The position numbers were made by a program, and so were the translations under genes. From Porpolomopsis calyptriformis (Eukaryota; Basidiomycota; Agaricomycetes; Agaricales; Hygrophoraceae), in contig OX621175.1 in the NCBI GenBank assembly GCA_951640195.1, positions 1,097,698 to 1,161,697 of the forward strand: 64,000 nt of DNA, read 5' to 3'. Within the stretch, counting starts at the first letter, position 1, and every line of letters starts with the position of its first letter. The notes beneath the pieces are model-generated. The model did not search any database, was not told where the DNA came from, and worked only from the letters and a program-made list of their open reading frames with translations. Below, one piece after another: positions 1 to 64,000 of the stretch.

Positions 1-2553
1 CGACCTAAGCTTCTAACAGCGTCTCTATTCACGGTCATGGATATCCAATGGGGATTCAATAATGTCAGGATCAAGGAAGGTGACGAATGGAAAGCTGCCT
101 TCATCACTGAAGCAGGCGCCTTCGAACCCACCATCATGTTCTTTGGTTTGCGGAACTCACCAGCCACCTTTCAATGGATGATTGACACAAGATTCAAAGA
201 AGTCCTAGACTCTGGAAACGTTTTCATCTATATTGATGACGTGCTTGTTTGTGGAAACGATTTAAAGGAATTACGATGCTGGACCTTCAAAACTCTAGAT
301 ATCATGAAAAAATACAGACTCTCATGCAAACCCGTCAAATGCCAGTTTGAGAAGGAAGAAGTCATTTATCTCAGAGTCATCTTATCCAAAGGACGAATCA
401 CCACCAATCCAAAAACGGTCGATGCCATCATGTCTTGGCCTATTCCAGAAACGGTGAAACAACTCCAATCCTTCTTAGGCAGTGCGAACTTTTGGCGAAG
501 GTATATCAAAGGTTTTTCCAAGGTTGCTACCCCTCTCTATGAACTCTTGCACAATGAAACTGTGTGGGAATGGACTCCTCGAAGACAAGAAGCCTTCAAC
601 AACATCAAGTCCCTCTTAACGAATGCGCCCGTTCTTCACATTCCTGATCGCGATCTCCCTTATTGCCTAGAAACTGATGCTTCCATCATCGGAATCGTGG
701 GAATACTCTCCCAGCTTCACGACGGACACTGGAAACCTGTTGGCTATCACTCAAGATCTACCTCCCCTGCTGAAAAGAACTACCCTACTCATGATCTAGA
801 ACTCCTGGCGATCATTGATTCCTTTAAGCAATGGTGCCATCTTCTTGAAGGAGCAAGACACGATATTCTCATTAGGACAGACAGTTTGGCTTTACGATAT
901 TTCTCCAAGAATCTTCGCTTATCGAATCGCCAAACTCGTTGGTCTGAGTATCTGTCCAGGTTCGGGTTCAAAATCGAGTACATTCCAGGGAGGAAGAACA
1001 AAGCTGATGGCCTGTCCAGATGCCCTGATTATTTGCCTGATGTTGAAGCCGACGTGGAGAACGAAGTTCTGATAGCACGCGACCGATGGATTAATTTGAT
1101 TGTCAAGTTGTCGAATTCAAGTCTTCTTTCTAGATTACGCTTCAGAATCCCACTCCCACAGAAGATCCAAGATAGACTTGAGGATGCCTCACTCACTTGG
1201 ACCCAAGCTAATGGACTCGTACGCGATGTTGAAGGTCGAATAGTGGTGCCAGAGGAAGTATCTTTGCACACAGACATTATATGACTGTCCCACGCCTACC
1301 CCCACGCTGGCCACCCTGGCATTGAGAAGACGAAGGAACTCATTCTTCGTAACTTTATTTGGGATGGTGCCCCACAAGACATCACCAACTACGTTCGATC
1401 CTGTCCAGCTTGTCAACAGAACAAGAACTTCCCTTCGAAGCCGTCAGGACTACTCCAACCCATACCCCCCTCTATGGAACCATGGAAGGAAATCACTGTC
1501 GATCTTATCGTCGAACTCCCCAAGTCACAAGGCTACGATGCTGTGATGGTCATTGTCGATTGCTTCACCAAACGTGCTCATTTCATTCCGACAACCTCCA
1601 ATCTCTCATCAGAAGGCACTGCGAAACTCTTTTGGAATCACATCTGGAAACATCATGGATGGCCTTAGAAGGTTATATCTGATTGCGGAGTGCAATTTGC
1701 GTCCAAATTCACAGAAGCCCTCAATAACTCCTTAGGAATCATCTCTGGTCTCTCCACTGCGTATCATCCCCAAACAGATGGTTAAATGGAACGTACCAAT
1801 CAAGAACTCAAAGTCTACTTACGTTTCTATACCAATTTTATGCAGGATGACTGGTCGGAATGGCTCGCTTCTGTGGAATTTGCCTACAACAATCGACAAC
1901 ACTCTGCTACTTCACAATCACCATTCTATATGGAATACGGACGTCATCCTCACCTTCCCACAACTATTCCGGATCAAAGCAATGTGCCCGCAGCAAACAC
2001 CTTTCACGAACGCCTCACACGCGCACAGCAAAATGCCAAATGATCTTTATCGAAGACAACGGAGTCAATGAAGAAATACGCTGATCGAAAACAGAAACCC
2101 TCACCCTCCTATGAAGAAGGAGATCTAATCTGGTTGGACACCAAAAACATCAAGACGACATGACCCTTGAAGAAGCTTGACAACCGACGGACCGGACCGG
2201 TCAAGGTCTTGAAGAAGATATCGGACCTTGCTTATCTGATCGACATCCCCGGAACATGGAGACTACACCCAGTCTTTCACGTTTCACTCCTAAGACCCAA
2301 CGTCAGAAATGAATTGCTCCACCCCGATGTCATCGACACATCACGGCCTCCCCCAGATCTGATCGAAAACGAAGAAGAATATGAGGTTGAATCTATACTA
2401 CAACATTCCGGAGCTAAATGACGACAAAAATACTTGGTCAAATGGAAAGGCTATCCGATCGAAGAAGCCACTTGGGAAGATCGATCAAACATTTTACGAC
2501 ACGCCAAGGAAATTGTGAAGACATACGAAGACTCAATTCAAACAGCGACCTGA
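1..2553 (+). pseudogene. pol: Ty3/Gypsy pol (RT-RNase H-integrase-chromodomain), decayed
   Basis: One reading frame is open in sense from base 1 to the TGA at 2551, apart from six internal stops at 1282, 1666, 1783, 2041, 2161 and 2419. Visible parts in order are the RT catalytic motif YIDDVLV (about 229-250), the RNase H region ending in the GRKNKADGLSR motif (about 990-1020), the integrase zinc region with CPACQ, an integrase core with a VDCF motif followed by the [10 protein letters not shown] region, a GPV/F-like segment, and a C-terminal chromodomain with YLVKWKGYP and TWE (about 2430-2490). Five of the six stops are TGA or TAA/TAG where the related copies or motif show Arg (CGA) or Gln. 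The product would copy and integrate element RNA; the chromodomain would guide integration to marked chromatin. Start is unknown because it lies outside the window. Confidence 0.9.
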
Positions 2554-2708
2554 TTCTATTCATTCGTTTGTCATCATCCCGTCTGCCAAGAATTGACCTC
2601 TATTTTTAGATTCACTCCTTATAAACTATGAAACGTCTCCTCTTTCCTTCACGATTCAAAATCTAAGCCAGCCAAACTACTGTGCCGAAATGCCATAACA
2701 ACTTCATT
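2554..2708. other. Spacer between pol and post-pol ORF of A1
   Basis: These 155 bases separate the pol stop from the first ATG of the next sense ORF. I see no ORF or clear signal in them. Confidence 0.5.
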
Positions 2709-3458
2709 ATGCCTGCTACACGATCCACATGATCCCCCTCCCCTCAGGTCACCATCTGACGTTCTGGATGAATCCCCTCATCCGCCATCCGCTCCCCTAC
2801 TCCCAGTCCCTCGACTTCTGCTTCCTCCCCCCAACAATTATGTCGACAAGCTCACGCACGTGCAGAAGATTTCTTTAAAGAATATCCCACTCAGACCCCT
2901 CCCCTTGAAGATCCTGCAGTTACCATCTCTCGCCTCACGGCCGGCTACAACAGCGTCAGCAGTTGGAATCACGAACTTCACCAAGAACGTGACGTTTTAA
3001 AGGCCGAGCTCAAGGCGTCAGAAAAGAGTGCCTTGTTTTGGAAGGATCGCTGGGACCGGAGCGAACTCAAAGTCTGGGAGCTTCAACGAGAGAAGAAATG
3101 AACATGGGTAAATTGTTACGATGTCACCACTCACGCCATCATTGTCAAACTCGTCGAAGAGAGTCGTCAAGCCGAACGGCTCTCCAGAGAGGATTTTCTC
3201 TGAGCCCAACGCGATCTAGCAATGACGGAGACATTGATCGAATATGGGAAATCGGTCGAATATCCCATCAACATTGACTTGGAATACCCAATCGACGACG
3301 ACGATGACGTCGCGACAGTCTGAGCCCCTTCCCCTATCGAAGCGGCTTCGGAAGCCGAACCCATCGCTTCTCCCTTAGTGGCCGTTGAGGCCCCCGCCAC
3401 CGAGGAAATCCAGACCCAGGCCTCAGAGGATGAAACGACCGACACTGCCCAAGTTTGA
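2709..3458 (+). pseudogene. Post-pol coiled-coil ORF of A1 (decayed)
   Basis: A single frame of exactly 250 codons starts with ATG at 2709 (protein starts MPATRSTXSP) and ends with TGA at 3456, interrupted by six in-frame TGA codons. The N-terminal third is Ser/Pro-rich. The middle is a charged alpha-helical stretch with a paired aromatic patch, SALFWKDRWDRSELKVW. The C-terminus is acidic (run of five Asp) and Ala/Glu-rich. The same layout (MPA start, Ser/Pro head, coiled coil with Trp pairs) occurs after pol in element E (46352-47186, minus), and the coiled coil with a Trp pair in C1 (24897-25481). I do not recognise a database family. A structural or trafficking role for the element is possible but is inference. 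Confidence 0.6.
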
Positions 3459-3493
3459 AATTTGGGACAAATTTCCTTTGAAGCCGAGGTGTA

Positions 3494-3892
3494 TGTCATG
3501 GTTGTAATTTTCTTCTTTTTCTTTATCTTATTGTATACAAACCTATCTCTTCTCTTGGGATTCCCCATACTTGTCATTGGGATTCCCGATTACCTTTCTC
3601 CAGGATTCCCCACTACTCTACCTATATGTGGACATCTTTCATTTCCGTTCTTGTTTCAACCCCTTTATGATTCGTCATCGATCACGATGACTCATCCTTA
3701 TCTCTAACACATGTTTATGTCGCACTGACTCACACAGATAAGTAGTTAGTATATAAAGGGTACTTCTGTACGTATCAGACCTTAAGTCTGATTCCTTGTT
3801 AGCTACTCATAACAAGGACTTAGAACCATACCCTCTTCTCTTGGGACAGAACACCTGAAGTAAAACGCGTTCTAAACAACCGGTTTATAACA
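3494..3892 (+). repeat. Probable 3' LTR of A1
   Basis: The segment begins TGTCATGG and ends TATAACA, giving TG..CA ends. It has a TATA-like AGTATATAAAGGG at about 3749 followed by a plausible transcription start. A related LTR fragment is found in reverse at 50440-50760, sharing the TTGTAATTTT block and the repeated GGGATTCCC words. Sequence after 3892 reads as Helitron coding on the other strand. The exact left edge is uncertain because TGTATGTCATGG allows two TG starts. Confidence 0.55.
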
Positions 3893-6800
3893 CTCTTCTT
3901 CATTTGCATATTCATTTCGATTGTCTCTTTCACAAAGGTGAGTGGTTCTTTCTTGTCCATCTTGTTGTCTTTTCGCTGATTTTTTCGCTTCATAGTAATA
4001 TTGAATTCCAGCAACAACATTTTGATTTCTTGGTGAGGACATGTTCATGAATACATTTAACGCTTCCTCCCATGTTTCAGAAACTTCTTTCAACTTTTTT
4101 ATCTCTCGCCACAGTTTGAGTAAAACAAGCATAGAAGCGCAATAGTAATCATGTCAATCAGGATCATCGTGACGTGGAAAGAAGGGACCAACAACACTTG
4201 GTAATGTATTGTGTCCTTTCATATGAACAATACGATGACAAGTTTCATATCTTGGATGATTTGGAAGATATCGAACTCATTGATTGATTGGTCAACTGGC
4301 ATGTCTTGGTATGATTTCTTGAGGATTTCCTATAGAGACGGCTTCTTTTTTGCCTATTGGATATTCGTATGTATCGATCACAAAGTCAAAGAAAGATTGT
4401 CCTTCTAATTCTGGTCCTCGAAGTTCGTAATCATTCACTTGTGATCAAGCTACAATTTTTCCAGCCAGTGTTACATCAAGCAAGATCATATTGACACTCT
4501 AAAATCATCTTAATGTGAGTCATGTTTGATTACAATGAATAACATACTGCTGAATCATTAGCAAGATTCACTTCTTTATCGATCTCTCTATCTAGTTCAC
4601 TACTACAAGTATGTTTCAAACACGTTTAATTGTTTATAGTTTGTCTCGAACACTTACCTGTTTGAAGCAGAACAAAGTGAGGGATAGATTTGGATCAAGT
4701 ACGTCGATAACAAACTCCAGTAAATTGGTACATAGTGATGTGATCGAAACACATCATTCCATCCCATCAAATATGAGATAACTTGTGGCGCAGACAATTC
4801 GGCCTCATGATTGATCATCTGAAAACATCGAAAAAGAAGAAGACAATTTCTCTCCCATACATCTTTGAGATAAGATGAATTTGCGTGGTGATAAACCAGA
4901 GTCTTCACCATTAACGCGGAAAAATTGTAAGACTTGTTTTGTTTTTTGGTTTGATAAGCTGTTTGATACCAAGCAGCGTCCTTCGTATCGCTTCCATTCA
5001 TCATCAATTTGATATCGTTATTGCATTTTAGTGTCAATGAAATGTTGGGACAATATGAATTGATATAGCCAAAAGTACATTTCAATTTCCAATTCCCATC
5101 CTCGTCGATTGAATCTACACCAGAGATCTCCCAAGGAGCTCTACATTTACAGATTCGTTCGCTGTGTTTATTGACAATTATACAAGTGGAGACTTTGCAA
5201 GTATGGACTTGACATAATTGAACAAGTCGTCTTTCCAGTACCGATATATCCTTCTCCCATGTAAAGGAATCGGGATCGAGAGGACGAGAATATGCCAAGT
5301 CTGATTTGTATAACATCGAATGAATGGTCTCTTCACTAACGAAGTCCTGGTGAGAACGAATGTTGTATTTGATGTATTGAATAACGTGGTCTTGAAAGGC
5401 AGCACTCTTCAACAATTCTTGCATACGATTGACATTGGGTGCATCTCGCAACCATAGGAACATGTGGATATGAAGGGTTCCACATCCTTGCACCTCAACA
5501 ACTCCAAAATACCCACTCACTTGTCCAAATACACCCTTGTTACTATGGACCCGGTCTTTCATTGACGATATACCAAATATCATTCGCAAGAGAGTATGAA
5601 TGATGAAGTTAAAAAACTTGGCTGCAGCGTATGGATCTTTCGCAACATTCATGGCGCGACGGTGAGCATCAGGTCCTGTGGTCAATACAAACTGATCCAT
5701 ATCGATTTTCTCACCAGTGAAGACTTGAACTATAGGATCGTGAATATCGGCCAGATTAATTGTAATCCACAGAGAAGGTGGACACAATATCAATGACATC
5801 CCCCATATATCAGATCTGTATCACGATCAAGAATTATCGGATCCCATCACTCGACTGCTAGTAGCAAATACATGTTTTTTCAACAATTTCACCTTCGAGT
5901 TACTAAATGGGATTTGCAGTTTTTCTTCCAATTCTGCTTGTTTCAGATCGCCAATAGTCAATGTCGCGAGTGAGATTTTATCAGCATCAAAATCTTGCCA
6001 TCTCATTTGTAAACGAGTAGATCCTAATGCTTCTTGTTTTTGAAGTATTCCAAAGGCGATGAATAAAAAGGAATGGTGAGTTCGAAATCGTCGATCATAA
6101 TATTGTAATGCCTATCAAACATGATCACAAAACCCCACTTTAATAGGTCAACTAGTTTCAATTCCTCCCTCTCCATAAGGCCATAACAAAGGAAATGTGA
6201 CCATTAAAGGATTTCGTTGCATGTACGATTGTCCTTCATGATCGCGAGGACATCCAAAATCTGAAACAGGACAAAGATGATGAACAACATATCCCCCTTC
6301 CTCTCTGTCATCATCCAAGTGAGTTAATGCGTATAACATCAATTCATTCACTGATACTTTCGTGAGGTCTGTATCAGAAATTCCACACATTTGGATCGGA
6401 ATGATGTCTAAATAAATTGAATGAAATTTTGTGCGTATTCATTTTTCAGATGATATCAATCTAACTTACCATCAACATCAACAGTATCATCTTCATCTAC
6501 ATCCATTTGATCGTCGTTTGGATTTTCATCCATCGGCTCTGGAATGTAGGTATCATTTTCCCTCATGGCGAGACTCCCGTTCTCTTCTTTTCTGATGATA
6601 GCCTCTAATTCAATCGGTATGTCGTCCTCTGGTAACGAATTTAAATGATCAGGGCTGATCTTTACATCGAAATATAGGGGATTGTGATGTTTTAACCATA
6701 CAAGAGCTTGGTACACGGCTAGTCTCCAGACATGGAAAGTCGTTTTTAACCAGTCTTTTGGCAACTTATTGGTTCCTATAAAAGTGATCGCGAGAACAGA

Positions 6801-7758
6801 GGCAAGAGTTGAACACAAACGGGGCATTAATTGTCCCTTGAGCATGTTCACGATGGCATCCATATTGAGTTCATAAAGACTAACATTTCCAGACATTCCA
6901 CATTGTAAATGATCAGGATGCACATTACCAATGGATTTTTTGGGGTACAATTTAAAAATGAAACAATGAGGATGATGTTGTGCAACTAGAAGTTGTTCGG
7001 GAAGGGTTAAGATCAATAGTTGTTCCGGTACATTTCCAATCCACATGTTGTTCGCGAGCGCTAATTTTGGCACCCTCTTTTTCAGTATACTTCCACAACA
7101 TTCATGACAAAACCATCCACGAGTGTAATCACCTTCCCCATGGATTTCGTTTCACACTAACAACATCCCTGACCAAAGTTCATGTGCAGGATGTGGGTTA
7201 ACAGGTAGAAGCAATTGATGAATGTCGCGTAAGTCTTTTATTGATTTCTCTTCTCCATTCTCTTTCATCAATTCTCAGGCACAGGCAACACATACTCTCG
7301 ACGCAATAACTTCATTGGAAGTCACCTCACGAAATAAACGATGAAGTGTTCGGTGCTCATCTAGACTTGGTACTTGCATGAATTCACCAATATCTTGCAG
7401 ATCTTTAGGGTGATGAACTTAACAACTTTCAGTGATTACACAAAAACATATTTCAAATATTCAAACACGAACCAATTGTTTCATTATCATGAAAACCTTC
7501 GTTTTCCATCTCTCGTCTCTTTCTCTTATTGTTTCTCCAAGTATGTCCTTTTCTTTCCTTCGCTATAGCGCACGTATGTATAGCTGACTTCAATTGATCA
7601 GGAAGATGAGCTATGGCCTTTTTTAACATCGTCCAACTATGCATTTCGATAGTTTTGAGACTCCCAAAAGGAACCAATGTAAGCAATTCTTCTTTCATCA
7701 AACTTCCGACAATCTCATCGACTGAAGTCATATTAATATCTATATTTTTAACAAGCAA
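3893..7758 (-). pseudogene. Helitron Rep (HUH) protein, helicase half missing
   Basis: Read from the right, the gene shows a Cys-rich N-terminal region (RVCVACA, then CHECCGS near 7100), a segment starting PKLALANNMWIG (7073 down) matching the fungal Helitron DUF6570-type region, an NPLMVTFPLLWPYGEGG block (about 6190), then the Rep domain. Its HUH motif is TLHIHMFLW (about 5470) and its two-tyrosine motif is WYQTAYQTKKQ (about 4960). The last part (4132-3893) matches the linker before the helicase, ending at the A1 insertion. An intron with GTAAG..TTTAG ends lies at about 6391-6455. Two adjacent TGA codons near 5845 and one near 7150 replace likely Arg codons. Rep would nick and join DNA for rolling-circle transposition; this copy cannot. 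Confidence 0.85.
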
Positions 7759-8074
7759 AATGTGATTAACAACTCAATATAAAAATTATTGGCTATACTC
7801 ACTGTGTATTCTCATGCATATATAAAGTCTCTTTGCGAACGATCCTTTCATTTTAAGTACATTCGCTGATCTTAGATTTTTCACAAAAAGCTTAACACCA
7901 ATCATCAAGATCTCCATTTCTGGGGAACACACCTAACATACTTCCATTTCCAAGCACGTTATTATTGTGTATAATTTTTTTTTGTCTTCAGAACATGGAT
8001 CTAAATGATAAACAATTATATTTTAGCTTCCTTTCACGTCGTAAGTATTTTATTTTTGTCTATTACTCTTCGAC
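7759..8074. promoter_or_regulatory. Divergent intergenic region, Helitron Rep / small gene 1
   Basis: This 316-base AT-rich stretch separates the start side of the Rep gene (minus) from the ATG at 8075 (plus), so it probably holds both promoters. It contains ATATATAAAG at about 7815, usable as a TATA element. No longer ORF is convincing here. Confidence 0.4.
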
Positions 8075-8560
8075 ATGCCTGATTCACCCCCAGAGTCTCC
8101 GAAACGTAAAATGCCCTTTGAATCCTTCACATCCCCTGAAGATGTCCTTTTGAATTTGCAAAATCGCAAAGACGTCTTCTACCTAGGAAAAAAGGACATT
8201 CATACCCTGGGTCATTTTCACTTTTGTGGACTGCAAGGAAATGTCTTCATCACAGACCAAACTAATCCACCTGCAGAAATGATACTATCCGGCGCCTTCT
8301 ATATTGACCCGCGCGATTTCTTCTTCACGTCCAATGGAAAATACAATCCCGGAAATAAATACGACATCAAGTTTGAAAAAGTCAAACCTAACTGTCATCT
8401 CATTCCAATCACTCATGACTCTTCTTTCGAATTCTCATGCACCAACTTTGAAATGATCATCGAAAACATTTGTGGAATCGAAAAAAAGAGTCAAAGTGGT
8501 AAGAAGGACAAGATCGTTAGTTTTTTGCAATCCATTCTGATGGGAGCAAAATCAGTCTGA
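8075..8560 (+). CDS. Unknown 161-aa protein next to Helitron
   Basis: An uninterrupted ORF starts with ATG at 8075 (MPDSPPESPKRKMPF) and ends TGA at 8558-8560. The N-terminus is short, Pro/Ser-rich and basic; the rest is rich in alternating hydrophobic and aromatic residues (VFYLGKKDIH, GHFHFCGLQGNVFI, GAFYIDPRDFFF), suggesting a compact beta-rich fold, followed by a lysine-rich tail. No signal peptide or membrane segment is seen. It is one of the few ORFs here without any stop codon, in contrast to the decayed neighbours. It is co-directional with the next gene, 114 bases downstream. I do not recognise the family. An ssDNA-binding (OB-like) helper would suit a Helitron, but nothing in the sequence proves that. 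Confidence 0.6.
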   Translation: MPDSPPESPKRKMPFESFTSPEDVLLNLQNRKDVFYLGKKDIHTLGHFHFCGLQGNVFITDQTNPPAEMILSGAFYIDPRDFFFTSNGKYNPGNKYDIKFEKVKPNCHLIPITHDSSFEFSCTNFEMIIENICGIEKKSQSGKKDKIVSFLQSILMGAKSV

Positions 8561-8674
8561 AATTAAGTATCAAATTATTGCACAACCTTTTCACTGTATG
8601 TCATCCTTCTCTTTATAGTATCTCATTGTTAATTTTATTTACCTTACTAGAAAAAAACAGACGGGAAAGAAGAT

Positions 8675-9106
8675 ATGTCTGATGAAGGAACTATCGATTC
8701 CAGCATGATCTATACATCTTTCCTATTACTTCTAAATCCTAACTTTGTGTTCACAGAGACTGATGAATTTATGATTGATAACTGGCCCATCTCGCCGAAA
8801 TGTGAAGATGCTCTTGAAAATATCAAGAAAGATTATGATGTGCATTGCATCCCTGCCTATGACATCTATAATACCATTATCCATCTGAAAGATTACGAAT
8901 GTAAACTTCGTGGAGCTATTGTCAAAGCTCAGTTCACGATCGCACATTTCCACATTTCAAACCAGCACCGTTCAATTTTTATGGCTATCGTACACAAACT
9001 CACCATTCTCCAACCACCCATCAACGTCACGCAAAGTCTGACCAAAAAAAGAAAATTGTGTCCTCATTCTTTGATGAATCAAGGAGGCCCAAGCAAGAAA
9101 ACTTGA
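8675..9106 (+). CDS. Unknown 143-aa protein, second gene of the Helitron-side pair
   Basis: The ORF is intact from ATG 8675 (MSDEGTIDSS) to the TGA at 9104. The centre has PAYDIYNTIIHLKDYECKLR followed by GAIVKAQFTIAHFHI. From memory this looks like a small protein family, with a PAYD..G.LI.P..Y...L.GA.V...F.L.H pattern, that is abundant in agaric genomes, often near Helitron or transposase genes; this is unverified. The C-terminus is basic (TKKRK, then PSKKT), which could be a nuclear signal. It follows the 161-aa gene on the same strand, so the two may form a cassette. Confidence 0.6.
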   Translation: MSDEGTIDSSMIYTSFLLLLNPNFVFTETDEFMIDNWPISPKCEDALENIKKDYDVHCIPAYDIYNTIIHLKDYECKLRGAIVKAQFTIAHFHISNQHRSIFMAIVHKLTILQPPINVTQSLTKKRKLCPHSLMNQGGPSKKT

Positions 9107-9759
9107 AACTGAGTTATCTCCTAGTGGTACATTCATCACTTCAATTTTTTCAATACAGTGTTTTATTTCAACTCATAGATCAATACTGTTCTCACCTTAT
9201 TAATAATGTAATACTACAATCAATGTTTCATTTCGACTTCTATGATTCCTTCTTTTTGTTTCTCAACAACTTACTCCACCGAATTGTATTTAATGTAATC
9301 CAATTTGTAGATAAAATATAAATACTCTTTCTCATATCACATTCACATTCAAGGCAACAAGGTTAACTGCCATCGGAGAGTGGCGCTAGAACTAGTGTCG
9401 GTAGATAACCCAGATATTACATAATTCATATGTATATACTGTATTCATACTTATGATTACCTTAGCACTTTTACTGCCTTCACACAAGGTGTAAACTAAC
9501 AGGTTATAAGCCCCAGTGAAAATTAACACAATTTAGATGGATTTGGATTGTGGCTGACCGATTCAGTCATATTAATTCAATTTACAATGATTACTAGATA
9601 TTCCCTCAATTTCTTAACCATTTTAAGGAAATCTCATTACTGTTCTTGACACTTGCAAGATGACTTAATGAAAATTTCATTACCTTTTAGGCGTGCGCAA
9701 TGCCTTTCACAAAATAAATTATCAATTCAATCGATATCTTCCTTCCTGCCAATCTGTAT
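9107..9759. other. AT-rich gap before the transposase gene
   Basis: About 650 AT-rich bases lie between the last Helitron-side ORF and the ATG of the Tnp2 gene. The right end of the Helitron and the left end of the Tnp2 transposon should both fall here, but I could not identify a terminal inverted repeat or Helitron end. No supported ORF. Confidence 0.4.
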
Positions 9760-10618
9760 ATGTCCAAAAATCCATCCCACCACCTCTGCACATGCTCCAA
9801 ATACTGCGGGAATCCTGGAAAGTATGTCTCATTAGCCACCTACAACAGGCATGCCCAACACTATGGATGGGATGCATTCACACCCCAACTTTGTGGATTT
9901 TTGGCATCTCTACAAGAAAAATCTGTTAGTTGCATGAATAAGTCAGCACTACCAAAATCAAATGCACATAGAGGAGTGATGAAAATGATTGCAAAAGGGA
10001 AGGGAATAACCATACCAAAAGATGGGGGCGCCATGGATATTGATATGGACATCAATACAGACTGGGTAACATCGAGTGAACTCTGCCTTCTCAAGTCTGT
10101 ATTCACACTGACAGCAGAATCTGCCGCAATACGCTGAGACTGCCAGTGAGGATGTCTCCACATCTCATTCTGGCCCCCGTGCAGATTCTAGTTCTACTCC
10201 TCAATCCCATTTGGTTGCCTAACTATTACTTTATCAGAATTAGATCATAGCGGCAGTAGAAATGATGGATGTGAACAACCTGATCCTGGGTGTCTCCAAG
10301 ACCCTAGCCAGCAAACCCACGGCAAAGAAAATCCTCCAAGTGGTTCCAATCAGCTTGAGGATTTGGAGGGAGGATATAGCTGTCAAATCGAAGAGATTCA
10401 GACGACGAACAACCTTATCAAGCTTATTCGTAATGCAAAACTCAGTGATACTTACTGCAAACTTGATCCATATTTTGTGTCCCATCTTTGGAACCCACCA
10501 GAATCTCCCTTGGTCATCAATGACCCTGATCTGCGGCTGTCAATCGATATCTACCTGGCAACTACGAATGCATCTCAAGAGACGTACAATGCTCTGCATC
10601 AAAGTATACTCTGGCGGT
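9760..10618 (+). pseudogene. tnp2: Tnp2/Plavaka-type transposase, piece 1 of 4 (N-terminus)
   Basis: ATG at 9760 (MSKNPSHHLCTCSKYC) opens a Cys/His finger, CTCSKYC..VSLATYNRH, typical at the start of basidiomycete Tnp2 (CACTA-like, Plavaka) transposases. A likely intron, GTAACATC..CTGACAG (about 10065-10113), restores the frame to a Ser/Thr-rich linker. Stop codons near 10219 and 10241 break it. From about 10250 the frame resumes through NPPESPLVIN and DPDLRLSIDIYLATTNAS to SILWR, where B1 inserted (target GCGGT at 10614-10618). The gene continues at 20112, 29181 and 40672. The enzyme would cut and paste its transposon; this copy is dead. Confidence 0.85.
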
Positions 10619-10985
10619 TGTTACAGCCACTTCATTTTTCATCTTGTCCACTTTCCTTATCTAATCTTATCTCTCCCCAATCTAATCTTTGCCTTACCTC
10701 CTCATAGATTAGAGGTGATAACGCCATTGGCTGATGAAGACATGCTCCACAGCAACTCCACAGTAGCTGCGCAAGGCTGCGTAATACTGCGCATTAGTCA
10801 GCCGTTCCATGGATCATCGCCATGGTTATCACAATCACAGCCCAGGCCTGGGTAGATATAAGTAGTGTACAGAACGCTTGTATCTCCCTAGATTTGTCCT
10901 TCAATGTTGTCACCCCTAGCTTATGCGCTAGGCTCTTCGTTATCCCTTGTTCAAGTGACCTGAGACTCTGACTGCCGACATAATA
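10619..10985 (+). repeat. 5' LTR of B1
   Basis: Starts TGTTACAG and ends CATAATA. It contains a TATA-like GATATAAG at about 10853 and, some 33 bases later, AGATTTGTCCTTC (10890-10902), the expected RNA start, which pairs with the primer site just after the LTR. It matches the 3' LTR at 19740-20106. Confidence 0.95.
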
Positions 10986-10998
10986 GAAGGACGAATCT
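10986..10998 (+). promoter_or_regulatory. Primer-binding site for self-priming, B1
   Basis: GAAGGACGAATCT directly follows the LTR and does not begin with the TGG of a tRNA site. It is complementary over 13 positions (one G-U) to AGATTTGTCCTTC at 10890-10902 inside the LTR, located where the RNA should start. This matches the self-priming mode known for Tf1/sushi elements. The B2 pair changes on both sides together. Confidence 0.75.
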
Positions 10999-11157
10999 CC
11001 TCCCTCACCTTGCTTCTCTTCTCAAAAGTCGCTGGTCAAGATTCGTCTGACACCGACCATCATTGTTTTGGGTTACCAGACAAAGACCGTCGCTGTTGCC
11101 TCTCCGGAATCCTAACAGACTCCCCTGACTGACCCAACCTCTCTTGCCTTGAGAACC

Positions 11158-13608
11158 ATGAGAGACGCTTCGGCACATCCTCACACAGTATCAAGAGTGA
11201 TCACCACCCTGGATCGTTCCTCCTCCACTCCGCCTCCGTCCTACTCTCCCCCACACCCATCCCCTCAGGCTTCCTCCAGTACGCTCATTAGCTACTCGGA
11301 GCAACAAGCCGTCAACATGTTAGAAATCGAATGAGTCCAACTCGAAGCTCTTACGCTCGAGTTCTCCCACCTCGCTTTCAACATCACTCCTCCTGTCTCC
11401 GCCAACCTTTCCCCTGCCTCATCCCATTCCTCTCTTTCTTTGGACTCTTATTATACTGCCCCATCTCCCCCGGATTCTTCAGACAGTCTTGACCACTTTC
11501 TCAAAATTGAACCATGAACATTCAACCACATTCATGTCAGAGTTTATCATACCCCTGTGCTTGTTATGAATTTCATTGCCTCCTCTATCCGTGTTTTCTA
11601 CCGTCACGGATCCTCTGGTTACATCAGAGAGATCCATGTCTGAGACAACCTGTCACCACGCCTCCCTATGCAGGTTCCCATCGATCAAGCTTCGGGCTCA
11701 CAGACAAGGAATTAGAGTTCCAGGATGCCGTCAACACATCTGACATACATTCACCACTTTCATCTCAGATCCTCAACCCCTCGACTCCCTCCATTTTCGC
11801 TATTCTCAGACCCACTGTTCTCCCTGCCCCCACACTGTGACTAACAGAAATACCCTCGCCCTTTGCATTTGGACGTCCTCATTTCCTCCGAACCCTACCT
11901 CGACCTCTTTCCCGCTCATTGTCCTCTCCTACGAAGGCAACCACCTCAACCTCCCCATAACAACTGCTTCTAGAACCCCCCCAGAAATTGAAAGACTCTC
12001 CTCCCATGAGAAGGTCTCCCTCCCCTGAATCGAATCCCTCCCCTCATTTCTCTCTGGCTCCTTCCCCTTCTTCGTCTCCCCCACTGCCTTCGAACCTGAA
12101 CCCACTTCCCCCCACATGACCAACAACTCCAATAGTATCAGTCTTGAAGACAATCAAGCTTGCTCAACCCAATGTCTTCAATGGCAACAAGAAACTATAC
12201 AAGAACTGGTTTCAACAAGTTATTATCTTCCTTCGCGGCAGTGAAGTTACAGACCCCGAGAAGATGATTCTCGTCACCCTGTTGTACATGAAGGAAGGTA
12301 TCGCCGCCGAGTGGGCCCAGCAGTATGTGGATAATTTCTTCGGCCGAACAGACCCCACTACCAGGAATCTCATCCCCCTCAGCCCCTGGAAGGACTTCAC
12401 GGATGTTTTGGATGTCGTTTTCACTAATCATGCCATGGAGCAGCGTGCCCATGAGGAGGTCGAACACTTTTCACAAGGACGTTTAGGTATCGTCGATTAC
12501 TTTGTCAAGTTGGAACTCTTGTTCCGCCAAGCTGGCCTCGTCGGCCAGGATAAAGAATGCATCCAGATCCTTGAGAAAAATGTCAACCAAGGCATTATTC
12601 GTCAAATTTACATGTCGCCTCCGCTCCCCACTACATACCCTAGGTATCACGAGAAGGTTATGGCTATCGGCCAGTTGTTGGAATGCTTCCATGACCAAGA
12701 GTATCACCAATGCCCATCAGCTCCTCCTTCTTGCCTGGCCTTCCGTCCCTCCGCTCCACATTGTAGGACATCCATCCTCCCTATGAATGGAAACCCTTTC
12801 CATCACACACGAGCTCAACCTCACCAAATCTGCATACACATATCCCAAAACCTGACCCTTCCGACTTTCTGATAAACATTCTGAAAATGTCCGCCTCTAA
12901 CCAGAGGACTTCTGAAAACACGAACTCCTTCAGAAACACCTCAAACTGATCGGAAAGTCTCTTTTCTTTGTTTTCCTTATCTTATCTACCCTTTTCTATC
13001 TCCCTTTCGCCTATCTACCTATTTTCCACTCACATACTCTCACAAAGGAACTATCCTTTGTACACTTACCTACAAAGAAGGTTCCTTTATTCACCTCCTC
13101 TATATATATCAAGTAGATAATCACTAAATGGACAGACACACCTTCCCCAAATACATACTTTCCCTTCCTACCCAATATATCAAGCCTTGATAAGCTTGAA
13201 ACCCCTGATCATCATCATCTGATTACTGAATCAGTTCCTACGTGTTCTGATACCCCTTGGACGAATGAGAGGAATCCCCCCCAAGATCCCTCACGCCTTC
13301 TACAACGTTTCCATCCTCCCCTCCCCCAGGACAAGCAAGTGCTGTCTGGCACCATCCATGGAGGACAGGGCCTGCCCATGGACCTGAGCAAGACGTGCCA
13401 AACCAATCGGTGTTACAATTGTGGACAAGTTGGACATTTCCATCGGGAATGTCCGCAAGAGCTCAAGAAGGTCAATGTTCGTGCTCTCCAACACAAACTA
13501 ACCATCGACGAGATCTCCAAGCTGATGAACTTCCTTTCCGCAGAGGAACACAGCTCGACCAAGCCCACCCCCGACAACAATGAACAGGATTTTGGTGACG
13601 GTCAATAG
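11158..13608 (+). pseudogene. gag: gag of B1, broken by stops and a solo LTR
   Basis: ATG at 11158 starts a Ser/Pro-rich N-terminal ORF (with a TGA near 11332, closing at 11641) that overlaps a second frame in the -1 direction from about 11514. The core gag domain is at 12144-12765 (SKTIKLAQPNVFNGNK, YKNWFQQVIIFL, AAEWAQQYV). The gene is then interrupted by a solo LTR (12762-13304). The nucleocapsid knuckle CYNCGQVGHFHREC (CX2CX4HX4C) follows at about 13413-13455, and gag ends with TAG at 13606. Pol ATG follows 2 bases later in another frame. Gag packages the element RNA. B2 holds a better preserved copy. Confidence 0.85.
12762..13304 (-). repeat. Solo LTR of family F inside B1 gag
   Basis: This 543-bp unit reads TGTAGAAGG..TCCTACA on the minus strand and matches the 5' LTR of element F at 61521-62063, which is also 543 bp. 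Flanks are ACAT and ACGT, a 4-bp duplication differing at a CpG. The gag codons for RPSAPR/FH rejoin when it is removed. It has no internal element sequence, so it arose by LTR-LTR recombination. A TATATATA box lies at about 13102. Confidence 0.85.
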
Positions 13609-16600
13609 AGATGTGCTCACTCTATTCAACAGAATCATGCCTACTCTGGCATTGTGAACAGACAGTATTAGACACCCCCTTTGTTACCCCTTCTCCCCTT
13701 TCCATTCTTTATACCAGTACAATGGCATGTACAATAACTAATACCAACAAGTCCATCAATGAAACCTATTCTCCACTGTCTATGCCAGAAGTAAGCGTTG
13801 AGTGCCCCAAACTCCCTGACTCTCCCATTCCTGAACCACTGTCTCTCCCTTCTGTCGATTCGATCGACATCGACTCTCTTTCTTCCCCTTTGGAAATTGT
13901 TAATGCCATTAAGGAACAGGCTAATTACGCAATCCCAATTCTCTTGAAATGGTCCCACCCCGCCCAATCACTGGAGATGACTCAGACCATGATCGATCAG
14001 ATCAATGCTCTCTCAATGGAGAACGCCATCCAAGCCCTCAACGAACTCAAAGAACCTCATGTGTTTATTCATGGCTCAGGCTCAAGAAATCAACTGACTC
14101 TTAAAACTGTTATCACTACCTTGGATAATCATGCTGAACACCTCGCAACTGCTCTCATGGACAGTGGTTGTGAAGGCTCATGTATCGACATCAAGTACAT
14201 CCATGAAAATGACCTTCACACAACCAAACTCACCCGACCCATTCCGGTACACAATGCCAATGGACAACCCAATTCCGAGGGACCCATCTCTGAAATGGTC
14301 ACGCTCGAGTTCAAGGTCAGCACTCATGTCGAACAGATCAACTTCGGTATCACAAACCTCGGCAAATCACAGATCTTCCTTGGACATGACTGGTTGAGGA
14401 TTCACAACCCCTCTATTGATTGGAAGGCCAACTCTCTCATTCTCGATCGATACCCCCCGGATTGTCATCCCTCTCCCCTTCCTGACTCTGTCAACATCAA
14501 CGAACTCACCCTTGAAGATGGTGACCAACTGCTCATAGTTGATTTCAACCCCGCCATTCAGATTTGTTTGATGGGTACGAAATCTCAGGATCTTGCAATC
14601 AAGGCCTGGGAAGCCCAGAAGAAGGACCGCACCTGGAAGGAAATTGTCCCCGAATACCTCCACGAATTCCAAGATGTCTTCACCAAGGAAGACTTCAATG
14701 AACTCCCCCCAAGTCATCCCTGGGACCACACCATCGAACTTCTCCCTGGAACTGAAGAGAAGCTTGACTGTAAGGTCTACCCACTCTCTGTGGATGAATG
14801 TACTCAATTGGATGAGTTCTTGGAAGAGAATCTCCATACCGGATGAATTCGAAAATCAATCTCCCCCATTGCCTCCCTGTTCTTCTTCATTAAGAAGAAA
14901 GATGGTCAACTATGCCCCATCCAGGATTATCAAAAGCTAAACAACATGACTGTCAAGAACAGATACCCCCTCCCTCTGATCAACGAATTGATTGATACCC
15001 TACAGAACGCTCGCTATTTCACCAAGCTAGATGTTCATTGGGGATACAACAACGTACGGATCAAGGAAGGAGATGAACACAAGGCTGCATTTCGAACCAA
15101 CCACAGCTTGTTCGAACCCCTTGTTATGTTCTTTGGTCTCACTAACTTGCCCGCGACATTCCAAAACATGATGAATGACATTTTCCGTGTCCAAATTGTC
15201 GAAGGACATGTCTTGGTTTACATAGATGACATCCTCATCTTCGACAAAGATCTCGAGATGCACCATCAGCATGTTTACGAAGTTATGACCACACTTTGCA
15301 AACATAAACTCTACCTCAAACCCGAGAAGTGTAACTTCGATCAACGCCAAGTGGAATACCTTGGTGTCATCGTGTCAGAAGGCCACATCAAAATGGACCC
15401 TATCAAGGTCCAAGGAATTATGGATTGGCCAGTCCCCGAATGCAAGTGAGATGTCCAAGCTTTCCTTGGATTCTGCAACTTTTACCATTGATTTATCCAC
15501 CACTTTGCTGGGATTGCTCAACCCCTCAATACGTTAACTAGAAACGCTCCTTTTGACTGGACCACGGAATGCCAGGATGCCTTTGACGCCCTGAAGACAA
15601 TCATTACAACTTCTCCTGTTCTCTCAATCATTAATGATAACGATTTACTCCGTGTAGAAACTGATGCCTCAGACTATGCATTGGGTGCTATATTATCACA
15701 AAAACAAGACAACATTTGGAAGCCCATTGCCTACATCTCCAAGGCCTTCACCCCCACAGAATAAAATTATCAAATTTACAACCGCAAGTTACTCGCAATT
15801 ATGACTGCGCTCCAAGAGTTCCACAAATGGCTGCTGTCTGCTAGGCAAGTCTTTGAGGTTTGGATGGATCACGCCAACCTCCAGTACTTCAAGCTGCCCC
15901 AGAAGCTGAATAGGCGCCAAGCCAGGTGGCTCATGGAGCTTCAGGACTATCACTTCACTCTTCACCATGTCACCGGCAGGGCCAATTCCAAGGCTGATAT
16001 CCTGTCGAGACAACCAGGTTTTGAGAGGGGGGTGAATAACAACGATGACATTATTTTACTCCCGTGTAATCTTTTTCCTACCTCAGATCACCCTATCATA
16101 GATCTCCGCCAGGTTCAGCACAAGATTGAACCTACTAATTTCCATTCCCGAATCCGAAATTTGTACCGAAATGAAGAAAAACAAGTCACACTCCTTCAAG
16201 AAAAACATAAAATCGATTGGAAAACCCGAGACGACGGCATCAAAACCTTCTTGGACCAAACCTATGTCTCAAAGGACACCCCACTCCATGGCGAAATCAT
16301 CACTCAATACCATGACAATCCTCTCTCTGGGTATTATGGCTCCTTCAAGACTTCTGAAGCCATATGCCATGACTACTGGTGGCCCACCATCAGGAGAGAT
16401 GTTGAAACCTATGTTCATGGTTGTGAAACATGCCAATGCACCAAGGCATCCCGATTACCCATGAAGACCCTGCTACACCCCTTCGATCCCCCTGGGATAT
16501 GATCACAGTTGATCTTGTTAGCCCTATACCTGAATGTCAGGGCTACAACGCAATCCTTACGATCGTTGATCACTTTTCCAAGGCAGTCAAGTTCGAAGCC

Positions 16601-16750
16601 ACCCATATCGAGTTGAACTCCGAAGGGTTTGTGAAGATCATTCGGGATTGCATCATCAGAGATCACAGTGTCCCTTGATGCATCATCCACGATCACGATC
16701 CGCAATTCATTTCCAAATTTATAACTGATCTCTTTCACCTTCTGGGCACT

Positions 16751-16961
16751 TGTCACAACTGTAGTTGCAAGTCTTTTCGTCAATCACAAGGCAGGCCTTG
16801 GAGCTTAATAAGTCTAATAGGATGTAGAAGAAAGTTCTGATGGGGACATCCTTGTAAAGGGTGATGATTCCTCCTGAGTTAAGTTTTACTTCTACAAAGA
16901 AGTTGTTCTGCGAGTTAAATCCGTTGCGTGCCTCTGCTGAGAGTTTAGGGAATATGGGCAT
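16751..16961 (-). CDS. Divergent ORF of 1.7-kb element, copy A
   Basis: ATG at 16961 starts MPIFPKLSAEARNGFNSQNN and stays open to the element end at 16751 with no stop; it runs about 30 bases into B1. About 70 residues lie inside the element, ending KTCNYSCD. A TATA box (TATATAAACC, about 17107 in reverse) lies about 150 bases upstream. The frame is kept in all three copies. I do not recognise it. It may be the 5' part of a longer gene that continued into an internal region now lost. Confidence 0.55.
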
Positions 16962-17467
16962 GAACGATTGGCTCAGTAGTTATGGGTTTATGTTTCTCTT
17001 TTCTTGTTCTGATGGAAGAGAAGTCTGATGATTCTGATTGCATTCGTGCTACTACAAGTAATCTCACAGGAGGATGAAGTGATGATCCGCTTCGCCCTCA
17101 GGGTTTATATAGTATTTCTAAAATAGGAGTCACTATGAGTCAGCTTCCGCAGTCACCCCATTTTCTTTTGTTCACAGCCCCAGTTTAAGGTTTGCTATTG
17201 TTCTTAGTTATACTGCGCAAGGCTGTGTGCTTCTGATGACTCAATTCTATTAGGTATAGCCTTCCGCAGCATTAGGCTGTGTTGTCTCATAACTGGTTTC
17301 TATAGTTCTTCTAGTCATGAGATTGCTGTTGTTTCTATCTCTTGTCTGGCGTATTGGGTTTCTCTTCTTTGACTGAGGAACCTCCTTTTGGTCCTCCCTT
17401 TGTGTCTGGGCATATAAAAGGTGTGGGTTTGTATCCCTATGCTTCAGTTCAATCCTTGTCAATCATC

Positions 17468-18297
17468 ATAACTCCTTCCCACCAAGGCCACTACGTTCGA
17501 TTCTTCAAGCAGTCTGGAGTGGTGCACCGCACTGCTCCTGTCTTTCTTGATTGCGATTCGTTTCATTACTACCTCCAGCGCATCCCTTCCGACACTGACC
17601 TCTGTTGGTCTTCCTTTTCCTGCTTTGCTTGTGGTGGCAAGCACAAAGTCAAGAAGTGTCCGTTCGTTCGCTGGCCCATCCAGTATGCTTGCAGCTTGAT
17701 GGAGGATCCGCTTGGTGAGTATTTTGTTGTGTCTTTATTAGTCTGTGTTTATTGATAATAGGCTTTCCCTTTCTTAGCTTGGGATGATGACGCCCCTCCC
17801 CCTACTTCCCAGCTCCCTTTGGAGGAGCAGGTTAATTGGGGGTCTGACAAGTGGGCTGATTCTCTCCCTCCTGTCAAGAAGGAGGCAGTCGACTGGGCTG
17901 CTAGTCCTCCTTTCCATCCTTGGACCCCTGGTCCAATGAGTTCTTTATCTAGTGGTAAGCTCTCAATTCTCTCGCCCTCTTCATGATTGTTGACTCTTTA
18001 TTCTTAGTGGAAGATTTGTCATCGTCATTGACTAACGTCAATGTCAAGATCGAGGAGGAAGAAGTTCCTCCCAGTTTGTTATGGAGTCCCACCAACGATT
18101 GGTTGGGTGAGGAAGTGAGAAAGATAGCGATGAGTTTCATCGAGGGGAAGGCTGCTGAGTTGCAGGCCTCCGGTGGTGACACTAATGGGGCAATCTACTG
18201 GGGTAATAAGTTGGCCGCTTTAGATGGTCAAGTAGTTTCTAGTTTCGTAGAGTTCTTGAGAGATAGTATGGTGCAGGAGATTGCCAAGACGGACTAG
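17468..18297 (+). pseudogene. Spliced zinc-knuckle-like gene of 1.7-kb element, copy A
   Basis: Three exons, 17468-17714, 17778-17954 and 18008-18297, join in frame through introns of 63 and 53 nt with GTGAGT/GTAAGC donors and TTAG acceptors, giving 238 codons. Exon 1 encodes CFACGGKHKVKKCP (CX2CX3HX4C, a variant zinc knuckle). Exon 2 has VNWGSDKWADSL and a Trp/Pro-rich stretch. Exon 3 is Glu-rich then helical (WLGEE, AIYWGNKLAAL). A TATA (CATATAAAAGG) stands at about 17410. The expected ATG reads ATA here, so this copy probably lost its start. Copies B and C have identical exon lengths. Function is unknown; nucleic-acid binding is a guess from the knuckle. Confidence 0.7.
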
Positions 18298-19739
18298 TAT
18301 AATTAGCTAGTCGGACATGGATTCCTCCCTTTGTACAAGTAGTTTCTGCTGCCAATAAAGACAGCCTTCCCTCCAAAAGAATCGACATAAGAAAGAAAAG
18401 AAAAGAACGAAGAAAAGAGAGGAATTTTTAAGAGAGTGAATGCCAATTTCATGACAGCACTACCCAGAACGTTTCCACAGCTTATCATCCCCAGACCGAT
18501 GGCTAGTCCGAACAAATGAACCAGACACTCAAACAGTACCTTCGAGTTTTCGTCAATCATCATCAGGACAATTGGAAGGAATGGCTCGCGTTGGCTGAGT
18601 TCTCATACAACAATTCAGTTCACACCACCACACGACAAACCCCCTTCTACGTTAATTATGGCCAGAACCCCTGGAAAGGAAACGACACTACAAGAGAAGT
18701 CCAAAATGAGTCTGTGACCTAATTCACTGATTGAATGAAAAAATGTCCATCAAGAAGCTGAGGCCGCCCTCAAGAGAGCAAATGAAACCATGAAGATTGC
18801 CACAATAAACATGTCTGAACTGCCCAAGAATACTTGCCAGGAGATAAAGTCTGGCTGGCCACCACCAACATCAAAACCAAACGACCCATGAAGAAGCTTG
18901 ACAATAAATGCTTCAGTCCCTTCAGGGTTATTGAGAAGGTTGGCCACTCTGCCTACAAACTTGATCTCCCCCACGAATGGCTAGGACTCCACCCAGTTTT
19001 CAATGAATCTTATCTCTCTCCCTATTGTTCTCCTTCTTTTCCAAACCAGAAAAAACCTGCTCCTCCCCCCCCAATCCAACTGGAAGGTGACTCCGAATAT
19101 GTCATCGATGAAATTCTAGACTCTCATCTGCGACGAGGAAAACTCCAATACCTGGTACACTGGGAAGGCTACACCAGTGAAGAAAACACTTGGGAACCTG
19201 AGTCAAATGTCAAGAATGCTCAAGAACTGGTTGACGAGTTTCACACTCTCCATTCCGATCAACCAGCTCCTCGACTCTGACTATGCGTTATATGAATGGA
19301 CAACTTCTTCGGAATTAACGAATGTCTCTACGACCCAATCACAGACTCCACTGGCAAAGATTACAAACTGCCAAAGGTCAGTGACAATATCGACATTCTC
19401 ATCCCACTTCATCCCACAGAAGTTGACTGACTGCTCGAATGCAATTTCAACAGTTCTATCTTCCTCCCCCACTTGCCACCTACCGCTTGTCGAGCATGGG
19501 TTTATGAGACTAGTCCCGTCAATGCAATTACTGCTATTCTGTGACTGGACAGTCAAGGCCAACTGCTCCGAATGTATCAGCTGGTTTCTCCTCTATCTGC
19601 TCTGGAAATTTGTCGACGATACCAATATCATCTCCCGATCTCTCCCTGTTATGCACCTCAATGGCTACTACGAGACTACTCAAGGCATCTCCAATGCCTG
19701 TTCTAACGTTGCGCGGATGCGAATTTGAAGAGAGGGTGA

Positions 19740-20106
19740 TGTTATGGCTACTTCATTTTTCGTCTTGCCCACTTTCCTTATCTAATCTTATCTCTCCCCA
19801 ATCTAATCTTTGCCTTACCTCCTCATAGATTAGAGGTGATAACGCCATTAGCTGATGAAGACATGCTCCGCAGCAACTCCGCAGTAGCTGCGCAAGGCTG
19901 CATAATACTGCGCATTAGTCAGCCATTCCATGGATCGTCGCCATGGTTATCACAATCACAGCCCAGGCCTGGGTAGATATAAGTAGTGTACAGAATGCTT
20001 GTATCTCCCTAGATTTGTCCTTCAATGTTATCACCCCTAGCTTATGCGCTAGGCTCTTCGTTATCCCTTGTTCAAGCGACCTGAGACTCCGACTGCTGAC
20101 ATAACA
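19740..20106 (+). repeat. 3' LTR of B1
   Basis: Starts TGTTATGG and ends CATAACA, 367 bp, matching the 5' LTR. It is preceded by the purine tract GAAGAGAGGGTGA (about 19727-19739), the plus-strand primer. It is followed by target copy GCAGT. Confidence 0.95.
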
Positions 20107-21206
20107 GCAGTACCCTGAGAGCACAATGCTCTCATTTGACCAGGTTAAATGCCAGATCACTGACCTCAGCAGTATCATTCTGGTGATACACGATATGTGT
20201 CTGAACTCCTATTTGGCATACACTGGCCCTTGGGCAGAGTGTGAATGCTGCCCAATTTGTGGTGAAGATCGATATGACCAACAAAAGACCAATAGAACTC
20301 ACTGGATCCCTAGGCAACAGTTCCATACCCTTCCGATTGGCCCCCAGCTTCAAGCCCTCTGGAGAACACTAGAGGGGGCTAACAATATGCGTTATTGAGA
20401 ACAACATACCTTGGAGCTTCTGGCTGAACTTGAGGGCAATGGTAGCAATCTTGCTATTTATGATGATATTCTTTGTGGGAGTGACTACCTCCAGGAAGTT
20501 ATCGATGGTCAAATTAACTTGGGTGATATGGTTCTTATATTATTGATTGATGGTGCACAGCTCTATCAAAAAAAGGCTTCCAACACCTGGATATACATCT
20601 GGGTTGTTGTGAATCACACACCTGATGCACGATACAAGAAAAAACACATTTTGCCTGGTGGTTTTATTCCGGGACCTAATCCACCTAAGAATGTCGACTC
20701 TTACCTCTTCCCAGGTCTCCACCATCTTTCAGCAATCCAAAACGAAGGCCTATGCATCTGGGATGCCTCGCTTGGCAAGACCAGTACATCCAATGTCTTC
20801 TTCTTGCTTGGATGTGCTAATGTGCTAGGGATGGCACTGATTAGCAGACTTGTTGGTCACCATGGAAAGAAAGGCTGTCGGATATACTGTTCCTTACCTG
20901 GCCATCACAAGAGGGGCTTACCCCACTACTACCCAGCCCAACTCAAGCCAGACGACTACCTCATGGCTGGCTGTGATCATGGTGATGTTCCTATGACCTC
21001 AGTTGTGGGATCTGGAGGATGTGTAGAACAATACCGTACCAATCTCAAATATGTTGAACAATCCCCAAACAAAACTTGGTATGCAGAATGGCAGAAAGAA
21101 ACTGGTATCTGCAAGCCAAGTATCTTTGACAGCTTATCTCATTGCCTCCCTGTTCCTAGATGCTTTAGTCTCGACATCATGCATCTGCCTGCACTCAACA
21201 TACCTG
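20107..21206 (+). pseudogene. tnp2: Tnp2/Plavaka-type transposase, piece 2 of 4 (catalytic part)
   Basis: Continues from SILWR with MLSFDQVKCQITDLS, CPICGEDRYD, then after a TGA at 20396 (an expected Arg) the catalytic-type region: LLIDGAQLYQKK, WIYIWVVVNH, LPGGFIPGPNPPKN, LVGHHGKKGCRIYC, GCDHGDV and CFSLDIMHLPALNIP. These are hallmark blocks of the Tnp2 family with conserved Asp residues in IDGAQ, CDHGD and LDIMH. It stops at the target CCTG (21203-21206), where C1 inserted, and resumes at 29181. Confidence 0.9.
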
Positions 21207-21406
21207 TGTCATGATCCCAAACTGATTTGGTATCAAACTTAACCAAAGATCATGTATTCAGCAAGTAGCATCCTTAGCTCACACATCCTTATCTTATCTT
21301 ATCTTATCTTATCTTAGATAAGATATCACTGTCCCTCACATATTATCTTATCTCAGATAAGATACACTACTATCTTTACCTATGCTATCTTATCATGGAC
21401 AATAGC
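21207..21406 (+). repeat. Truncated 5' LTR of C1 with GATA-motif array
   Basis: The first 200 bases match the LTRs at 26419 and 58683. They hold five tandem TTATC units (about 21289-21314) running into TTAGATAAGATA, and a second inverted pair TATCTTATCT/AGATAAGATA near 21343-21363. The TTATC strand complement is GATAA, the core site of fungal GATA factors. Confidence 0.85.
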
Positions 21407-24400
21407 CTACCCTGAAGATGATAATGAAACTACACCTGCCGATTCAGAAGCCGACTACTACTACTTTACAGATGAAAATGAGATGGCAAGAGAATACCTC
21501 AACATTGATGACACTGTTATGATTCCATCTGATAACCTAGATAGCGAAGGTTTCCCCAAAGTGTTCACAGCCTACAAGAAGGTTAGCCAAAGGACTTACC
21601 CAGTGTCTGGGACATTCCCTGAAGCTGCTAGAGTAATCAGAAAGTTCCCTCACAACCCTTTATCCAGCTTCCCCTTCTTGCCAAGACAGCCCCCTGATTT
21701 CTCTCCAACCCCAAGACTCACTGAAGCTCGACTAGAATTTCTAAAGGTAAATGAAGAAGGGTTCCTTCTCCCTGAAGAAGAGAAACTATTCAATCATGTT
21801 ATGTGGCTTAACCAGGAAGCTATTGCCTTTGAAGATCCAGAACGAGGAACACTCAAAGAGTCATACTTTTCACCATATATTATTCCAACTATCCCGCACA
21901 CCCCTTGGGTGTATAAGAATATCCCTATCCCTCCAGGGATTTGTGAGAAAGTCATAGAACTCTTGAAAACCAAGATTGATGTAGGAGTCTATGAGCCAAG
22001 TCAATCATCCTATCAATCACGATGGTTCTGCGTCTTGAAAAAGAATGGAACCCTAAGAATTGTTCATGACCTTCAGCCTCTAAATAAAGTCACCATTAGA
22101 GATGCTGGTCTCCCTCCCATTGTAGATGATTTTGTAGAACCATTTGCAGGACGCCAATGTTACACAGTCTTTGACCTTTTCTGGGGATTTGATGCTAGAA
22201 AGGTCCATCCAGCCTCACGAGATCTTACTGCCTTTTATACACCACTTGGACTTCTTCGTATCACTTCATTGCCCATGGGATTCACTAACTCACCAGCTGA
22301 ATTCCAGAAATGTATGACTTTCATTCTTCAAGATGAAATCCCTGTAGTTGCAAACATCTTTATTGATGACCTGCCAATTAAAGGGCCTCCCTCAAGATTT
22401 CTCGATAAAGATGGAAAGCCAGAAGTACTTCCTGATAACCCTGGAATCAGAAGATTTATTTGGGAACATGCCTTAGATGTACACCGTGTTATGCACTGAG
22501 TAAAATGTGCAGGTGGAACCTTTGCTGCTAAGAAATCCCAGATATGTAGACCTAATGTGATTATAGTTGGATAGAAGTGTACCCCTGAAGGACGTTGTCC
22601 AGAGGATGACAAAGTATCCAAGATCCTCAAATGGCCCCCTCTCAAGACTCCTAAAGAAGTACGAGGCTTCTTAGGATTATGTGGAACAGTACGTATTTGG
22701 ATTCAAGACTACTCTCATCTGGCCAGACCTCTCACAGAATTGGTTCATAAAGATGCAGAGTTCATTTGGGATGATAGAAGACAAGAAGCCTTTGATACAC
22801 TAAAACAGAAAATCGCCTCAGCCCCAGCCTTACGTCCAATTGACTATCAATCAGACAATCCAGTTATATTATCTGTAGATAGCAGCTTTATTGCTGCAGG
22901 ATTTATCCTGTCCCAAATTGATGATGAAGGAAAACGTCGTCTAGCTAGATATGGCTCACTACCTATGAATGAAAGAGAGGCCAGGTATTCCCAGCCTAAA
23001 CTTGAATTATATGGACTATATCGTGCACTACACCATTGGAGGCTATATCTTATTGGAGTTAAGAATCTCCATGTAGAAGTTGATGCCAAGTATATCAAAG
23101 GCATGCTTAATGAACCAGATCTCCAACCCAATGCTGCTGTTAACAGATGGATCCAAGGGATTCTCTTATTTGATTTCAAACTTATTCATATACCTGCTAC
23201 TCAATTCAGAGGACCAGATGCCCTTTCTAGAAGAGAGTTAGCAGAGGATGAAGAATTCCCTATTCATAGTGATGCATGGTTAGATGATCTTGCATTACTT
23301 ATCCACGTTCCTTTACTTCAATCAATTAAAGATTTTTCATTTGTAACTGCTACACCCCTCCCTTACTCTTCATATGCCCTCCCTTCATCATCCACAAGAT
23401 CACGCCAAGACCTTTTATTATTAGAAATTTATAAATTCCTTTCTACTTTTCATCTACCCCATTTCTCAAGTTTACAGGAGTGAAAAAGATTTATCAAGAA
23501 AGCCACACAGTTCTTTGTGAAAGAAGAAAAGATGTTTAAAAGAAGCAACAAGTCACCATTACTAGTAATTCTAAAGCCAAAGAAGAGGCTTGCTATCCTC
23601 ACTCAAGCCCACGAAAACCTAGGCCATAAGGGAGAACAAGCAGTCTTTGAAATTATCCGCATACGATTCTTCTGGCCACATCTTAGAACAGATGTCCACC
23701 ATCATATCTCCTCATGCCATGAGTGCCAAATCCGAAGCCTCAAACGAATGGAGTTACCTCCTACAAATTCCACACCTACTACTCTTTTCGAAAAAGTGTA
23801 TATTGATGTTATGTTCATGCCTCCATCTGCTGGATTCCACTTCATTGTCGCAGCTCGTGATGACCTTACTGGAATAGTTGAAGCCAAGGCCTTACGTAGG
23901 AATGATTCCCAGAGCCTAGCTAAGTTCTTCTGGGAACAACTTTATTGCCGATATGGAGCAATTGGTCATGTTGTGACAGATAATGGAAGTGAAGTCAGAG
24001 GAGCATTTGAAATATTGCTGCAGAGACTGAATATACCCCAAGTTCGGATCTCTCCATATAACAAGCATGCCAATGGAGTTGTGGAATGTGGTCACTTCAC
24101 ATTACGAGAGGCTATCGTCAAGTCAAGTGACAAAGATAAATTTGGAAGGATCAGAAACTGGCACAAACAGGTGGAGATAGTAGCCTTTGCTGACCAAGTT
24201 ACAGTCAGTAGTGTTACAGGATATTCCCCATATTATCTCCTTCATGGAATGCATCCCTTATTACCCTTTGATCTTGCAGAAGCTACCTTCATGGTTGAGG
24301 GTTTCCAATTAGGATTATCAACCTCTGATCTCCTTGCCCTGAGGATTAGACAGCTAGAACGACATCAAGAAGATATTGACAAAGCTGCTGAAACTCTAAA

Positions 24401-24812
24401 GAAAGCTCGTTTCAAGTCTAAGCAATAGTTTGAACACCGTTTCAGGAAGCGTCTCATCAGAAGATATTATAGACCAGGAGAACTAGTCCTTGTCAGAAAT
24501 AGCCGATTAGAATCTACCTTAGGAAGGCTCAAGACAGAACCAAGGTACCTTGGCCCATATAAGGTAGCCAAGAGAACGACAAGAGGAGCCTACATCCTCC
24601 AGGAACTGGATGGAGCCGAACATGTGGAACATTATGCTGCATTCCGCTTACTCCCCTACATCTATTGAGATAGCCCTACCCTATATAGATTATCCCATGA
24701 TGATGAGATTGCTGATGGGCAAACAGCTTCCGAGGACTCCGATCATCGATCAGAACCCAGCGATCTGGACACTGATATTGAAATGGGAAGTTTAAGTAAT
24801 GAGACTTCCTAA
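21405..24812 (+). pseudogene. pol: pol of C1 (RT-RNase H-integrase), few stops
   Basis: The frame is open from the deletion joint at 21405 to TAA at 24810 except for TGA 22497, TAG about 22572, TGA 23481, TAG 24426 and TGA 24666. RT has WFCVLKKNGTLRIVHDLQPLN and the active site FIDDLPIKGPP (about 22356). RNase H has SVDSSFIAAGFIL and GPDALSRRE. Integrase has HENLGH..CHEC, then YIDVMFMP, VTDNGSEVRG and NGVVE (D,D,E), and a GPY-type end (RYLGPYKVAKRTTRGAYIL). No chromodomain follows; instead an acidic tail ends the protein. The IDD-P-KGP signature is shared with D1 (YIDDIPVKGP), so C and D form one lineage separate from A, B and E. Confidence 0.9.
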
Positions 24813-24896
24813 TCAAGACTTAATCGTCGATCAGATCTAGCCACCTGATGTAAACTGCATGCCCCCACACTCGCTTATTACTTTCCTTCAATCTAG

Positions 24897-25481
24897 ATGA
24901 CGACAAGCTACCTCCTGCTGCAAAGTCCCTCCCCTCCACTCGAAATCAAACCGCTCATCATGTCGACACCCTATTCCGCTGAAGCACAACACCAATGGTT
25001 CAACTGGGACCAGGCAAACCCGAACAACCAAGCCACATCTAGCAACCTCCCCCCACCTACGACACACGTACTGCTGCCCCCACCTCTCACTGCCTACGAT
25101 TGCCATAACCCCCACCAACCCCTTTATACCCTCATGCCTGCAATGGATGAGGCACCGGCTAATCCGTCAAAGGACGAAATCATCGCGACCCTACTTAGGG
25201 ATTGACATCAGCAAGACGTGTACCTTCGGAAGCTCGAGAGCGAGCTCTTTGAGCTCAACGGCAAACTTGTAGGGCAGGAGCTAGTGCTACATTTAAGGGC
25301 GGAAATGATTGAGTATTGGATGGATCAAGCTACATACTGGGAGTCTAGGTATGTAACAGCATATGGGCAAAGCGCGTTCATCCCATCTATTCCCCCCCTT
25401 CCCCCCAATGTCATTATCCCTCCTTCATCTCTCATTGGTGCCAATGGCCCCATGGAGGAAGAACCCTTAGATAGGGAGTAG
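24897..25481 (+). pseudogene. Post-pol coiled-coil ORF of C1 (one internal TGA)
   Basis: ATG at 24897 (MTTSYLLLQSPSP) opens a 195-codon frame ending TAG at 25479, broken only by TGA at 25203. The head is Pro/Asn-rich. The middle is a charged helix with the paired motif EYWMDQATYWESRY (about 25314-25355), and the tail is Pro-rich and acidic (PPSSLIGANG). The layout matches the post-pol ORFs of A1 and E, where E has RYWQEQAKYWEAKH. The ORF starts 85 bases after the pol stop on the same strand. Family unknown; a coiled-coil oligomer is the likely form. Confidence 0.65.
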
Positions 25482-25693
25482 TATTTGTTCCTCATACACG
25501 CGCCGCCAATTCTTTGTTTTATTTTTGTATAGTCCTTTTTACTCTTTTTACCACAATGTCACAGAAAGAATCTCTTATTAGGAGTAATCCCTGTAAATAG
25601 GAGAGACATTGGGTAAATAATTAAATATGTAAACCCTCTACAAGCGACAGAATCATTAAAGGATTGACTAAGATTTCAGCTCAGGCTAGTCAC
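25482..25693. other. Spacer between two post-pol ORFs of C1
   Basis: No ORF. Runs of T and AT-rich sequence near 25510-25550 could end transcripts of the upstream ORF. Confidence 0.35.
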
Positions 25694-26338
25694 ATGCCTA
25701 TAAACCGGGTTCAGTTCACAAGCCACGATATCACACTCACCGCTATCCAACACCGCCCTCAGCCTTTACTCTTTTTTGTCACAATGCAATCATCCACTTC
25801 CCTCATGTCTATCCCTGAATCTAACTATGAGGACACCGCCAACTCATCCACACGTACCCTCCTTCACGAATCTCGGCTTTTTCGCGCCTTGGTCGAAATT
25901 GAACAGCCACCCCCCGTATATATCCCTGGGCCAAGAACTGGCCTAATCCTCCCAGACCACTCATATCCCCTGCCTCAAAATACCTCTACCCCCACTATAC
26001 TTGCCACCGCTCAACGACTTCAAAGCGGTTTTCAGTCCCTCAACTGGGACGGATTTGTTTTCCGTCTTAGCCATATCCAAGGTGGTCCTATCCAATTGGG
26101 ATCCCTTATCCAATTTCGATATCCAAGTAACCAAGTCCAACGACAGGGACGAGCGGTAGTCAGCAGTGTTTGGATTGTTGCGAAATCATATTGGGTATTG
26201 GAGGCACACTTGGAGCCGGGAGATGTCGACATTTTGCTTGTGGTCGACCAGGAATATGCTAGGATGGAGAAGAAGAAACCTTGGAATGGATGGTTAGGAA
26301 AGCTTTTCCCTTGCTATGTCGAATACGAGACCTTGTAA
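25694..26338 (+). CDS. Unknown ORF before 3' LTR of C1
   Basis: The frame is uninterrupted to TAA/TAG-free end at 26336-26338 (TAA). In-frame ATGs at 25694 (MPINRVQFTS) and 25784 (MQSSTSLMSIPES) are both possible; the second gives 184 residues and has a better-looking start. The protein has an acidic head, IPGPRTGLILPD, then a compact region with alternating hydrophobics (WDGFVFRLSHIQGGPIQLGS, WIVAKSYWVLEAHLEPGD) and ends WLGKLFPCYVEYETL. No signal peptide or transmembrane helix is obvious. It lies 80 bases before the 3' LTR and in the element's sense, so it looks like a second accessory ORF of family C; it could also be captured host sequence. No family recognised. Confidence 0.55.
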   Translation: MPINRVQFTSHDITLTAIQHRPQPLLFFVTMQSSTSLMSIPESNYEDTANSSTRTLLHESRLFRALVEIEQPPPVYIPGPRTGLILPDHSYPLPQNTSTPTILATAQRLQSGFQSLNWDGFVFRLSHIQGGPIQLGSLIQFRYPSNQVQRQGRAVVSSVWIVAKSYWVLEAHLEPGDVDILLVVDQEYARMEKKKPWNGWLGKLFPCYVEYETL

Positions 26339-26914
26339 TGTAGAAACTACTGGGTCAAAGGTATTATATTGTGCAAGAATCAACTGAGGACAGTTGTAAT
26401 TTCTTTGTCCCCTGCAGATGTCATGATCCCAAACTGATTTGGTATCAAACTTAACCAAAGATCATGTATTCAGCAAGTAGCATCCTTAGCTCACACATCC
26501 TTATCTTATCTTATCTTATCTTATCTTATCTTAGATAAGATATCACTGTCCCTCACATATTATCTTATCTCAGATAAGATACACTACTATCTTTACCTAT
26601 GCTATCTTATCATGGACAATAACATTCTCCCCCATTGTTCTCTGAGTTAGAATGACTCATATCCCATTTGTCTATTGTTCTGTCATCACTCCATTGTTCT
26701 CTGAGTCACTATGACTCATATTAATCCACTCCATTGTTCTCCTCATTGTCTGACTCTGTCATGAAATTGGCGTTCACTCTCTTAAAATTTCTCTCTTTTC
26801 TTCGTTCTTTTCTTTTCTTTCTTATGACAGTTGTTTTGAGAGGAAGGCTGTCTTTATTGGCAGCAGAAATTACTTGTACAAAGGGAGGAGTCCATGTCCG
26901 ACTAGCTAATTATA

Positions 26915-27745
26915 CTAGTCCGTCTTGGCAATCTCCTGCACCATACTGTCCCTCAAGAACTCTACAAAACTCGACACTACTTGACCATCTATTGCGGCCA
27001 ACTTATTACCCCAGTAGATTGCCCCATTGGTGTCACCACTGGAGGCCTGCAACTCAGCAGCCTTCCCTTCAACAAAACTCATCGCTATCTTTCTCGCTTC
27101 CTCACCCAACCAATTGTTGGTGGGACTCCACAACAAACTGGGAGGAATTTCTTCCTCCTCGATCTTGACGTTGACATTAGTCAACGACGACGACAAATCT
27201 TCCACTAAGAATAAAGAGTCAACAATCACGAAGAAAGTGAGGGAATTGAGAAGCTTACCACTAGATAAAGAACTCAATGGACCAGGGGTCCAAGGACGGA
27301 AGGGGGGACTGGCAGCCCAGTCAACTGCCTCCTTCTTGACAGAAGGGAGGGAATCAGCCCACTTGTCAGACCCCCAATTAACCTGCCCCTCCAAAGGGAG
27401 CTGGGAAGTAGGGGGAGGGGCATCATCATCCCAAGCTAAAGAAGGGAAAGCCTATTATCAACAAACACAGACCAATAAAGACAAAACAAAATACTCACCA
27501 AGCGGATCCTCCATCAAGCCGCAAGCATGCTGGATTGGCCAGCGAACGAATGGACACTTCTTGACCTTGTGCTTGCCACCGCAAGCAAAGCAGGAGAAAG
27601 AAGACCAACAGAGGTCAGCGTCGGAGGGGATGCGCTAGAGGTAGTAGTGAAACGAATCGCAATCGAGAAAGACAGGAGCAGTGTGGTGCACCACTCCAGA
27701 CTGCTTGAAGAATCGGATGTAGTGGCCTTAGTGGGAGGGAGTCAT
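26915..27745 (-). pseudogene. Spliced zinc-knuckle-like gene, copy B
   Basis: Exons 27745-27499, 27435-27259 and 27204-26915 have the same lengths (247, 177, 290) and splice phases as copy A. The knuckle CFACGGKHKVKKCP is intact. ATG at 27743-27745 is present, but codon 6 is TAA where copy A has CAA, so this copy is likely null unless translation starts downstream. The last two exons are open to TAG at 26915. Copy C shares the same TAA. Confidence 0.7.
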
Positions 27746-27941
27746 GATGAATTGACAAGGATTGAACTGAAGCATAGGGATACAACCCCACACCTTTTAT
27801 ATGCTCAGACACAAAGGGAAGACCAAAAGGAGGTTCCTCAGTCAAAGAAGAGAAACCCGATACGCCGGACAAGAGATAGAAACAGCGGCGATCTCATGAC
27901 TAGAAGAACAATAGGAACCAGTTATGAGACAGCACAGCCTG

Positions 27942-28004
27942 ATACTGCGGAAGGCTATGCCCAATAGAGTTGAGTCATCAAAACAACACAGCCTTCCGCA
28001 GTAT
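27942..28004. promoter_or_regulatory. Palindrome in divergent promoter, copy B
   Basis: Perfect 15-bp arms ATACTGCGGAAGGCT (27942-27956) and its complement (27990-28004) flank a 33-bp spacer that contains TGAGTCA, a bZIP (Gcn4/AP-1) site. It sits between the two divergent genes, with TATA boxes on either side (about 27795 in reverse and about 28105). Confidence 0.65.
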
Positions 28005-28252
28005 GACTAAGAACAATGGCAAACCTTAAACCGGAGGCTGTGAACAATAGAAAATGGGGTGACTGCGGAAGCTGACTCATAGTGACTCCTATTTTAGAAA
28101 TACTATATAAACCCTGAGGGTGAAGCGGATCATCACTTCATCCTCCTGTGAGATTACTTGTAGTAGCACGAATGCAATCAGAATCATCAGACTTCTTTTC
28201 CATCAGAACAAGAAAAGAGAAACACAAAACACAACTACTAAGCCAACCATTC

Positions 28253-28463
28253 ATGCCCATATTCCCTAAACTCTCAGCAGAGGCACGCAACGGATTCAAC
28301 CCGCAGAACAACTTCTTCATAGAAGTAAAACTTAATTCTGAAGGAATCATCACTCTATATGAAGACGTCCCTGTCAGAACCTTCTTCTACATCCTACTGG
28401 ACTTATTGAGCTCCAAGGCCTGCCTTGTGATTAACGAAAAGACTTGCAACTACAGTTGTGACA
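28253..28463 (+). CDS. Divergent ORF of 1.7-kb element, copy B
   Basis: ATG at 28253 starts MPIFPKLSAEARNGFNPQNN and is open to the element end, then runs about 140 bases into the LTR flank. The 70 residues in the element differ from copies A and C at only a few positions. The TATA box is about 140 bases upstream. Function unknown. Confidence 0.5.
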
Positions 28464-29176
28464 GACTCATGGTGAGTCACAATTCAAACTCCTCATTGTT
28501 CTTTTATCCATTGTTCTTATTTCCTATTGTTCTCATTGCCCATTGTTCTCAAACATATATAAAGGGCCCCCTTTTCACCAATGAGGAGTTCAGTTCACAT
28601 TAAGTTCACATTTAGTTCACTTTCAACCCACTTTATCCCTCCCCCCCCACTCTCCCCCTTTTCCCTTGAACTCACCCCCTAGTACTCAGTACCTAGTACT
28701 ACCTCTTATTGATACTACTTGTCTGTAGTCAATACATCCAATCTAGTCTAGTCTATTAAGCTTATACCCTGTGTGATTTCGCCTAAGCCCTCTTACGTTA
28801 AGAACCAACTTAGGAATCACCCCTTAACGTTTTCTATAAGTTGAAAATAGCCATCGTGGACTATCTTATCTTACTTCAGCCCCTGCTTATTCATCACATT
28901 CTCTAAGTCTCAGTCCTTATTGGAGAGACCTCACTGTGATACGTATTCTTCTAAGTCAGCCATTGACTTCATTCTTGTTCTCCCAGTCAATACTATCCAT
29001 TGAGTTTGGATAGCCTGTTCATCTGTACATCCTAGCCAAGGATTACTCAAGCCCCACCAAAGGAGGAAGTGTCCATTACTCAATCAATTCACATCTCCCC
29101 CGAACAACTAGGACTTACTTGATTAACGTACAACTCCAGTAGTTCTAGAAGTGAAGTATTTATATTTCACCTGATA

Positions 29177-30034
29177 CCTGATCTCTTGATTCCACTCTGG
29201 AGAGGGACATTTGAATGCAACAAAGATAATGACAAAAGTACTTGGGACTGGGCCATTCTTACTGGCGCAGCCTGGAAACATCACGGTGAAATGGTAGGCA
29301 ATACAACACCCTACCTCCCTGGTTCATTCGACCGCCCTCCACGCAATCCTGCTCAGAAGATCAATAGTGGCTATAAAGCCTGGGTGTTCCTACTCTACCT
29401 GTTTGGGCTTGGTCCAGCTGTCTTCTATGGTGTACTCCCTGACAAATACTGGCGACACTTCTGCAAGCTTGTCTACGGGATTTGAATCATTTATCAGAAG
29501 AAAATCACCACAGGTGAACTCTGTGCAGCTCATGCAGCACTCACAGAGTTTGCAGATGAGTTTGAACAGCTCTATTATCAGTGTAAACACTCACACTTAC
29601 ATTTCGTTCATCCTGCCATTCAAACCCTCTGCTATTTGAGTGCAGAAGTTGCTCATATTGGCCCTGGGATCTGCTCCTCACAATGGACGATGGAGCGGAC
29701 AATTGGGAACCTTGGTGAGGAAGTAAAACAACATTCAAATCCTTTCACCAACCTTTCACAATGCAGCTTGCGATGGTCTCAAATCAATGCACTCAAGGTT
29801 ATGATTCCAGATCTCGAACCTCTGGATACACTCCCACCTAGAGGTAGTGTCGATTTAGGCAATAGCTATGCACTTCTCAGAGCCATGGACAGGGCTGCTC
29901 ACCCAGTGACACCACCTGAAGTGGCTGCAATCAAAAACTACCTACTAGATGCTGGGGATACTACCGCAAGTGCCAGTATCATAAACATCATCCAGTAGGC
30001 TCACTTAAGGCTTCCCAATGGTCAAACTGCATGC
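29177..30034 (+). pseudogene. tnp2: Tnp2/Plavaka-type transposase, piece 3 of 4
   Basis: Resumes at DLLIPLWRGTFECNKDN, then STWDWAILTGAAW, PYLPGSFDRPPRNPAQKI, GYKAWVFLLYLFGLGPAVFY and LPDKYWRHFCKLVYGI, all characteristic of Tnp2. TGA at 29483 (expected Arg) is followed in frame by a helical stretch, QWTMERTIGNLGEEVKQHSN and a long variable region. TAG at 29997 replaces an expected Trp before AHLRLPNGQTA. D1 inserted right after this at the target ATGC (30031-30034). Confidence 0.9.
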
Positions 30035-30642
30035 TGATACGACCCCTCCGTCCCCTGAGCACCGTATATTCAACTATACAAATACTAGACACCTATCAAG
30101 TCCTTCGAACATGAACTCGAACCCTCTGAATGCTCCCAATAGCTCCCAAACATCCCAAACAAGTTCAAGAATTATCAAACTCTCTAAACGCGATTGAAGC
30201 TTTCCAAATGCGAATGAAAGTTTGTATATCAAAGGGAAGACACTATTCAAAGGCATTAATTCTCTTCTATTTCTCCCTTTTCATTCAACTTCTTCATTCC
30301 CATTTACTACTTTCCCCTTAGATCATTAGAGAGGCTCCCCTTTTATCATATACATTCAAAGGGATCCTTTTACTAGAAGATATATATACTGTATGTTGTA
30401 GCTAGTGATCCAACAAGTTAGATATTTGCTTCTCTCTCGCTCTCGAGTCTAGATCCTCTCTAGATCTTCTAAGACTTCCTCTTTCGATCTTCCAATCCTT
30501 CCAATTCCCCGATTGATCACGTTTGCAAATGATCGAAGACTTCCTATCCATGATCATCAATCATAGACTGTGTCAAGACTCTTTATAGTCATCCTCGCAC
30601 CTTGTTCTGTGTTTGGTTCTCATACATGAAGCAGATGTATCA
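30035..30642 (+). repeat. 5' LTR of D1
   Basis: 608 bp, TGATACGACCCCTCCG to GATGTATCA. A TATA-like GATATATATACTG is at about 30380. Other copies: 40080-40667, 49840-50439 (reverse), 63791-64000 (reverse, cut by window end), and a diverged fragment at 42625. Confidence 0.95.
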
Positions 30643-30644
30643 TT

Positions 30645-30663
30645 TTGGAGCCTACCGTGAGGG
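30645..30663 (+). promoter_or_regulatory. tRNA-type primer-binding site of D1
   Basis: TTGGAGCCTACCGTGAGGG starts two bases after the 5' LTR, with the TGG expected for a tRNA 3' CCA end. The D2 and F copies read TTGGAGCCCACTGCGAGGG at the same place (about 49834-49816 and 61517-61499, reverse). Thus D and F share one primer tRNA while B does not use one. Confidence 0.65.
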
Positions 30664-30837
30664 CCCACTATTAAATCTTAAAAGATTCCTTCAACTCAGT
30701 CCTTTGAACCGCCATTCCCAATGCACAATCGAGTCACTCAAAGCACTACCCTATGAGATAGATTCACTTGGAACATCAATCCAACCCAACCAACACTTCC
30801 CCTCTTCCAAATAAATCAAAACCCAACTTCAATCAAT

Positions 30838-31907
30838 AATCCTGATTTGCCCGATGAACCCTCCTCTACCTTATTGCTTTTGTCATTATCCTCGATTTCT
30901 ACAATGACTATGACAACTCCACCAAACCTAGTAATGCCTGCTTGCAGTCACTCAACCACCCCAAAGTTCAACCCCAAACAACCTTGAGAACTTCGAAGAT
31001 ACTTCCAAGACCTTAGAGGTCTCTTCGCTAACTGTAGCATCAATGATGACAATGCTAAGAAGACTTATGCTTGCAAATACGTCGACATCGATAGGTCTGA
31101 ACTCTGGGAATACCAAATGGAGTTCCAAGCTGGACATATGTTCAATGAATTTGTTGCTGCTATCTATAAACTTTACCCAGGATTGGAAGACAATCGAAAG
31201 TGGTCCATCACTAATATGGACAAGATAGTCGGAGAACAACTTTGACTAGGAATCATGAACACCAACAAACTCAGAGCATATTTCCAATCGTTCCTTGCAA
31301 TCACTAAATTCCTGCGATCGAAGAACAGAATCTCTGAAGCGGAACAAAGTCATGCCTTCATCTGAGGATTCCAACCCGAACTCTGGTCTAGGATTGTCCG
31401 ATGACTGGAAATCAAGTTCCCTGACCACTTCCCTGATGATCCTTACAGGGTAAATGATATCAATGAGGCAGAAAATTTCATTCTGTATGGAACATCTCCA
31501 AACACCTTTCTACCGCGTGAAACTATGACTTCGACAATAACTACTGCCCCTGCCACTAAACAAAAAGACCTCAGCGTCTTCATGGAGAAACTAATGACTA
31601 TGCTTGTCAAAACCCTGGACAATAGAGGTCCCCCGAAATGAAACCTGCCCCCTCGATCACCACAATCTTTGGAACGACAACCCAATGCTCCTGACCCATT
31701 CGAGCCGAAAACTTGCGTCTTCTGTGGAAGTCCTGATCACTTCATCGGAAGCTGCCTGACCTGTCACAAATATATTCAAAACAGTTGATGCAAGAAGAAC
31801 TTCGAAGGAAGGATCATACTCCTGAATAACAGGTTTGTCCCCCAGCAAATGCCGGGAAAAACCTTGAAAGAATGAATGGTACAAGCAAAACCCAACTCCA
31901 ACCACTG
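30838..31907 (+). pseudogene. gag: gag of D1
   Basis: A broken frame contains the gag core (LRRYFQDLRGLFANCSIN, KYVDIDRSELWEYQ, FVAAIYKLYPGLED, LRAYFQSFLAITKF, DDPYRVNDINEAENFIL) and then a zinc knuckle CVFCGSPDHFIGSC (CX2CX4HX4C) at about 31709-31750. Stops at about 30988, 31243, 31363 and later sites are mostly TGA. The likely ATG is in the run near 30904. A reverse copy of its first two thirds is at 49027-49690. Confidence 0.8.
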
Positions 31908-31909
31908 GA

Positions 31910-34900
31910 ATGATGTATGGAATTTCAGCTAGTATCAATTGCGACCCAGCAACCAAAACTTATCAACTATCTGCCGACGAATGGATCGCTGCTCTTGAAA
32001 AAGAGATTTTCGCATTAAAGAGCAAAAAGACGTTCGATGGAGTAGAGATCATTCGGCCCCGACGACAAGAACCAGATAAAGAGAAAGCAGCTGACAAAAC
32101 ATCGAGTGTTCCAATCGCGACCACCCTGACTCAACCAGCTACGCAGGAACATCCATTCACGAAAGTGAAAGAGTCTAACTACATACTGCCCCACATCCAA
32201 AACTTTGGCTCTCTGATGGCGAAAAGAGACAAAGACCCCTCATACCACACTCAAGTGCCGATCCAAGACTCGAAAATCGCCTCCGACGTCTATACTCATT
32301 CGATGAAAACCCCTTGCGTCATGCTATCCCCTGAAGAATTGCTATCCCTCTCACCCAAAGTCCAATCAAAGGTTCGAGAGGCAGTAACCCCTAAACAAAC
32401 TCAGCCTCCTAGTCGACTGATCATGGTCAAAACCATTGAAGTAGAAGTGATTCCGAACAACACTCTTCCCTATTGCGATGACAATGATTGTTCCATCACC
32501 GTTCCTGACCCCTATGAATCAGATCTGAACACCCTCTCATCCAATGAAACTCCTCACACTGTTACTGTCACAAAGGAATCGCATGCTCTCTGATCAATTG
32601 TCATGTTGATCGATCATAAAGAAACGATTGAATGTATCATTGATCCCGGATCTCAGATAATTGCCATGTCTGAAGCCGTTTGCCATGATCTAGGACTAAT
32701 CTACAACCCAACCATTCAACTCAATATGCAATCAGCCAACAGTGAAATAGACCAATCCTTAGGTCTCACAAGGAATGTCCCCTGTCAGATTGGCAACATA
32801 ACCCTCTACCTTCAGATCCACGTCATTTGCACTCCCACCTACGATATCTTGCTCGGAAGACCATTCGACATTTTAGCTCAAAGCCTCATCAAGAATTTCA
32901 CTGATGAAAACCAGACGATTAGTATTTGCGATCCAAATAGCAGAAGGACCGTCACGATTCCGATGGTTCCACGAGGTCTACTGAAGCATCGTTCGGATTT
33001 TCACTCATCGAGGATTTGATTCCTGATCAAGGAGAGATCACGATAATTCTAGATTATGACCACGCTACATCTATGCTATCTATCAATTCCTGTGCGCCTC
33101 TATGCACATCAAATAAAGTTTCAACAGTTTCCCATGCTTATTTATCTGCTTGTGACCTCCCCAACCTTATCTCTAAATCTCAATTGACTAGCAATCGACC
33201 TTCCAATTCCAACCATCTCAATCAATCAATGGAAATTGCAACCTTCCTCGCATCGAAAAAGAAATACAAACCTGTCTCAAAGAAAGTTCGCTCCGTAGTA
33301 GCTGAACTTCCCAACAAGTTCCAAATCATTCGGAAAATCCTTGGTGATCCACTCGCAGACATGCCAACACTCGACCTGAACCCCCCAATGTTTACTCTGA
33401 CCGAAAGATATACGATCAAACGGATGGAGCTTTTCAATAAGGCTTACCCCAGAGATTTCCTTTGGCCCCAGGAAAGGGCCCTCCTTCACAATTTCATAAG
33501 AAAGCAAGATCTTGCCTTGGCCTGGAATGACTCTGAATGAGGATGTTTCAGATCTGACTTTTTCCCTCCCATCGACCTTCCGGTCATACCACATATGCCT
33601 TGGGTGCAAAAGAATATTCCGATTCCCCCAGGGATCTACCACAAAGTATGCAAAGTTATCCAGTGAAAAATTGATGCTGGTGTCTATGAACCATCGAACT
33701 CCTCCTATCGATCGCAATGGTTCACCATTCTAAAGAAAGGAGGGAAAGAACTTAGAATCGTTCATAGTCTCGAACTACTCAATCAAGTCATGATTTGACA
33801 TTCAGGAGTCACACCAATCCCTGAACACTTGGCTGAACAGTTCGGCAGTCGATCCTGCGGCGCTATGTTCAATCTTTATATCAGATATGATGAATGAGTG
33901 ATTGCGCCTTCGTCTCATGATCTAACCATGTTCTAAACACCCTATGGGGCTCATCGACTAGTTACCCTACCCATGGGATGGACCAACTCTGTGCCTGTTT
34001 TTCACGACGACATCACCTATATTCTCCAACCAGAGATTCCTGAGTTTACGATCCCCTATATCGATGATATCCCTGTAAAGGGTCCTGTGACTTGATATAT
34101 ATTACCCGACGGATCCTATGAAACGATTCCAGAAAATGACAGAATTCGACGATTCGTGTGGGAACACTTCGGGAATCTCAATCGGATAGTCCAGTGAATG
34201 AAATATTGTGGTGGAACCATGTCAGGCTATAAATTGTTCTTGTGCATAGAAGAAACCACCATTCTTGGACACCGATGTACTCACTTAGGATGAATTGCGC
34301 ATATCTGCAATCTGAAACTGGGGTCCCTGTAAAGACCTCTCTGAAGTTGGAGCCTTCCTTGGCACTATTGGCGTCATTCAAATATTCATTTGCAACTTCG
34401 CACACTGAGCGCACCACCTAGTCAAGCTCACTAGGAAGGATATGCCCTTCGAATTTGGTCCCGATCAGCTCGCTGCCCAAGAGGACTTAAAACAAGCCCT
34501 TCTAGAATCGCCCGCTCTACGAGTTCTTGATTATACTTCTGACGCCCCTGTCATACTCACTGTCGACACCTCCTATATCACTGTTGGCTTTCACTTGTGC
34601 CAATGCGATCCTGACAACCCGAAGAAAAGGTATTATAATCAATTTGGTTCAATCACGCTGAACGATCGAGAAAGAAGGTTCTCTCAACCAAAACTCGAAA
34701 TCTACAGTCTCTATCGAGCTTTGCGATCACTCCGACTCTACCTCATTGGTGTTCGGAACCTCATTATAGAAGTCGATGCCCGCTATATCAAGGGAATGCT
34801 AGCGAACCCAGACATCGCGCCTCAAGCCAGTATTAACAGATGGATCGTAGCAATCCTAACATTCCATTTTACCTTGGTACACATCGCTGGTTCGAACCAC

Positions 34901-36509
34901 AGTCCCGACAGTCTCTCTCGATGCCCCTGACAGCCTGATGACCAGGACAATGAAGAGCCGATAGATAAAGACTTTGACAATTGGATCAATCGCGTCCATG
35001 GATTAATGCACCATATCAACAATTTGCCTATGCCCTGAATGAAAACCCTCCAATTGCCAACCTCAGTTTACTTGCAGAGTAAACATCTTAGTGAGGAGGA
35101 GGAGAACCCAATCCATCCATGTACCAATTCCTATAATATTGTTCCACGATTGGCAGCAGCTCAGTAAGACGATCAATGACTTATCTCCATTTGAAAATGG
35201 CTCTCAGATCTTGAACGACCGAGAAACATGTCTGACAGCGACTATGTGAGTTTTATACGATACTGTGAAGAGTTCTTTATCAACAACAACTGACTATGGC
35301 GAAAAGATAGACAAGGCACTCACAAATTAGTCATCAATCCGGATCACTGATTAGCGATCATGACAGAACTTCACGATCAAACAGGCCACAAGGCTATCTT
35401 CACTACCCGATCGATCATTTCTGAATGTTTCTGGTGGCCTCATATGGCCCCCGACATAGTCTGGTTCATTCGGATGTGTCATACCTGTCAGGTTTGCCAA
35501 ACCACGCAAGCCCTCATCCCTCCAACTGTCTCCATGCCAGCTCCCCTATTCGCCAAAATCTACGTCGACACTATGCACATGCCCCAATCTGGTCCATTTT
35601 GATATATAGTCCAAGGGCGATACTCCCTCACCCACTATCCTGAATTTTGAAGGCTTCAATCAGAAACAGCGAAATCGATTGGCGAATGGATCTTCAAGGA
35701 TATAATCTGTCGTTAGGGCTCTCTTCGAGAAATCGTCACGGACAACGGAACAGCCTTCTTAGGAGCCATAGATCGCCTTGCCAAGCGCTATCAGATCAAC
35801 CATATTCACATCAGCAGATACAACTCTCGCGCGAATGGGATAGTCGAATGATCTCACTTCGACATATGACAATCACTATTCAAAGCCGTCAATGGCAATC
35901 AGAAGCAATGGTCGATTGGAGCCTACTCTGTATTTTGGGCTGAGCGCGTCACTACCCGAAAGCGATTGGGATGCTCACCCTACTTCGCCGTCACTGGATC
36001 TCAGCCATTGCTTCCTTTAGATATTTCCAAAGTGACATATCTCCTTCCCGCTCCAGATTCGGTTCTCTCGATGACTGATCTCATTTCGCAATGCATGATC
36101 ACTCTACAGAAACGAGATGCTGACTTAGAGCAACTTCGATCTACGATCCGCCATTCAATTTGAGAAGAGACACGAGAAAACCATTCACGACTACAACTTC
36201 AAAACTGGCGATCTCATACTCATTCAGAACACGAAAATCGAGAAGTCTCTCAATTGGAAGATGTGTCCTCGATACCTAGGACCCCTAGTCGTGATATCCC
36301 GAAACCTAGGAAAAGCTTATATTGTCGCAGAGCTCGACGGATCTGTCTTACATCACCTGATTGCTGCATTTAGAGTCATCCCATACTTCGCTTGAAGATC
36401 GATCGCAATTCCCAAATGATTCCTCAACATATCGACTTCACGACTTAGAGAGATAGAACATTCGCTAGCTAGCGAACCACTTGATAGCGTTGCAATTGAG
36501 GACTTGTAA
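31910..36509 (+). pseudogene. pol: Protease-pol of D1, heavily decayed
   Basis: Open pieces in order: linker (31910-32593), protease with IECIIDPGSQIIAMSE (DPG in place of DTG) and LLGRPFDIL (32603-33019), a linker, RT with PYIDDIPVKGP (about 34055), RNase H with TVDTSYITVGFHL and SPDSLSRCP (34442-34930), integrase with HDQTGH..CHTC (35360) and the D,D,E residues in YVDTMHMP, VTDNGTAFLG and NGIVE, and an acidic tail ending TAA at 36507. More than a dozen stops, mostly TGA, interrupt it. It has no chromodomain, as in C1. Confidence 0.85.
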
Positions 36510-37724
36510 CCTGCCATAATGCATCACTATGCACTTTTTTTTTCATTTCAAAGCCTTTCTTTCATTTTTTTAGAAACCAGAAATACAAATTTTTAAAGAA
36601 GGAAAAGACTATGGCTATAGGAGTATACAAAGTACAAGTCTACAAATTCTCTAAAAACATTTCCTCCTCTTTTTCTTCCAAACCCCTGTATATCTCTTTG
36701 AGAACGACAATCCGTGCCTTTACACATGCTTTCTCCTCCCAATCGCCACCAAAATCTCCCACGATTTCTCTTCATCGGCTGCTGTCACCTTCACCTTCCC
36801 TTTCCAACCCGCGATTAGCTGCATCGAACTCTCACCCACCATCTCCTCCTTGAAAGGTGGGGTCTCGTCGATATAAACCACAGGACCTGGAAAAGAATTA
36901 GTTAGAAAGAATAAAGAAAACAATAGAAAAAGGAAAACTTATGAGAGATGGCCCTCACCGACTTTCGAACTCCCTTCGATTCTCCCGCCATTGCTGACTT
37001 GTTCGCGCCCTTCAATTCCGCCTTGGGCCGCAGTTTGTACTTCTTCCCCAGCTGATTCTCCCCCTTCCAATAACACCCACACTTATCTGTTATGCACTTG
37101 ATGCACAATGGATCGGCAGGGCTGATTAAACAGTTGGCACCAACTCACCTACAAAAATCACACTGCGAATAAAAATAAAAATGATTAGAAAAAGAAAATC
37201 AAAAGAAAGAAAAAGAAAGACCTTGCCCTTGACTGGGCACAAGGTCTCCTCCATCGCCTTCCTCTTCTGAAACTCCCATGTCATAATCACAGGGAGCAAC
37301 CATCCCTTCGCTGCCATTCTCTCCTGATAGGCAGCCTGTGACCTCTCGACTTCATCTTCTGCAGTCAGCGATTGCACTGCTGCCGCCAATTCGTCTTTGC
37401 CATCTGGGGGCTGGTGCCCATCCTCCGTCATCTCCATCATCACCCCCGTCATGTCTGGCATGTCTGCTGACACCTCCACCGCCTTCATTCCGCCTTCGCC
37501 TGCCGCCTTTTCTGTCTCTCAATGGAACTCCTCCTCATCAATTTTTTCCATCTATAAGTGACTGGATGTCATGAAATTGGTGTTCACTCTCTTAAAATTC
37601 CTCTCTTTTCTTCGTTCTTTTCTTTTCTTTCTTATACCAGTTCTTTTGGAGGGGAGGCTGTCTTTATTGGCAGCGGAAACTACTTGTACAAAGGGAGGAA
37701 TCCATGTCCGACTAGCTAGTTATA

Positions 37725-38555
37725 CTAGTCCATCTTGGCAATCTCCTACACCATACTGTCCCTCAAGAACTCTACAAAACTCGACACTACTTGACCATCT
37801 ATTGTGGCCAACTTATTACCCCAGTAGATTGCCCCATTGGTGTCACCACCAGAGGCCTGCAACTCGGCAGCCTTCCCTTCAATGAAACTCATTGCTATCT
37901 TTCTCGCTTCCTCACCCAACCAATTGTTGGTGGGACTCCACAACAAACTGGGAGGAATTTCTTCCTCCTCGATCTTGACATTGACATTAGTCAACGACAA
38001 CGACAAATCTTCCACTAAGAATAAAGAGTCAACAATCATGAAGAAAGTGAGGGAATTGAGAAGCTTACCACTAGATAAAGAACTCAATGGACCAGGGGTC
38101 CAAGGACGGAAGGGGGGACTGGCAGCCCAGTCAACTGCCTCCTTCTTGACAGAAGGGAGGGAATCAGCCCACTTGTCAGACCCCCAATTAACCTGCTCCT
38201 CCAAAGGGAGCTGGGAAGTAGGGGGAGGGGCGTCATCATCCCAAGCTAAAGAAGGGAAAGCCTATTATCAACAAACACAGACTAATAAAGACAAAACAAA
38301 ATACTCACCAAGCGGATCCTCCATCAAGCCACAAGCATGCTGGATTGGCCAGCGAATGAACGGACACTTCTTGACTTTGTGCTTGCCACCGCAAGCAAAG
38401 CAGGAGAAAGAAGACCAACAGAGGTCAGCGTTGGAGGGGATGCACTAGAGGTAGTAGTGAAATGAATCTCAATCGAGAAAGACAGGAGCAGTGCGGTGCA
38501 CCACTCCAGACTGCTTGAAGAATCGGACGTAGTGGCCTTAGTGGGAGGGAGTCAT
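37725..38555 (-). pseudogene. Spliced zinc-knuckle-like gene, copy C
   Basis: Exons 38555-38309, 38245-38069 and 38014-37725 have the same 247/177/290 lengths as copies A and B. It shares with copy B the TAA at codon 6, and has an extra TAG at 37746 near the end where A and B read Gln. The knuckle codons are kept. TATA (CATATAAAAGG in reverse) is at about 38603-38613. Confidence 0.7.
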
Positions 38556-38751
38556 GATGAATTGACAAGGATTGAACTGAAGCATAGGGATACAACCCCA
38601 CACCTTTTATATGCTCAGACACAAAGGGAAGACCAAAAGGAGGTTCCTCAGTCAAAGAAGAGAAACCCGATACGCCGGACAAGAGATAGAAACAACGGCG
38701 ATCTCATGACTAGAAGAACAATAGGAACTAGTCATGAGACAGCACAGCCTG

Positions 38752-38814
38752 ATACTGCGGAAGGCTATGCCCAATAGAGTTGAGTCATCAAAACAACACA
38801 GCCTTCCGCAGTAT
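38752..38814. promoter_or_regulatory. Palindrome in divergent promoter, copy C
   Basis: Perfect 15-bp arms (38752-38766 and 38800-38814) flank a 33-bp spacer with TGAGTCA. TATA boxes for the two genes lie on both sides (about 38608 reverse; TACTATATAAACC at 38911). Copy A has the same arms with two mismatches. Confidence 0.65.
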
Positions 38815-39063
38815 GACTAAGAACAATGGCAAACCTTAAACCGGAGGCTGTGAACAATAGAAAATGGGGTGACTGCGGAAGCTGACTCATAGTGACTCCT
38901 ATTTTAGAAATACTATATAAACCCTGAGGGCGAAGCGGATCATCACTTCGTCCTCCTGTGAGATTACTTGTAGTAGCATGAACGCAATCAGAATCATCAG
39001 ACTTCTCTTCCATCAGAACAAGAAAAGAGAAACATAAACCCATAACTACTGAGCCAATCATTC

Positions 39064-39274
39064 ATGCCCATATTCCCTAAACTCTCAGCAGAGGCACGCA
39101 ACGGATTCAACTCACAGAACAACTTCTTTGTAGAAGTAAAACTTAACTCAGGAGGAATCATCACCCTTTACGAGGACGTCCCTGTCAGAACTTTCTTCTA
39201 CATCCTACTAGACTTATTAAGCTCCAAGGCTTGCCTTGTGATTGATGAAAAGACTTGCAACTACAGTTGTGACA
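39064..39274 (+). CDS. Divergent ORF of 1.7-kb element, copy C
   Basis: ATG at 39064 (MPIFPKLSAEARNGFNSQNN) reads LNSGGIITLYEDVPVRTFF and LSSKACLVIDEKTCNYSCD to the element edge without a stop, then continues into the host gene's antisense by chance. An earlier ATG at 38979 is followed by a stop and is absent in copy B, so 39064 is preferred. Unknown family. Confidence 0.5.
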
Positions 39275-39912
39275 CTGGAGGAGCCTCTTGTAGGCTTCCT
39301 CCACCTGCTTCCAGCCCTCCACATCCTGTTCCTCCCATACCTCTCGCTCCTGCTTCTCGTGCACCTCCCGTTCTGCCCTCTCGACCCACTCGCGCTCCTC
39401 TCACTTCTCTCATTCTTCGCGCTCCACTCGCTCTCATTCCTCTTGCTCCTCGCGCTCGACCCTCTCTCGTTCCTCCCACGCAGACATCTCTGCCCTCTCC
39501 CTTGCCTCATATTCTTCTTCCTCCCTTCGCTCTCGCTCTACCCTCTCTGCCTCCACTTTCTCTTCGACCTCCCGATGCACCACCTCTGCTAGTCTCAGCA
39601 TCAACAACTCCCCCACCCAATCCAGCCACCCTTGTTCTTCGAAAATGTCGAAGGTCTTGCAGGCCTCCTTTTGCCACACAATGACCTCGTCGTCCATCGA
39701 TGTTTCCTTCAGGGCCTTCACGACCCAATTATACGCAATCTAAAAAGATGGATTAGTGAAGAAAAACAATTAAAAAACATGAGACTTACCAGCAATTTAC
39801 AAAACTGTTGCCCCCAGACTTTATAGTCTTCAGGTTCGGCAACTCCATCTGGGAGCGACTTCATCTGGTCACTGATCTTCTGTTTCGCGATAATTATGAC
39901 ATTCTTTGACAT

Positions 39913-40079
39913 CTTGAAAGACTTGACATGGTTTTCTTAGCATTGTGGTACGCGGTTGTGTAGACAGTCATGTCTAAAGAGGAATGTGACACAGTTGTCA
40001 CACTTATAAATGTGCCTCAGCAATTACTAGCAAATCACGTGATTGACTGAGGACAGTCAACATTTCAGTGAGGAGGAGA
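39913..40079. promoter_or_regulatory. Promoter side of antisense gene and purine tract of D1
   Basis: This short stretch lies between the ATG of the antisense gene and the 3' LTR. It has an E-box (TCACGTGA, about 40035) and ends with the purine tract AGTGAGGAGGAGA that primes plus-strand synthesis. Confidence 0.5.
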
Positions 40080-40667
40080 TAATATGACCCCTCCATCCCC
40101 TGAGCACTGTATATTCAACTATACGAATACTAGATGCCTATCAAGTCCTTCGAACACAAACTCGAACCCTCCAAATGCTCCCAATAGCTCCCGAACATCC
40201 CGAACGAGTTTGAGAATCATCAAACTCTCTGAACGCGAATGAAAGTTTGTATATCAAAGGGAAGACACTATTCAAAGGTATCGATTCTCTTCTATTTCTC
40301 CCTTTTCATTCGACTTCTTCATTCCCATTTACTACTTTCCCCTTAGATCATTAGAGAGGCTCCCCTTTTATCATATACATTCAAAGGGATCCTTGTACTA
40401 GAAGATATATATACTGTATGTTGTAGCTAGTGATCCAACAAGTTAGATATTTTCTTCTCTCTTGCTCTCGAGTCTAGATCCTCTCTAGATCTTCTAAGAC
40501 TTCCTCTTTCAATCTTCCGATCCTTCCGATTCCCCAATTGATCATGTTCGCGAATGATTGAAGACTTCCTATCCACGATCATCAATCATAGACTGTGTCA
40601 AGACTCTTTATAGTTATCCTCACACCTTGTTCTGTGTTCAGTTCTCATACATGAAGCAGATGTATCA
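40080..40667 (+). repeat. 3' LTR of D1
   Basis: 588 bp matching the 5' LTR with a small internal deletion near 40220. The first bases read TAATATGACC where the 5' LTR has TGATACGACC, two transitions. It ends GTATCA, followed by ATGC. Confidence 0.9.
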
Positions 40668-41115
40668 ATGCTCAGCCTGGAAAGAAAAACTCAAACAACT
40701 CAATCCAGTCTGAATGTCTTGGAACATCAAGGTACGTCTAATTCCTCTATGTATTCTATATTAAAGTATCTGGTAGGTTCTATACAACAGGACCTTTGCA
40801 TTTGGCAAGGTCAACTTCTACTTCCAACAACATGTCAATAACAAATTGCACACCCTTGCGCTTGTGTCCCTCTATGGTCCACCTGATCCAGAGTTGCTTG
40901 CAGCATCTTTGAACACGCTCTGGTCATGCGAGCGACTCGGAAACCTAAGAACGGTGGTGTTGGATGTGAAATCCATTGTGTCTGTTGTCGCAATGATTCC
41001 ACATACTGTAGCAGTCGCAGGAAGAGATATTCAGGAGCATGCATTTGTTGTTGAGAAACCTGGACTCAATGTTGCGATTGTAGGAGGGATTACAGAAGAG
41101 CTTATAGAAGAATAA
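40668..41115 (+). pseudogene. tnp2: Tnp2/Plavaka-type transposase, piece 4 of 4 (C-terminus)
   Basis: Continues SAWKEKLKQLNPV then a TGA (40711) and MSWNIK. A GTACGT..ACAG intron (40732-40790) leads into AFGKVNFYFQQH, ALVSLYGPPDPELLAASLNT, LWSCERLGNLRTVVLDVKSI and VSVVAMIPH, the known Tnp2 C-terminal region, ending IEE with TAA at 41113. The join across the intron is one base out of frame, so there is also an indel. The gene spans 31 kb only because of the nested elements; the pieces add up to about 3.2 kb. Confidence 0.9.
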
Positions 41116-41198
41116 GGATACGACGTGTATTTTAATGTATGAATTACCATATTATTGGAACCCTTGTATGATGTATCTTGCCCTTCGCCCCGAACTCC

Positions 41199-43700
41199 AT
41201 GTCCCTGCACCTCCCACCTGGAAACATCATGTTTCCCTCCTCTGATACTTCCCTTTCTTATTCAACAGGGACCTCCTCATTCTCTTTCTCTGATATAAGC
41301 CCAGACATGCCATTCAATTCCATGTTTACTAGAGTTAGTATGTCTAATGATGCCCCCCAGAATCTTATGAGTATTACTTCATATAAGATAATATGCATAC
41401 CATCAGGTCATGCAATCGAATACCCCATCACTTTCAGTCTCACAAATGTATCAACAACTGTTCCAAATGCAAAAAGAATTAGATCACATCAACAAAGAAA
41501 ATATAACGTTAATAGCTGAATGAAATGCATACCAGTATGTATTCTATTCAACATTTTGATTGCTCATTCACATTTTGCCAATAGAGAAGCCCTAAAAACT
41601 GTTCGTAGTTTAGTACCGCAACTTACTTCCAAGTCTAAACCCCTCAGAAATGCAAACATACCCCAATTTGTACCCAACCATTTCACCCACTCACCTGTGC
41701 AGCCTACAGACGATACCCCATGGCCAAAGGCCTCTGATTTCACAGCCAATGAATTAATCAAAATGTTCTGGTCAAAATCAAGTTGGCTAACTCACGAGAT
41801 TCGCAGAAAAGGAATAACCAGTGAAACCAACCCTGTCGCAGGTCTGAAGGCCACGAGAGGCAAACAAGGGTGAAGCCATGTGGCAGAAGGTGTTAACGTC
41901 AAGATACTTTACATTGTTGACAAACACGGAATACCAATTCATGGGTACCGAGCTGCAGCCATCTGCTCTTTGGCTCATTCCATCTGGGCTGAACTTTCAG
42001 ATACAGGGGTTGCGCCAACAAAATGGATGACTCACTGCAGTCTCCTAATCGCTAACTACTTCAAGCTCGAAATGCAAACACGTTTCAAAGAGCTCCAGCT
42101 CTGCGAGGGAGGATGGAAGGCAGAGCAAATAGCAATCGACTACTATTCATCCTGGAGGGAAGTAAGGAAGAAGAAGAGGGGTTTCAATGCAAGGGTAAAG
42201 CAGGAGGAAGACAATGGAGAGAATGCAGATGATAAAGACCACGCAGGGGCAAACTCCAATGATGAAGATGACAGTGATGATACCTCCAATGTATGCAAAC
42301 ACAAGCACCACAACAGCAACGAACTTCTTCCAGCAAAGAAAAACAAGACCGCCAACAATACCACTGGCAAATTGAATAGACCTACCCTGAAGATCAAGGT
42401 TTTCCATTTCCATTCACTTATGAGTGTGCTAACTTTTTCTTTTCAGATCAACAACCCAGTTACAAGTATAGTTCCGCTGACACCCTCACCACAGCTTGAA
42501 ACTGCCATGTCTACACCATCCGATCCCATCCAATCTACGATGTTTTCCCTGACAGAAATGGAGCCACCCAAGCCATCCAAAGATGTCATACCCACATCCC
42601 CCATGGAAAGTGACACCATTGCGTTGATACGACCCCTTGGTCCCTTGAGCTCCGGAGGACATGTTCCACATATCTACGTGATCCTCAAGACGTCTACTAC
42701 ACTGCTACGATGTCCCCGACTACGCGATTCGGCTTCCTGTCCAGCGATTTATCTCTGAACGCTTCGGATTTCTGCGAATTTCTTCGAATTCTCCAATCCT
42801 TCGATTCGCGTTCGCAGCTCATATCAAAGGATGCATCTGATAGCCAGATGTCCATTGTGTAGTTCTCCATCGTTCCCATTGACCCTTTCACTGGTGGCTT
42901 CGTTCAGAAGTCTCATCCCTTTACTATATAGCATATAAAGGGATCTTTGTTTTCACAGATATATTTACTTGTAGATATGTTTGTATCATAGAGAAGGAAG
43001 ATAGATTCCATCGTCCCACGTCTAGTCCTTCATGTTTGAGCCTCTTCGACCGCCTCTAGCACTCTAGAGAGTGCTCCGAATTTCCGATTTCTTCTATTTC
43101 TTCGATTTGCACGATTTCTTTGATAGCTCCTTTCTATTGTGCCTTCCACCATCTCTCAGGGCAGATCCCAGAGCTCAGACAGCCCCACATCGCATCAGCG
43201 TCCACACCCACATCCGTACCCAGTGAATCCACTAACATCGAGGGCCTCAAGGACAATCAAACTGCTATTGAAACGCTATCTAGTATAGTTGCCATGTCGG
43301 ATCACAATCCAAGCTCTGTTTCGATTGGTATGATCCATTTTACATTAGGTTCAAGTACTTACATCTACACAACAGGGATAGCCAAGAAGAAATGTATGAT
43401 ATGAATTCCTGCAGGCAATAGGCCAATTGAACGGGGTATGCAATTGAAGCCAACGGCAAGGTAAGTCGCCATCCTATCAACAATCTTATTTTATGACAGG
43501 CTGTTATCAAATGCAGGAATTTCTATATAGTGGAATGGTGCAAGGCAAATCCTGGGGGTACTCAAGGTCAGTTCAAGATGTACTAGGATGCCATGTCTGG
43601 TATCGACAAGAAGGTGAGTTCCTACAAACTCATTCCAATTCCCCCTTTGATTATTGCATGTTACAGAAGTTCCAGAGAGTGGAGAAAGATGCAGTCAGCT
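41199..43700 (+). pseudogene. Unknown gene downstream of Tnp2, broken
   Basis: Sense frames follow the transposase: 41199-41519, then 41520-42398 (open except one TGA at 41871) and, after a 48-nt intron (42399-42446, GTTTTC..TTTCAG), to about 42624. Notable parts are KILYIVDKHGIPIHGYRA, LAHSIWAELSDTG, LQLCEGGWKAEQIAIDYY, a KKKRGF basic patch and an acidic Asp/Glu-rich run. A D-related LTR fragment splits it at 42625. Further exon-like pieces (43150-43330 and 43390-43460) with GT-AG borders follow. Similar proteins are, from memory, common beside Tnp2 genes in Agaricomycetes; role unknown. Confidence 0.5.
42625..43125 (+). repeat. D-related LTR fragment
   Basis: Begins TGATACGACCCCTTGGTCCC, close to the D LTR start, and has a TATA (GCATATAAAGGG, about 42931) and a CTAGA-rich, ATTTC-rich tail. 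The right end is not clear and no exact target duplication was found. Confidence 0.5.
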
Positions 43701-44169
43701 TTATTTTGTTTTTTATCATATTGGATATTAACGACAATCATTTTCTCTTGTAGAGAGCTTTGGGTACGGGGGGACCATTGACCTAGCGCACACACGCACT
43801 CATACACACACACACATTGTGGGATTTCCATCAGCTGACTGTAATGTAGGAGCAGGGGATGGGAGAGATGGGAGGCAGAGGCAGAGCAAGCAATGGAAGG
43901 GATAGGAATGTAAGCAAGTAGACAGGGAGGGGGAATCCAGGCGGCAATCAGGTCCAACTGCAATGGAATGTACTTATATCACTGTGAATTGTTGTGAATC
44001 AAATGGACTGGTCCTGAAGCAATTGATATGGATTGATTCAGATCAAATTAAACACTAGAAATGGATAAGAATGTTGGGAAATCAAAGTAAATACGTTCGG
44101 ATCGATTGTCTACTCAATTTTGTGATTCTTACTCATTCACACCAATTGTATCAAACTGACCAAATGTCA
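43701..44169. other. Gap with CA microsatellite
   Basis: No supported gene. A CA/CG-type dinucleotide run is at about 43788-43816 and a purine-rich stretch with AGGGGATGGGAGAG follows. Confidence 0.5.
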
Positions 44170-45904
44170 ATCGATCCGAATCAAGTCATTTCTCACTGGG
44201 TATGAGCCCTGAGCTCCAAATGCTATAACCCACCAGCAACACGAGAACCCCATGATAAGCCATGTCATCCCACAGCACCAGAATCATCCACATCCACATC
44301 ACCCTTGATGGAACCAACTTCCATGCCTGGAAACTAAAAATCGAAGCAGCACTATGAGCATGCCAATTATGGAATATAACCAAAGGCACTAAAAAGTTAC
44401 CAACAGATGCAACACAAGCCAAAGCCTGGCATGGGAAAAGCCAAGATGCACTAGCCCAAATCATCCTCAGCATGGCCAATACCCACATCAACATAATCAG
44501 TTCAGCTACCACAGCAGCAGAGGCATGGATCATGATCCTGGATGAATTCCAACCCAAAAGCCTTGTAACATGAGCCATCACCCTCCAAGCCCTCTGGAGC
44601 CAAAAGTACACAGACAGAAATGACTGTCACAAATCTGAAATTTGAGACATAAGATTGAGCATGCTTGTGGCTATCTCTCATGAATGTCAAGCAGATTCTA
44701 GCTGATCACATGTAATATGGTATATATACTGGGAACAACTGAACTGGGTAAGTCTGGTTCTGCAACATTTTGGTGTAGTGGTTTACACTGTTGCCAAGAA
44801 GTACATGTTCCCAGTGCAATTCTTAATAAGAACTGGACTTCACATGTGGTTGAGAGTTCCAATCCTTCACACATCAGAATTAAAGTCCCTATAAGATAAT
44901 TCTGATATGCACATATGCTTGCATTACAAAAGGACATATGTGATTGGTCAAGGCTACCCTGACCTCTAACAAGATGTATCTGAGTATTGAAGGTCTCCCT
45001 AACTCTGTTGAGTATGGTCCCTCTGATTACTGCAGCTCTGACTTGAGGACCTCAAGTATAAATAAGCCAAGGTGTGTTTGATTGCCATTATCCCAGAGCT
45101 TAAAGATAGGGTGTTGTAGACTATTGATGATGCTGATGTAAAAGGATCAGTCACTCTACATGAGTGTGTGGAGTTTGCTATGAATGCAGTAGCTGGATTT
45201 GGCCCTAGATAGCTACCTCTATGCTGAGCGCTGGCTGTCCCTGATAGACCTTGTCCAAATCAAGGATTATGTGAAGGCTGATGGATCTCACCCAAAGTGT
45301 TATGCTGAGATGGCAGTAGACTACTGGACTACTAGTATTGCTATTCCCTCAGCCTCTGACAGGTGTCTTATATGTACCAGTTGGACTGGAGTGCTAGTTC
45401 CATACACTACTGGATTGGTGGTACCCAGTAATGTCTGGGACCAACATTCATAAAGTAGAGGTGAGTGTCATGAATCTGAAATTTGAGACATGAGATCAAG
45501 CACACTTGTGGCCATCTCTCATAAATGTCAAGCAGATTCTAGCTGATCATGTGTAATATAGTATATATACTGGGAACAACCGAACTGGGTAAGTCCAGTT
45601 CTGCAATGTTTTGGTGTAGTGGTTTACACCATTGCCAAGAAGTGCATGTTGCTAGTGCAATTCTTAATAACAACATGCATGTCCACATAACATGTATACA
45701 TGAACTCCAAGATGAAGCAGTCACCACTAGCACAACCATAGATGATGAAACCCTCCTAATGTGCCTAATAGCATCCCTCCCAGCCTCCTAGACACCCTTA
45801 ATCAGCTTACTCAGCTACAAAAACCTATCGTTCGCTAACCTAGTATCTAGAATCCTTAGTGAAGATGCCTATCGCTCTACCCTAGGTGCACCAAAGGAGG
45901 ATAC
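44170..45904 (+). pseudogene. gag: Ty1/Copia-type gag fragment, split by a short LTR element
   Basis: The left part reads LDGTNFHAWKLKIEAAL, QLWNITKGTKKLP, ALAQIILSMANTHINI and TAAEAWIMILDEFQPKS (44300-44620), the usual copia gag (UBN2-like) pattern. After the insert at 44625-45672 it resumes with CIHELQDEAVTTSTTIDDE, LIASLPAS and LSFANLVSRILSED (45700-45890). Three stops interrupt it. It ends at the 3' LTR of element E. No copia pol is seen. Confidence 0.75.
44625..45672 (+). mobile_element. 1-kb LTR element (TRIM-like) nested in copia gag
   Basis: Two 207-bp direct repeats (44625-44831 and 45466-45672), each starting TGTCA(C/T) and ending AATAA(C/G)A, flank 634 bases without a usable ORF. 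Each repeat has a TATA (GTATATATACTGGG). TGGACTTCACATGTGG follows the left repeat and could be a primer site; AAAGTAGAGGTGAG precedes the right repeat as a purine tract. The copia gag frame rejoins across it. Target duplication is unclear. Confidence 0.7.
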
Positions 45905-46273
45905 TGTTATGATTCGATAGTTGAAGGTTTTACTTCTTGCATTGGAGGGGCTGATGAGGAATATGGATTTGACTAAAGAGTGAGGGAGCTAACTAGGAAT
46001 TGAACTTAACCTACTGACTAGAGGTCAGGCTTTATATACTAACTACCTGAGTCAGCATGAGTCAGTTGTATGGATGATTACAAAGCGGAATTCAGAATGT
46101 GACTAGTGAAGAGTCACAAAAGGAATGAAGGAAATGGAATATGACTCGTGAAGAGTTGGAAGGAGAATACATGTGACTAGTCTCTATATATAAATTGGTA
46201 AGATGGAAGGATAAACGGAAGTGAGACTAATCAAGTATGACTAAATGAAAAAATGAAAAAAGTATCTGTGACA
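45905..46273 (-). repeat. 3' LTR of E
   Basis: On the minus strand it reads TGTCACAGATAC..ATCATAACA, 369 bp, with a TATATATAGAG box (about 46190) and follows the tract TTTTAGTGTGGGTGTA. Left neighbour is copia gag. Confidence 0.75.
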
Positions 46274-46351
46274 TACACCCACACTAAAAGGAATTTTGTC
46301 CTGAAATTTGAGGCAGCATTTGAGAGTGTTGATGGGTGTGGAGGAGGGGAA

Positions 46352-47186
46352 GGACTAGGATAAGTCCTTGTTGGAAATGGTGGTCGACAGGGAAATAATG
46401 TCAGCTGGGGAAGTGTCATTGTCATTGGGGATGGTGATGGGGTTTGACGATGAACTGGGGGGAATGATAAGTGGACCTGGGAAAACCGGGGGAGTGTTAC
46501 ATCCCAGTTCCGATGAACTCTGATGAATTCCGATGAACTCCGACAACTCCGAACACTCCGTACTTTTCACATGTTTCCTACTTATGACGTCCTCTGTCAT
46601 CACTATGTCTCAGATATAATTATCTAGCAGGTATATAAGTACTGCATTTTTTCCCCTGTATCTGTAGACAGAATATCGACTAAGTCCCATCATTTATCCA
46701 TCTCCGATCTCCAAATTCAACTCCGAAACTTCGAACCTAACAGGGAGCAGGGGAATCGAGATGGGGAAGTACCTTTGCAACTTCCTTGTGTTTTGCCTCC
46801 CAGTATTTGGCTTGTTCTTGCCAATACCTACTCGTTCTCTTCTCCTGATCCAAACCTAACCATTGATTGTACAACTCTTTGTTCAGTCTCGCGATTTCAC
46901 TCTTATAGTAATCGACATCCTTCTTCAGTGACTCAATAATTTGCTCAGGTGGGATGGGTGGTGCAATGATTTTGTCTGGCCACATGGTGAGGGCCCAATT
47001 TCGTGTGTGGCAATTGTGTTGCCAGAGTTGTCCAGCAAGCTCAGCTTCTCCGTAGGTGGATGAGGTGGAAGTGAGCGGAGGGGGAGTGCGATGAGGGGGT
47101 TGTCCTCCAGTGGACATGTGAGGAGTGCGGGGTGGACGACCACTGGTAGATTTGCGAGCAGTTTGATGAGTGCATTCAGCAGGCAT
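46352..47186 (-). pseudogene. Post-pol coiled-coil ORF of E, split by a solo LTR
   Basis: ATG at 47186 (MPAECTHQTARKSTSGRP) opens a Pro/Ser-rich head, then IIESLKKDVDYYKSEIARLN and the paired motif SRYWQEQAKYWEAKH in a coiled coil, ending at the solo LTR (46742). Past the LTR the frame goes on with PVFPGPLIIPPSSSSNP to a stop near 46354, giving about 195 codons without any other stop, close to C1's 195. It starts about 120 bases after the pol stop. Apart from the insertion this is the best preserved of the three. Confidence 0.7.
46495..46742 (+). repeat. Solo LTR in post-pol ORF of E
   Basis: 248 bp, TGTTACATCCC..CCTAACA, flanked by exact 5-bp duplications GGGAG (46490-46494 and 46743-46747). 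It has a TATA (GGTATATAAGTACTG, about 46630). No matching full element is in the window. Confidence 0.85.
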
Positions 47187-47309
47187 AGCGATGTTGATTC
47201 TGAGGGGAGAGGATAAAGACGAAAGAGATTATAAGGACCAGTCGGAGTTTGGAAAGGGTGATGAAAGTGAAAACTTTAAAAGAGGGGAGTTGATACCATG
47301 AAAGAGTGG

Positions 47310-49026
47310 CTAAGTCACTGTTTGAATTGATTGTTCATATTCTAGAATCTGCTCTTTCGCATGGAGGAGATTCTTCTTCGGTTCCCAAGTTGCTTCTTCA
47401 ATAGGATAGCCAACCCATTTGACTAAATACGTGCGACATCAAGTAGACCTATGATGCTGAAGGATTTGTTTGACCTCATATTCTTCCTTCTCTTGAATAA
47501 TATCTGGAGGTGGGCGGAGATTATTGTCCACTTCTTCTGGATGGAGATCGGAGTTAATGTTAGTGGGTCTTAGGAGTGAAACATGAAAGACATCGTGTAT
47601 TCTCCAGGAGATAGGGAGGGCCAGGCAATAAGAAACTTTTCCAATTCTTTCTAGAATTTTGAAAGGTCCGGTGCGTCGGACATCGAGTTTGAGAGTTGGA
47701 TGACCTGTCTTTAAGTTACGTGTATCAAGATAAACAAATTGACCTATTTGGAGTTGGGTATCTTTCCGTTTGCGATCTGCAAAGTGCTTCATGGTTTTGG
47801 CCATTGTCTTTAGGGCTTTTGCAGCTTCTTCATGGGCTTCTGTGAGATGATCGTGGAAGGCGTCTGCTGTGGGATTAGAAGTAGAAGTCACAGGGATAGA
47901 TGGGATGAAAGGATGTTGACCAGTATCGAGATAGAAGGGAGTGTGTTTCATCAAGGAGTGTTGTCAGTTGTTGTACACAAATTCAGCTGGGGATAGCCAG
48001 TTGGACCAATCATCTTGCATAAAGTTTGTATATAAACAAAGGTATTGTTCAAGTTCTTGATTGGTGCGTTCCATTTGACCATCAGTTTGGGGATGATAGG
48101 CAGTGGATAAACCAGAAATGATTCCCAAATGAGTATTGAGAGCTTTCACGAATTTGGAAGTGAATTGAGTTCCTCAATCGGTTATGATCTTCTTTGGCCA
48201 ACCATGATGTTTCCATACATTGTCCCTAAAGAGTTTTGTGACTCCTTCTGCTGAAATATTTGAAGTCGTTGGAATAAAATGAGCGTGTTTGGTGAAGCGA
48301 TCGACAATGACTAAGACAGCATCATAGCCAGATGATTGGGGGAGTTCCACAATTAGATCGGCAGTGATTTCTTCCCAAGGTCAAGACGAAGGGGGAATGG
48401 GTTCTAGGAGACCTGCAGGTTTCGAAGGATAGAGCTTGACTTGTTGGCAGGTCAGACAGGATGATACAAATACATGGATATCAGGGGCAGCACTACTCCA
48501 GGTGTAGTTCTGCAACACAAGCTCACATGTCTTCTCGATTCTGGGATGGCCTCCATGGGGTAGGGAGTGGGTCAATCGAATTATCTCTGTGTGTAGCGAT
48601 ACATCTGCTGGCATGACAATATGATCTCCTGCATCTCTCACAATTCCATCAGTGAAGGAGTAGCCAGAAGAGGGATCAGATAATTTGATGCGAATGTCCT
48701 CTGGAATTTGGTTAAAGTCAGGGAAATGAAGTCTTGATATGAAGGAGGGTTCGGACATAGAAATGATAGCATTGATGAAACATTCGGGAGGAAGGAGGGC
48801 TTAACCTTCTAGTTCTTCCTTTTCTGTACAACAGTGGTTGGGTCAGCGAGAGAGTCCATTGGCTTTGTTTTTGACTCCAGGGGAGTACTCGATCTTGAAG
48901 TCAAATCTGCCTAAGAATTCCATCCATCATACTTGTCATCTGGAGAGGGATCTGTTCTGCATGAAGTACTTGAGCGCTAAATTGTCTGTCTTTATCAGTA
49001 CAGTATCCCTTGCGCCTTCTAAAATC
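47310..49026 (-). pseudogene. pol: pol of E (RNase H end, integrase, chromodomain)
   Basis: Read right to left: TDNLALKYFMQNRSLS, FKIEYSPGVKNKANGLSR, then MSEPSFISRL.. (48758), HSLPHGGHPRIEKT and CLTCQQVKLYP (zinc region), a core with stops, [20 protein letters not shown] (48110), the C-terminal part with RRTGPFKILERIGKVSY and HDVFHVSLLRPT, and a chromodomain YLVKWVGYPIEEATWEPK after a TGA (47440), ending TAG at 47310. It resembles A1 throughout the C-terminal half, so A and E are related chromovirus families. Confidence 0.85.
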
Positions 49027-50439
49027 ATTTACCCTGTAAGGATTGTTGGGGAAGTGATTGGGGAACTTGATTTCCAGTCGTCAAATAATCCTAGACCAGA
49101 GCTTAGGTTGGAATCCTCAGATGAAAGCACAACTTTGTTCCGCTTCGGAGATTCTATTCTTCAATCGCAGGAATTTAGTGATCGCAAGGAATGATCGGAA
49201 ATACGCTCTGAGTTCATTCATGTTCATGATTCCTAGTCAAAGCTATTCTCTGACTATCTTGTCCATATCGGCAATGGACCACTTTCGATCGTCTTCCGAT
49301 CCTGGGTAAAGCTTATAGATGGCGGCAATGAATTCATCAAACATATGTCCAGTTTGGAACTCTGTTTGGTATTCCCAGAGTTCGGACGTATTGATGTTGA
49401 CATATTTGCAGGCATAGGTCTTCTTAGCATCGTCATCGTTGATGCTACAGTTAGCGAAGAGACCTCTAAGGTTTTGAAAGTATCTTCGAAGTTCTCAAGG
49501 TTGTTTGGGGTTGAACTTCGGGGCAGTTGAGTGACCATGAGCAGGCATAACTAGAGTTGGTGGAGTCATCATAGTTGTTGTAGAAATTGAGGATAATGAT
49601 GAAAGGGATATAGTAGAGGATGGTTCATCGGGTGAATTAGGATTTTCTATCGAAGTTGAGTTTTGATTTATTTGGGAGAGGGGAAGTGTTAGTTGGGTTG
49701 GATTGATGTTCTAAGTGAATCTATCTCATAAGGTTGTGCTTCGAGTGACTCAATTGTGTGTCGGGAATGGCAGTTTGAAGGACTGAGTCGAAGGAATCTT
49801 TTAAGATTTATTAGTGGGCCCTCGCAGTGGGCTCCAAAATGATACATCTGCTTCATGTATGAGAACCAAACACAGAACAAGGTGCGAGGATGACTATAAA
49901 GAGTCTCGACACAGTCTATAATCCATGATCATGGAAAGGGAGTCTTCAATCATTTGCGAACATGATTGATCAGGGAATCAGAAGAATCAGAAGAGGAAGT
50001 CGAGAGGAAGTCTTAGAAGATCTAGACTCAAGAACAAAAGAGAAGCGAATATCTAACTTGTTGGATCACTAGCTACAACATACAGTATATATATCTTCTA
50101 GTACAAGGATCCCTTTGAATGTATATGATAAAAGGGGAGCCTCTCTAATGATCTAAGGGGAAAGTAGTGAATGGGAATGAAGAAGTTGAATGAAAAAGGA
50201 GAAATAGAAGAGAATTGATGCCTTTGAATAGTGTCTTCCCTTTGATATATAAGCATTCATTCGTGTTCGGAAAGCTTTGATTGCATTTGGAGAGTTCGAT
50301 GATTCTCGAACTCATTTGGGACGTTCAGGAGCTATTGAGAGTGTTCAGGGAGTTCGTGTTTGTTTTTGAAGGACTTGATAGGCATCTAGTATTCGTATAG
50401 TTGAATATATGGTGCTCAGGGGATGGAGGGGTCGTATCA
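49027..50439 (-). mobile_element. D-family fragment D2: 5' LTR and gag, fused to E
   Basis: 5' LTR at 49840-50439 (TGATACGACCCC..GTATCA read on minus), primer site TTGGAGCCCACTGCGAGGG next to it, then gag with WEYQTEFQTGHMF, IAAIYKLYPGSED and NPYRVND. The gag stops in mid-domain at 49027, where E RNase H coding (LEGARDTVL) begins on the same strand. Several TGA codons break gag. Confidence 0.85.
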
Positions 50440-50760
50440 ATGTACAAGAGGTACCCTTTATATACTGACTACTTATCGTATGAGTTAGTGTGACATAACA
50501 TGTGTTAGAGATAAGAGTGAGTCATCATGATCAATGACAAATCATAAAGGGATGAAACAAGAACAGAAATGAAATGAGTCCACATATGGTTAAAGTAATG
50601 GGGAATCCCAATGAAAGATTGTGGGGAATCCCAAGATGAGATAAAGGTTTACATGTGATATGATAAGATAAAGGAGAAAAATTACAACCGTGATAGGGGT
50701 GAGAAGGGAGTTGGGGATGTCCAAGAGAGGGATGTCGAAGGTTGCTCCCTGTCCACAGGG
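50440..50760 (-). repeat. A-like LTR fragment
   Basis: The reverse strand matches the A1 3' LTR (TTGTAATTTT block, two GGGATTCCCCA words, the AGTATATAAAGGGTAC TATA region). It is cut on the left by the D2 LTR and on the right joins the F protease segment. Confidence 0.6.
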
Positions 50761-50787
50761 GTGATCATTGTTTAGGTTGTTCTGGGA

Positions 50788-51285
50788 TCATTCCAATATG
50801 CGGGAGTGGATGATGTTGTTTGGGGGAGTTAGGGAAGCAGAGGTTGTGTGTGGGGAAACAGATACATTGTTAGGTGTGGACGGTGTCAGTGGAATCAAAG
50901 CTTGGTGAGAGATAGAACCTGAGAGTACAGATGGCAAGGGTGTGGAAACCGGAACAGGGGTTTGGGTATAATCTGTACTCTCAACATTTAAAAACCCATA
51001 GGGATGAGTTTCTTGTTGGGCTTCCAGGCTTGTGGTCATGTGGACACTTTAATCCTCTTTCTGGTATTGGGATGTGTGATGTTGATGTGTTGTGAGCCAT
51101 CCGGTTCGATCCTGCTATCTAGGTTCATGAGGAGATAGAAACGCTGTCCAAGAATCATGTTGCAAGGTAGTTTCTCCACTACCTGCACCTGCATGTAGAA
51201 GGTACAGGGTCCAATAACAACTAGGAGGTTTTTAAGAACTCCTAGGGTGGGGGCAATGGTGGAGTGTGATGACTCCATGTGCATG
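50788..51285 (-). pseudogene. Protease (second half) and linker of F
   Basis: Reads HMESSHSTIAPTLGVLKNLL, FYMQVQVVEKLPCNMILGQR and INITHPNTRKRIKV, the middle and end of a retropepsin-like domain (ILGQRF equals the usual ILGxPF/LLGRPF), then after a frame change a Ser/Thr/Pro-rich linker ending at 50788. The catalytic first half is across B2 at 58513-58678. It belongs to the same lineage as the D1 protease (LLGRPFDIL). Confidence 0.75.
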
Positions 51286-51654
51286 TGTTATATCGGCAGT
51301 CGATATCTCAGGTTGCTTGGATGAGGGACAACGAAGAGGCTAGCGCATAAACTAGCGGTGACAACATTGAAGGACGAAAACTGGGTATGTACAAGCATTC
51401 TGTACACTACTTATATCTACCCAGGTCTGGGCTGTGATTGTGATAACCATGGCGACGATCCATAGAATGGCTAACTAATGCGCAGCACTGTATAGCCTTG
51501 TGCAGCTACTGTGGAGCACGTCTTCATTGGCCAATGGTGTTATCACCTCCAATCTATGAAGAGATAAGATGAAAGATTAGATGAGGAGAAAGATAAGATT
51601 AGATAAGATCAAAAAGGAAAGTTGGTGAGATGACAAAATGAAGTAGCTGTAACA
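51286..51654 (-). repeat. 3' LTR of B2
   Basis: 369 bp, TGTTACAGCTAC..GATATAACA on minus, preceded (right side) by purine tract GAAGAGAGGGTGA. It matches the 5' LTR at 58139-58507 and carries the same GAAGGACGAAAACT (51369-51382). Confidence 0.95.
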
Positions 51655-51687
51655 TCACCCTCTCTTCAAATTCGCGTCCACGCAATG

Positions 51688-54600
51688 TTAGAATAGGTAT
51701 TGGAGATGTCTTGAACAGTCCCATAATGACCATCGAGGTGCGTAACAGGGAGAAGCGGGGAGATGATACTGGTATCGTCGACGAATTTCCAGAGCAGACA
51801 AGGGAGAAACTAGTTGGTACATTCGGAGCACTTGACCTTGGCTGTCCAGCCACAGAATAGCAGTCACAGCATTGACAAGACTGGACTCGTAGATCCATGC
51901 TCGACGAGTGGTCAAAGGCAGGTAGGGGAGGAAGATGGAACCATCGAAATCTCATTCGAGTAGTTGGTCGACTTCTGTGGGGTGAAGCGGGATGAGAACG
52001 TCGATGTTGTCACTGACCCTTGGCGGTTTGTAGTCTTCACCAGTAGAGTCCGTGATTGGGTCATAAAGACATTCATCAATCCCAAAGAAATCATCCATAT
52101 GGATGACACGCAATTGGAGTTGAGGAGTGGGCCAATCGGAATGGAGAGCATAGAACTCGTTGACCAGTTCTTGGGCATTTTTGACATTCGACTTGGGTTC
52201 CCAAGTGTTTTCTTCACTGGTGTAGCCTTCCCAGTGTACCAGGTATTGAAGTTTTCCTCGTCGCAGATGAGAATCCAGAATTTCATCAATGACATATTCG
52301 GAGTCACCCTCCAGTTGGATTGGGGGAGGAGGAGCAGGTTTTTTCTGGTTCGGAAAAGAAGGAGAATGATAGGGAGAGAGATAGGATTCGTTGAAGACCG
52401 GATGGAGTCCTAGCCATTCGTGGGGGAGATCAAGTTTGTAGGCGGAGCGACCAACCTTCTCGATGACCTTGAAGGGACCAAAGCGTTTGTTGTCGAGTTT
52501 CTTCATTAGTCATTTGGTCTTGATGTTGGTGGCAGCCAACCATACTTTATCTCCTGGCAGGTATTCTTGTGTGGTTCAGACATGTTTGTCATGAGTAGTC
52601 TTCATAGTTTTGTTTGCTCTCCTGAGAGCAGCTTCAGCCTCTTGATGGACATTTTTCATACAGTTGGTGAATTGAGTCACAGATTCGTTTCAGACTTCTC
52701 TTCAGGTGTCATTTCCTTTCCAGGGGTCTTGGCCATAATTGACATAGAAGGGGGTTTGTTGCATGGCCGCATGGACTGAATTATTGTATGAGAATTCTGC
52801 TAATGCGAGCCATTCCTTCCAGTTGTCCTGATGATGATTGACGAAGACGCGAAGGTACTGTTCGAGCATCTGGTTCATTCGTTTGGATTGGCCATCGGTC
52901 TGGGGGTGATAAGCTGTGGAAACATTCTGGGAGGTGCCCAGAAGGCGGAAGAGATCAGTCATAAACTTGGAAACAAATCATGGATCGCGATCGTGGATGA
53001 TGCGTTGGGGGACACCATGATCTCAGATGACGCGGTCCTGGATGATTTTCGCGAATCCCTCGGAGTTCAACTTGATGTGGGTGGCTTCGAATTTGACAGC
53101 TTTTGAGAAATGATCGATAATCGTGAGGATCGCGTTATAGCCCTGGCATTCAGGTATGGGGCCTATGAGATCAACTGTGATCATATCCCAGGGTCGAGGA
53201 GGAGGATCGAAGGGGTGTAACAGGGTCTTCGCGGGTAACCAGGATGCTTTAGTGCATTGGCATGTCTCACAACCACGGACGTAGGCTTCAACATCTCTCC
53301 TGATAGTGGGCCACTAGTAGTTGCGACACACAGCCTCTGAAGTCTTAAAGGAGCCATAGTGTCCGGAGAGAGGGTTGTCGTGGTATTGAGCGATAATTTC
53401 GCCACGGAGTGGGGTGTTCTTTGAGACATAAGTCTGGTCCAAGAAGGTCTTGATGCCATCATCTCGGGTTTTCCAATCGGTTTTACGTTTTTCCTGAAGG
53501 AGTGTGACTTGTTTTTCGGAGTTTTGGTATGAATTCCGAATGCGAGAGTGGAAATTAGTGGGTTCAATCTTGTGTTGAACCTGACGGAGATCTACAATAG
53601 GGTGGTCCGAGGTAGGGAAAAGATTAGACGGAAGTAAAATAACGTCGTTGTTGTCATTCACCCCCCTCTCAAAACCTGGTTGTCTCGACAGGATATCAGC
53701 CTTGGAATTGGCCCTGCTGGCGACATGGTGGAGAGTGAAGTGGTAGTCCTGAAGCTCCGTGAGCCACCTGGCTTGGCGCCTGTTCAACTTCTGAGGCAAC
53801 TTGAAGTACTGGAGGTTGGCGTGATCTGTCCAAACCTCGAAAACTTGCTTGGCTGACAGTAACCATTTGCAGAACTCCTGGAGTGCAGTCATAATCGCGA
53901 GTAATTCGCGGTCATAAATCTGGTAGTTTCATTCCATGGGGGTAAAGGCTTTGGAGACGTAGGCGATGGGCTTCCAAACGTTGTCTTGCCTTTGTGATAG
54001 TATAGCACCCAAAGTGTAGTCTGAGGCATCAGTTTCCACACGGAGTAAGTTGTCATTGTTAGCGATGGAAAGAATGGGAGAAGTTGTAATGATCATTTTC
54101 AGGGCGTCGAAAGCATCCTGGCATTCAGTGGTCCAGTCGAAAGGAGTGTTTCCAGTTAACGTATTGAGGGGTCGAGCAATCCCAGCAAAGTGATGGATGA
54201 ATCGATGGTAGAAGTTGCAGAATCCAAGGAAGGCTTGGACATCTCGCTTGCACTCGGGGACTGGCCAGTCAGTGATCCCTTGGACCTTGACAGGGTCCAT
54301 TTTGACGTGGCCTTCTGACACGATGACACTGAGGTATTCCACTTGGCATTGGTCAAAGTCACACTTCTCTGGTTTGAGGTAGAGTTTATGTTCGCGAAGT
54401 GTGGTCATAACTTCGTAAACATGTTGATGGTGCGTTTTGAGATCCTTGTCGAAGATGAGGATGTCGTCTATGTAGACCAAGATGTGTCCTTCGACGATTT
54501 GAATGTGGAAAATGTCGTTCATCATGTTTTGGAATGTCGCGGGCGAGTTGGTGAGACCAAAGAACATGACAAGGGGTTCGAACAAGCCGCGGTTGGTTCG

Positions 54601-56070
54601 GAATGCAGCCTTATGTTTGTCTCCTTCCTTGATCCTTACATTGTTGTATCCCTAGCGAACGTCCAGCTTGGTGAAGTAGCGAGCGTTCTGCAGGGTATCA
54701 ATCAATTCGTTGATCAGAGGAAGGGGGTATCTGTTCTTGACAGTCATGTCATTGAGCTTTCTGTAGTCCTGGATGGGGCATAGTCGACCATCTTTCTTCT
54801 TGATGAAGAAGAATGGAGAGGCAATGGGGGAAATAGATTTTCGAATTCGTCCAGTGTGGAGGTTCTCTTCTAAGAACTCATCCAATTGAGCACATTCATC
54901 CATGGAGAGTGGGTAAACCTTGCAGTCGAGCTTCTCTTCGGTTCCGGGGAGGAGTTCAATTGCATGGTCCCAGGGATGACTTGGGGGGAGTTCGTCGAAG
55001 TCTTCCTTGGTGAAGATGTCTTGGAATTCGTGGAGATATTCAGGTACAATTTCCTTCCAGGTGTGGTCCTTCTTCTGGGCTTCCCAAGCCTTGATCGCGA
55101 GGTCCTGAGACTTTGTTCCCATCAAACGAATTTGGATGGCGGGGTTGAGATCAACCATGAGCAGTTAATCGCCATCCTCAAGGGTGAGTTCGTTGATGTT
55201 AAGTGAGTCGGGGAGGGGAGAAGGATGACAGTCCGGGGGGCATCGATCAAGAATCAAGGAGTTGGCTTTCCAGTCAATGGAGGGATTGTGGATCCTTAAC
55301 CAGTTATAGCCGAGGAAAATCTGAGACTTGCCGAGGTTTGTGATGCCGAAGTTGATCCGTTCGACATGAGTGCTGACCTTGAGCTTGAGTGCGACCATTT
55401 CAGAGATGGGCCCTTTGGAATTGGGTTGTCCATCAGCATTGTGCACCAGAATGGGTCGAGTGAGTTTAGTGGTGTGAAGGTTGTTTTTGCGAACATACTT
55501 GATATCAATACACGAACCTTCGCAGCCGCTGTCGATGAGAGCAGTTGCGAGGTGTTCAGCACGATTATCCAAGGTAGTGATGACGGTCTTGAGGGTCAGT
55601 TGATTCCTTGAGCCTAAGCCACAAACGAACACGTGGGGTTCCTTGAGTTCATTGAGGGCTTGGATGGCATTCTCCGCTGAGAGGGCGTTAATCTGATCGA
55701 TCATGGTTTGAGTCATCTCTAACAATCAGGCAGGGTGAGACCATTTTGAAAGAATGGGGATTGCGAAATTAGCCTGTTCTTTGATAGCGTTAACGATTTC
55801 TAAGGGGGAAGAAAGAGAGTCGATGTCGATTGAATTGACAGAAGGGAGAGGCAATGATTCGGGAAGTTCAGGGCACTCAATGCTTACATCTGGCATAGAC
55901 AGGGTTGGACAAATTTCATTGACGGTCTTGTTGGTATCTAATGTTGTACATGCCATCGTAGTGGTACAAAGAATGGAAAGGGGTGAAGGGGTGACAAAGG
56001 GGGTGTCCGATACTATCTGTTCACAATGCCAGAGTAGGCATGATTCCATCGAATAGAGCGAGCGCATCTC
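51688..56070 (-). pseudogene. pol: pol of B2 with C-terminal extension
   Basis: Pol ATG lies a few bases after the gag stop (about 56062). In order: protease ALIDSGCEGSCIDIKY (about 55550), RT with CPIQDYRKLNDMT and YIDDILIFDKDL (about 54465), RNase H with VETDASDYTLGAIL and SKADILSRQP, integrase with CETCQC and [26 protein letters not shown] (52890), and chromodomain EYVIDEILDSH..YLVHWEGYT (about 52290-52180). The frame continues past the chromodomain for 137 codons (MDDFFGIDECLYDPITD to 51688) with one TGA at 51952. Stops at about 55724, 55165, 54649, 53929, 53335 and in 52700-52510 inactivate it. Confidence 0.9.
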
Positions 56071-56072
56071 TA

Positions 56073-57590
56073 TCAACCGTCGCCAAAATCCTGTTCGTTG
56101 TTGTCGGGGACGGGCTTGGGTGAGTTGTGTTCCTCTACGGAAAGGAAGTTCATCAACTCGGAGATCTCATCGATGGTCAGTTTGTGCTGGAGTGCGCGAA
56201 CGTTAACCTTCTTGAGCTCCTGTGGGCATTCCCGATGGAAGTGGCCGACTTGTCCACAATTGTAACACCTGTTGGTTTGGCGTGTCTTACTTAGGTCCAT
56301 CAGCAGACCCTGTCCTCCATGGATGGTGCCAGATGGCACTTGCTTGTCCTGGGGGAGAGGAGCGTGGAATCGTGGGGCGGAGGGACGGAAGGCCGGGCGA
56401 GAAGGAGGAGTAGACAGACGTTGGTGACATTCCTGGTTGTGGAAACGCTCTAGTAACTGTCCAATAGCCACAACCTTGTCGTGGTACTTGGGGTATGTGG
56501 TGGGGAGCAGGGGCGACATGTAAATTTGACGAATAATGCCTTGGTTAACATTTTTCTCAAGGATCCGGATGCATTCTTTATCCTGGCCGATGAGGCCAGC
56601 TTGGCGGAACAGGAGTTCCAACTTGATGAAATACTCTATAATTCCCAATCGTCCTTGTGAGAAATGTTCTACTTCCTCACGGGCATGTTGCTCCATGGCA
56701 TGGTCGGTGAAAACGATGTCCAAAACATCCGTGAAATCCTTCCAGGGGCTGAGGGGGAGGAGATTACCAGTGATGGGGTCCGTTTGGCCAAAGAAGGTGT
56801 CCACGTATTGCTGAGCCCACTCGGCAGCGATACCTTCCTTCATGTAGGAGAGGGTGACCAGTATCATCTTCTCAGGGTTAGTAACTTCACTGCCGCGAAG
56901 GAAGATAATGACTTGGCGAAACCAATTCTTGTAAAGTTTTTTATCGCCATTGAAGACGTCAGGTTGGGCTAATTTGATGGTTTTTGAGATGGAAGCCATG
57001 GGAGCTGTTGGTTGCATGGGGGGAAGTGGGTTCAGGTTCGAAGGCAGTGGGGGAGACGAAGAAGGGGAAGGAGCTGGAGAGAAATGAGGGGAAGGATTCT
57101 GTTCGGGGGAGGGAGACCTTCTTGGTGGAGGAGAGTCTTTCAGCTTCTGGGGGGTTTCCAGAAGTGGTCGTTGTGGGGTGGCAGAGGTGGTCGCCTTCGA
57201 GGGAGAAGGAGAAGACGACAAGCGAGATAGCGGTTGAGGTGGTGTTCGAAGAAAGCGGGGACATCCAAACACAAAGGGTGAGGGAGTTTCTGTAGGTCGT
57301 GGAGAAGGGGCAGGGAGAGTGGTGGGTCCGAGAATGGAGTAGATGGAGGGAGTTGAGGGGTCGAGAATCTGAGATGATAAGGGTAAGAATATCTCAGATG
57401 TATCGACGGCGTCCTGGAACTCTAGGTCGTCGTCTGTGAGCCCGAAGCTGGGTCGACGGGATCCTGCACAGGGAGGCGTGGTGACAAATTGTCTCAGATG
57501 TGACTGGAAGATCCGCGACGGTAGAAAACGCAGATGGAAGAGGCGAGAAAGTTGGCAACAAGCATGGGGGTATGGTAGACTCTGACACAA
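56073..57590 (-). CDS. gag: gag of B2, open reading frame
   Basis: A 505-codon open frame ends TGA at 56073. The first 190 residues are Ser/Pro-rich. The likely core starts at an in-frame ATG at 56999 (MASISKTIKLAQPDVF) and shows LYKNWFRQVIIFLRGSE, AAEWAQQYVDTFFGQ, EEVEHFSQGRLGIIEYF, then the zinc knuckle CYNCGQVGHFHREC (about 56250). It forms the particle and binds RNA. The N-terminal part overlaps an upstream ORF (57494-57964) by 97 bases in the -1 frame, as in B1. This is the only intact Ty3 gag here. Confidence 0.85.
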   Translation of the reverse strand: MCQSLPYPHACCQLSRLFHLRFLPSRIFQSHLRQFVTTPPCAGSRRPSFGLTDDDLEFQDAVDTSEIFLPLSSQILDPSTPSIYSILGPTTLPAPSPRPTETPSPFVFGCPRFLRTPPQPLSRLSSSPSPSKATTSATPQRPLLETPQKLKDSPPPRRSPSPEQNPSPHFSPAPSPSSSPPLPSNLNPLPPMQPTAPMASISKTIKLAQPDVFNGDKKLYKNWFRQVIIFLRGSEVTNPEKMILVTLSYMKEGIAAEWAQQYVDTFFGQTDPITGNLLPLSPWKDFTDVLDIVFTDHAMEQHAREEVEHFSQGRLGIIEYFIKLELLFRQAGLIGQDKECIRILEKNVNQGIIRQIYMSPLLPTTYPKYHDKVVAIGQLLERFHNQECHQRLSTPPSRPAFRPSAPRFHAPLPQDKQVPSGTIHGGQGLLMDLSKTRQTNRCYNCGQVGHFHRECPQELKKVNVRALQHKLTIDEISELMNFLSVEEHNSPKPVPDNNEQDFGDG

Positions 57591-57964
57591 ACATGATTGA
57601 ATGTACGCGGTTTGATTTCGATGAAGGGGTCTAAACCGTCTGAAGAATCCGAAGGAGAGGGAGCAGTATAATATGAATCTAAAGAAAACGAAGAACGAGA
57701 CGAGGTGGGGGAAAGGTTTGCAGAAATGGGAGGGGTGAGGTCGAATGCGAGGTGGGAAAACTTGAGCATAAGAGCTTCGAGTTGGGCTCGTTCAATTTCT
57801 AGTGCATCAACGGCCTGTTGTTCTGAGTAGCTAATGAGCATACTGGATGAGGCCTGAGGGGATTGGTGTAATAGGGAGTAGGATGGGGGCGGAGTTGAGG
57901 GAGAACAATCCAGGGTGGTAATCACTCTTGATACCATGCGGGGATGTACTGAAGTGTCTCCCAT
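57494..57964 (-). CDS. Upstream Ser/Pro-rich ORF of B2 (gag N-terminus?)
   Basis: ATG at 57962-57964 (MGDTSVHPRMVSRVITTLD) opens 156 residues: Ser/Pro-rich, a short helix (YSEQQAVDALEIERAQLEAL), a Ser-rich stretch, then VYHTPMLVANFLASSICVFY. The homologue in B1 starts at 11158 with the same order. It may be a separate protein or the N-terminus of gag joined by -1 frameshifting. Family not recognised. Confidence 0.5.
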   Translation of the reverse strand: MGDTSVHPRMVSRVITTLDCSPSTPPPSYSLLHQSPQASSSMLISYSEQQAVDALEIERAQLEALMLKFSHLAFDLTPPISANLSPTSSRSSFSLDSYYTAPSPSDSSDGLDPFIEIKPRTFNHVCVRVYHTPMLVANFLASSICVFYRRGSSSHI

Positions 57965-58124
57965 GGTTCTCGAGGTGAGAAAGGATGAATCAGCCGGGGG
58001 AGCCTGGTTGGGATTCCAGGGAGGCAACAGCAATGGTTCTTGTCTGATAACTCAAGGCAAGAATGGTTGGTGTCAGACGAATCTTGACCAGAGGCTTTTG
58101 CAAAGAGAAGCAAGGTGAGGAGGG

Positions 58125-58138
58125 AGTTTTCGTCCTTC
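58125..58138 (-). promoter_or_regulatory. Primer-binding site for self-priming, B2
   Basis: On minus this reads GAAGGACGAAAACT, directly after the 5' LTR, and is a perfect 14-base complement of AGTTTTCGTCCTTC (58222-58235 in the LTR, minus). B1 has GAAGGACGAATCT pairing with AGATTTGTCCTTC, so both partners changed together. Confidence 0.75.
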
Positions 58139-58507
58139 TGTTATATTGGCAGTCGATATCTCAGGTCGCTTGGATGAGGGACAACGAAGAGGCTAGCGCA
58201 TAAACTAGCGGTGACAACATTGAAGGACGAAAACTGGGTATGTACAAGCATTCTGTACACTACTTATATCTACCCAGGTCTGGGCTGTGATTGTGATAAC
58301 CATGGCAATGATCCATGGAATGGCTGACTAATGCGCAGCACTGTATAGCCTTGCGCAGCTACTGCGGAGCACGTCTTCATCGGCCAATGGCATTATCACC
58401 TCCAATCTATGAAGAGATAAGATGAAAGATTAGATGAGGAGAAAGATAAGATTAGATAAGATCAAAAAGGAAAGTTGGTGAGACGACAAAATGAAGTGGC
58501 CATAACA
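58139..58507 (-). repeat. 5' LTR of B2
   Basis: 369 bp, TGTTATGGCCAC..CAATATAACA on minus, about the same as 51286-51654. TATA-like GATATAAG is about 30 bases before the self-complementary AGTTTTCGTCCTTC. Confidence 0.95.
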
Positions 58508-58512
58508 GCATG

Positions 58513-58678
58513 ATAAGATCAGATCAGATTGGGATACCAAGTCATTCCCAGACATCTTTCCAGATGACAGTTATCGCACTTCCAGTGTTGAGGAGTGCTT
58601 CCTCTTTCTGTCTTCTGTCTAGGAGAACATCAATTACCCAGATGGCAGAGGCATCGTCAGCTACAATAGTGTCTTCAT
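58513..58678 (-). pseudogene. Protease (catalytic half) of F, active Asp changed
   Basis: Reads EDTIVADDASAIWVIDVLLD then RRQKEEALLNTGSAITVIWK. The catalytic motif expected as LLDTGSA reads LLNTGSA (Asp to Asn, a G to A change). The frame continues at 51285 across B2 and at 59720 across the solo LTR. Confidence 0.75.
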
Positions 58679-58682
58679 CAGG

Positions 58683-59715
58683 TGTCATGATCCCAAACTG
58701 ATTTGGTATCAAACTTAACCAAAGATCATGCATTCAGCAAGTAGCATCCATAGCTCAAATATCCTTTATCTTATCTTATCTTATCTTATCTTAGATAAGA
58801 TATCACTGTCCCTCACACATTATCTTATCTCAGATAAGATACACCACTATCTTTACTTATGCTATCTTATCATGGACAATAGCATTCTTCCCCATTATTC
58901 TCTGAGTCAGAATGACTCATATCCCATTTTTCTATTGTTCTGTCATCACTCCATTGTTCTCTGAGTCACTATGACTCATATTAATCTCCTCCATTGTTCT
59001 CCTCATTGTCTGACTCATAGTGAGTCACAATTCAAACTCCTCATTGTTCTTTTATCCATTGTTCTTATTTCCTATTGTTCTCACTGCCCATTGTTCTCAA
59101 ACATATATAAAGGGCCCCCTTTTCACCAGTGAGGAGTTAAGTTCACTTCCAGTTCACTTTTACCCCACTTTATCCCCCCCCTCCCCCACTCTCCCCTTTC
59201 CCTTGAACTCACCCCTAGTACTCAGTACCTAGTACTACCTCTTATTGATACTACTTGTCTGTAGTCAATACATCCAATCTAGTCTAGTCTATTAAGCTTA
59301 TACCCTGTGTGATTTCGCCTAAGCCTTCTTACGTTAAGAACCAACTTAGGAATCACCCCTTGACGTATTTCTGTAAGTTGAAGATAGCCACCGAGGACTA
59401 TCTTATCTTACTTCAGCCCCTGCTTATTCATCACATTCTCTAAGTCTCAGTCCTTATTGGAGAGAGACCTCACTGTGATACGTATTCTTCTAAGTCAGCC
59501 GTTGACTTCATTCTTGCTCTCCCAGTCAATACTATCCATTAGGTTTGGATAGCCTGCTCATCTGTACATCCTAGCCAAGGATTACTTAAGCCCCATCAAA
59601 GGAGGAAGTGTCCATTACTCAATCAATTCACATCTCCCCCGAACAACTAGGACTTACTTGATTAACGTACAACTCCAGTAGTTCTAGAAGTGAAGTATTT
59701 ATATTTCACCTGATA
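58683..59715 (+). repeat. Solo LTR of family C
   Basis: 1033 bp, TGTCATGATCCC..ACCTGATA, with the 4-bp duplication CAGG (58679-58682 and 59716-59719). U3 holds five TTATC units (58767-58791), an inverted GATA pair, seven ATTGTTCT words (58938-59097), several TGACTCA sites, and a TATA (CATATATAAAGG, about 59101). It defines the LTR of C1. Confidence 0.9.
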
Positions 59716-59719
59716 CAGG

Positions 59720-61500
59720 TGAGTTTGGCATGGTATAGAAGCTAGAAACAGGGTTGTCTAAGTCATCCAATAGGTTGATGGGGATACATTTACTAGTGGT
59801 GTGATCTTTGATCCTTTTCCGGACATCCAAATGTGATGCCAGGAGGTGTCTGACTGTGGTGGTGACAGTGGCTCCAAGGACATTGTTGTATAGTTGGTCT
59901 GTTAGGACTGGATCTTCGGCAGGGGAGTGGAACCAGAATTGGGGTTCTTTGGGTTGTGGGGTCAGAACAGATTTGATCAGGTTGTGTATGTTAGAAGGCA
60001 GGATTTCAACGATGGGTTTTGATGTTGGTCCAGGTTTGGGAGGAGGGGGTTTCCAGTTCTTGTTTCATTCTGCCTTCTTAGTGATCTCGTTTCCAAGCAT
60101 AGTATGGAGGACCGTGAGTGTGTTGTCATCTTTGGATGAAGACAGGATATCTTCCAGGAAGAAGGGCAGTGGGGGGATGGGTGTATTATACATAGAATGT
60201 GGATCCAAGGGGGGGATCATCTCAATGATGGCGGTAGTAACAACTGAGGCAGGTGTAGCAAGGTTTCAAGGATTGGCACTGTGCCAGTTGTTAAATTTCT
60301 CTGAGAGAGTGTTGCTAGTGATGTCCTGAGGGAGGTAGTTGCCGTTGGGAAGAACCATTTGTCTTCAATCATTCTGGATGCACTTCCCAGCTCTTATATA
60401 CTCCTTGGCCATAACACATGTCCAGATGTGACAATTCAGAGATCTGCAAAAGATGCATGGGTTAGTCTGCTGTCAGGGGTAGGTTTCCATCAGAGTCGGG
60501 TAATTCTAGGGTCGATCGGTTTGGTTTTTCATCATGGTGGTCATAAGATTTGCCATAGTGATGGTATCACTTGACTCTATTTTAGGGGTTGTGTAGGATG
60601 TGGTAGGTGTGATGGGTGGCAGTGAAGTGATTGGGGAAGTGGAACAAAGGAGGAACTGGGCAGCATTGTTGATATCTTTCATAGGATATGGCTCGTCAGG
60701 GTGATAATTTAGCATGTTGATGGATAGTCTGTGTTTGATCCAGTGCAGGGTAGATATTCTGAAGCCTTGGGCAAATAGTCTGTCAACGGTCCATTGATCG
60801 ATCTGGTTGGTCAATAAAAGGTGGGATGAGATCTGAGTGAACTCTCGGAAGTACACTCCTAGATTGCCTCAGGTGTATACCCCTTTAGAAGCAGTTTCCT
60901 GAGTAAATCATTCAAGGTCTGCAATGTTGTGCAGGGTGTTATTGGTGTTGGAACCAGGGTAGAGTGTGCAGATGTTGTCTCTGAAGGAGTCCCATGTCCA
61001 GGGATTGGCTGCTCTAGGGTGAAGCATTTCCCAAAGAAGAGTGATATCATTGTCTAGGAAATACAGAGTGTGAGTGATCCGTTGCTCATCAGTAGGGTTC
61101 ATCCCAAGGGTCGTGTACATCATGTTGATGTCGGAAAAGTATTGGTTGAGGTGTGTGGGGTTTCCATCAAAGACGGGGGCACCGGAGGAGTGTTGGAAAG
61201 GTATTCAAGCTGGGTTGGCCATGGCAGGGGTAGATATTGAGGGGGTGAAAATAGGTGTGGTGTTGGGGAGTGTGGTGAGGGGTGTTTTGCTTGTGGGTGG
61301 AAGGTGTATGTTTCCTTCTGAAGGGGTGTTGAGAAGGGAAGCTGAGGTTGAGGGGTTGATAAGAGCTTCAATAATGAGCTCGTCTGAGGAGTCAGAGGTG
61401 GGAGTAGATGTTGGGAGGATGGGTAAGGATTGTGAGGAGCGGTTGAGGCATGCAGAGCAGCAGAGTGGTAGAATACTGAAAAGCAGATGTGTTTGAACCC
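59720..61500 (-). pseudogene. gag: gag and gag-protease linker of F
   Basis: Right to left: a Pro/Ser-rich head, then PTHLNQYFSDINMMYTTLGM, LYFLDNDITLLWEML, WDSFRDNICTLYPGS, GVYFREFTQISSHLL, FAQGFRISTLHWI and PYPMKDINNAAQFLL (60650-61150), the usual gag pattern of the D/C lineage. A Cys/His cluster CIFCRSLNCHIWTC lies near 60430. The linker region (60330-59720) has WKPPPPKPGPTSKP and VRKRIKDHTTSK. Several TGA/TAG stops and one frame change near 61150 break it. Confidence 0.75.
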
Positions 61501-61520
61501 CTCGCAGTGGGCTCCAATTA

Positions 61521-62063
61521 TGTAGAAGGCATGAGGGATCTTGAGGGAGATTCCTCTCATTTGTCCAAGGGGTATCGGAACACGTAAGGATTGATTCAGT
61601 AATATGATGATGATGAAAGGGGGTTTCAAGCTTATGAAGGCTTGATATATTGGGTAGGAAGGGAAAATATGTATTGGGGGAAGGTGTATCTGTTGTATTT
61701 AGTGATTATCTACTTGATATATATAGAGGAGGTGAATAAAGGAACTTCTTTGTAGGTATGTCTACAAAGGATAGTTCCTTTGTAAGAGTATGTGAGTAGT
61801 AATTAGGTAGATAAGCGAAAGGAAGATAGGATAAGGAAGATAAGATAAGGAAAACAAAGAAAAGAGGCTTTCCAATGGGTTGAAGGTGTTTCCAATAGAG
61901 TTTGTGTTTTCAGAAGTCTTCCAGTTAGAGGTGGATGTTTCAGAATGTTTATCAGAAGGTTGGAAGGGTCAGGTTTGGGATATGTGTATGCGGGTTTGGT
62001 GAGGTTGAGCTCATGTGTGTGATGGAAAGGTTTTCCGTTTGTAGGGAGGGTGGATCTCTGTCA
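61521..62063 (-). repeat. 5' LTR of F
   Basis: 543 bp, TGACAGAGATCC..CCTTCTACA on minus, same length as the solo copy at 12762-13304. TATATATA is at about 61716. It is followed, after TAA, by the primer site TTGGAGCCCACTGCGAGGG at 61517-61499. Confidence 0.8.
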
Positions 62064-62080
62064 GAAATCTCAAACCCGAT

Positions 62081-62223
62081 ACCTTGCGCCATCTGAACAC
62101 ACTCGTTTCGCGCACCTTTGGATAATGTCATATCACCTTGCGCGATCTGAGCATACTCATTCTGCGCACCTTTGGATGATGTCATATCATCTTGCATGAT
62201 CTGAGTGTACTCGTCCTGCGCAC
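62081..62223. repeat. 54-bp tandem repeat, 2.6 units
   Basis: Units 62081-62134 and 62135-62188 are each 54 bp (ACCTTGCGC..CATATC) and a partial third runs to 62223; a diverged piece is near 62291. On minus the unit encodes an 18-residue repeat like AQNEYAQIAQGDMTLSKG. Not linked to a recognised gene. Confidence 0.8.
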
Positions 62224-62693
62224 TAAACCAAAGATAACTCAAGATCTACTGATCGGATTCATTCCGAAATTGGTTCGTTGGAATCCCTAAAAGCCGTGCG
62301 CCATCCGAGCGCACTCGACTGGTGCACTCTGAGCCACTCCACCGTTCGGACCATCCATAATGGTCCCTTTCTTCCCTTTCTACTTTTCATCCCATACATT
62401 CTGTTAGAGTCCCCTTTGAAGGCTATATTGTAGATGACTTCCCCTTACATACAAGGTCCTTATGACCCTTAGATGTTCGTTCCTCTTAGTCCTTCATAAA
62501 ATCCCTTTATTTGCTACGCATATATAATGTACACATTTTATAGTAGACTACTCTAGTTTTGACTTACTTGTCTACATACTGTGGTTCTGCCTCGAATCCA
62601 ACTGTCCTTTGGAACATTTGTCAACCCTGATTGTGTCGTGTTAGGCCCAGAGAACCCCCTTGGAACCTCGGTCCTGACAATCTCCTACATCAG
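62224..62693 (+). repeat. LTR-like promoter fragment before A2
   Basis: No supported ORF. The part from about 62402 (TGTTAGAGTCCCC) has a TATA (GCATATATAATG, about 62517) and CT-rich sequence like an LTR, but no matching second copy or duplication was found. At 62693 it joins RNase H coding directly. Confidence 0.35.
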
Positions 62694-63790
62694 GTTCAAA
62701 ATTGAGTATGTTCCAGGGAGAAAGAATAAAGCCAACAGCCTGTCCAGATGCCCAAATTACTTACCTGGTATCAAAGCCAACGTGGAGAATGAAATTCTGA
62801 TAGCACATGACCAATGGATTAATTCAATTGTCAAGTTGTCGAATCCAAGTTTTCTTTCCAGATTACGCTTCAAAATCCCACTCCCACAAAAGATCCAAGA
62901 TAAACTTGAGGATGCCTCTCTCACTTGGACCCAAGCAGATGGGCTTGTATGCGATGTTGAAGGTCGAATAGTGGTGCCAGAGGAAGTATCTCTGCACACA
63001 GACATTGTACGACTGTCCCACGCCTACCCCCATGCTGGTTACCCTGGCATTAAGAAGACGAAGGAACTCATTCTTCATAACTTTACTTGGGATGGTGCCC
63101 CACAAGATATCACCAATTATGTTCAGTCCTGTCCAGCTTGCCAACAAAACAAGAACTTCCCTTCGAAACTGTTAGGATTACTCCAACCCATACCCCCTTC
63201 TATGGAACCATAGAAAGAGATCACTGTCAATCTTATCATCGAACTCCCCAAATCACAAGGCTATGATGCTGTAATGGTTGTTGTCAATCACTTCACTAAA
63301 CGAGCCCATTTCATTCTGACAACTTCCAATCTCTCATCAGAAGGTGCTGTGAAACTCTTTCGGAATCACATCTGGAAACATCATGGATGGCCCCAAAAGG
63401 TTATATCTGATTGTGGAGTACAATTTGTGTCAAAATTCACAGAAGCTCTCAATAACTCCTTAGGAATCATCTCCAGTCTCTCCACTGCATACCATCCCCA
63501 AACAGATAGCCAAATGGAACATACCAATCAGGAACTTGAAGTCTATCTATGTTTCTACACTAACTTCATGCAGGACAACTGGTCAGAATAGCTCGCTTCT
63601 GCCAAATTTGCCTACAATAATCGACAACACTCTGCAACTTTACAATCACCATTCTATATGGAATATGGATGTTATCCCCACCTCCCAACAACCATTCCAG
63701 ATCAAAGCAATGTACCAGCAGCCAATACCTTCCACAAACAACTTACATGTGCACAGCAAAATGCTGAATGATCTTTACTGAAGACAACGG
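62694..63790 (+). pseudogene. pol: A-family pol fragment A2 (RNase H end and integrase)
   Basis: Starts in mid-domain at FKIEYVPGRKNKANSLSRCP and is collinear with A1 (from about 967) through VSLHTDIVRLSHAYPHAGY, CPACQQNKNFPS and [18 protein letters not shown]. It keeps the Arg at VRLSH where A1 has TGA, but has TAG at 63211 where A1 reads Trp, and TAG at 63589. Several G to A differences (DRW to DQW, ERTNQ to EHTNQ) fit CpG decay on the other strand. It is cut at 63790 by a D-family LTR. Confidence 0.9.
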
Positions 63791-64000
63791 TGATACGTCT
63801 GCTTCATGTATGAGAACCGAACACAGAACAAGGTGCGAGGACGACTATAAAGAGTCTCGACACAGTCTATGATCGATGATTGTGGAAAGGAAGTCTTCGA
63901 TCGTTCGCGAACGAGATCGATTGGGGAATCGGAAGGATCGGAGAATCGAAAGAGGAAGTCTTAAAAGATCTAAAGAGGATCTAGTCTCGAGAGCGAGAGA
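63791..64000 (-). repeat. D-family LTR, cut by window end
   Basis: TGATACGTCTGCTTCATG.. is the reverse of the D LTR end (..GATGTATCA), matching 49840-50050. The rest lies right of the window. Confidence 0.9.

Follow-up and report, generated by a model that had tools for sequence, protein, structure and literature searches.

Three 1.7-kb Units with Two Divergent Coding Frames

The stretch of DNA analysed here, hereafter the window, comprises 64,000 nt from Porpolomopsis calyptriformis (Hygrophoraceae; GCA_951640195.1, contig OX621175.1, 1,097,698-1,161,697, forward strand) and contains three units of 1706, 1707 and 1708 bp, each starting with TGTCA and ending with TGACA, copies 2 and 3 being inverted with respect to copy 1 (Table 1). 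On one strand, each unit bears a predicted three-exon gene whose product carries a CX2CX3HX4C knuckle (the knuckle gene), and on the other a frame beginning with MPIFPKLS. These features had been put forward in an earlier sequence-only reading, and re-reading of the window confirmed the coordinates, lengths and ends of the units, their 5-bp duplications (exact in all three), the exon lengths of 247, 177 and 290 nt with GT..AG at both introns in all three copies, the knuckle, both TATA boxes of the proposed bidirectional promoter, and the opposite frame, which is open for 70 codons up to the unit end. The same reading credited each unit with a gene; the exon/intron layout stands in each, but intact coding does not, all three window copies being broken. 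Empty sites are present in the window for two of the units: the joined flanks of copy 1 match positions 53130-52733 (398 nt, ungapped, 83%), and those of copy 2 match positions 58819-59205 (92%, 15 gap positions). No empty site was found within the window for copy 3.

Table 1. Features of the three units, numbered from the first letter of the window; the strand of an LTR is that of the retroelement sense.
Feature	Position	Strand	Remarks
Solo LTR, copy 1	16751..18456	-	Duplication GCACT at 16746-16750 and 18457-18461
ORF0, LTR part, copy 1	16752..16961	-	First 70 codons, MPIFPKLS.., open to LTR end
Predicted RNA 5′ end/self-primer	17071..17081	-	Complements the primer-binding site in complete elements; copy 1 has one mismatch
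TATA box of retroelement RNA, CTATATAAA	17104..17112	-	Identical in 42/42 copies
TATA box of antisense knuckle gene, CATATAAAAG	17411..17420	+	Identical in 42/42 copies
Knuckle exon 1, copy 1	17468..17714	+	247 nt; ATA for ATG; contains the CX2CX3HX4C motif
Intron 1, copy 1	17715..17777	+	63-64 nt across 42 copies
Knuckle exon 2, copy 1	17778..17954	+	177 nt
Intron 2, copy 1	17955..18007	+	53-58 nt across 42 copies
Knuckle exon 3, copy 1	18008..18297	+	290 nt including stop
Possible poly(A) signal, knuckle gene	18353..18362	+	AATAAA in 27/42 copies, AACAAA in 15/42
Solo LTR, copy 2	26757..28463	+	Duplication GACTC at 26752-26756 and 28464-28468
Knuckle gene, copy 2, start to stop with introns	26915..27745	-	Stops at codons 6 and 37
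ORF0, LTR part, copy 2	28253..28462	+	
Solo LTR, copy 3	37567..39274	+	Duplication CTGGA at 37562-37566 and 39275-39279
Knuckle gene, copy 3, start to stop with introns	37725..38555	-	Stops at codons 6, 29, 37 and 231
ORF0, LTR part, copy 3	39064..39273	+	

A Chromodomain Ty3/Gypsy Retrotransposon and Its Solo LTRs

The best 40 of 294 candidates in the genome cover the unit at 89-100% identity, so its repetition is not a matter of chance. All three complete elements fetched measure ~8.76 kb and consist of two same-strand units, 98-99% identical, flanking a ~5.3-kb coding region (LTR of 1706-1708, internal region of 5341-5356, LTR), with TG..CA LTR ends and target duplications CTGAT, GTGAT and ATCTA. 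The internal region codes for gag, protease, reverse transcriptase (RT), RNase H, integrase and a chromodomain, and matches the Pfam families Retrotrans_gag, RVP_2, RVT_1, RT_RNaseH, rve and SH3_Tf2-1; gag also carries zf-CCHC (Pfam). The order RVP_2, RVT_1, RT_RNaseH, rve, read from pieces of two elements, is that of Ty3/Gypsy, and the chromodomain that follows the integrase (PF00385, E 1e-15) is the mark of a chromovirus. In the three elements, the pol frame ends ~15-20 nt short of the 3′ LTR, and a purine-rich AGG(G/A)AGGGGG precedes TAA and the 3′ LTR. Judged by this organization, the 1.7-kb units of the window are solo LTRs derived from a Ty3/Gypsy retrotransposon with a chromodomain. The earlier suggestion of a solo LTR with an antisense spliced gene in U3 and a coding start inside the LTR is supported at the level of DNA sequence, splicing being predicted: paired direct copies around an internal region were found in each element fetched, the knuckle gene runs opposite to gag-pol, and the MPIFPKLS frame continues from the LTR into the internal region.

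The 33.5-Mb genome contains 16 internal starts and at least 150 copies of the first knuckle exon, 129 of the 150 scored copies being stop-free in that exon. These 150 were scored out of 270 candidates and each has ≥90% identity, so that more diverged relatives may also be present in the genome. Exact 5-bp duplications flank 31 of 36 copies lying outside the three complete elements; three others have a one-base mismatch and two have no duplication.

Predicted Promoters, Leader and Primer-binding Site

Each LTR has two divergent TATA boxes, one for the retroelement RNA and one for the knuckle gene. An 11-nt LTR stretch located 30 nt past the sense TATA box is the complement of the primer-binding site AGGACGAAGTG, which lies in the internal region, two bases from the 5′ LTR, and is exact in 12 of 16 elements. 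This complementarity is exact in 23 of 42 LTR copies, has one mismatch in 18 and two in a single copy, and an exact match anywhere was obtained in only one of 2000 shuffled LTRs. The complementarity of RNA 5′ end and primer-binding site that characterizes Tf1/sushi elements thus extends here over 11 nt, with the 5′ end predicted from the TATA box, and reverse transcription would be primed by the element's own RNA 5′ end, as in Tf1. The centroid fold of the leader pairs the self-primer; the minimum free energy fold is without the primer helix, and its stability is no better than that of shuffles (z 0.02).

ORF0, a Sense Frame Born in the LTR

The sense frame, ORF0, is conserved and has 167 codons; it starts in the LTR beyond the self-primer stretch, crosses the LTR end and the primer-binding site, and reaches into the beginning of gag, which it overlaps in the +1 frame. 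In 15 of 16 elements it is 504 nt long. At the three codon positions, its LTR part has 16/5/37 variable sites and its internal part before gag 10/9/24, and the contrast between shared and singleton changes is not significant (p 0.55). In one element, a 400-nt stretch contains no further ATG; its shuffles hold 5.7 on average and are ATG-free in 0.2% of cases (1.2% for codon-order shuffles). Among 12 copies in which both starts were found, extra ATGs are absent from two and number one to four in the other ten; a single ATG precedes ORF0 in 16 of 40 LTRs. The context of the ORF0 ATG is, by the Kozak rule, the weaker one. Taken together, these observations are no more than suggestive of leaky scanning from ORF0 to gag.

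The Antisense Knuckle Gene Is Under Codon-level Constraint

The antisense gene, complete with TATA box, two introns and stop, lies wholly within U3 and would yield a protein of 236-237 aa that is acidic and Trp-rich beyond the motif; its splicing and translation, like both transcription starts, are predicted from the sequence. Splice sites are kept in all 42 copies compared and none has a frameshift. The gene is intact in 22 of them and broken in 20, in a set biased toward intact copies since 40 of the 42 were picked as the best-scoring of the 294 candidates. The four knuckle residues C, C, H and C are kept in 41, 42, 42 and 40 of the 42 copies, respectively.

Only two indels fall in exons, both of 3 nt, against 37 in the introns and non-coding LTR, 33 of which are not multiples of three (p 4e-10 per site). 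Variable sites by codon position number 72/40/124 in the exons (p 1e-10), against 48/55/53 in the non-coding promoter stretch. Leaving out 13 multi-allelic columns, there are 45 nonsynonymous and 77 synonymous changes among those common to at least three copies, against 39 and 24 among those in single copies (p 0.002), the two-copy class (17 nonsynonymous, 9 synonymous, 4 stops) standing on neither side of the test. The pN/pS ratio is 0.13 in the knuckle frame vs. 1.78 and 1.42 in the two other frames, values that the NG86 method biases downward under the strong transition bias. By these patterns of change, the knuckle gene evolves as a protein-coding gene.

We are confident of the account as a whole, namely solo LTRs of a probably self-priming chromodomain Ty3/Gypsy element that carry ORF0 and a selected, antisense, two-intron gene in U3. 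That the gene was once a real host gene, captured and now merely dragged along, is improbable. Two spliceosomal introns do resemble those of a host gene caught at the DNA level or antisense, 20 of the 42 copies are broken, and the LTRs of two neighbouring Gypsy elements are ordinary ones of only 410 and 449 bp, so either this lineage acquired the cassette or those elements lost it. Against a mere passenger, however, silent changes make up a far larger share of those present in at least three copies than of singletons, the exons of all 42 copies are free of frameshifts, and 3-periodicity is confined to exons, from which it follows that the gene was kept working in the lineages that multiplied.

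The same codon-level constraint and preserved frame make it very unlikely that the antisense transcript acts as RNA, for instance as a double-stranded RNA brake, with an incidental frame. According to the available parts of one source, antisense transcription of LTRs is known and action through double-stranded RNA has been proposed (PMC7264820), and such an action could here be added to that of the protein. Equally slight is the probability that selection operates for the host, which would have co-opted the protein as a gene family dispersed by the LTRs. The first-exon copies, mostly stop-free, do far outnumber the internal starts, but singletons are near neutral and nearly half of the 42 genes are broken, the pattern to be expected were constraint limited to copies that multiply. 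Finally, a small gene-bearing DNA transposon, the other option of the sequence-only reading, can be rejected with near certainty: although the majority of copies stand alone as 1.7-kb units with short inverted ends, complete elements have the unit as the terminal repeat on either side of gag-pol, in same-strand pairs 5.3 kb apart with a primer site and a purine tract; no transposase domain was found by Pfam in the proteins of the unit.

Searches for Relatives and Folds

Searched against 5.8 billion proteins, the knuckle protein yielded no match at E up to 1 among 295 candidates, and the ORF0 protein gave 13 candidates and no relative. As a control, the RT of the element retrieved 7896 proteins from the same database; one of the 120 listed matches is named from the mushroom Lyophyllum shimeji (64%), so fungal proteins are represented there. 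The fungal part consists mostly of short metagenome contigs without splicing, and a relative of the spliced knuckle gene could thus be missed. Knuckle exon 1 had four pattern matches in IMG/VR, none confirmed, and the PDB returned only weak matches by sequence (best E 0.12). In Pfam, the knuckle protein matched no family at E up to 10, neither a zinc-knuckle model nor TRP28 (PF04195). Predicted folds reached a pLDDT of 31 for ORF0 (single sequence) and 47 for knuckle exon 1 (nine near-identical rows), neither model being usable. With no relative found for either protein, their function has to be read from motif and layout.

The LTR as a Possible Gene-carrying Unit

Motif and layout suggest that the knuckle protein is probably a regulator of the element. 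It may, with less assurance, act in trans on the element, since it shares a bidirectional promoter with the element RNA and joins a motif of nucleic-acid-binding type to an acidic, Trp-rich remainder. The chances are almost even that it is an activator or anti-silencing factor; an RNA chaperone or capsid-related role is unlikely, a copy-number repressor just as unlikely, and any other role slightly more so.

The antisense placement would account for the existence of a spliced gene within a retroelement: since its introns are not read as such in the genomic RNA, they could pass through the RNA stage intact. Collapse to a solo LTR usually costs an LTR retrotransposon its extra genes. In U3, a gene escapes this loss, being present in two copies per insertion, one of which is left at each collapse, and both insertions and leftover LTRs spread further copies of it. 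We tentatively propose, while holding it somewhat doubtful, that the LTR is itself a gene-carrying unit in which an intron-bearing U3 regulator is safe from both the RNA stage and solo-LTR collapse, well over 100 solo LTRs forming a dispersed trans-acting family that feeds or limits a few complete elements, with ORF0 likewise born in the LTR. Should the protein act in trans, solo LTRs, commonly regarded as promoters or dead remnants, would be a living part of the biology of the element. The family offers a clear test case, with at least 150 natural copies and, within 1.7 kb, a gene, another frame that begins in the LTR, and a promoter common to both directions.

Comparison with Known Systems

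A coding start in the LTR has a precedent in Ty1, in which coding begins inside the 5′ LTR; the LTR-born frame of Ty1 is gag, whereas here it is a separate ORF0 ahead of gag. Tf1/Tf2, Tj1 and Tcn1 are self-priming fungal Gypsy elements, and in the Porpolomopsis element, which has a chromodomain, we infer self-priming from the complementarity of 11 nt adjoining the LTR. The available parts of the sources on Tf1/Tf2, Tj1 and Tcn1 mention no gene in their LTRs, whereas the LTR described here is gene-bearing.

The coding sequence of HBZ lies mostly outside the LTR, and Sag of MMTV is coded in the LTR in the sense direction; here, in contrast, U3 contains the whole antisense gene from promoter to stop, exons and introns included. 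HBZ and APH-2 of HTLV are described, in the portions of the sources at hand, as antisense genes whose antisense promoter is located in the 3′ LTR (PMC11963269, PMC7264820). No description of a spliced antisense gene inside an LTR was found in the open-access literature searched.

The plant Ty3/Gypsy elements Grande (gene23), RIRE2 and Retand (TRP28) carry, like the present element, a conserved extra gene antisense to gag-pol, which in Grande has its own promoter and whose function in these plants is thought to be regulatory, according to the accessible parts of two sources (PMC7264820, PMC11963269). In those accounts, the plant frame lies between pol and the 3′ LTR, and the Retand protein is a TRP28, to which the knuckle protein has no match. 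The plant frame is thus present once per element and would be lost in solo LTRs, whereas the Porpolomopsis gene, inside U3 and with two introns, is present twice per element and is kept in solo LTRs.

The 1.7-kb Unit Is the LTR of a Gypsy Element

The three 1.7-kb units of the window, whose ends and 5-bp duplications were borne out by rereading the sequence, had been interpreted in the sequence-only reading either as a small gene-bearing DNA transposon or as solo LTRs with an antisense spliced gene in U3. The LTR interpretation holds: the unit is the LTR of a chromodomain Ty3/Gypsy retrotransposon of about 8.76 kb, complete copies of which have a pair of units around a gag-pol region. In a search of the genome (33.5 Mb, 17 contigs) with the unit, 40 of 294 candidates were scored, all of which span the unit at 89-100% identity, and among these 40 are three same-strand pairs about 5.35 kb apart, each a complete element when read. 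Their LTRs measure 1706-1708 bp, their internal regions 5353, 5356, and 5341 bp, and their 5-bp duplications are CTGAT, GTGAT, and ATCTA. The internal region codes for gag with a CCHC knuckle, aspartic protease, RT, RNase H, integrase with a Tf2-1-like SH3 domain, and a chromodomain; this coding is spread over several frames, and stops are present in the element copies read.

Genome searches gave 16 copies of the start of the internal region (all 16 candidates scored) and 15 RT matches at ≥91% identity, the next being at ≤59% (150 of 953 candidates scored), vs. at least 150 copies at ≥90% identity for exon 1 of the antisense gene (150 of 270 candidates scored). Solo LTRs therefore far outnumber complete elements, all LTR counts for this family being lower bounds. 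Of the 42 LTR copies aligned, 36 are not part of those complete elements; 31 of these have an exact duplication, three have one with a one-base difference, and two have none, as expected for solo LTRs. One LTR copy (L018, G000:C7:543228-546644) lies inside an opposite-orientation LTR of the same family, with the exact duplication GAAGG.

The LTR pairs of the complete elements differ at 35, 31, and 24 sites (2.1, 1.8, and 1.4%). Transitions make up 86 of these 90 differences, 65 involve a CpG in one of the two LTRs, and CpG observed/expected is 0.43-0.56 in three 5′ LTRs. The differences point to decay by deamination of methylated cytosine, not to very recent insertion. Genome-wide, LTR copies have likewise decayed largely by transitions, much of it at CpG.

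A Constrained, Putatively Spliced Gene in U3

The antisense gene, termed here the knuckle gene after the CX2CX3HX4C motif of its protein, was followed in 42 aligned copies (40 from the genome search and two further window copies). Both predicted GT..AG introns (63-64 and 53-58 nt) are present in every copy, frameshifts are absent, and 22 copies preserve an unbroken frame of 236-237 codons. The exons contain two indels in 714 nt, both of 3 nt; the introns contain eight in 116 nt, none a multiple of three, and the non-coding LTR 29 in 666 nt, four of them multiples of three. Variable exon sites are distributed 72/40/124 over the codon positions, as against 48/55/53 in a non-coding promoter stretch. 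Changes common to at least three copies comprise 45 nonsynonymous and 77 synonymous (plus two stops), vs. 39 and 24 (plus six stops) for singletons, a contrast (p 0.002 without stops, 0.0003 with stops, 0.001 outside CpG) that shows selection in multiplying lineages and nearly free decay of single copies. Among intact copies pN/pS is 0.13, somewhat too low owing to transition bias; the two incorrect frames give 1.78 and 1.42.

Neither the TATA box of the knuckle gene nor that of the sense RNA varies among the 42 copies, and AATAAA follows the knuckle gene stop in 27. The knuckle residues C52, C55, H59, and C64 are kept in 41, 42, 42, and 40 copies, respectively. Downstream of the motif the protein is acidic and Trp-rich; it matched no Pfam family and nothing in a protein database search. 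The shortness of the introns, together with a match of the element's RT to a protein from the mushroom Lyophyllum shimeji, suggests that the host is a basidiomycete of mushroom type.

Proposed Self-Priming, and ORF0

A candidate primer site, AGGACGAAGTG, lies two bases inside the 5′ LTR and is exact in 12 of 16 elements. Its complement CACTTCGTCCT lies within the LTR, beginning 30 nt past the start of TATATAAA; complementarity is exact in 23 of 42 LTR copies, with one mismatch in 18 and two in one, and an exact match arose anywhere in just one of 2000 shuffles of one LTR. In the predicted 397-nt leader, the primer helix forms in the modeled centroid fold and is absent from the MFE fold, and predicted stability does not exceed that of shuffles. 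The complementarity establishes which strand is sense, where the RNA likely starts, and where U3 is bounded; U3 occupies about 1.38 kb of the LTR. The RNA of the element would thus prime itself; in Tf1, the first 11 bases of its own RNA serve likewise (PMC7175516).

ORF0, the sense frame already noted in the sequence-only reading, starts 0.12 kb past the predicted RNA start, runs for 70 codons up to the LTR end, continues over the primer site, and terminates 101 nt into gag in a different frame. Its length of 504 nt is kept in 15 of 16 elements and it is unbroken in six. Over these 16, its variable sites fall 16/5/37 on the three codon positions within the LTR and 10/9/24 in the internal stretch upstream of gag; the third-position excess is not seen in the overlap with gag (10/3/9). 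Across 42 LTRs the LTR part gives 17/7/43 (p 2e-7) and is free of indels over its 210 nt, though its shared-vs-singleton contrast is not significant (p 0.55). Gag could be reached from ORF0 by leaky scanning, re-initiation, or frameshift; the ATG count is weak support for scanning.

Insertions in the Window

An empty counterpart exists elsewhere in the window for two of the three insertion sites. The knuckle gene is disrupted in all three copies, by loss of the start codon in copy 1 and by stops in copies 2 and 3. Copy 1 is apparently nested in a larger element, of which a relative lacks this insertion, and the repeats on either side of copy 3 probably represent LTRs of a further element. At copy 3 the ORF0 frame continues past the solo LTR into the flank; such read-through could yield chimeric proteins.

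Features of the window
Feature	Position	Orientation	Basis
LTR copy 1	16751-18456	-	
LTR copy 2	26757-28463	+	
LTR copy 3	37567-39274	+	
Apparent larger element around copy 1	10619-20039		direct repeats (about 300 bp or longer), 10619-10918/19740-20039
Relative without insertion	51279-58431	opposite	direct repeats, 51279-51578/58132-58431
Probable element around copy 3	30197-40521		direct repeats (95%), 30197-30496/40222-40521
ORF0 frame at copy 3	39046-39681		212 codons open
Direct repeats, 241 nt	44593-44833/45434-45674		85% alike, 841 nt apart

Proposed Model and Comparison with Other Elements

The sequences themselves establish the layout of the element, its minimum copy numbers, and constraint on both the knuckle protein and ORF0. 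In the proposed model, sense transcription would start at TATA+30, ORF0 and gag-pol would be translated, and the knuckle mRNA would be transcribed in the antisense direction from the shared promoter region. Because the introns would be spliced out of the antisense RNA only, they could persist in the element. Every insertion would bring the knuckle gene in both LTRs, and LTR-LTR recombination would delete gag-pol and spare the gene. That the knuckle protein regulates the element is a guess.

The LTRs of two neighboring Gypsy elements of the same genome (RT identity 58-59%; two of 135 lower-identity RT matches listed) are 449 and 410 bp long, too short for a gene like the knuckle gene. Another Gypsy family (L042 and L043, 57-59% RT identity) looks recently active: its frames are open over long stretches, for example over 1479 codons, and its LTR pairs are 100 and 99.8% identical. 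The open-access literature searched contained no account of an LTR that harbors a spliced antisense gene. In plant Gypsy elements, antisense extra ORFs lie between pol and the 3′ LTR, whereas here the gene lies in U3. The 1.7-kb LTR family thus has the machinery of an ordinary chromodomain Gypsy element, but the placement of its accessory gene in U3 is unusual.
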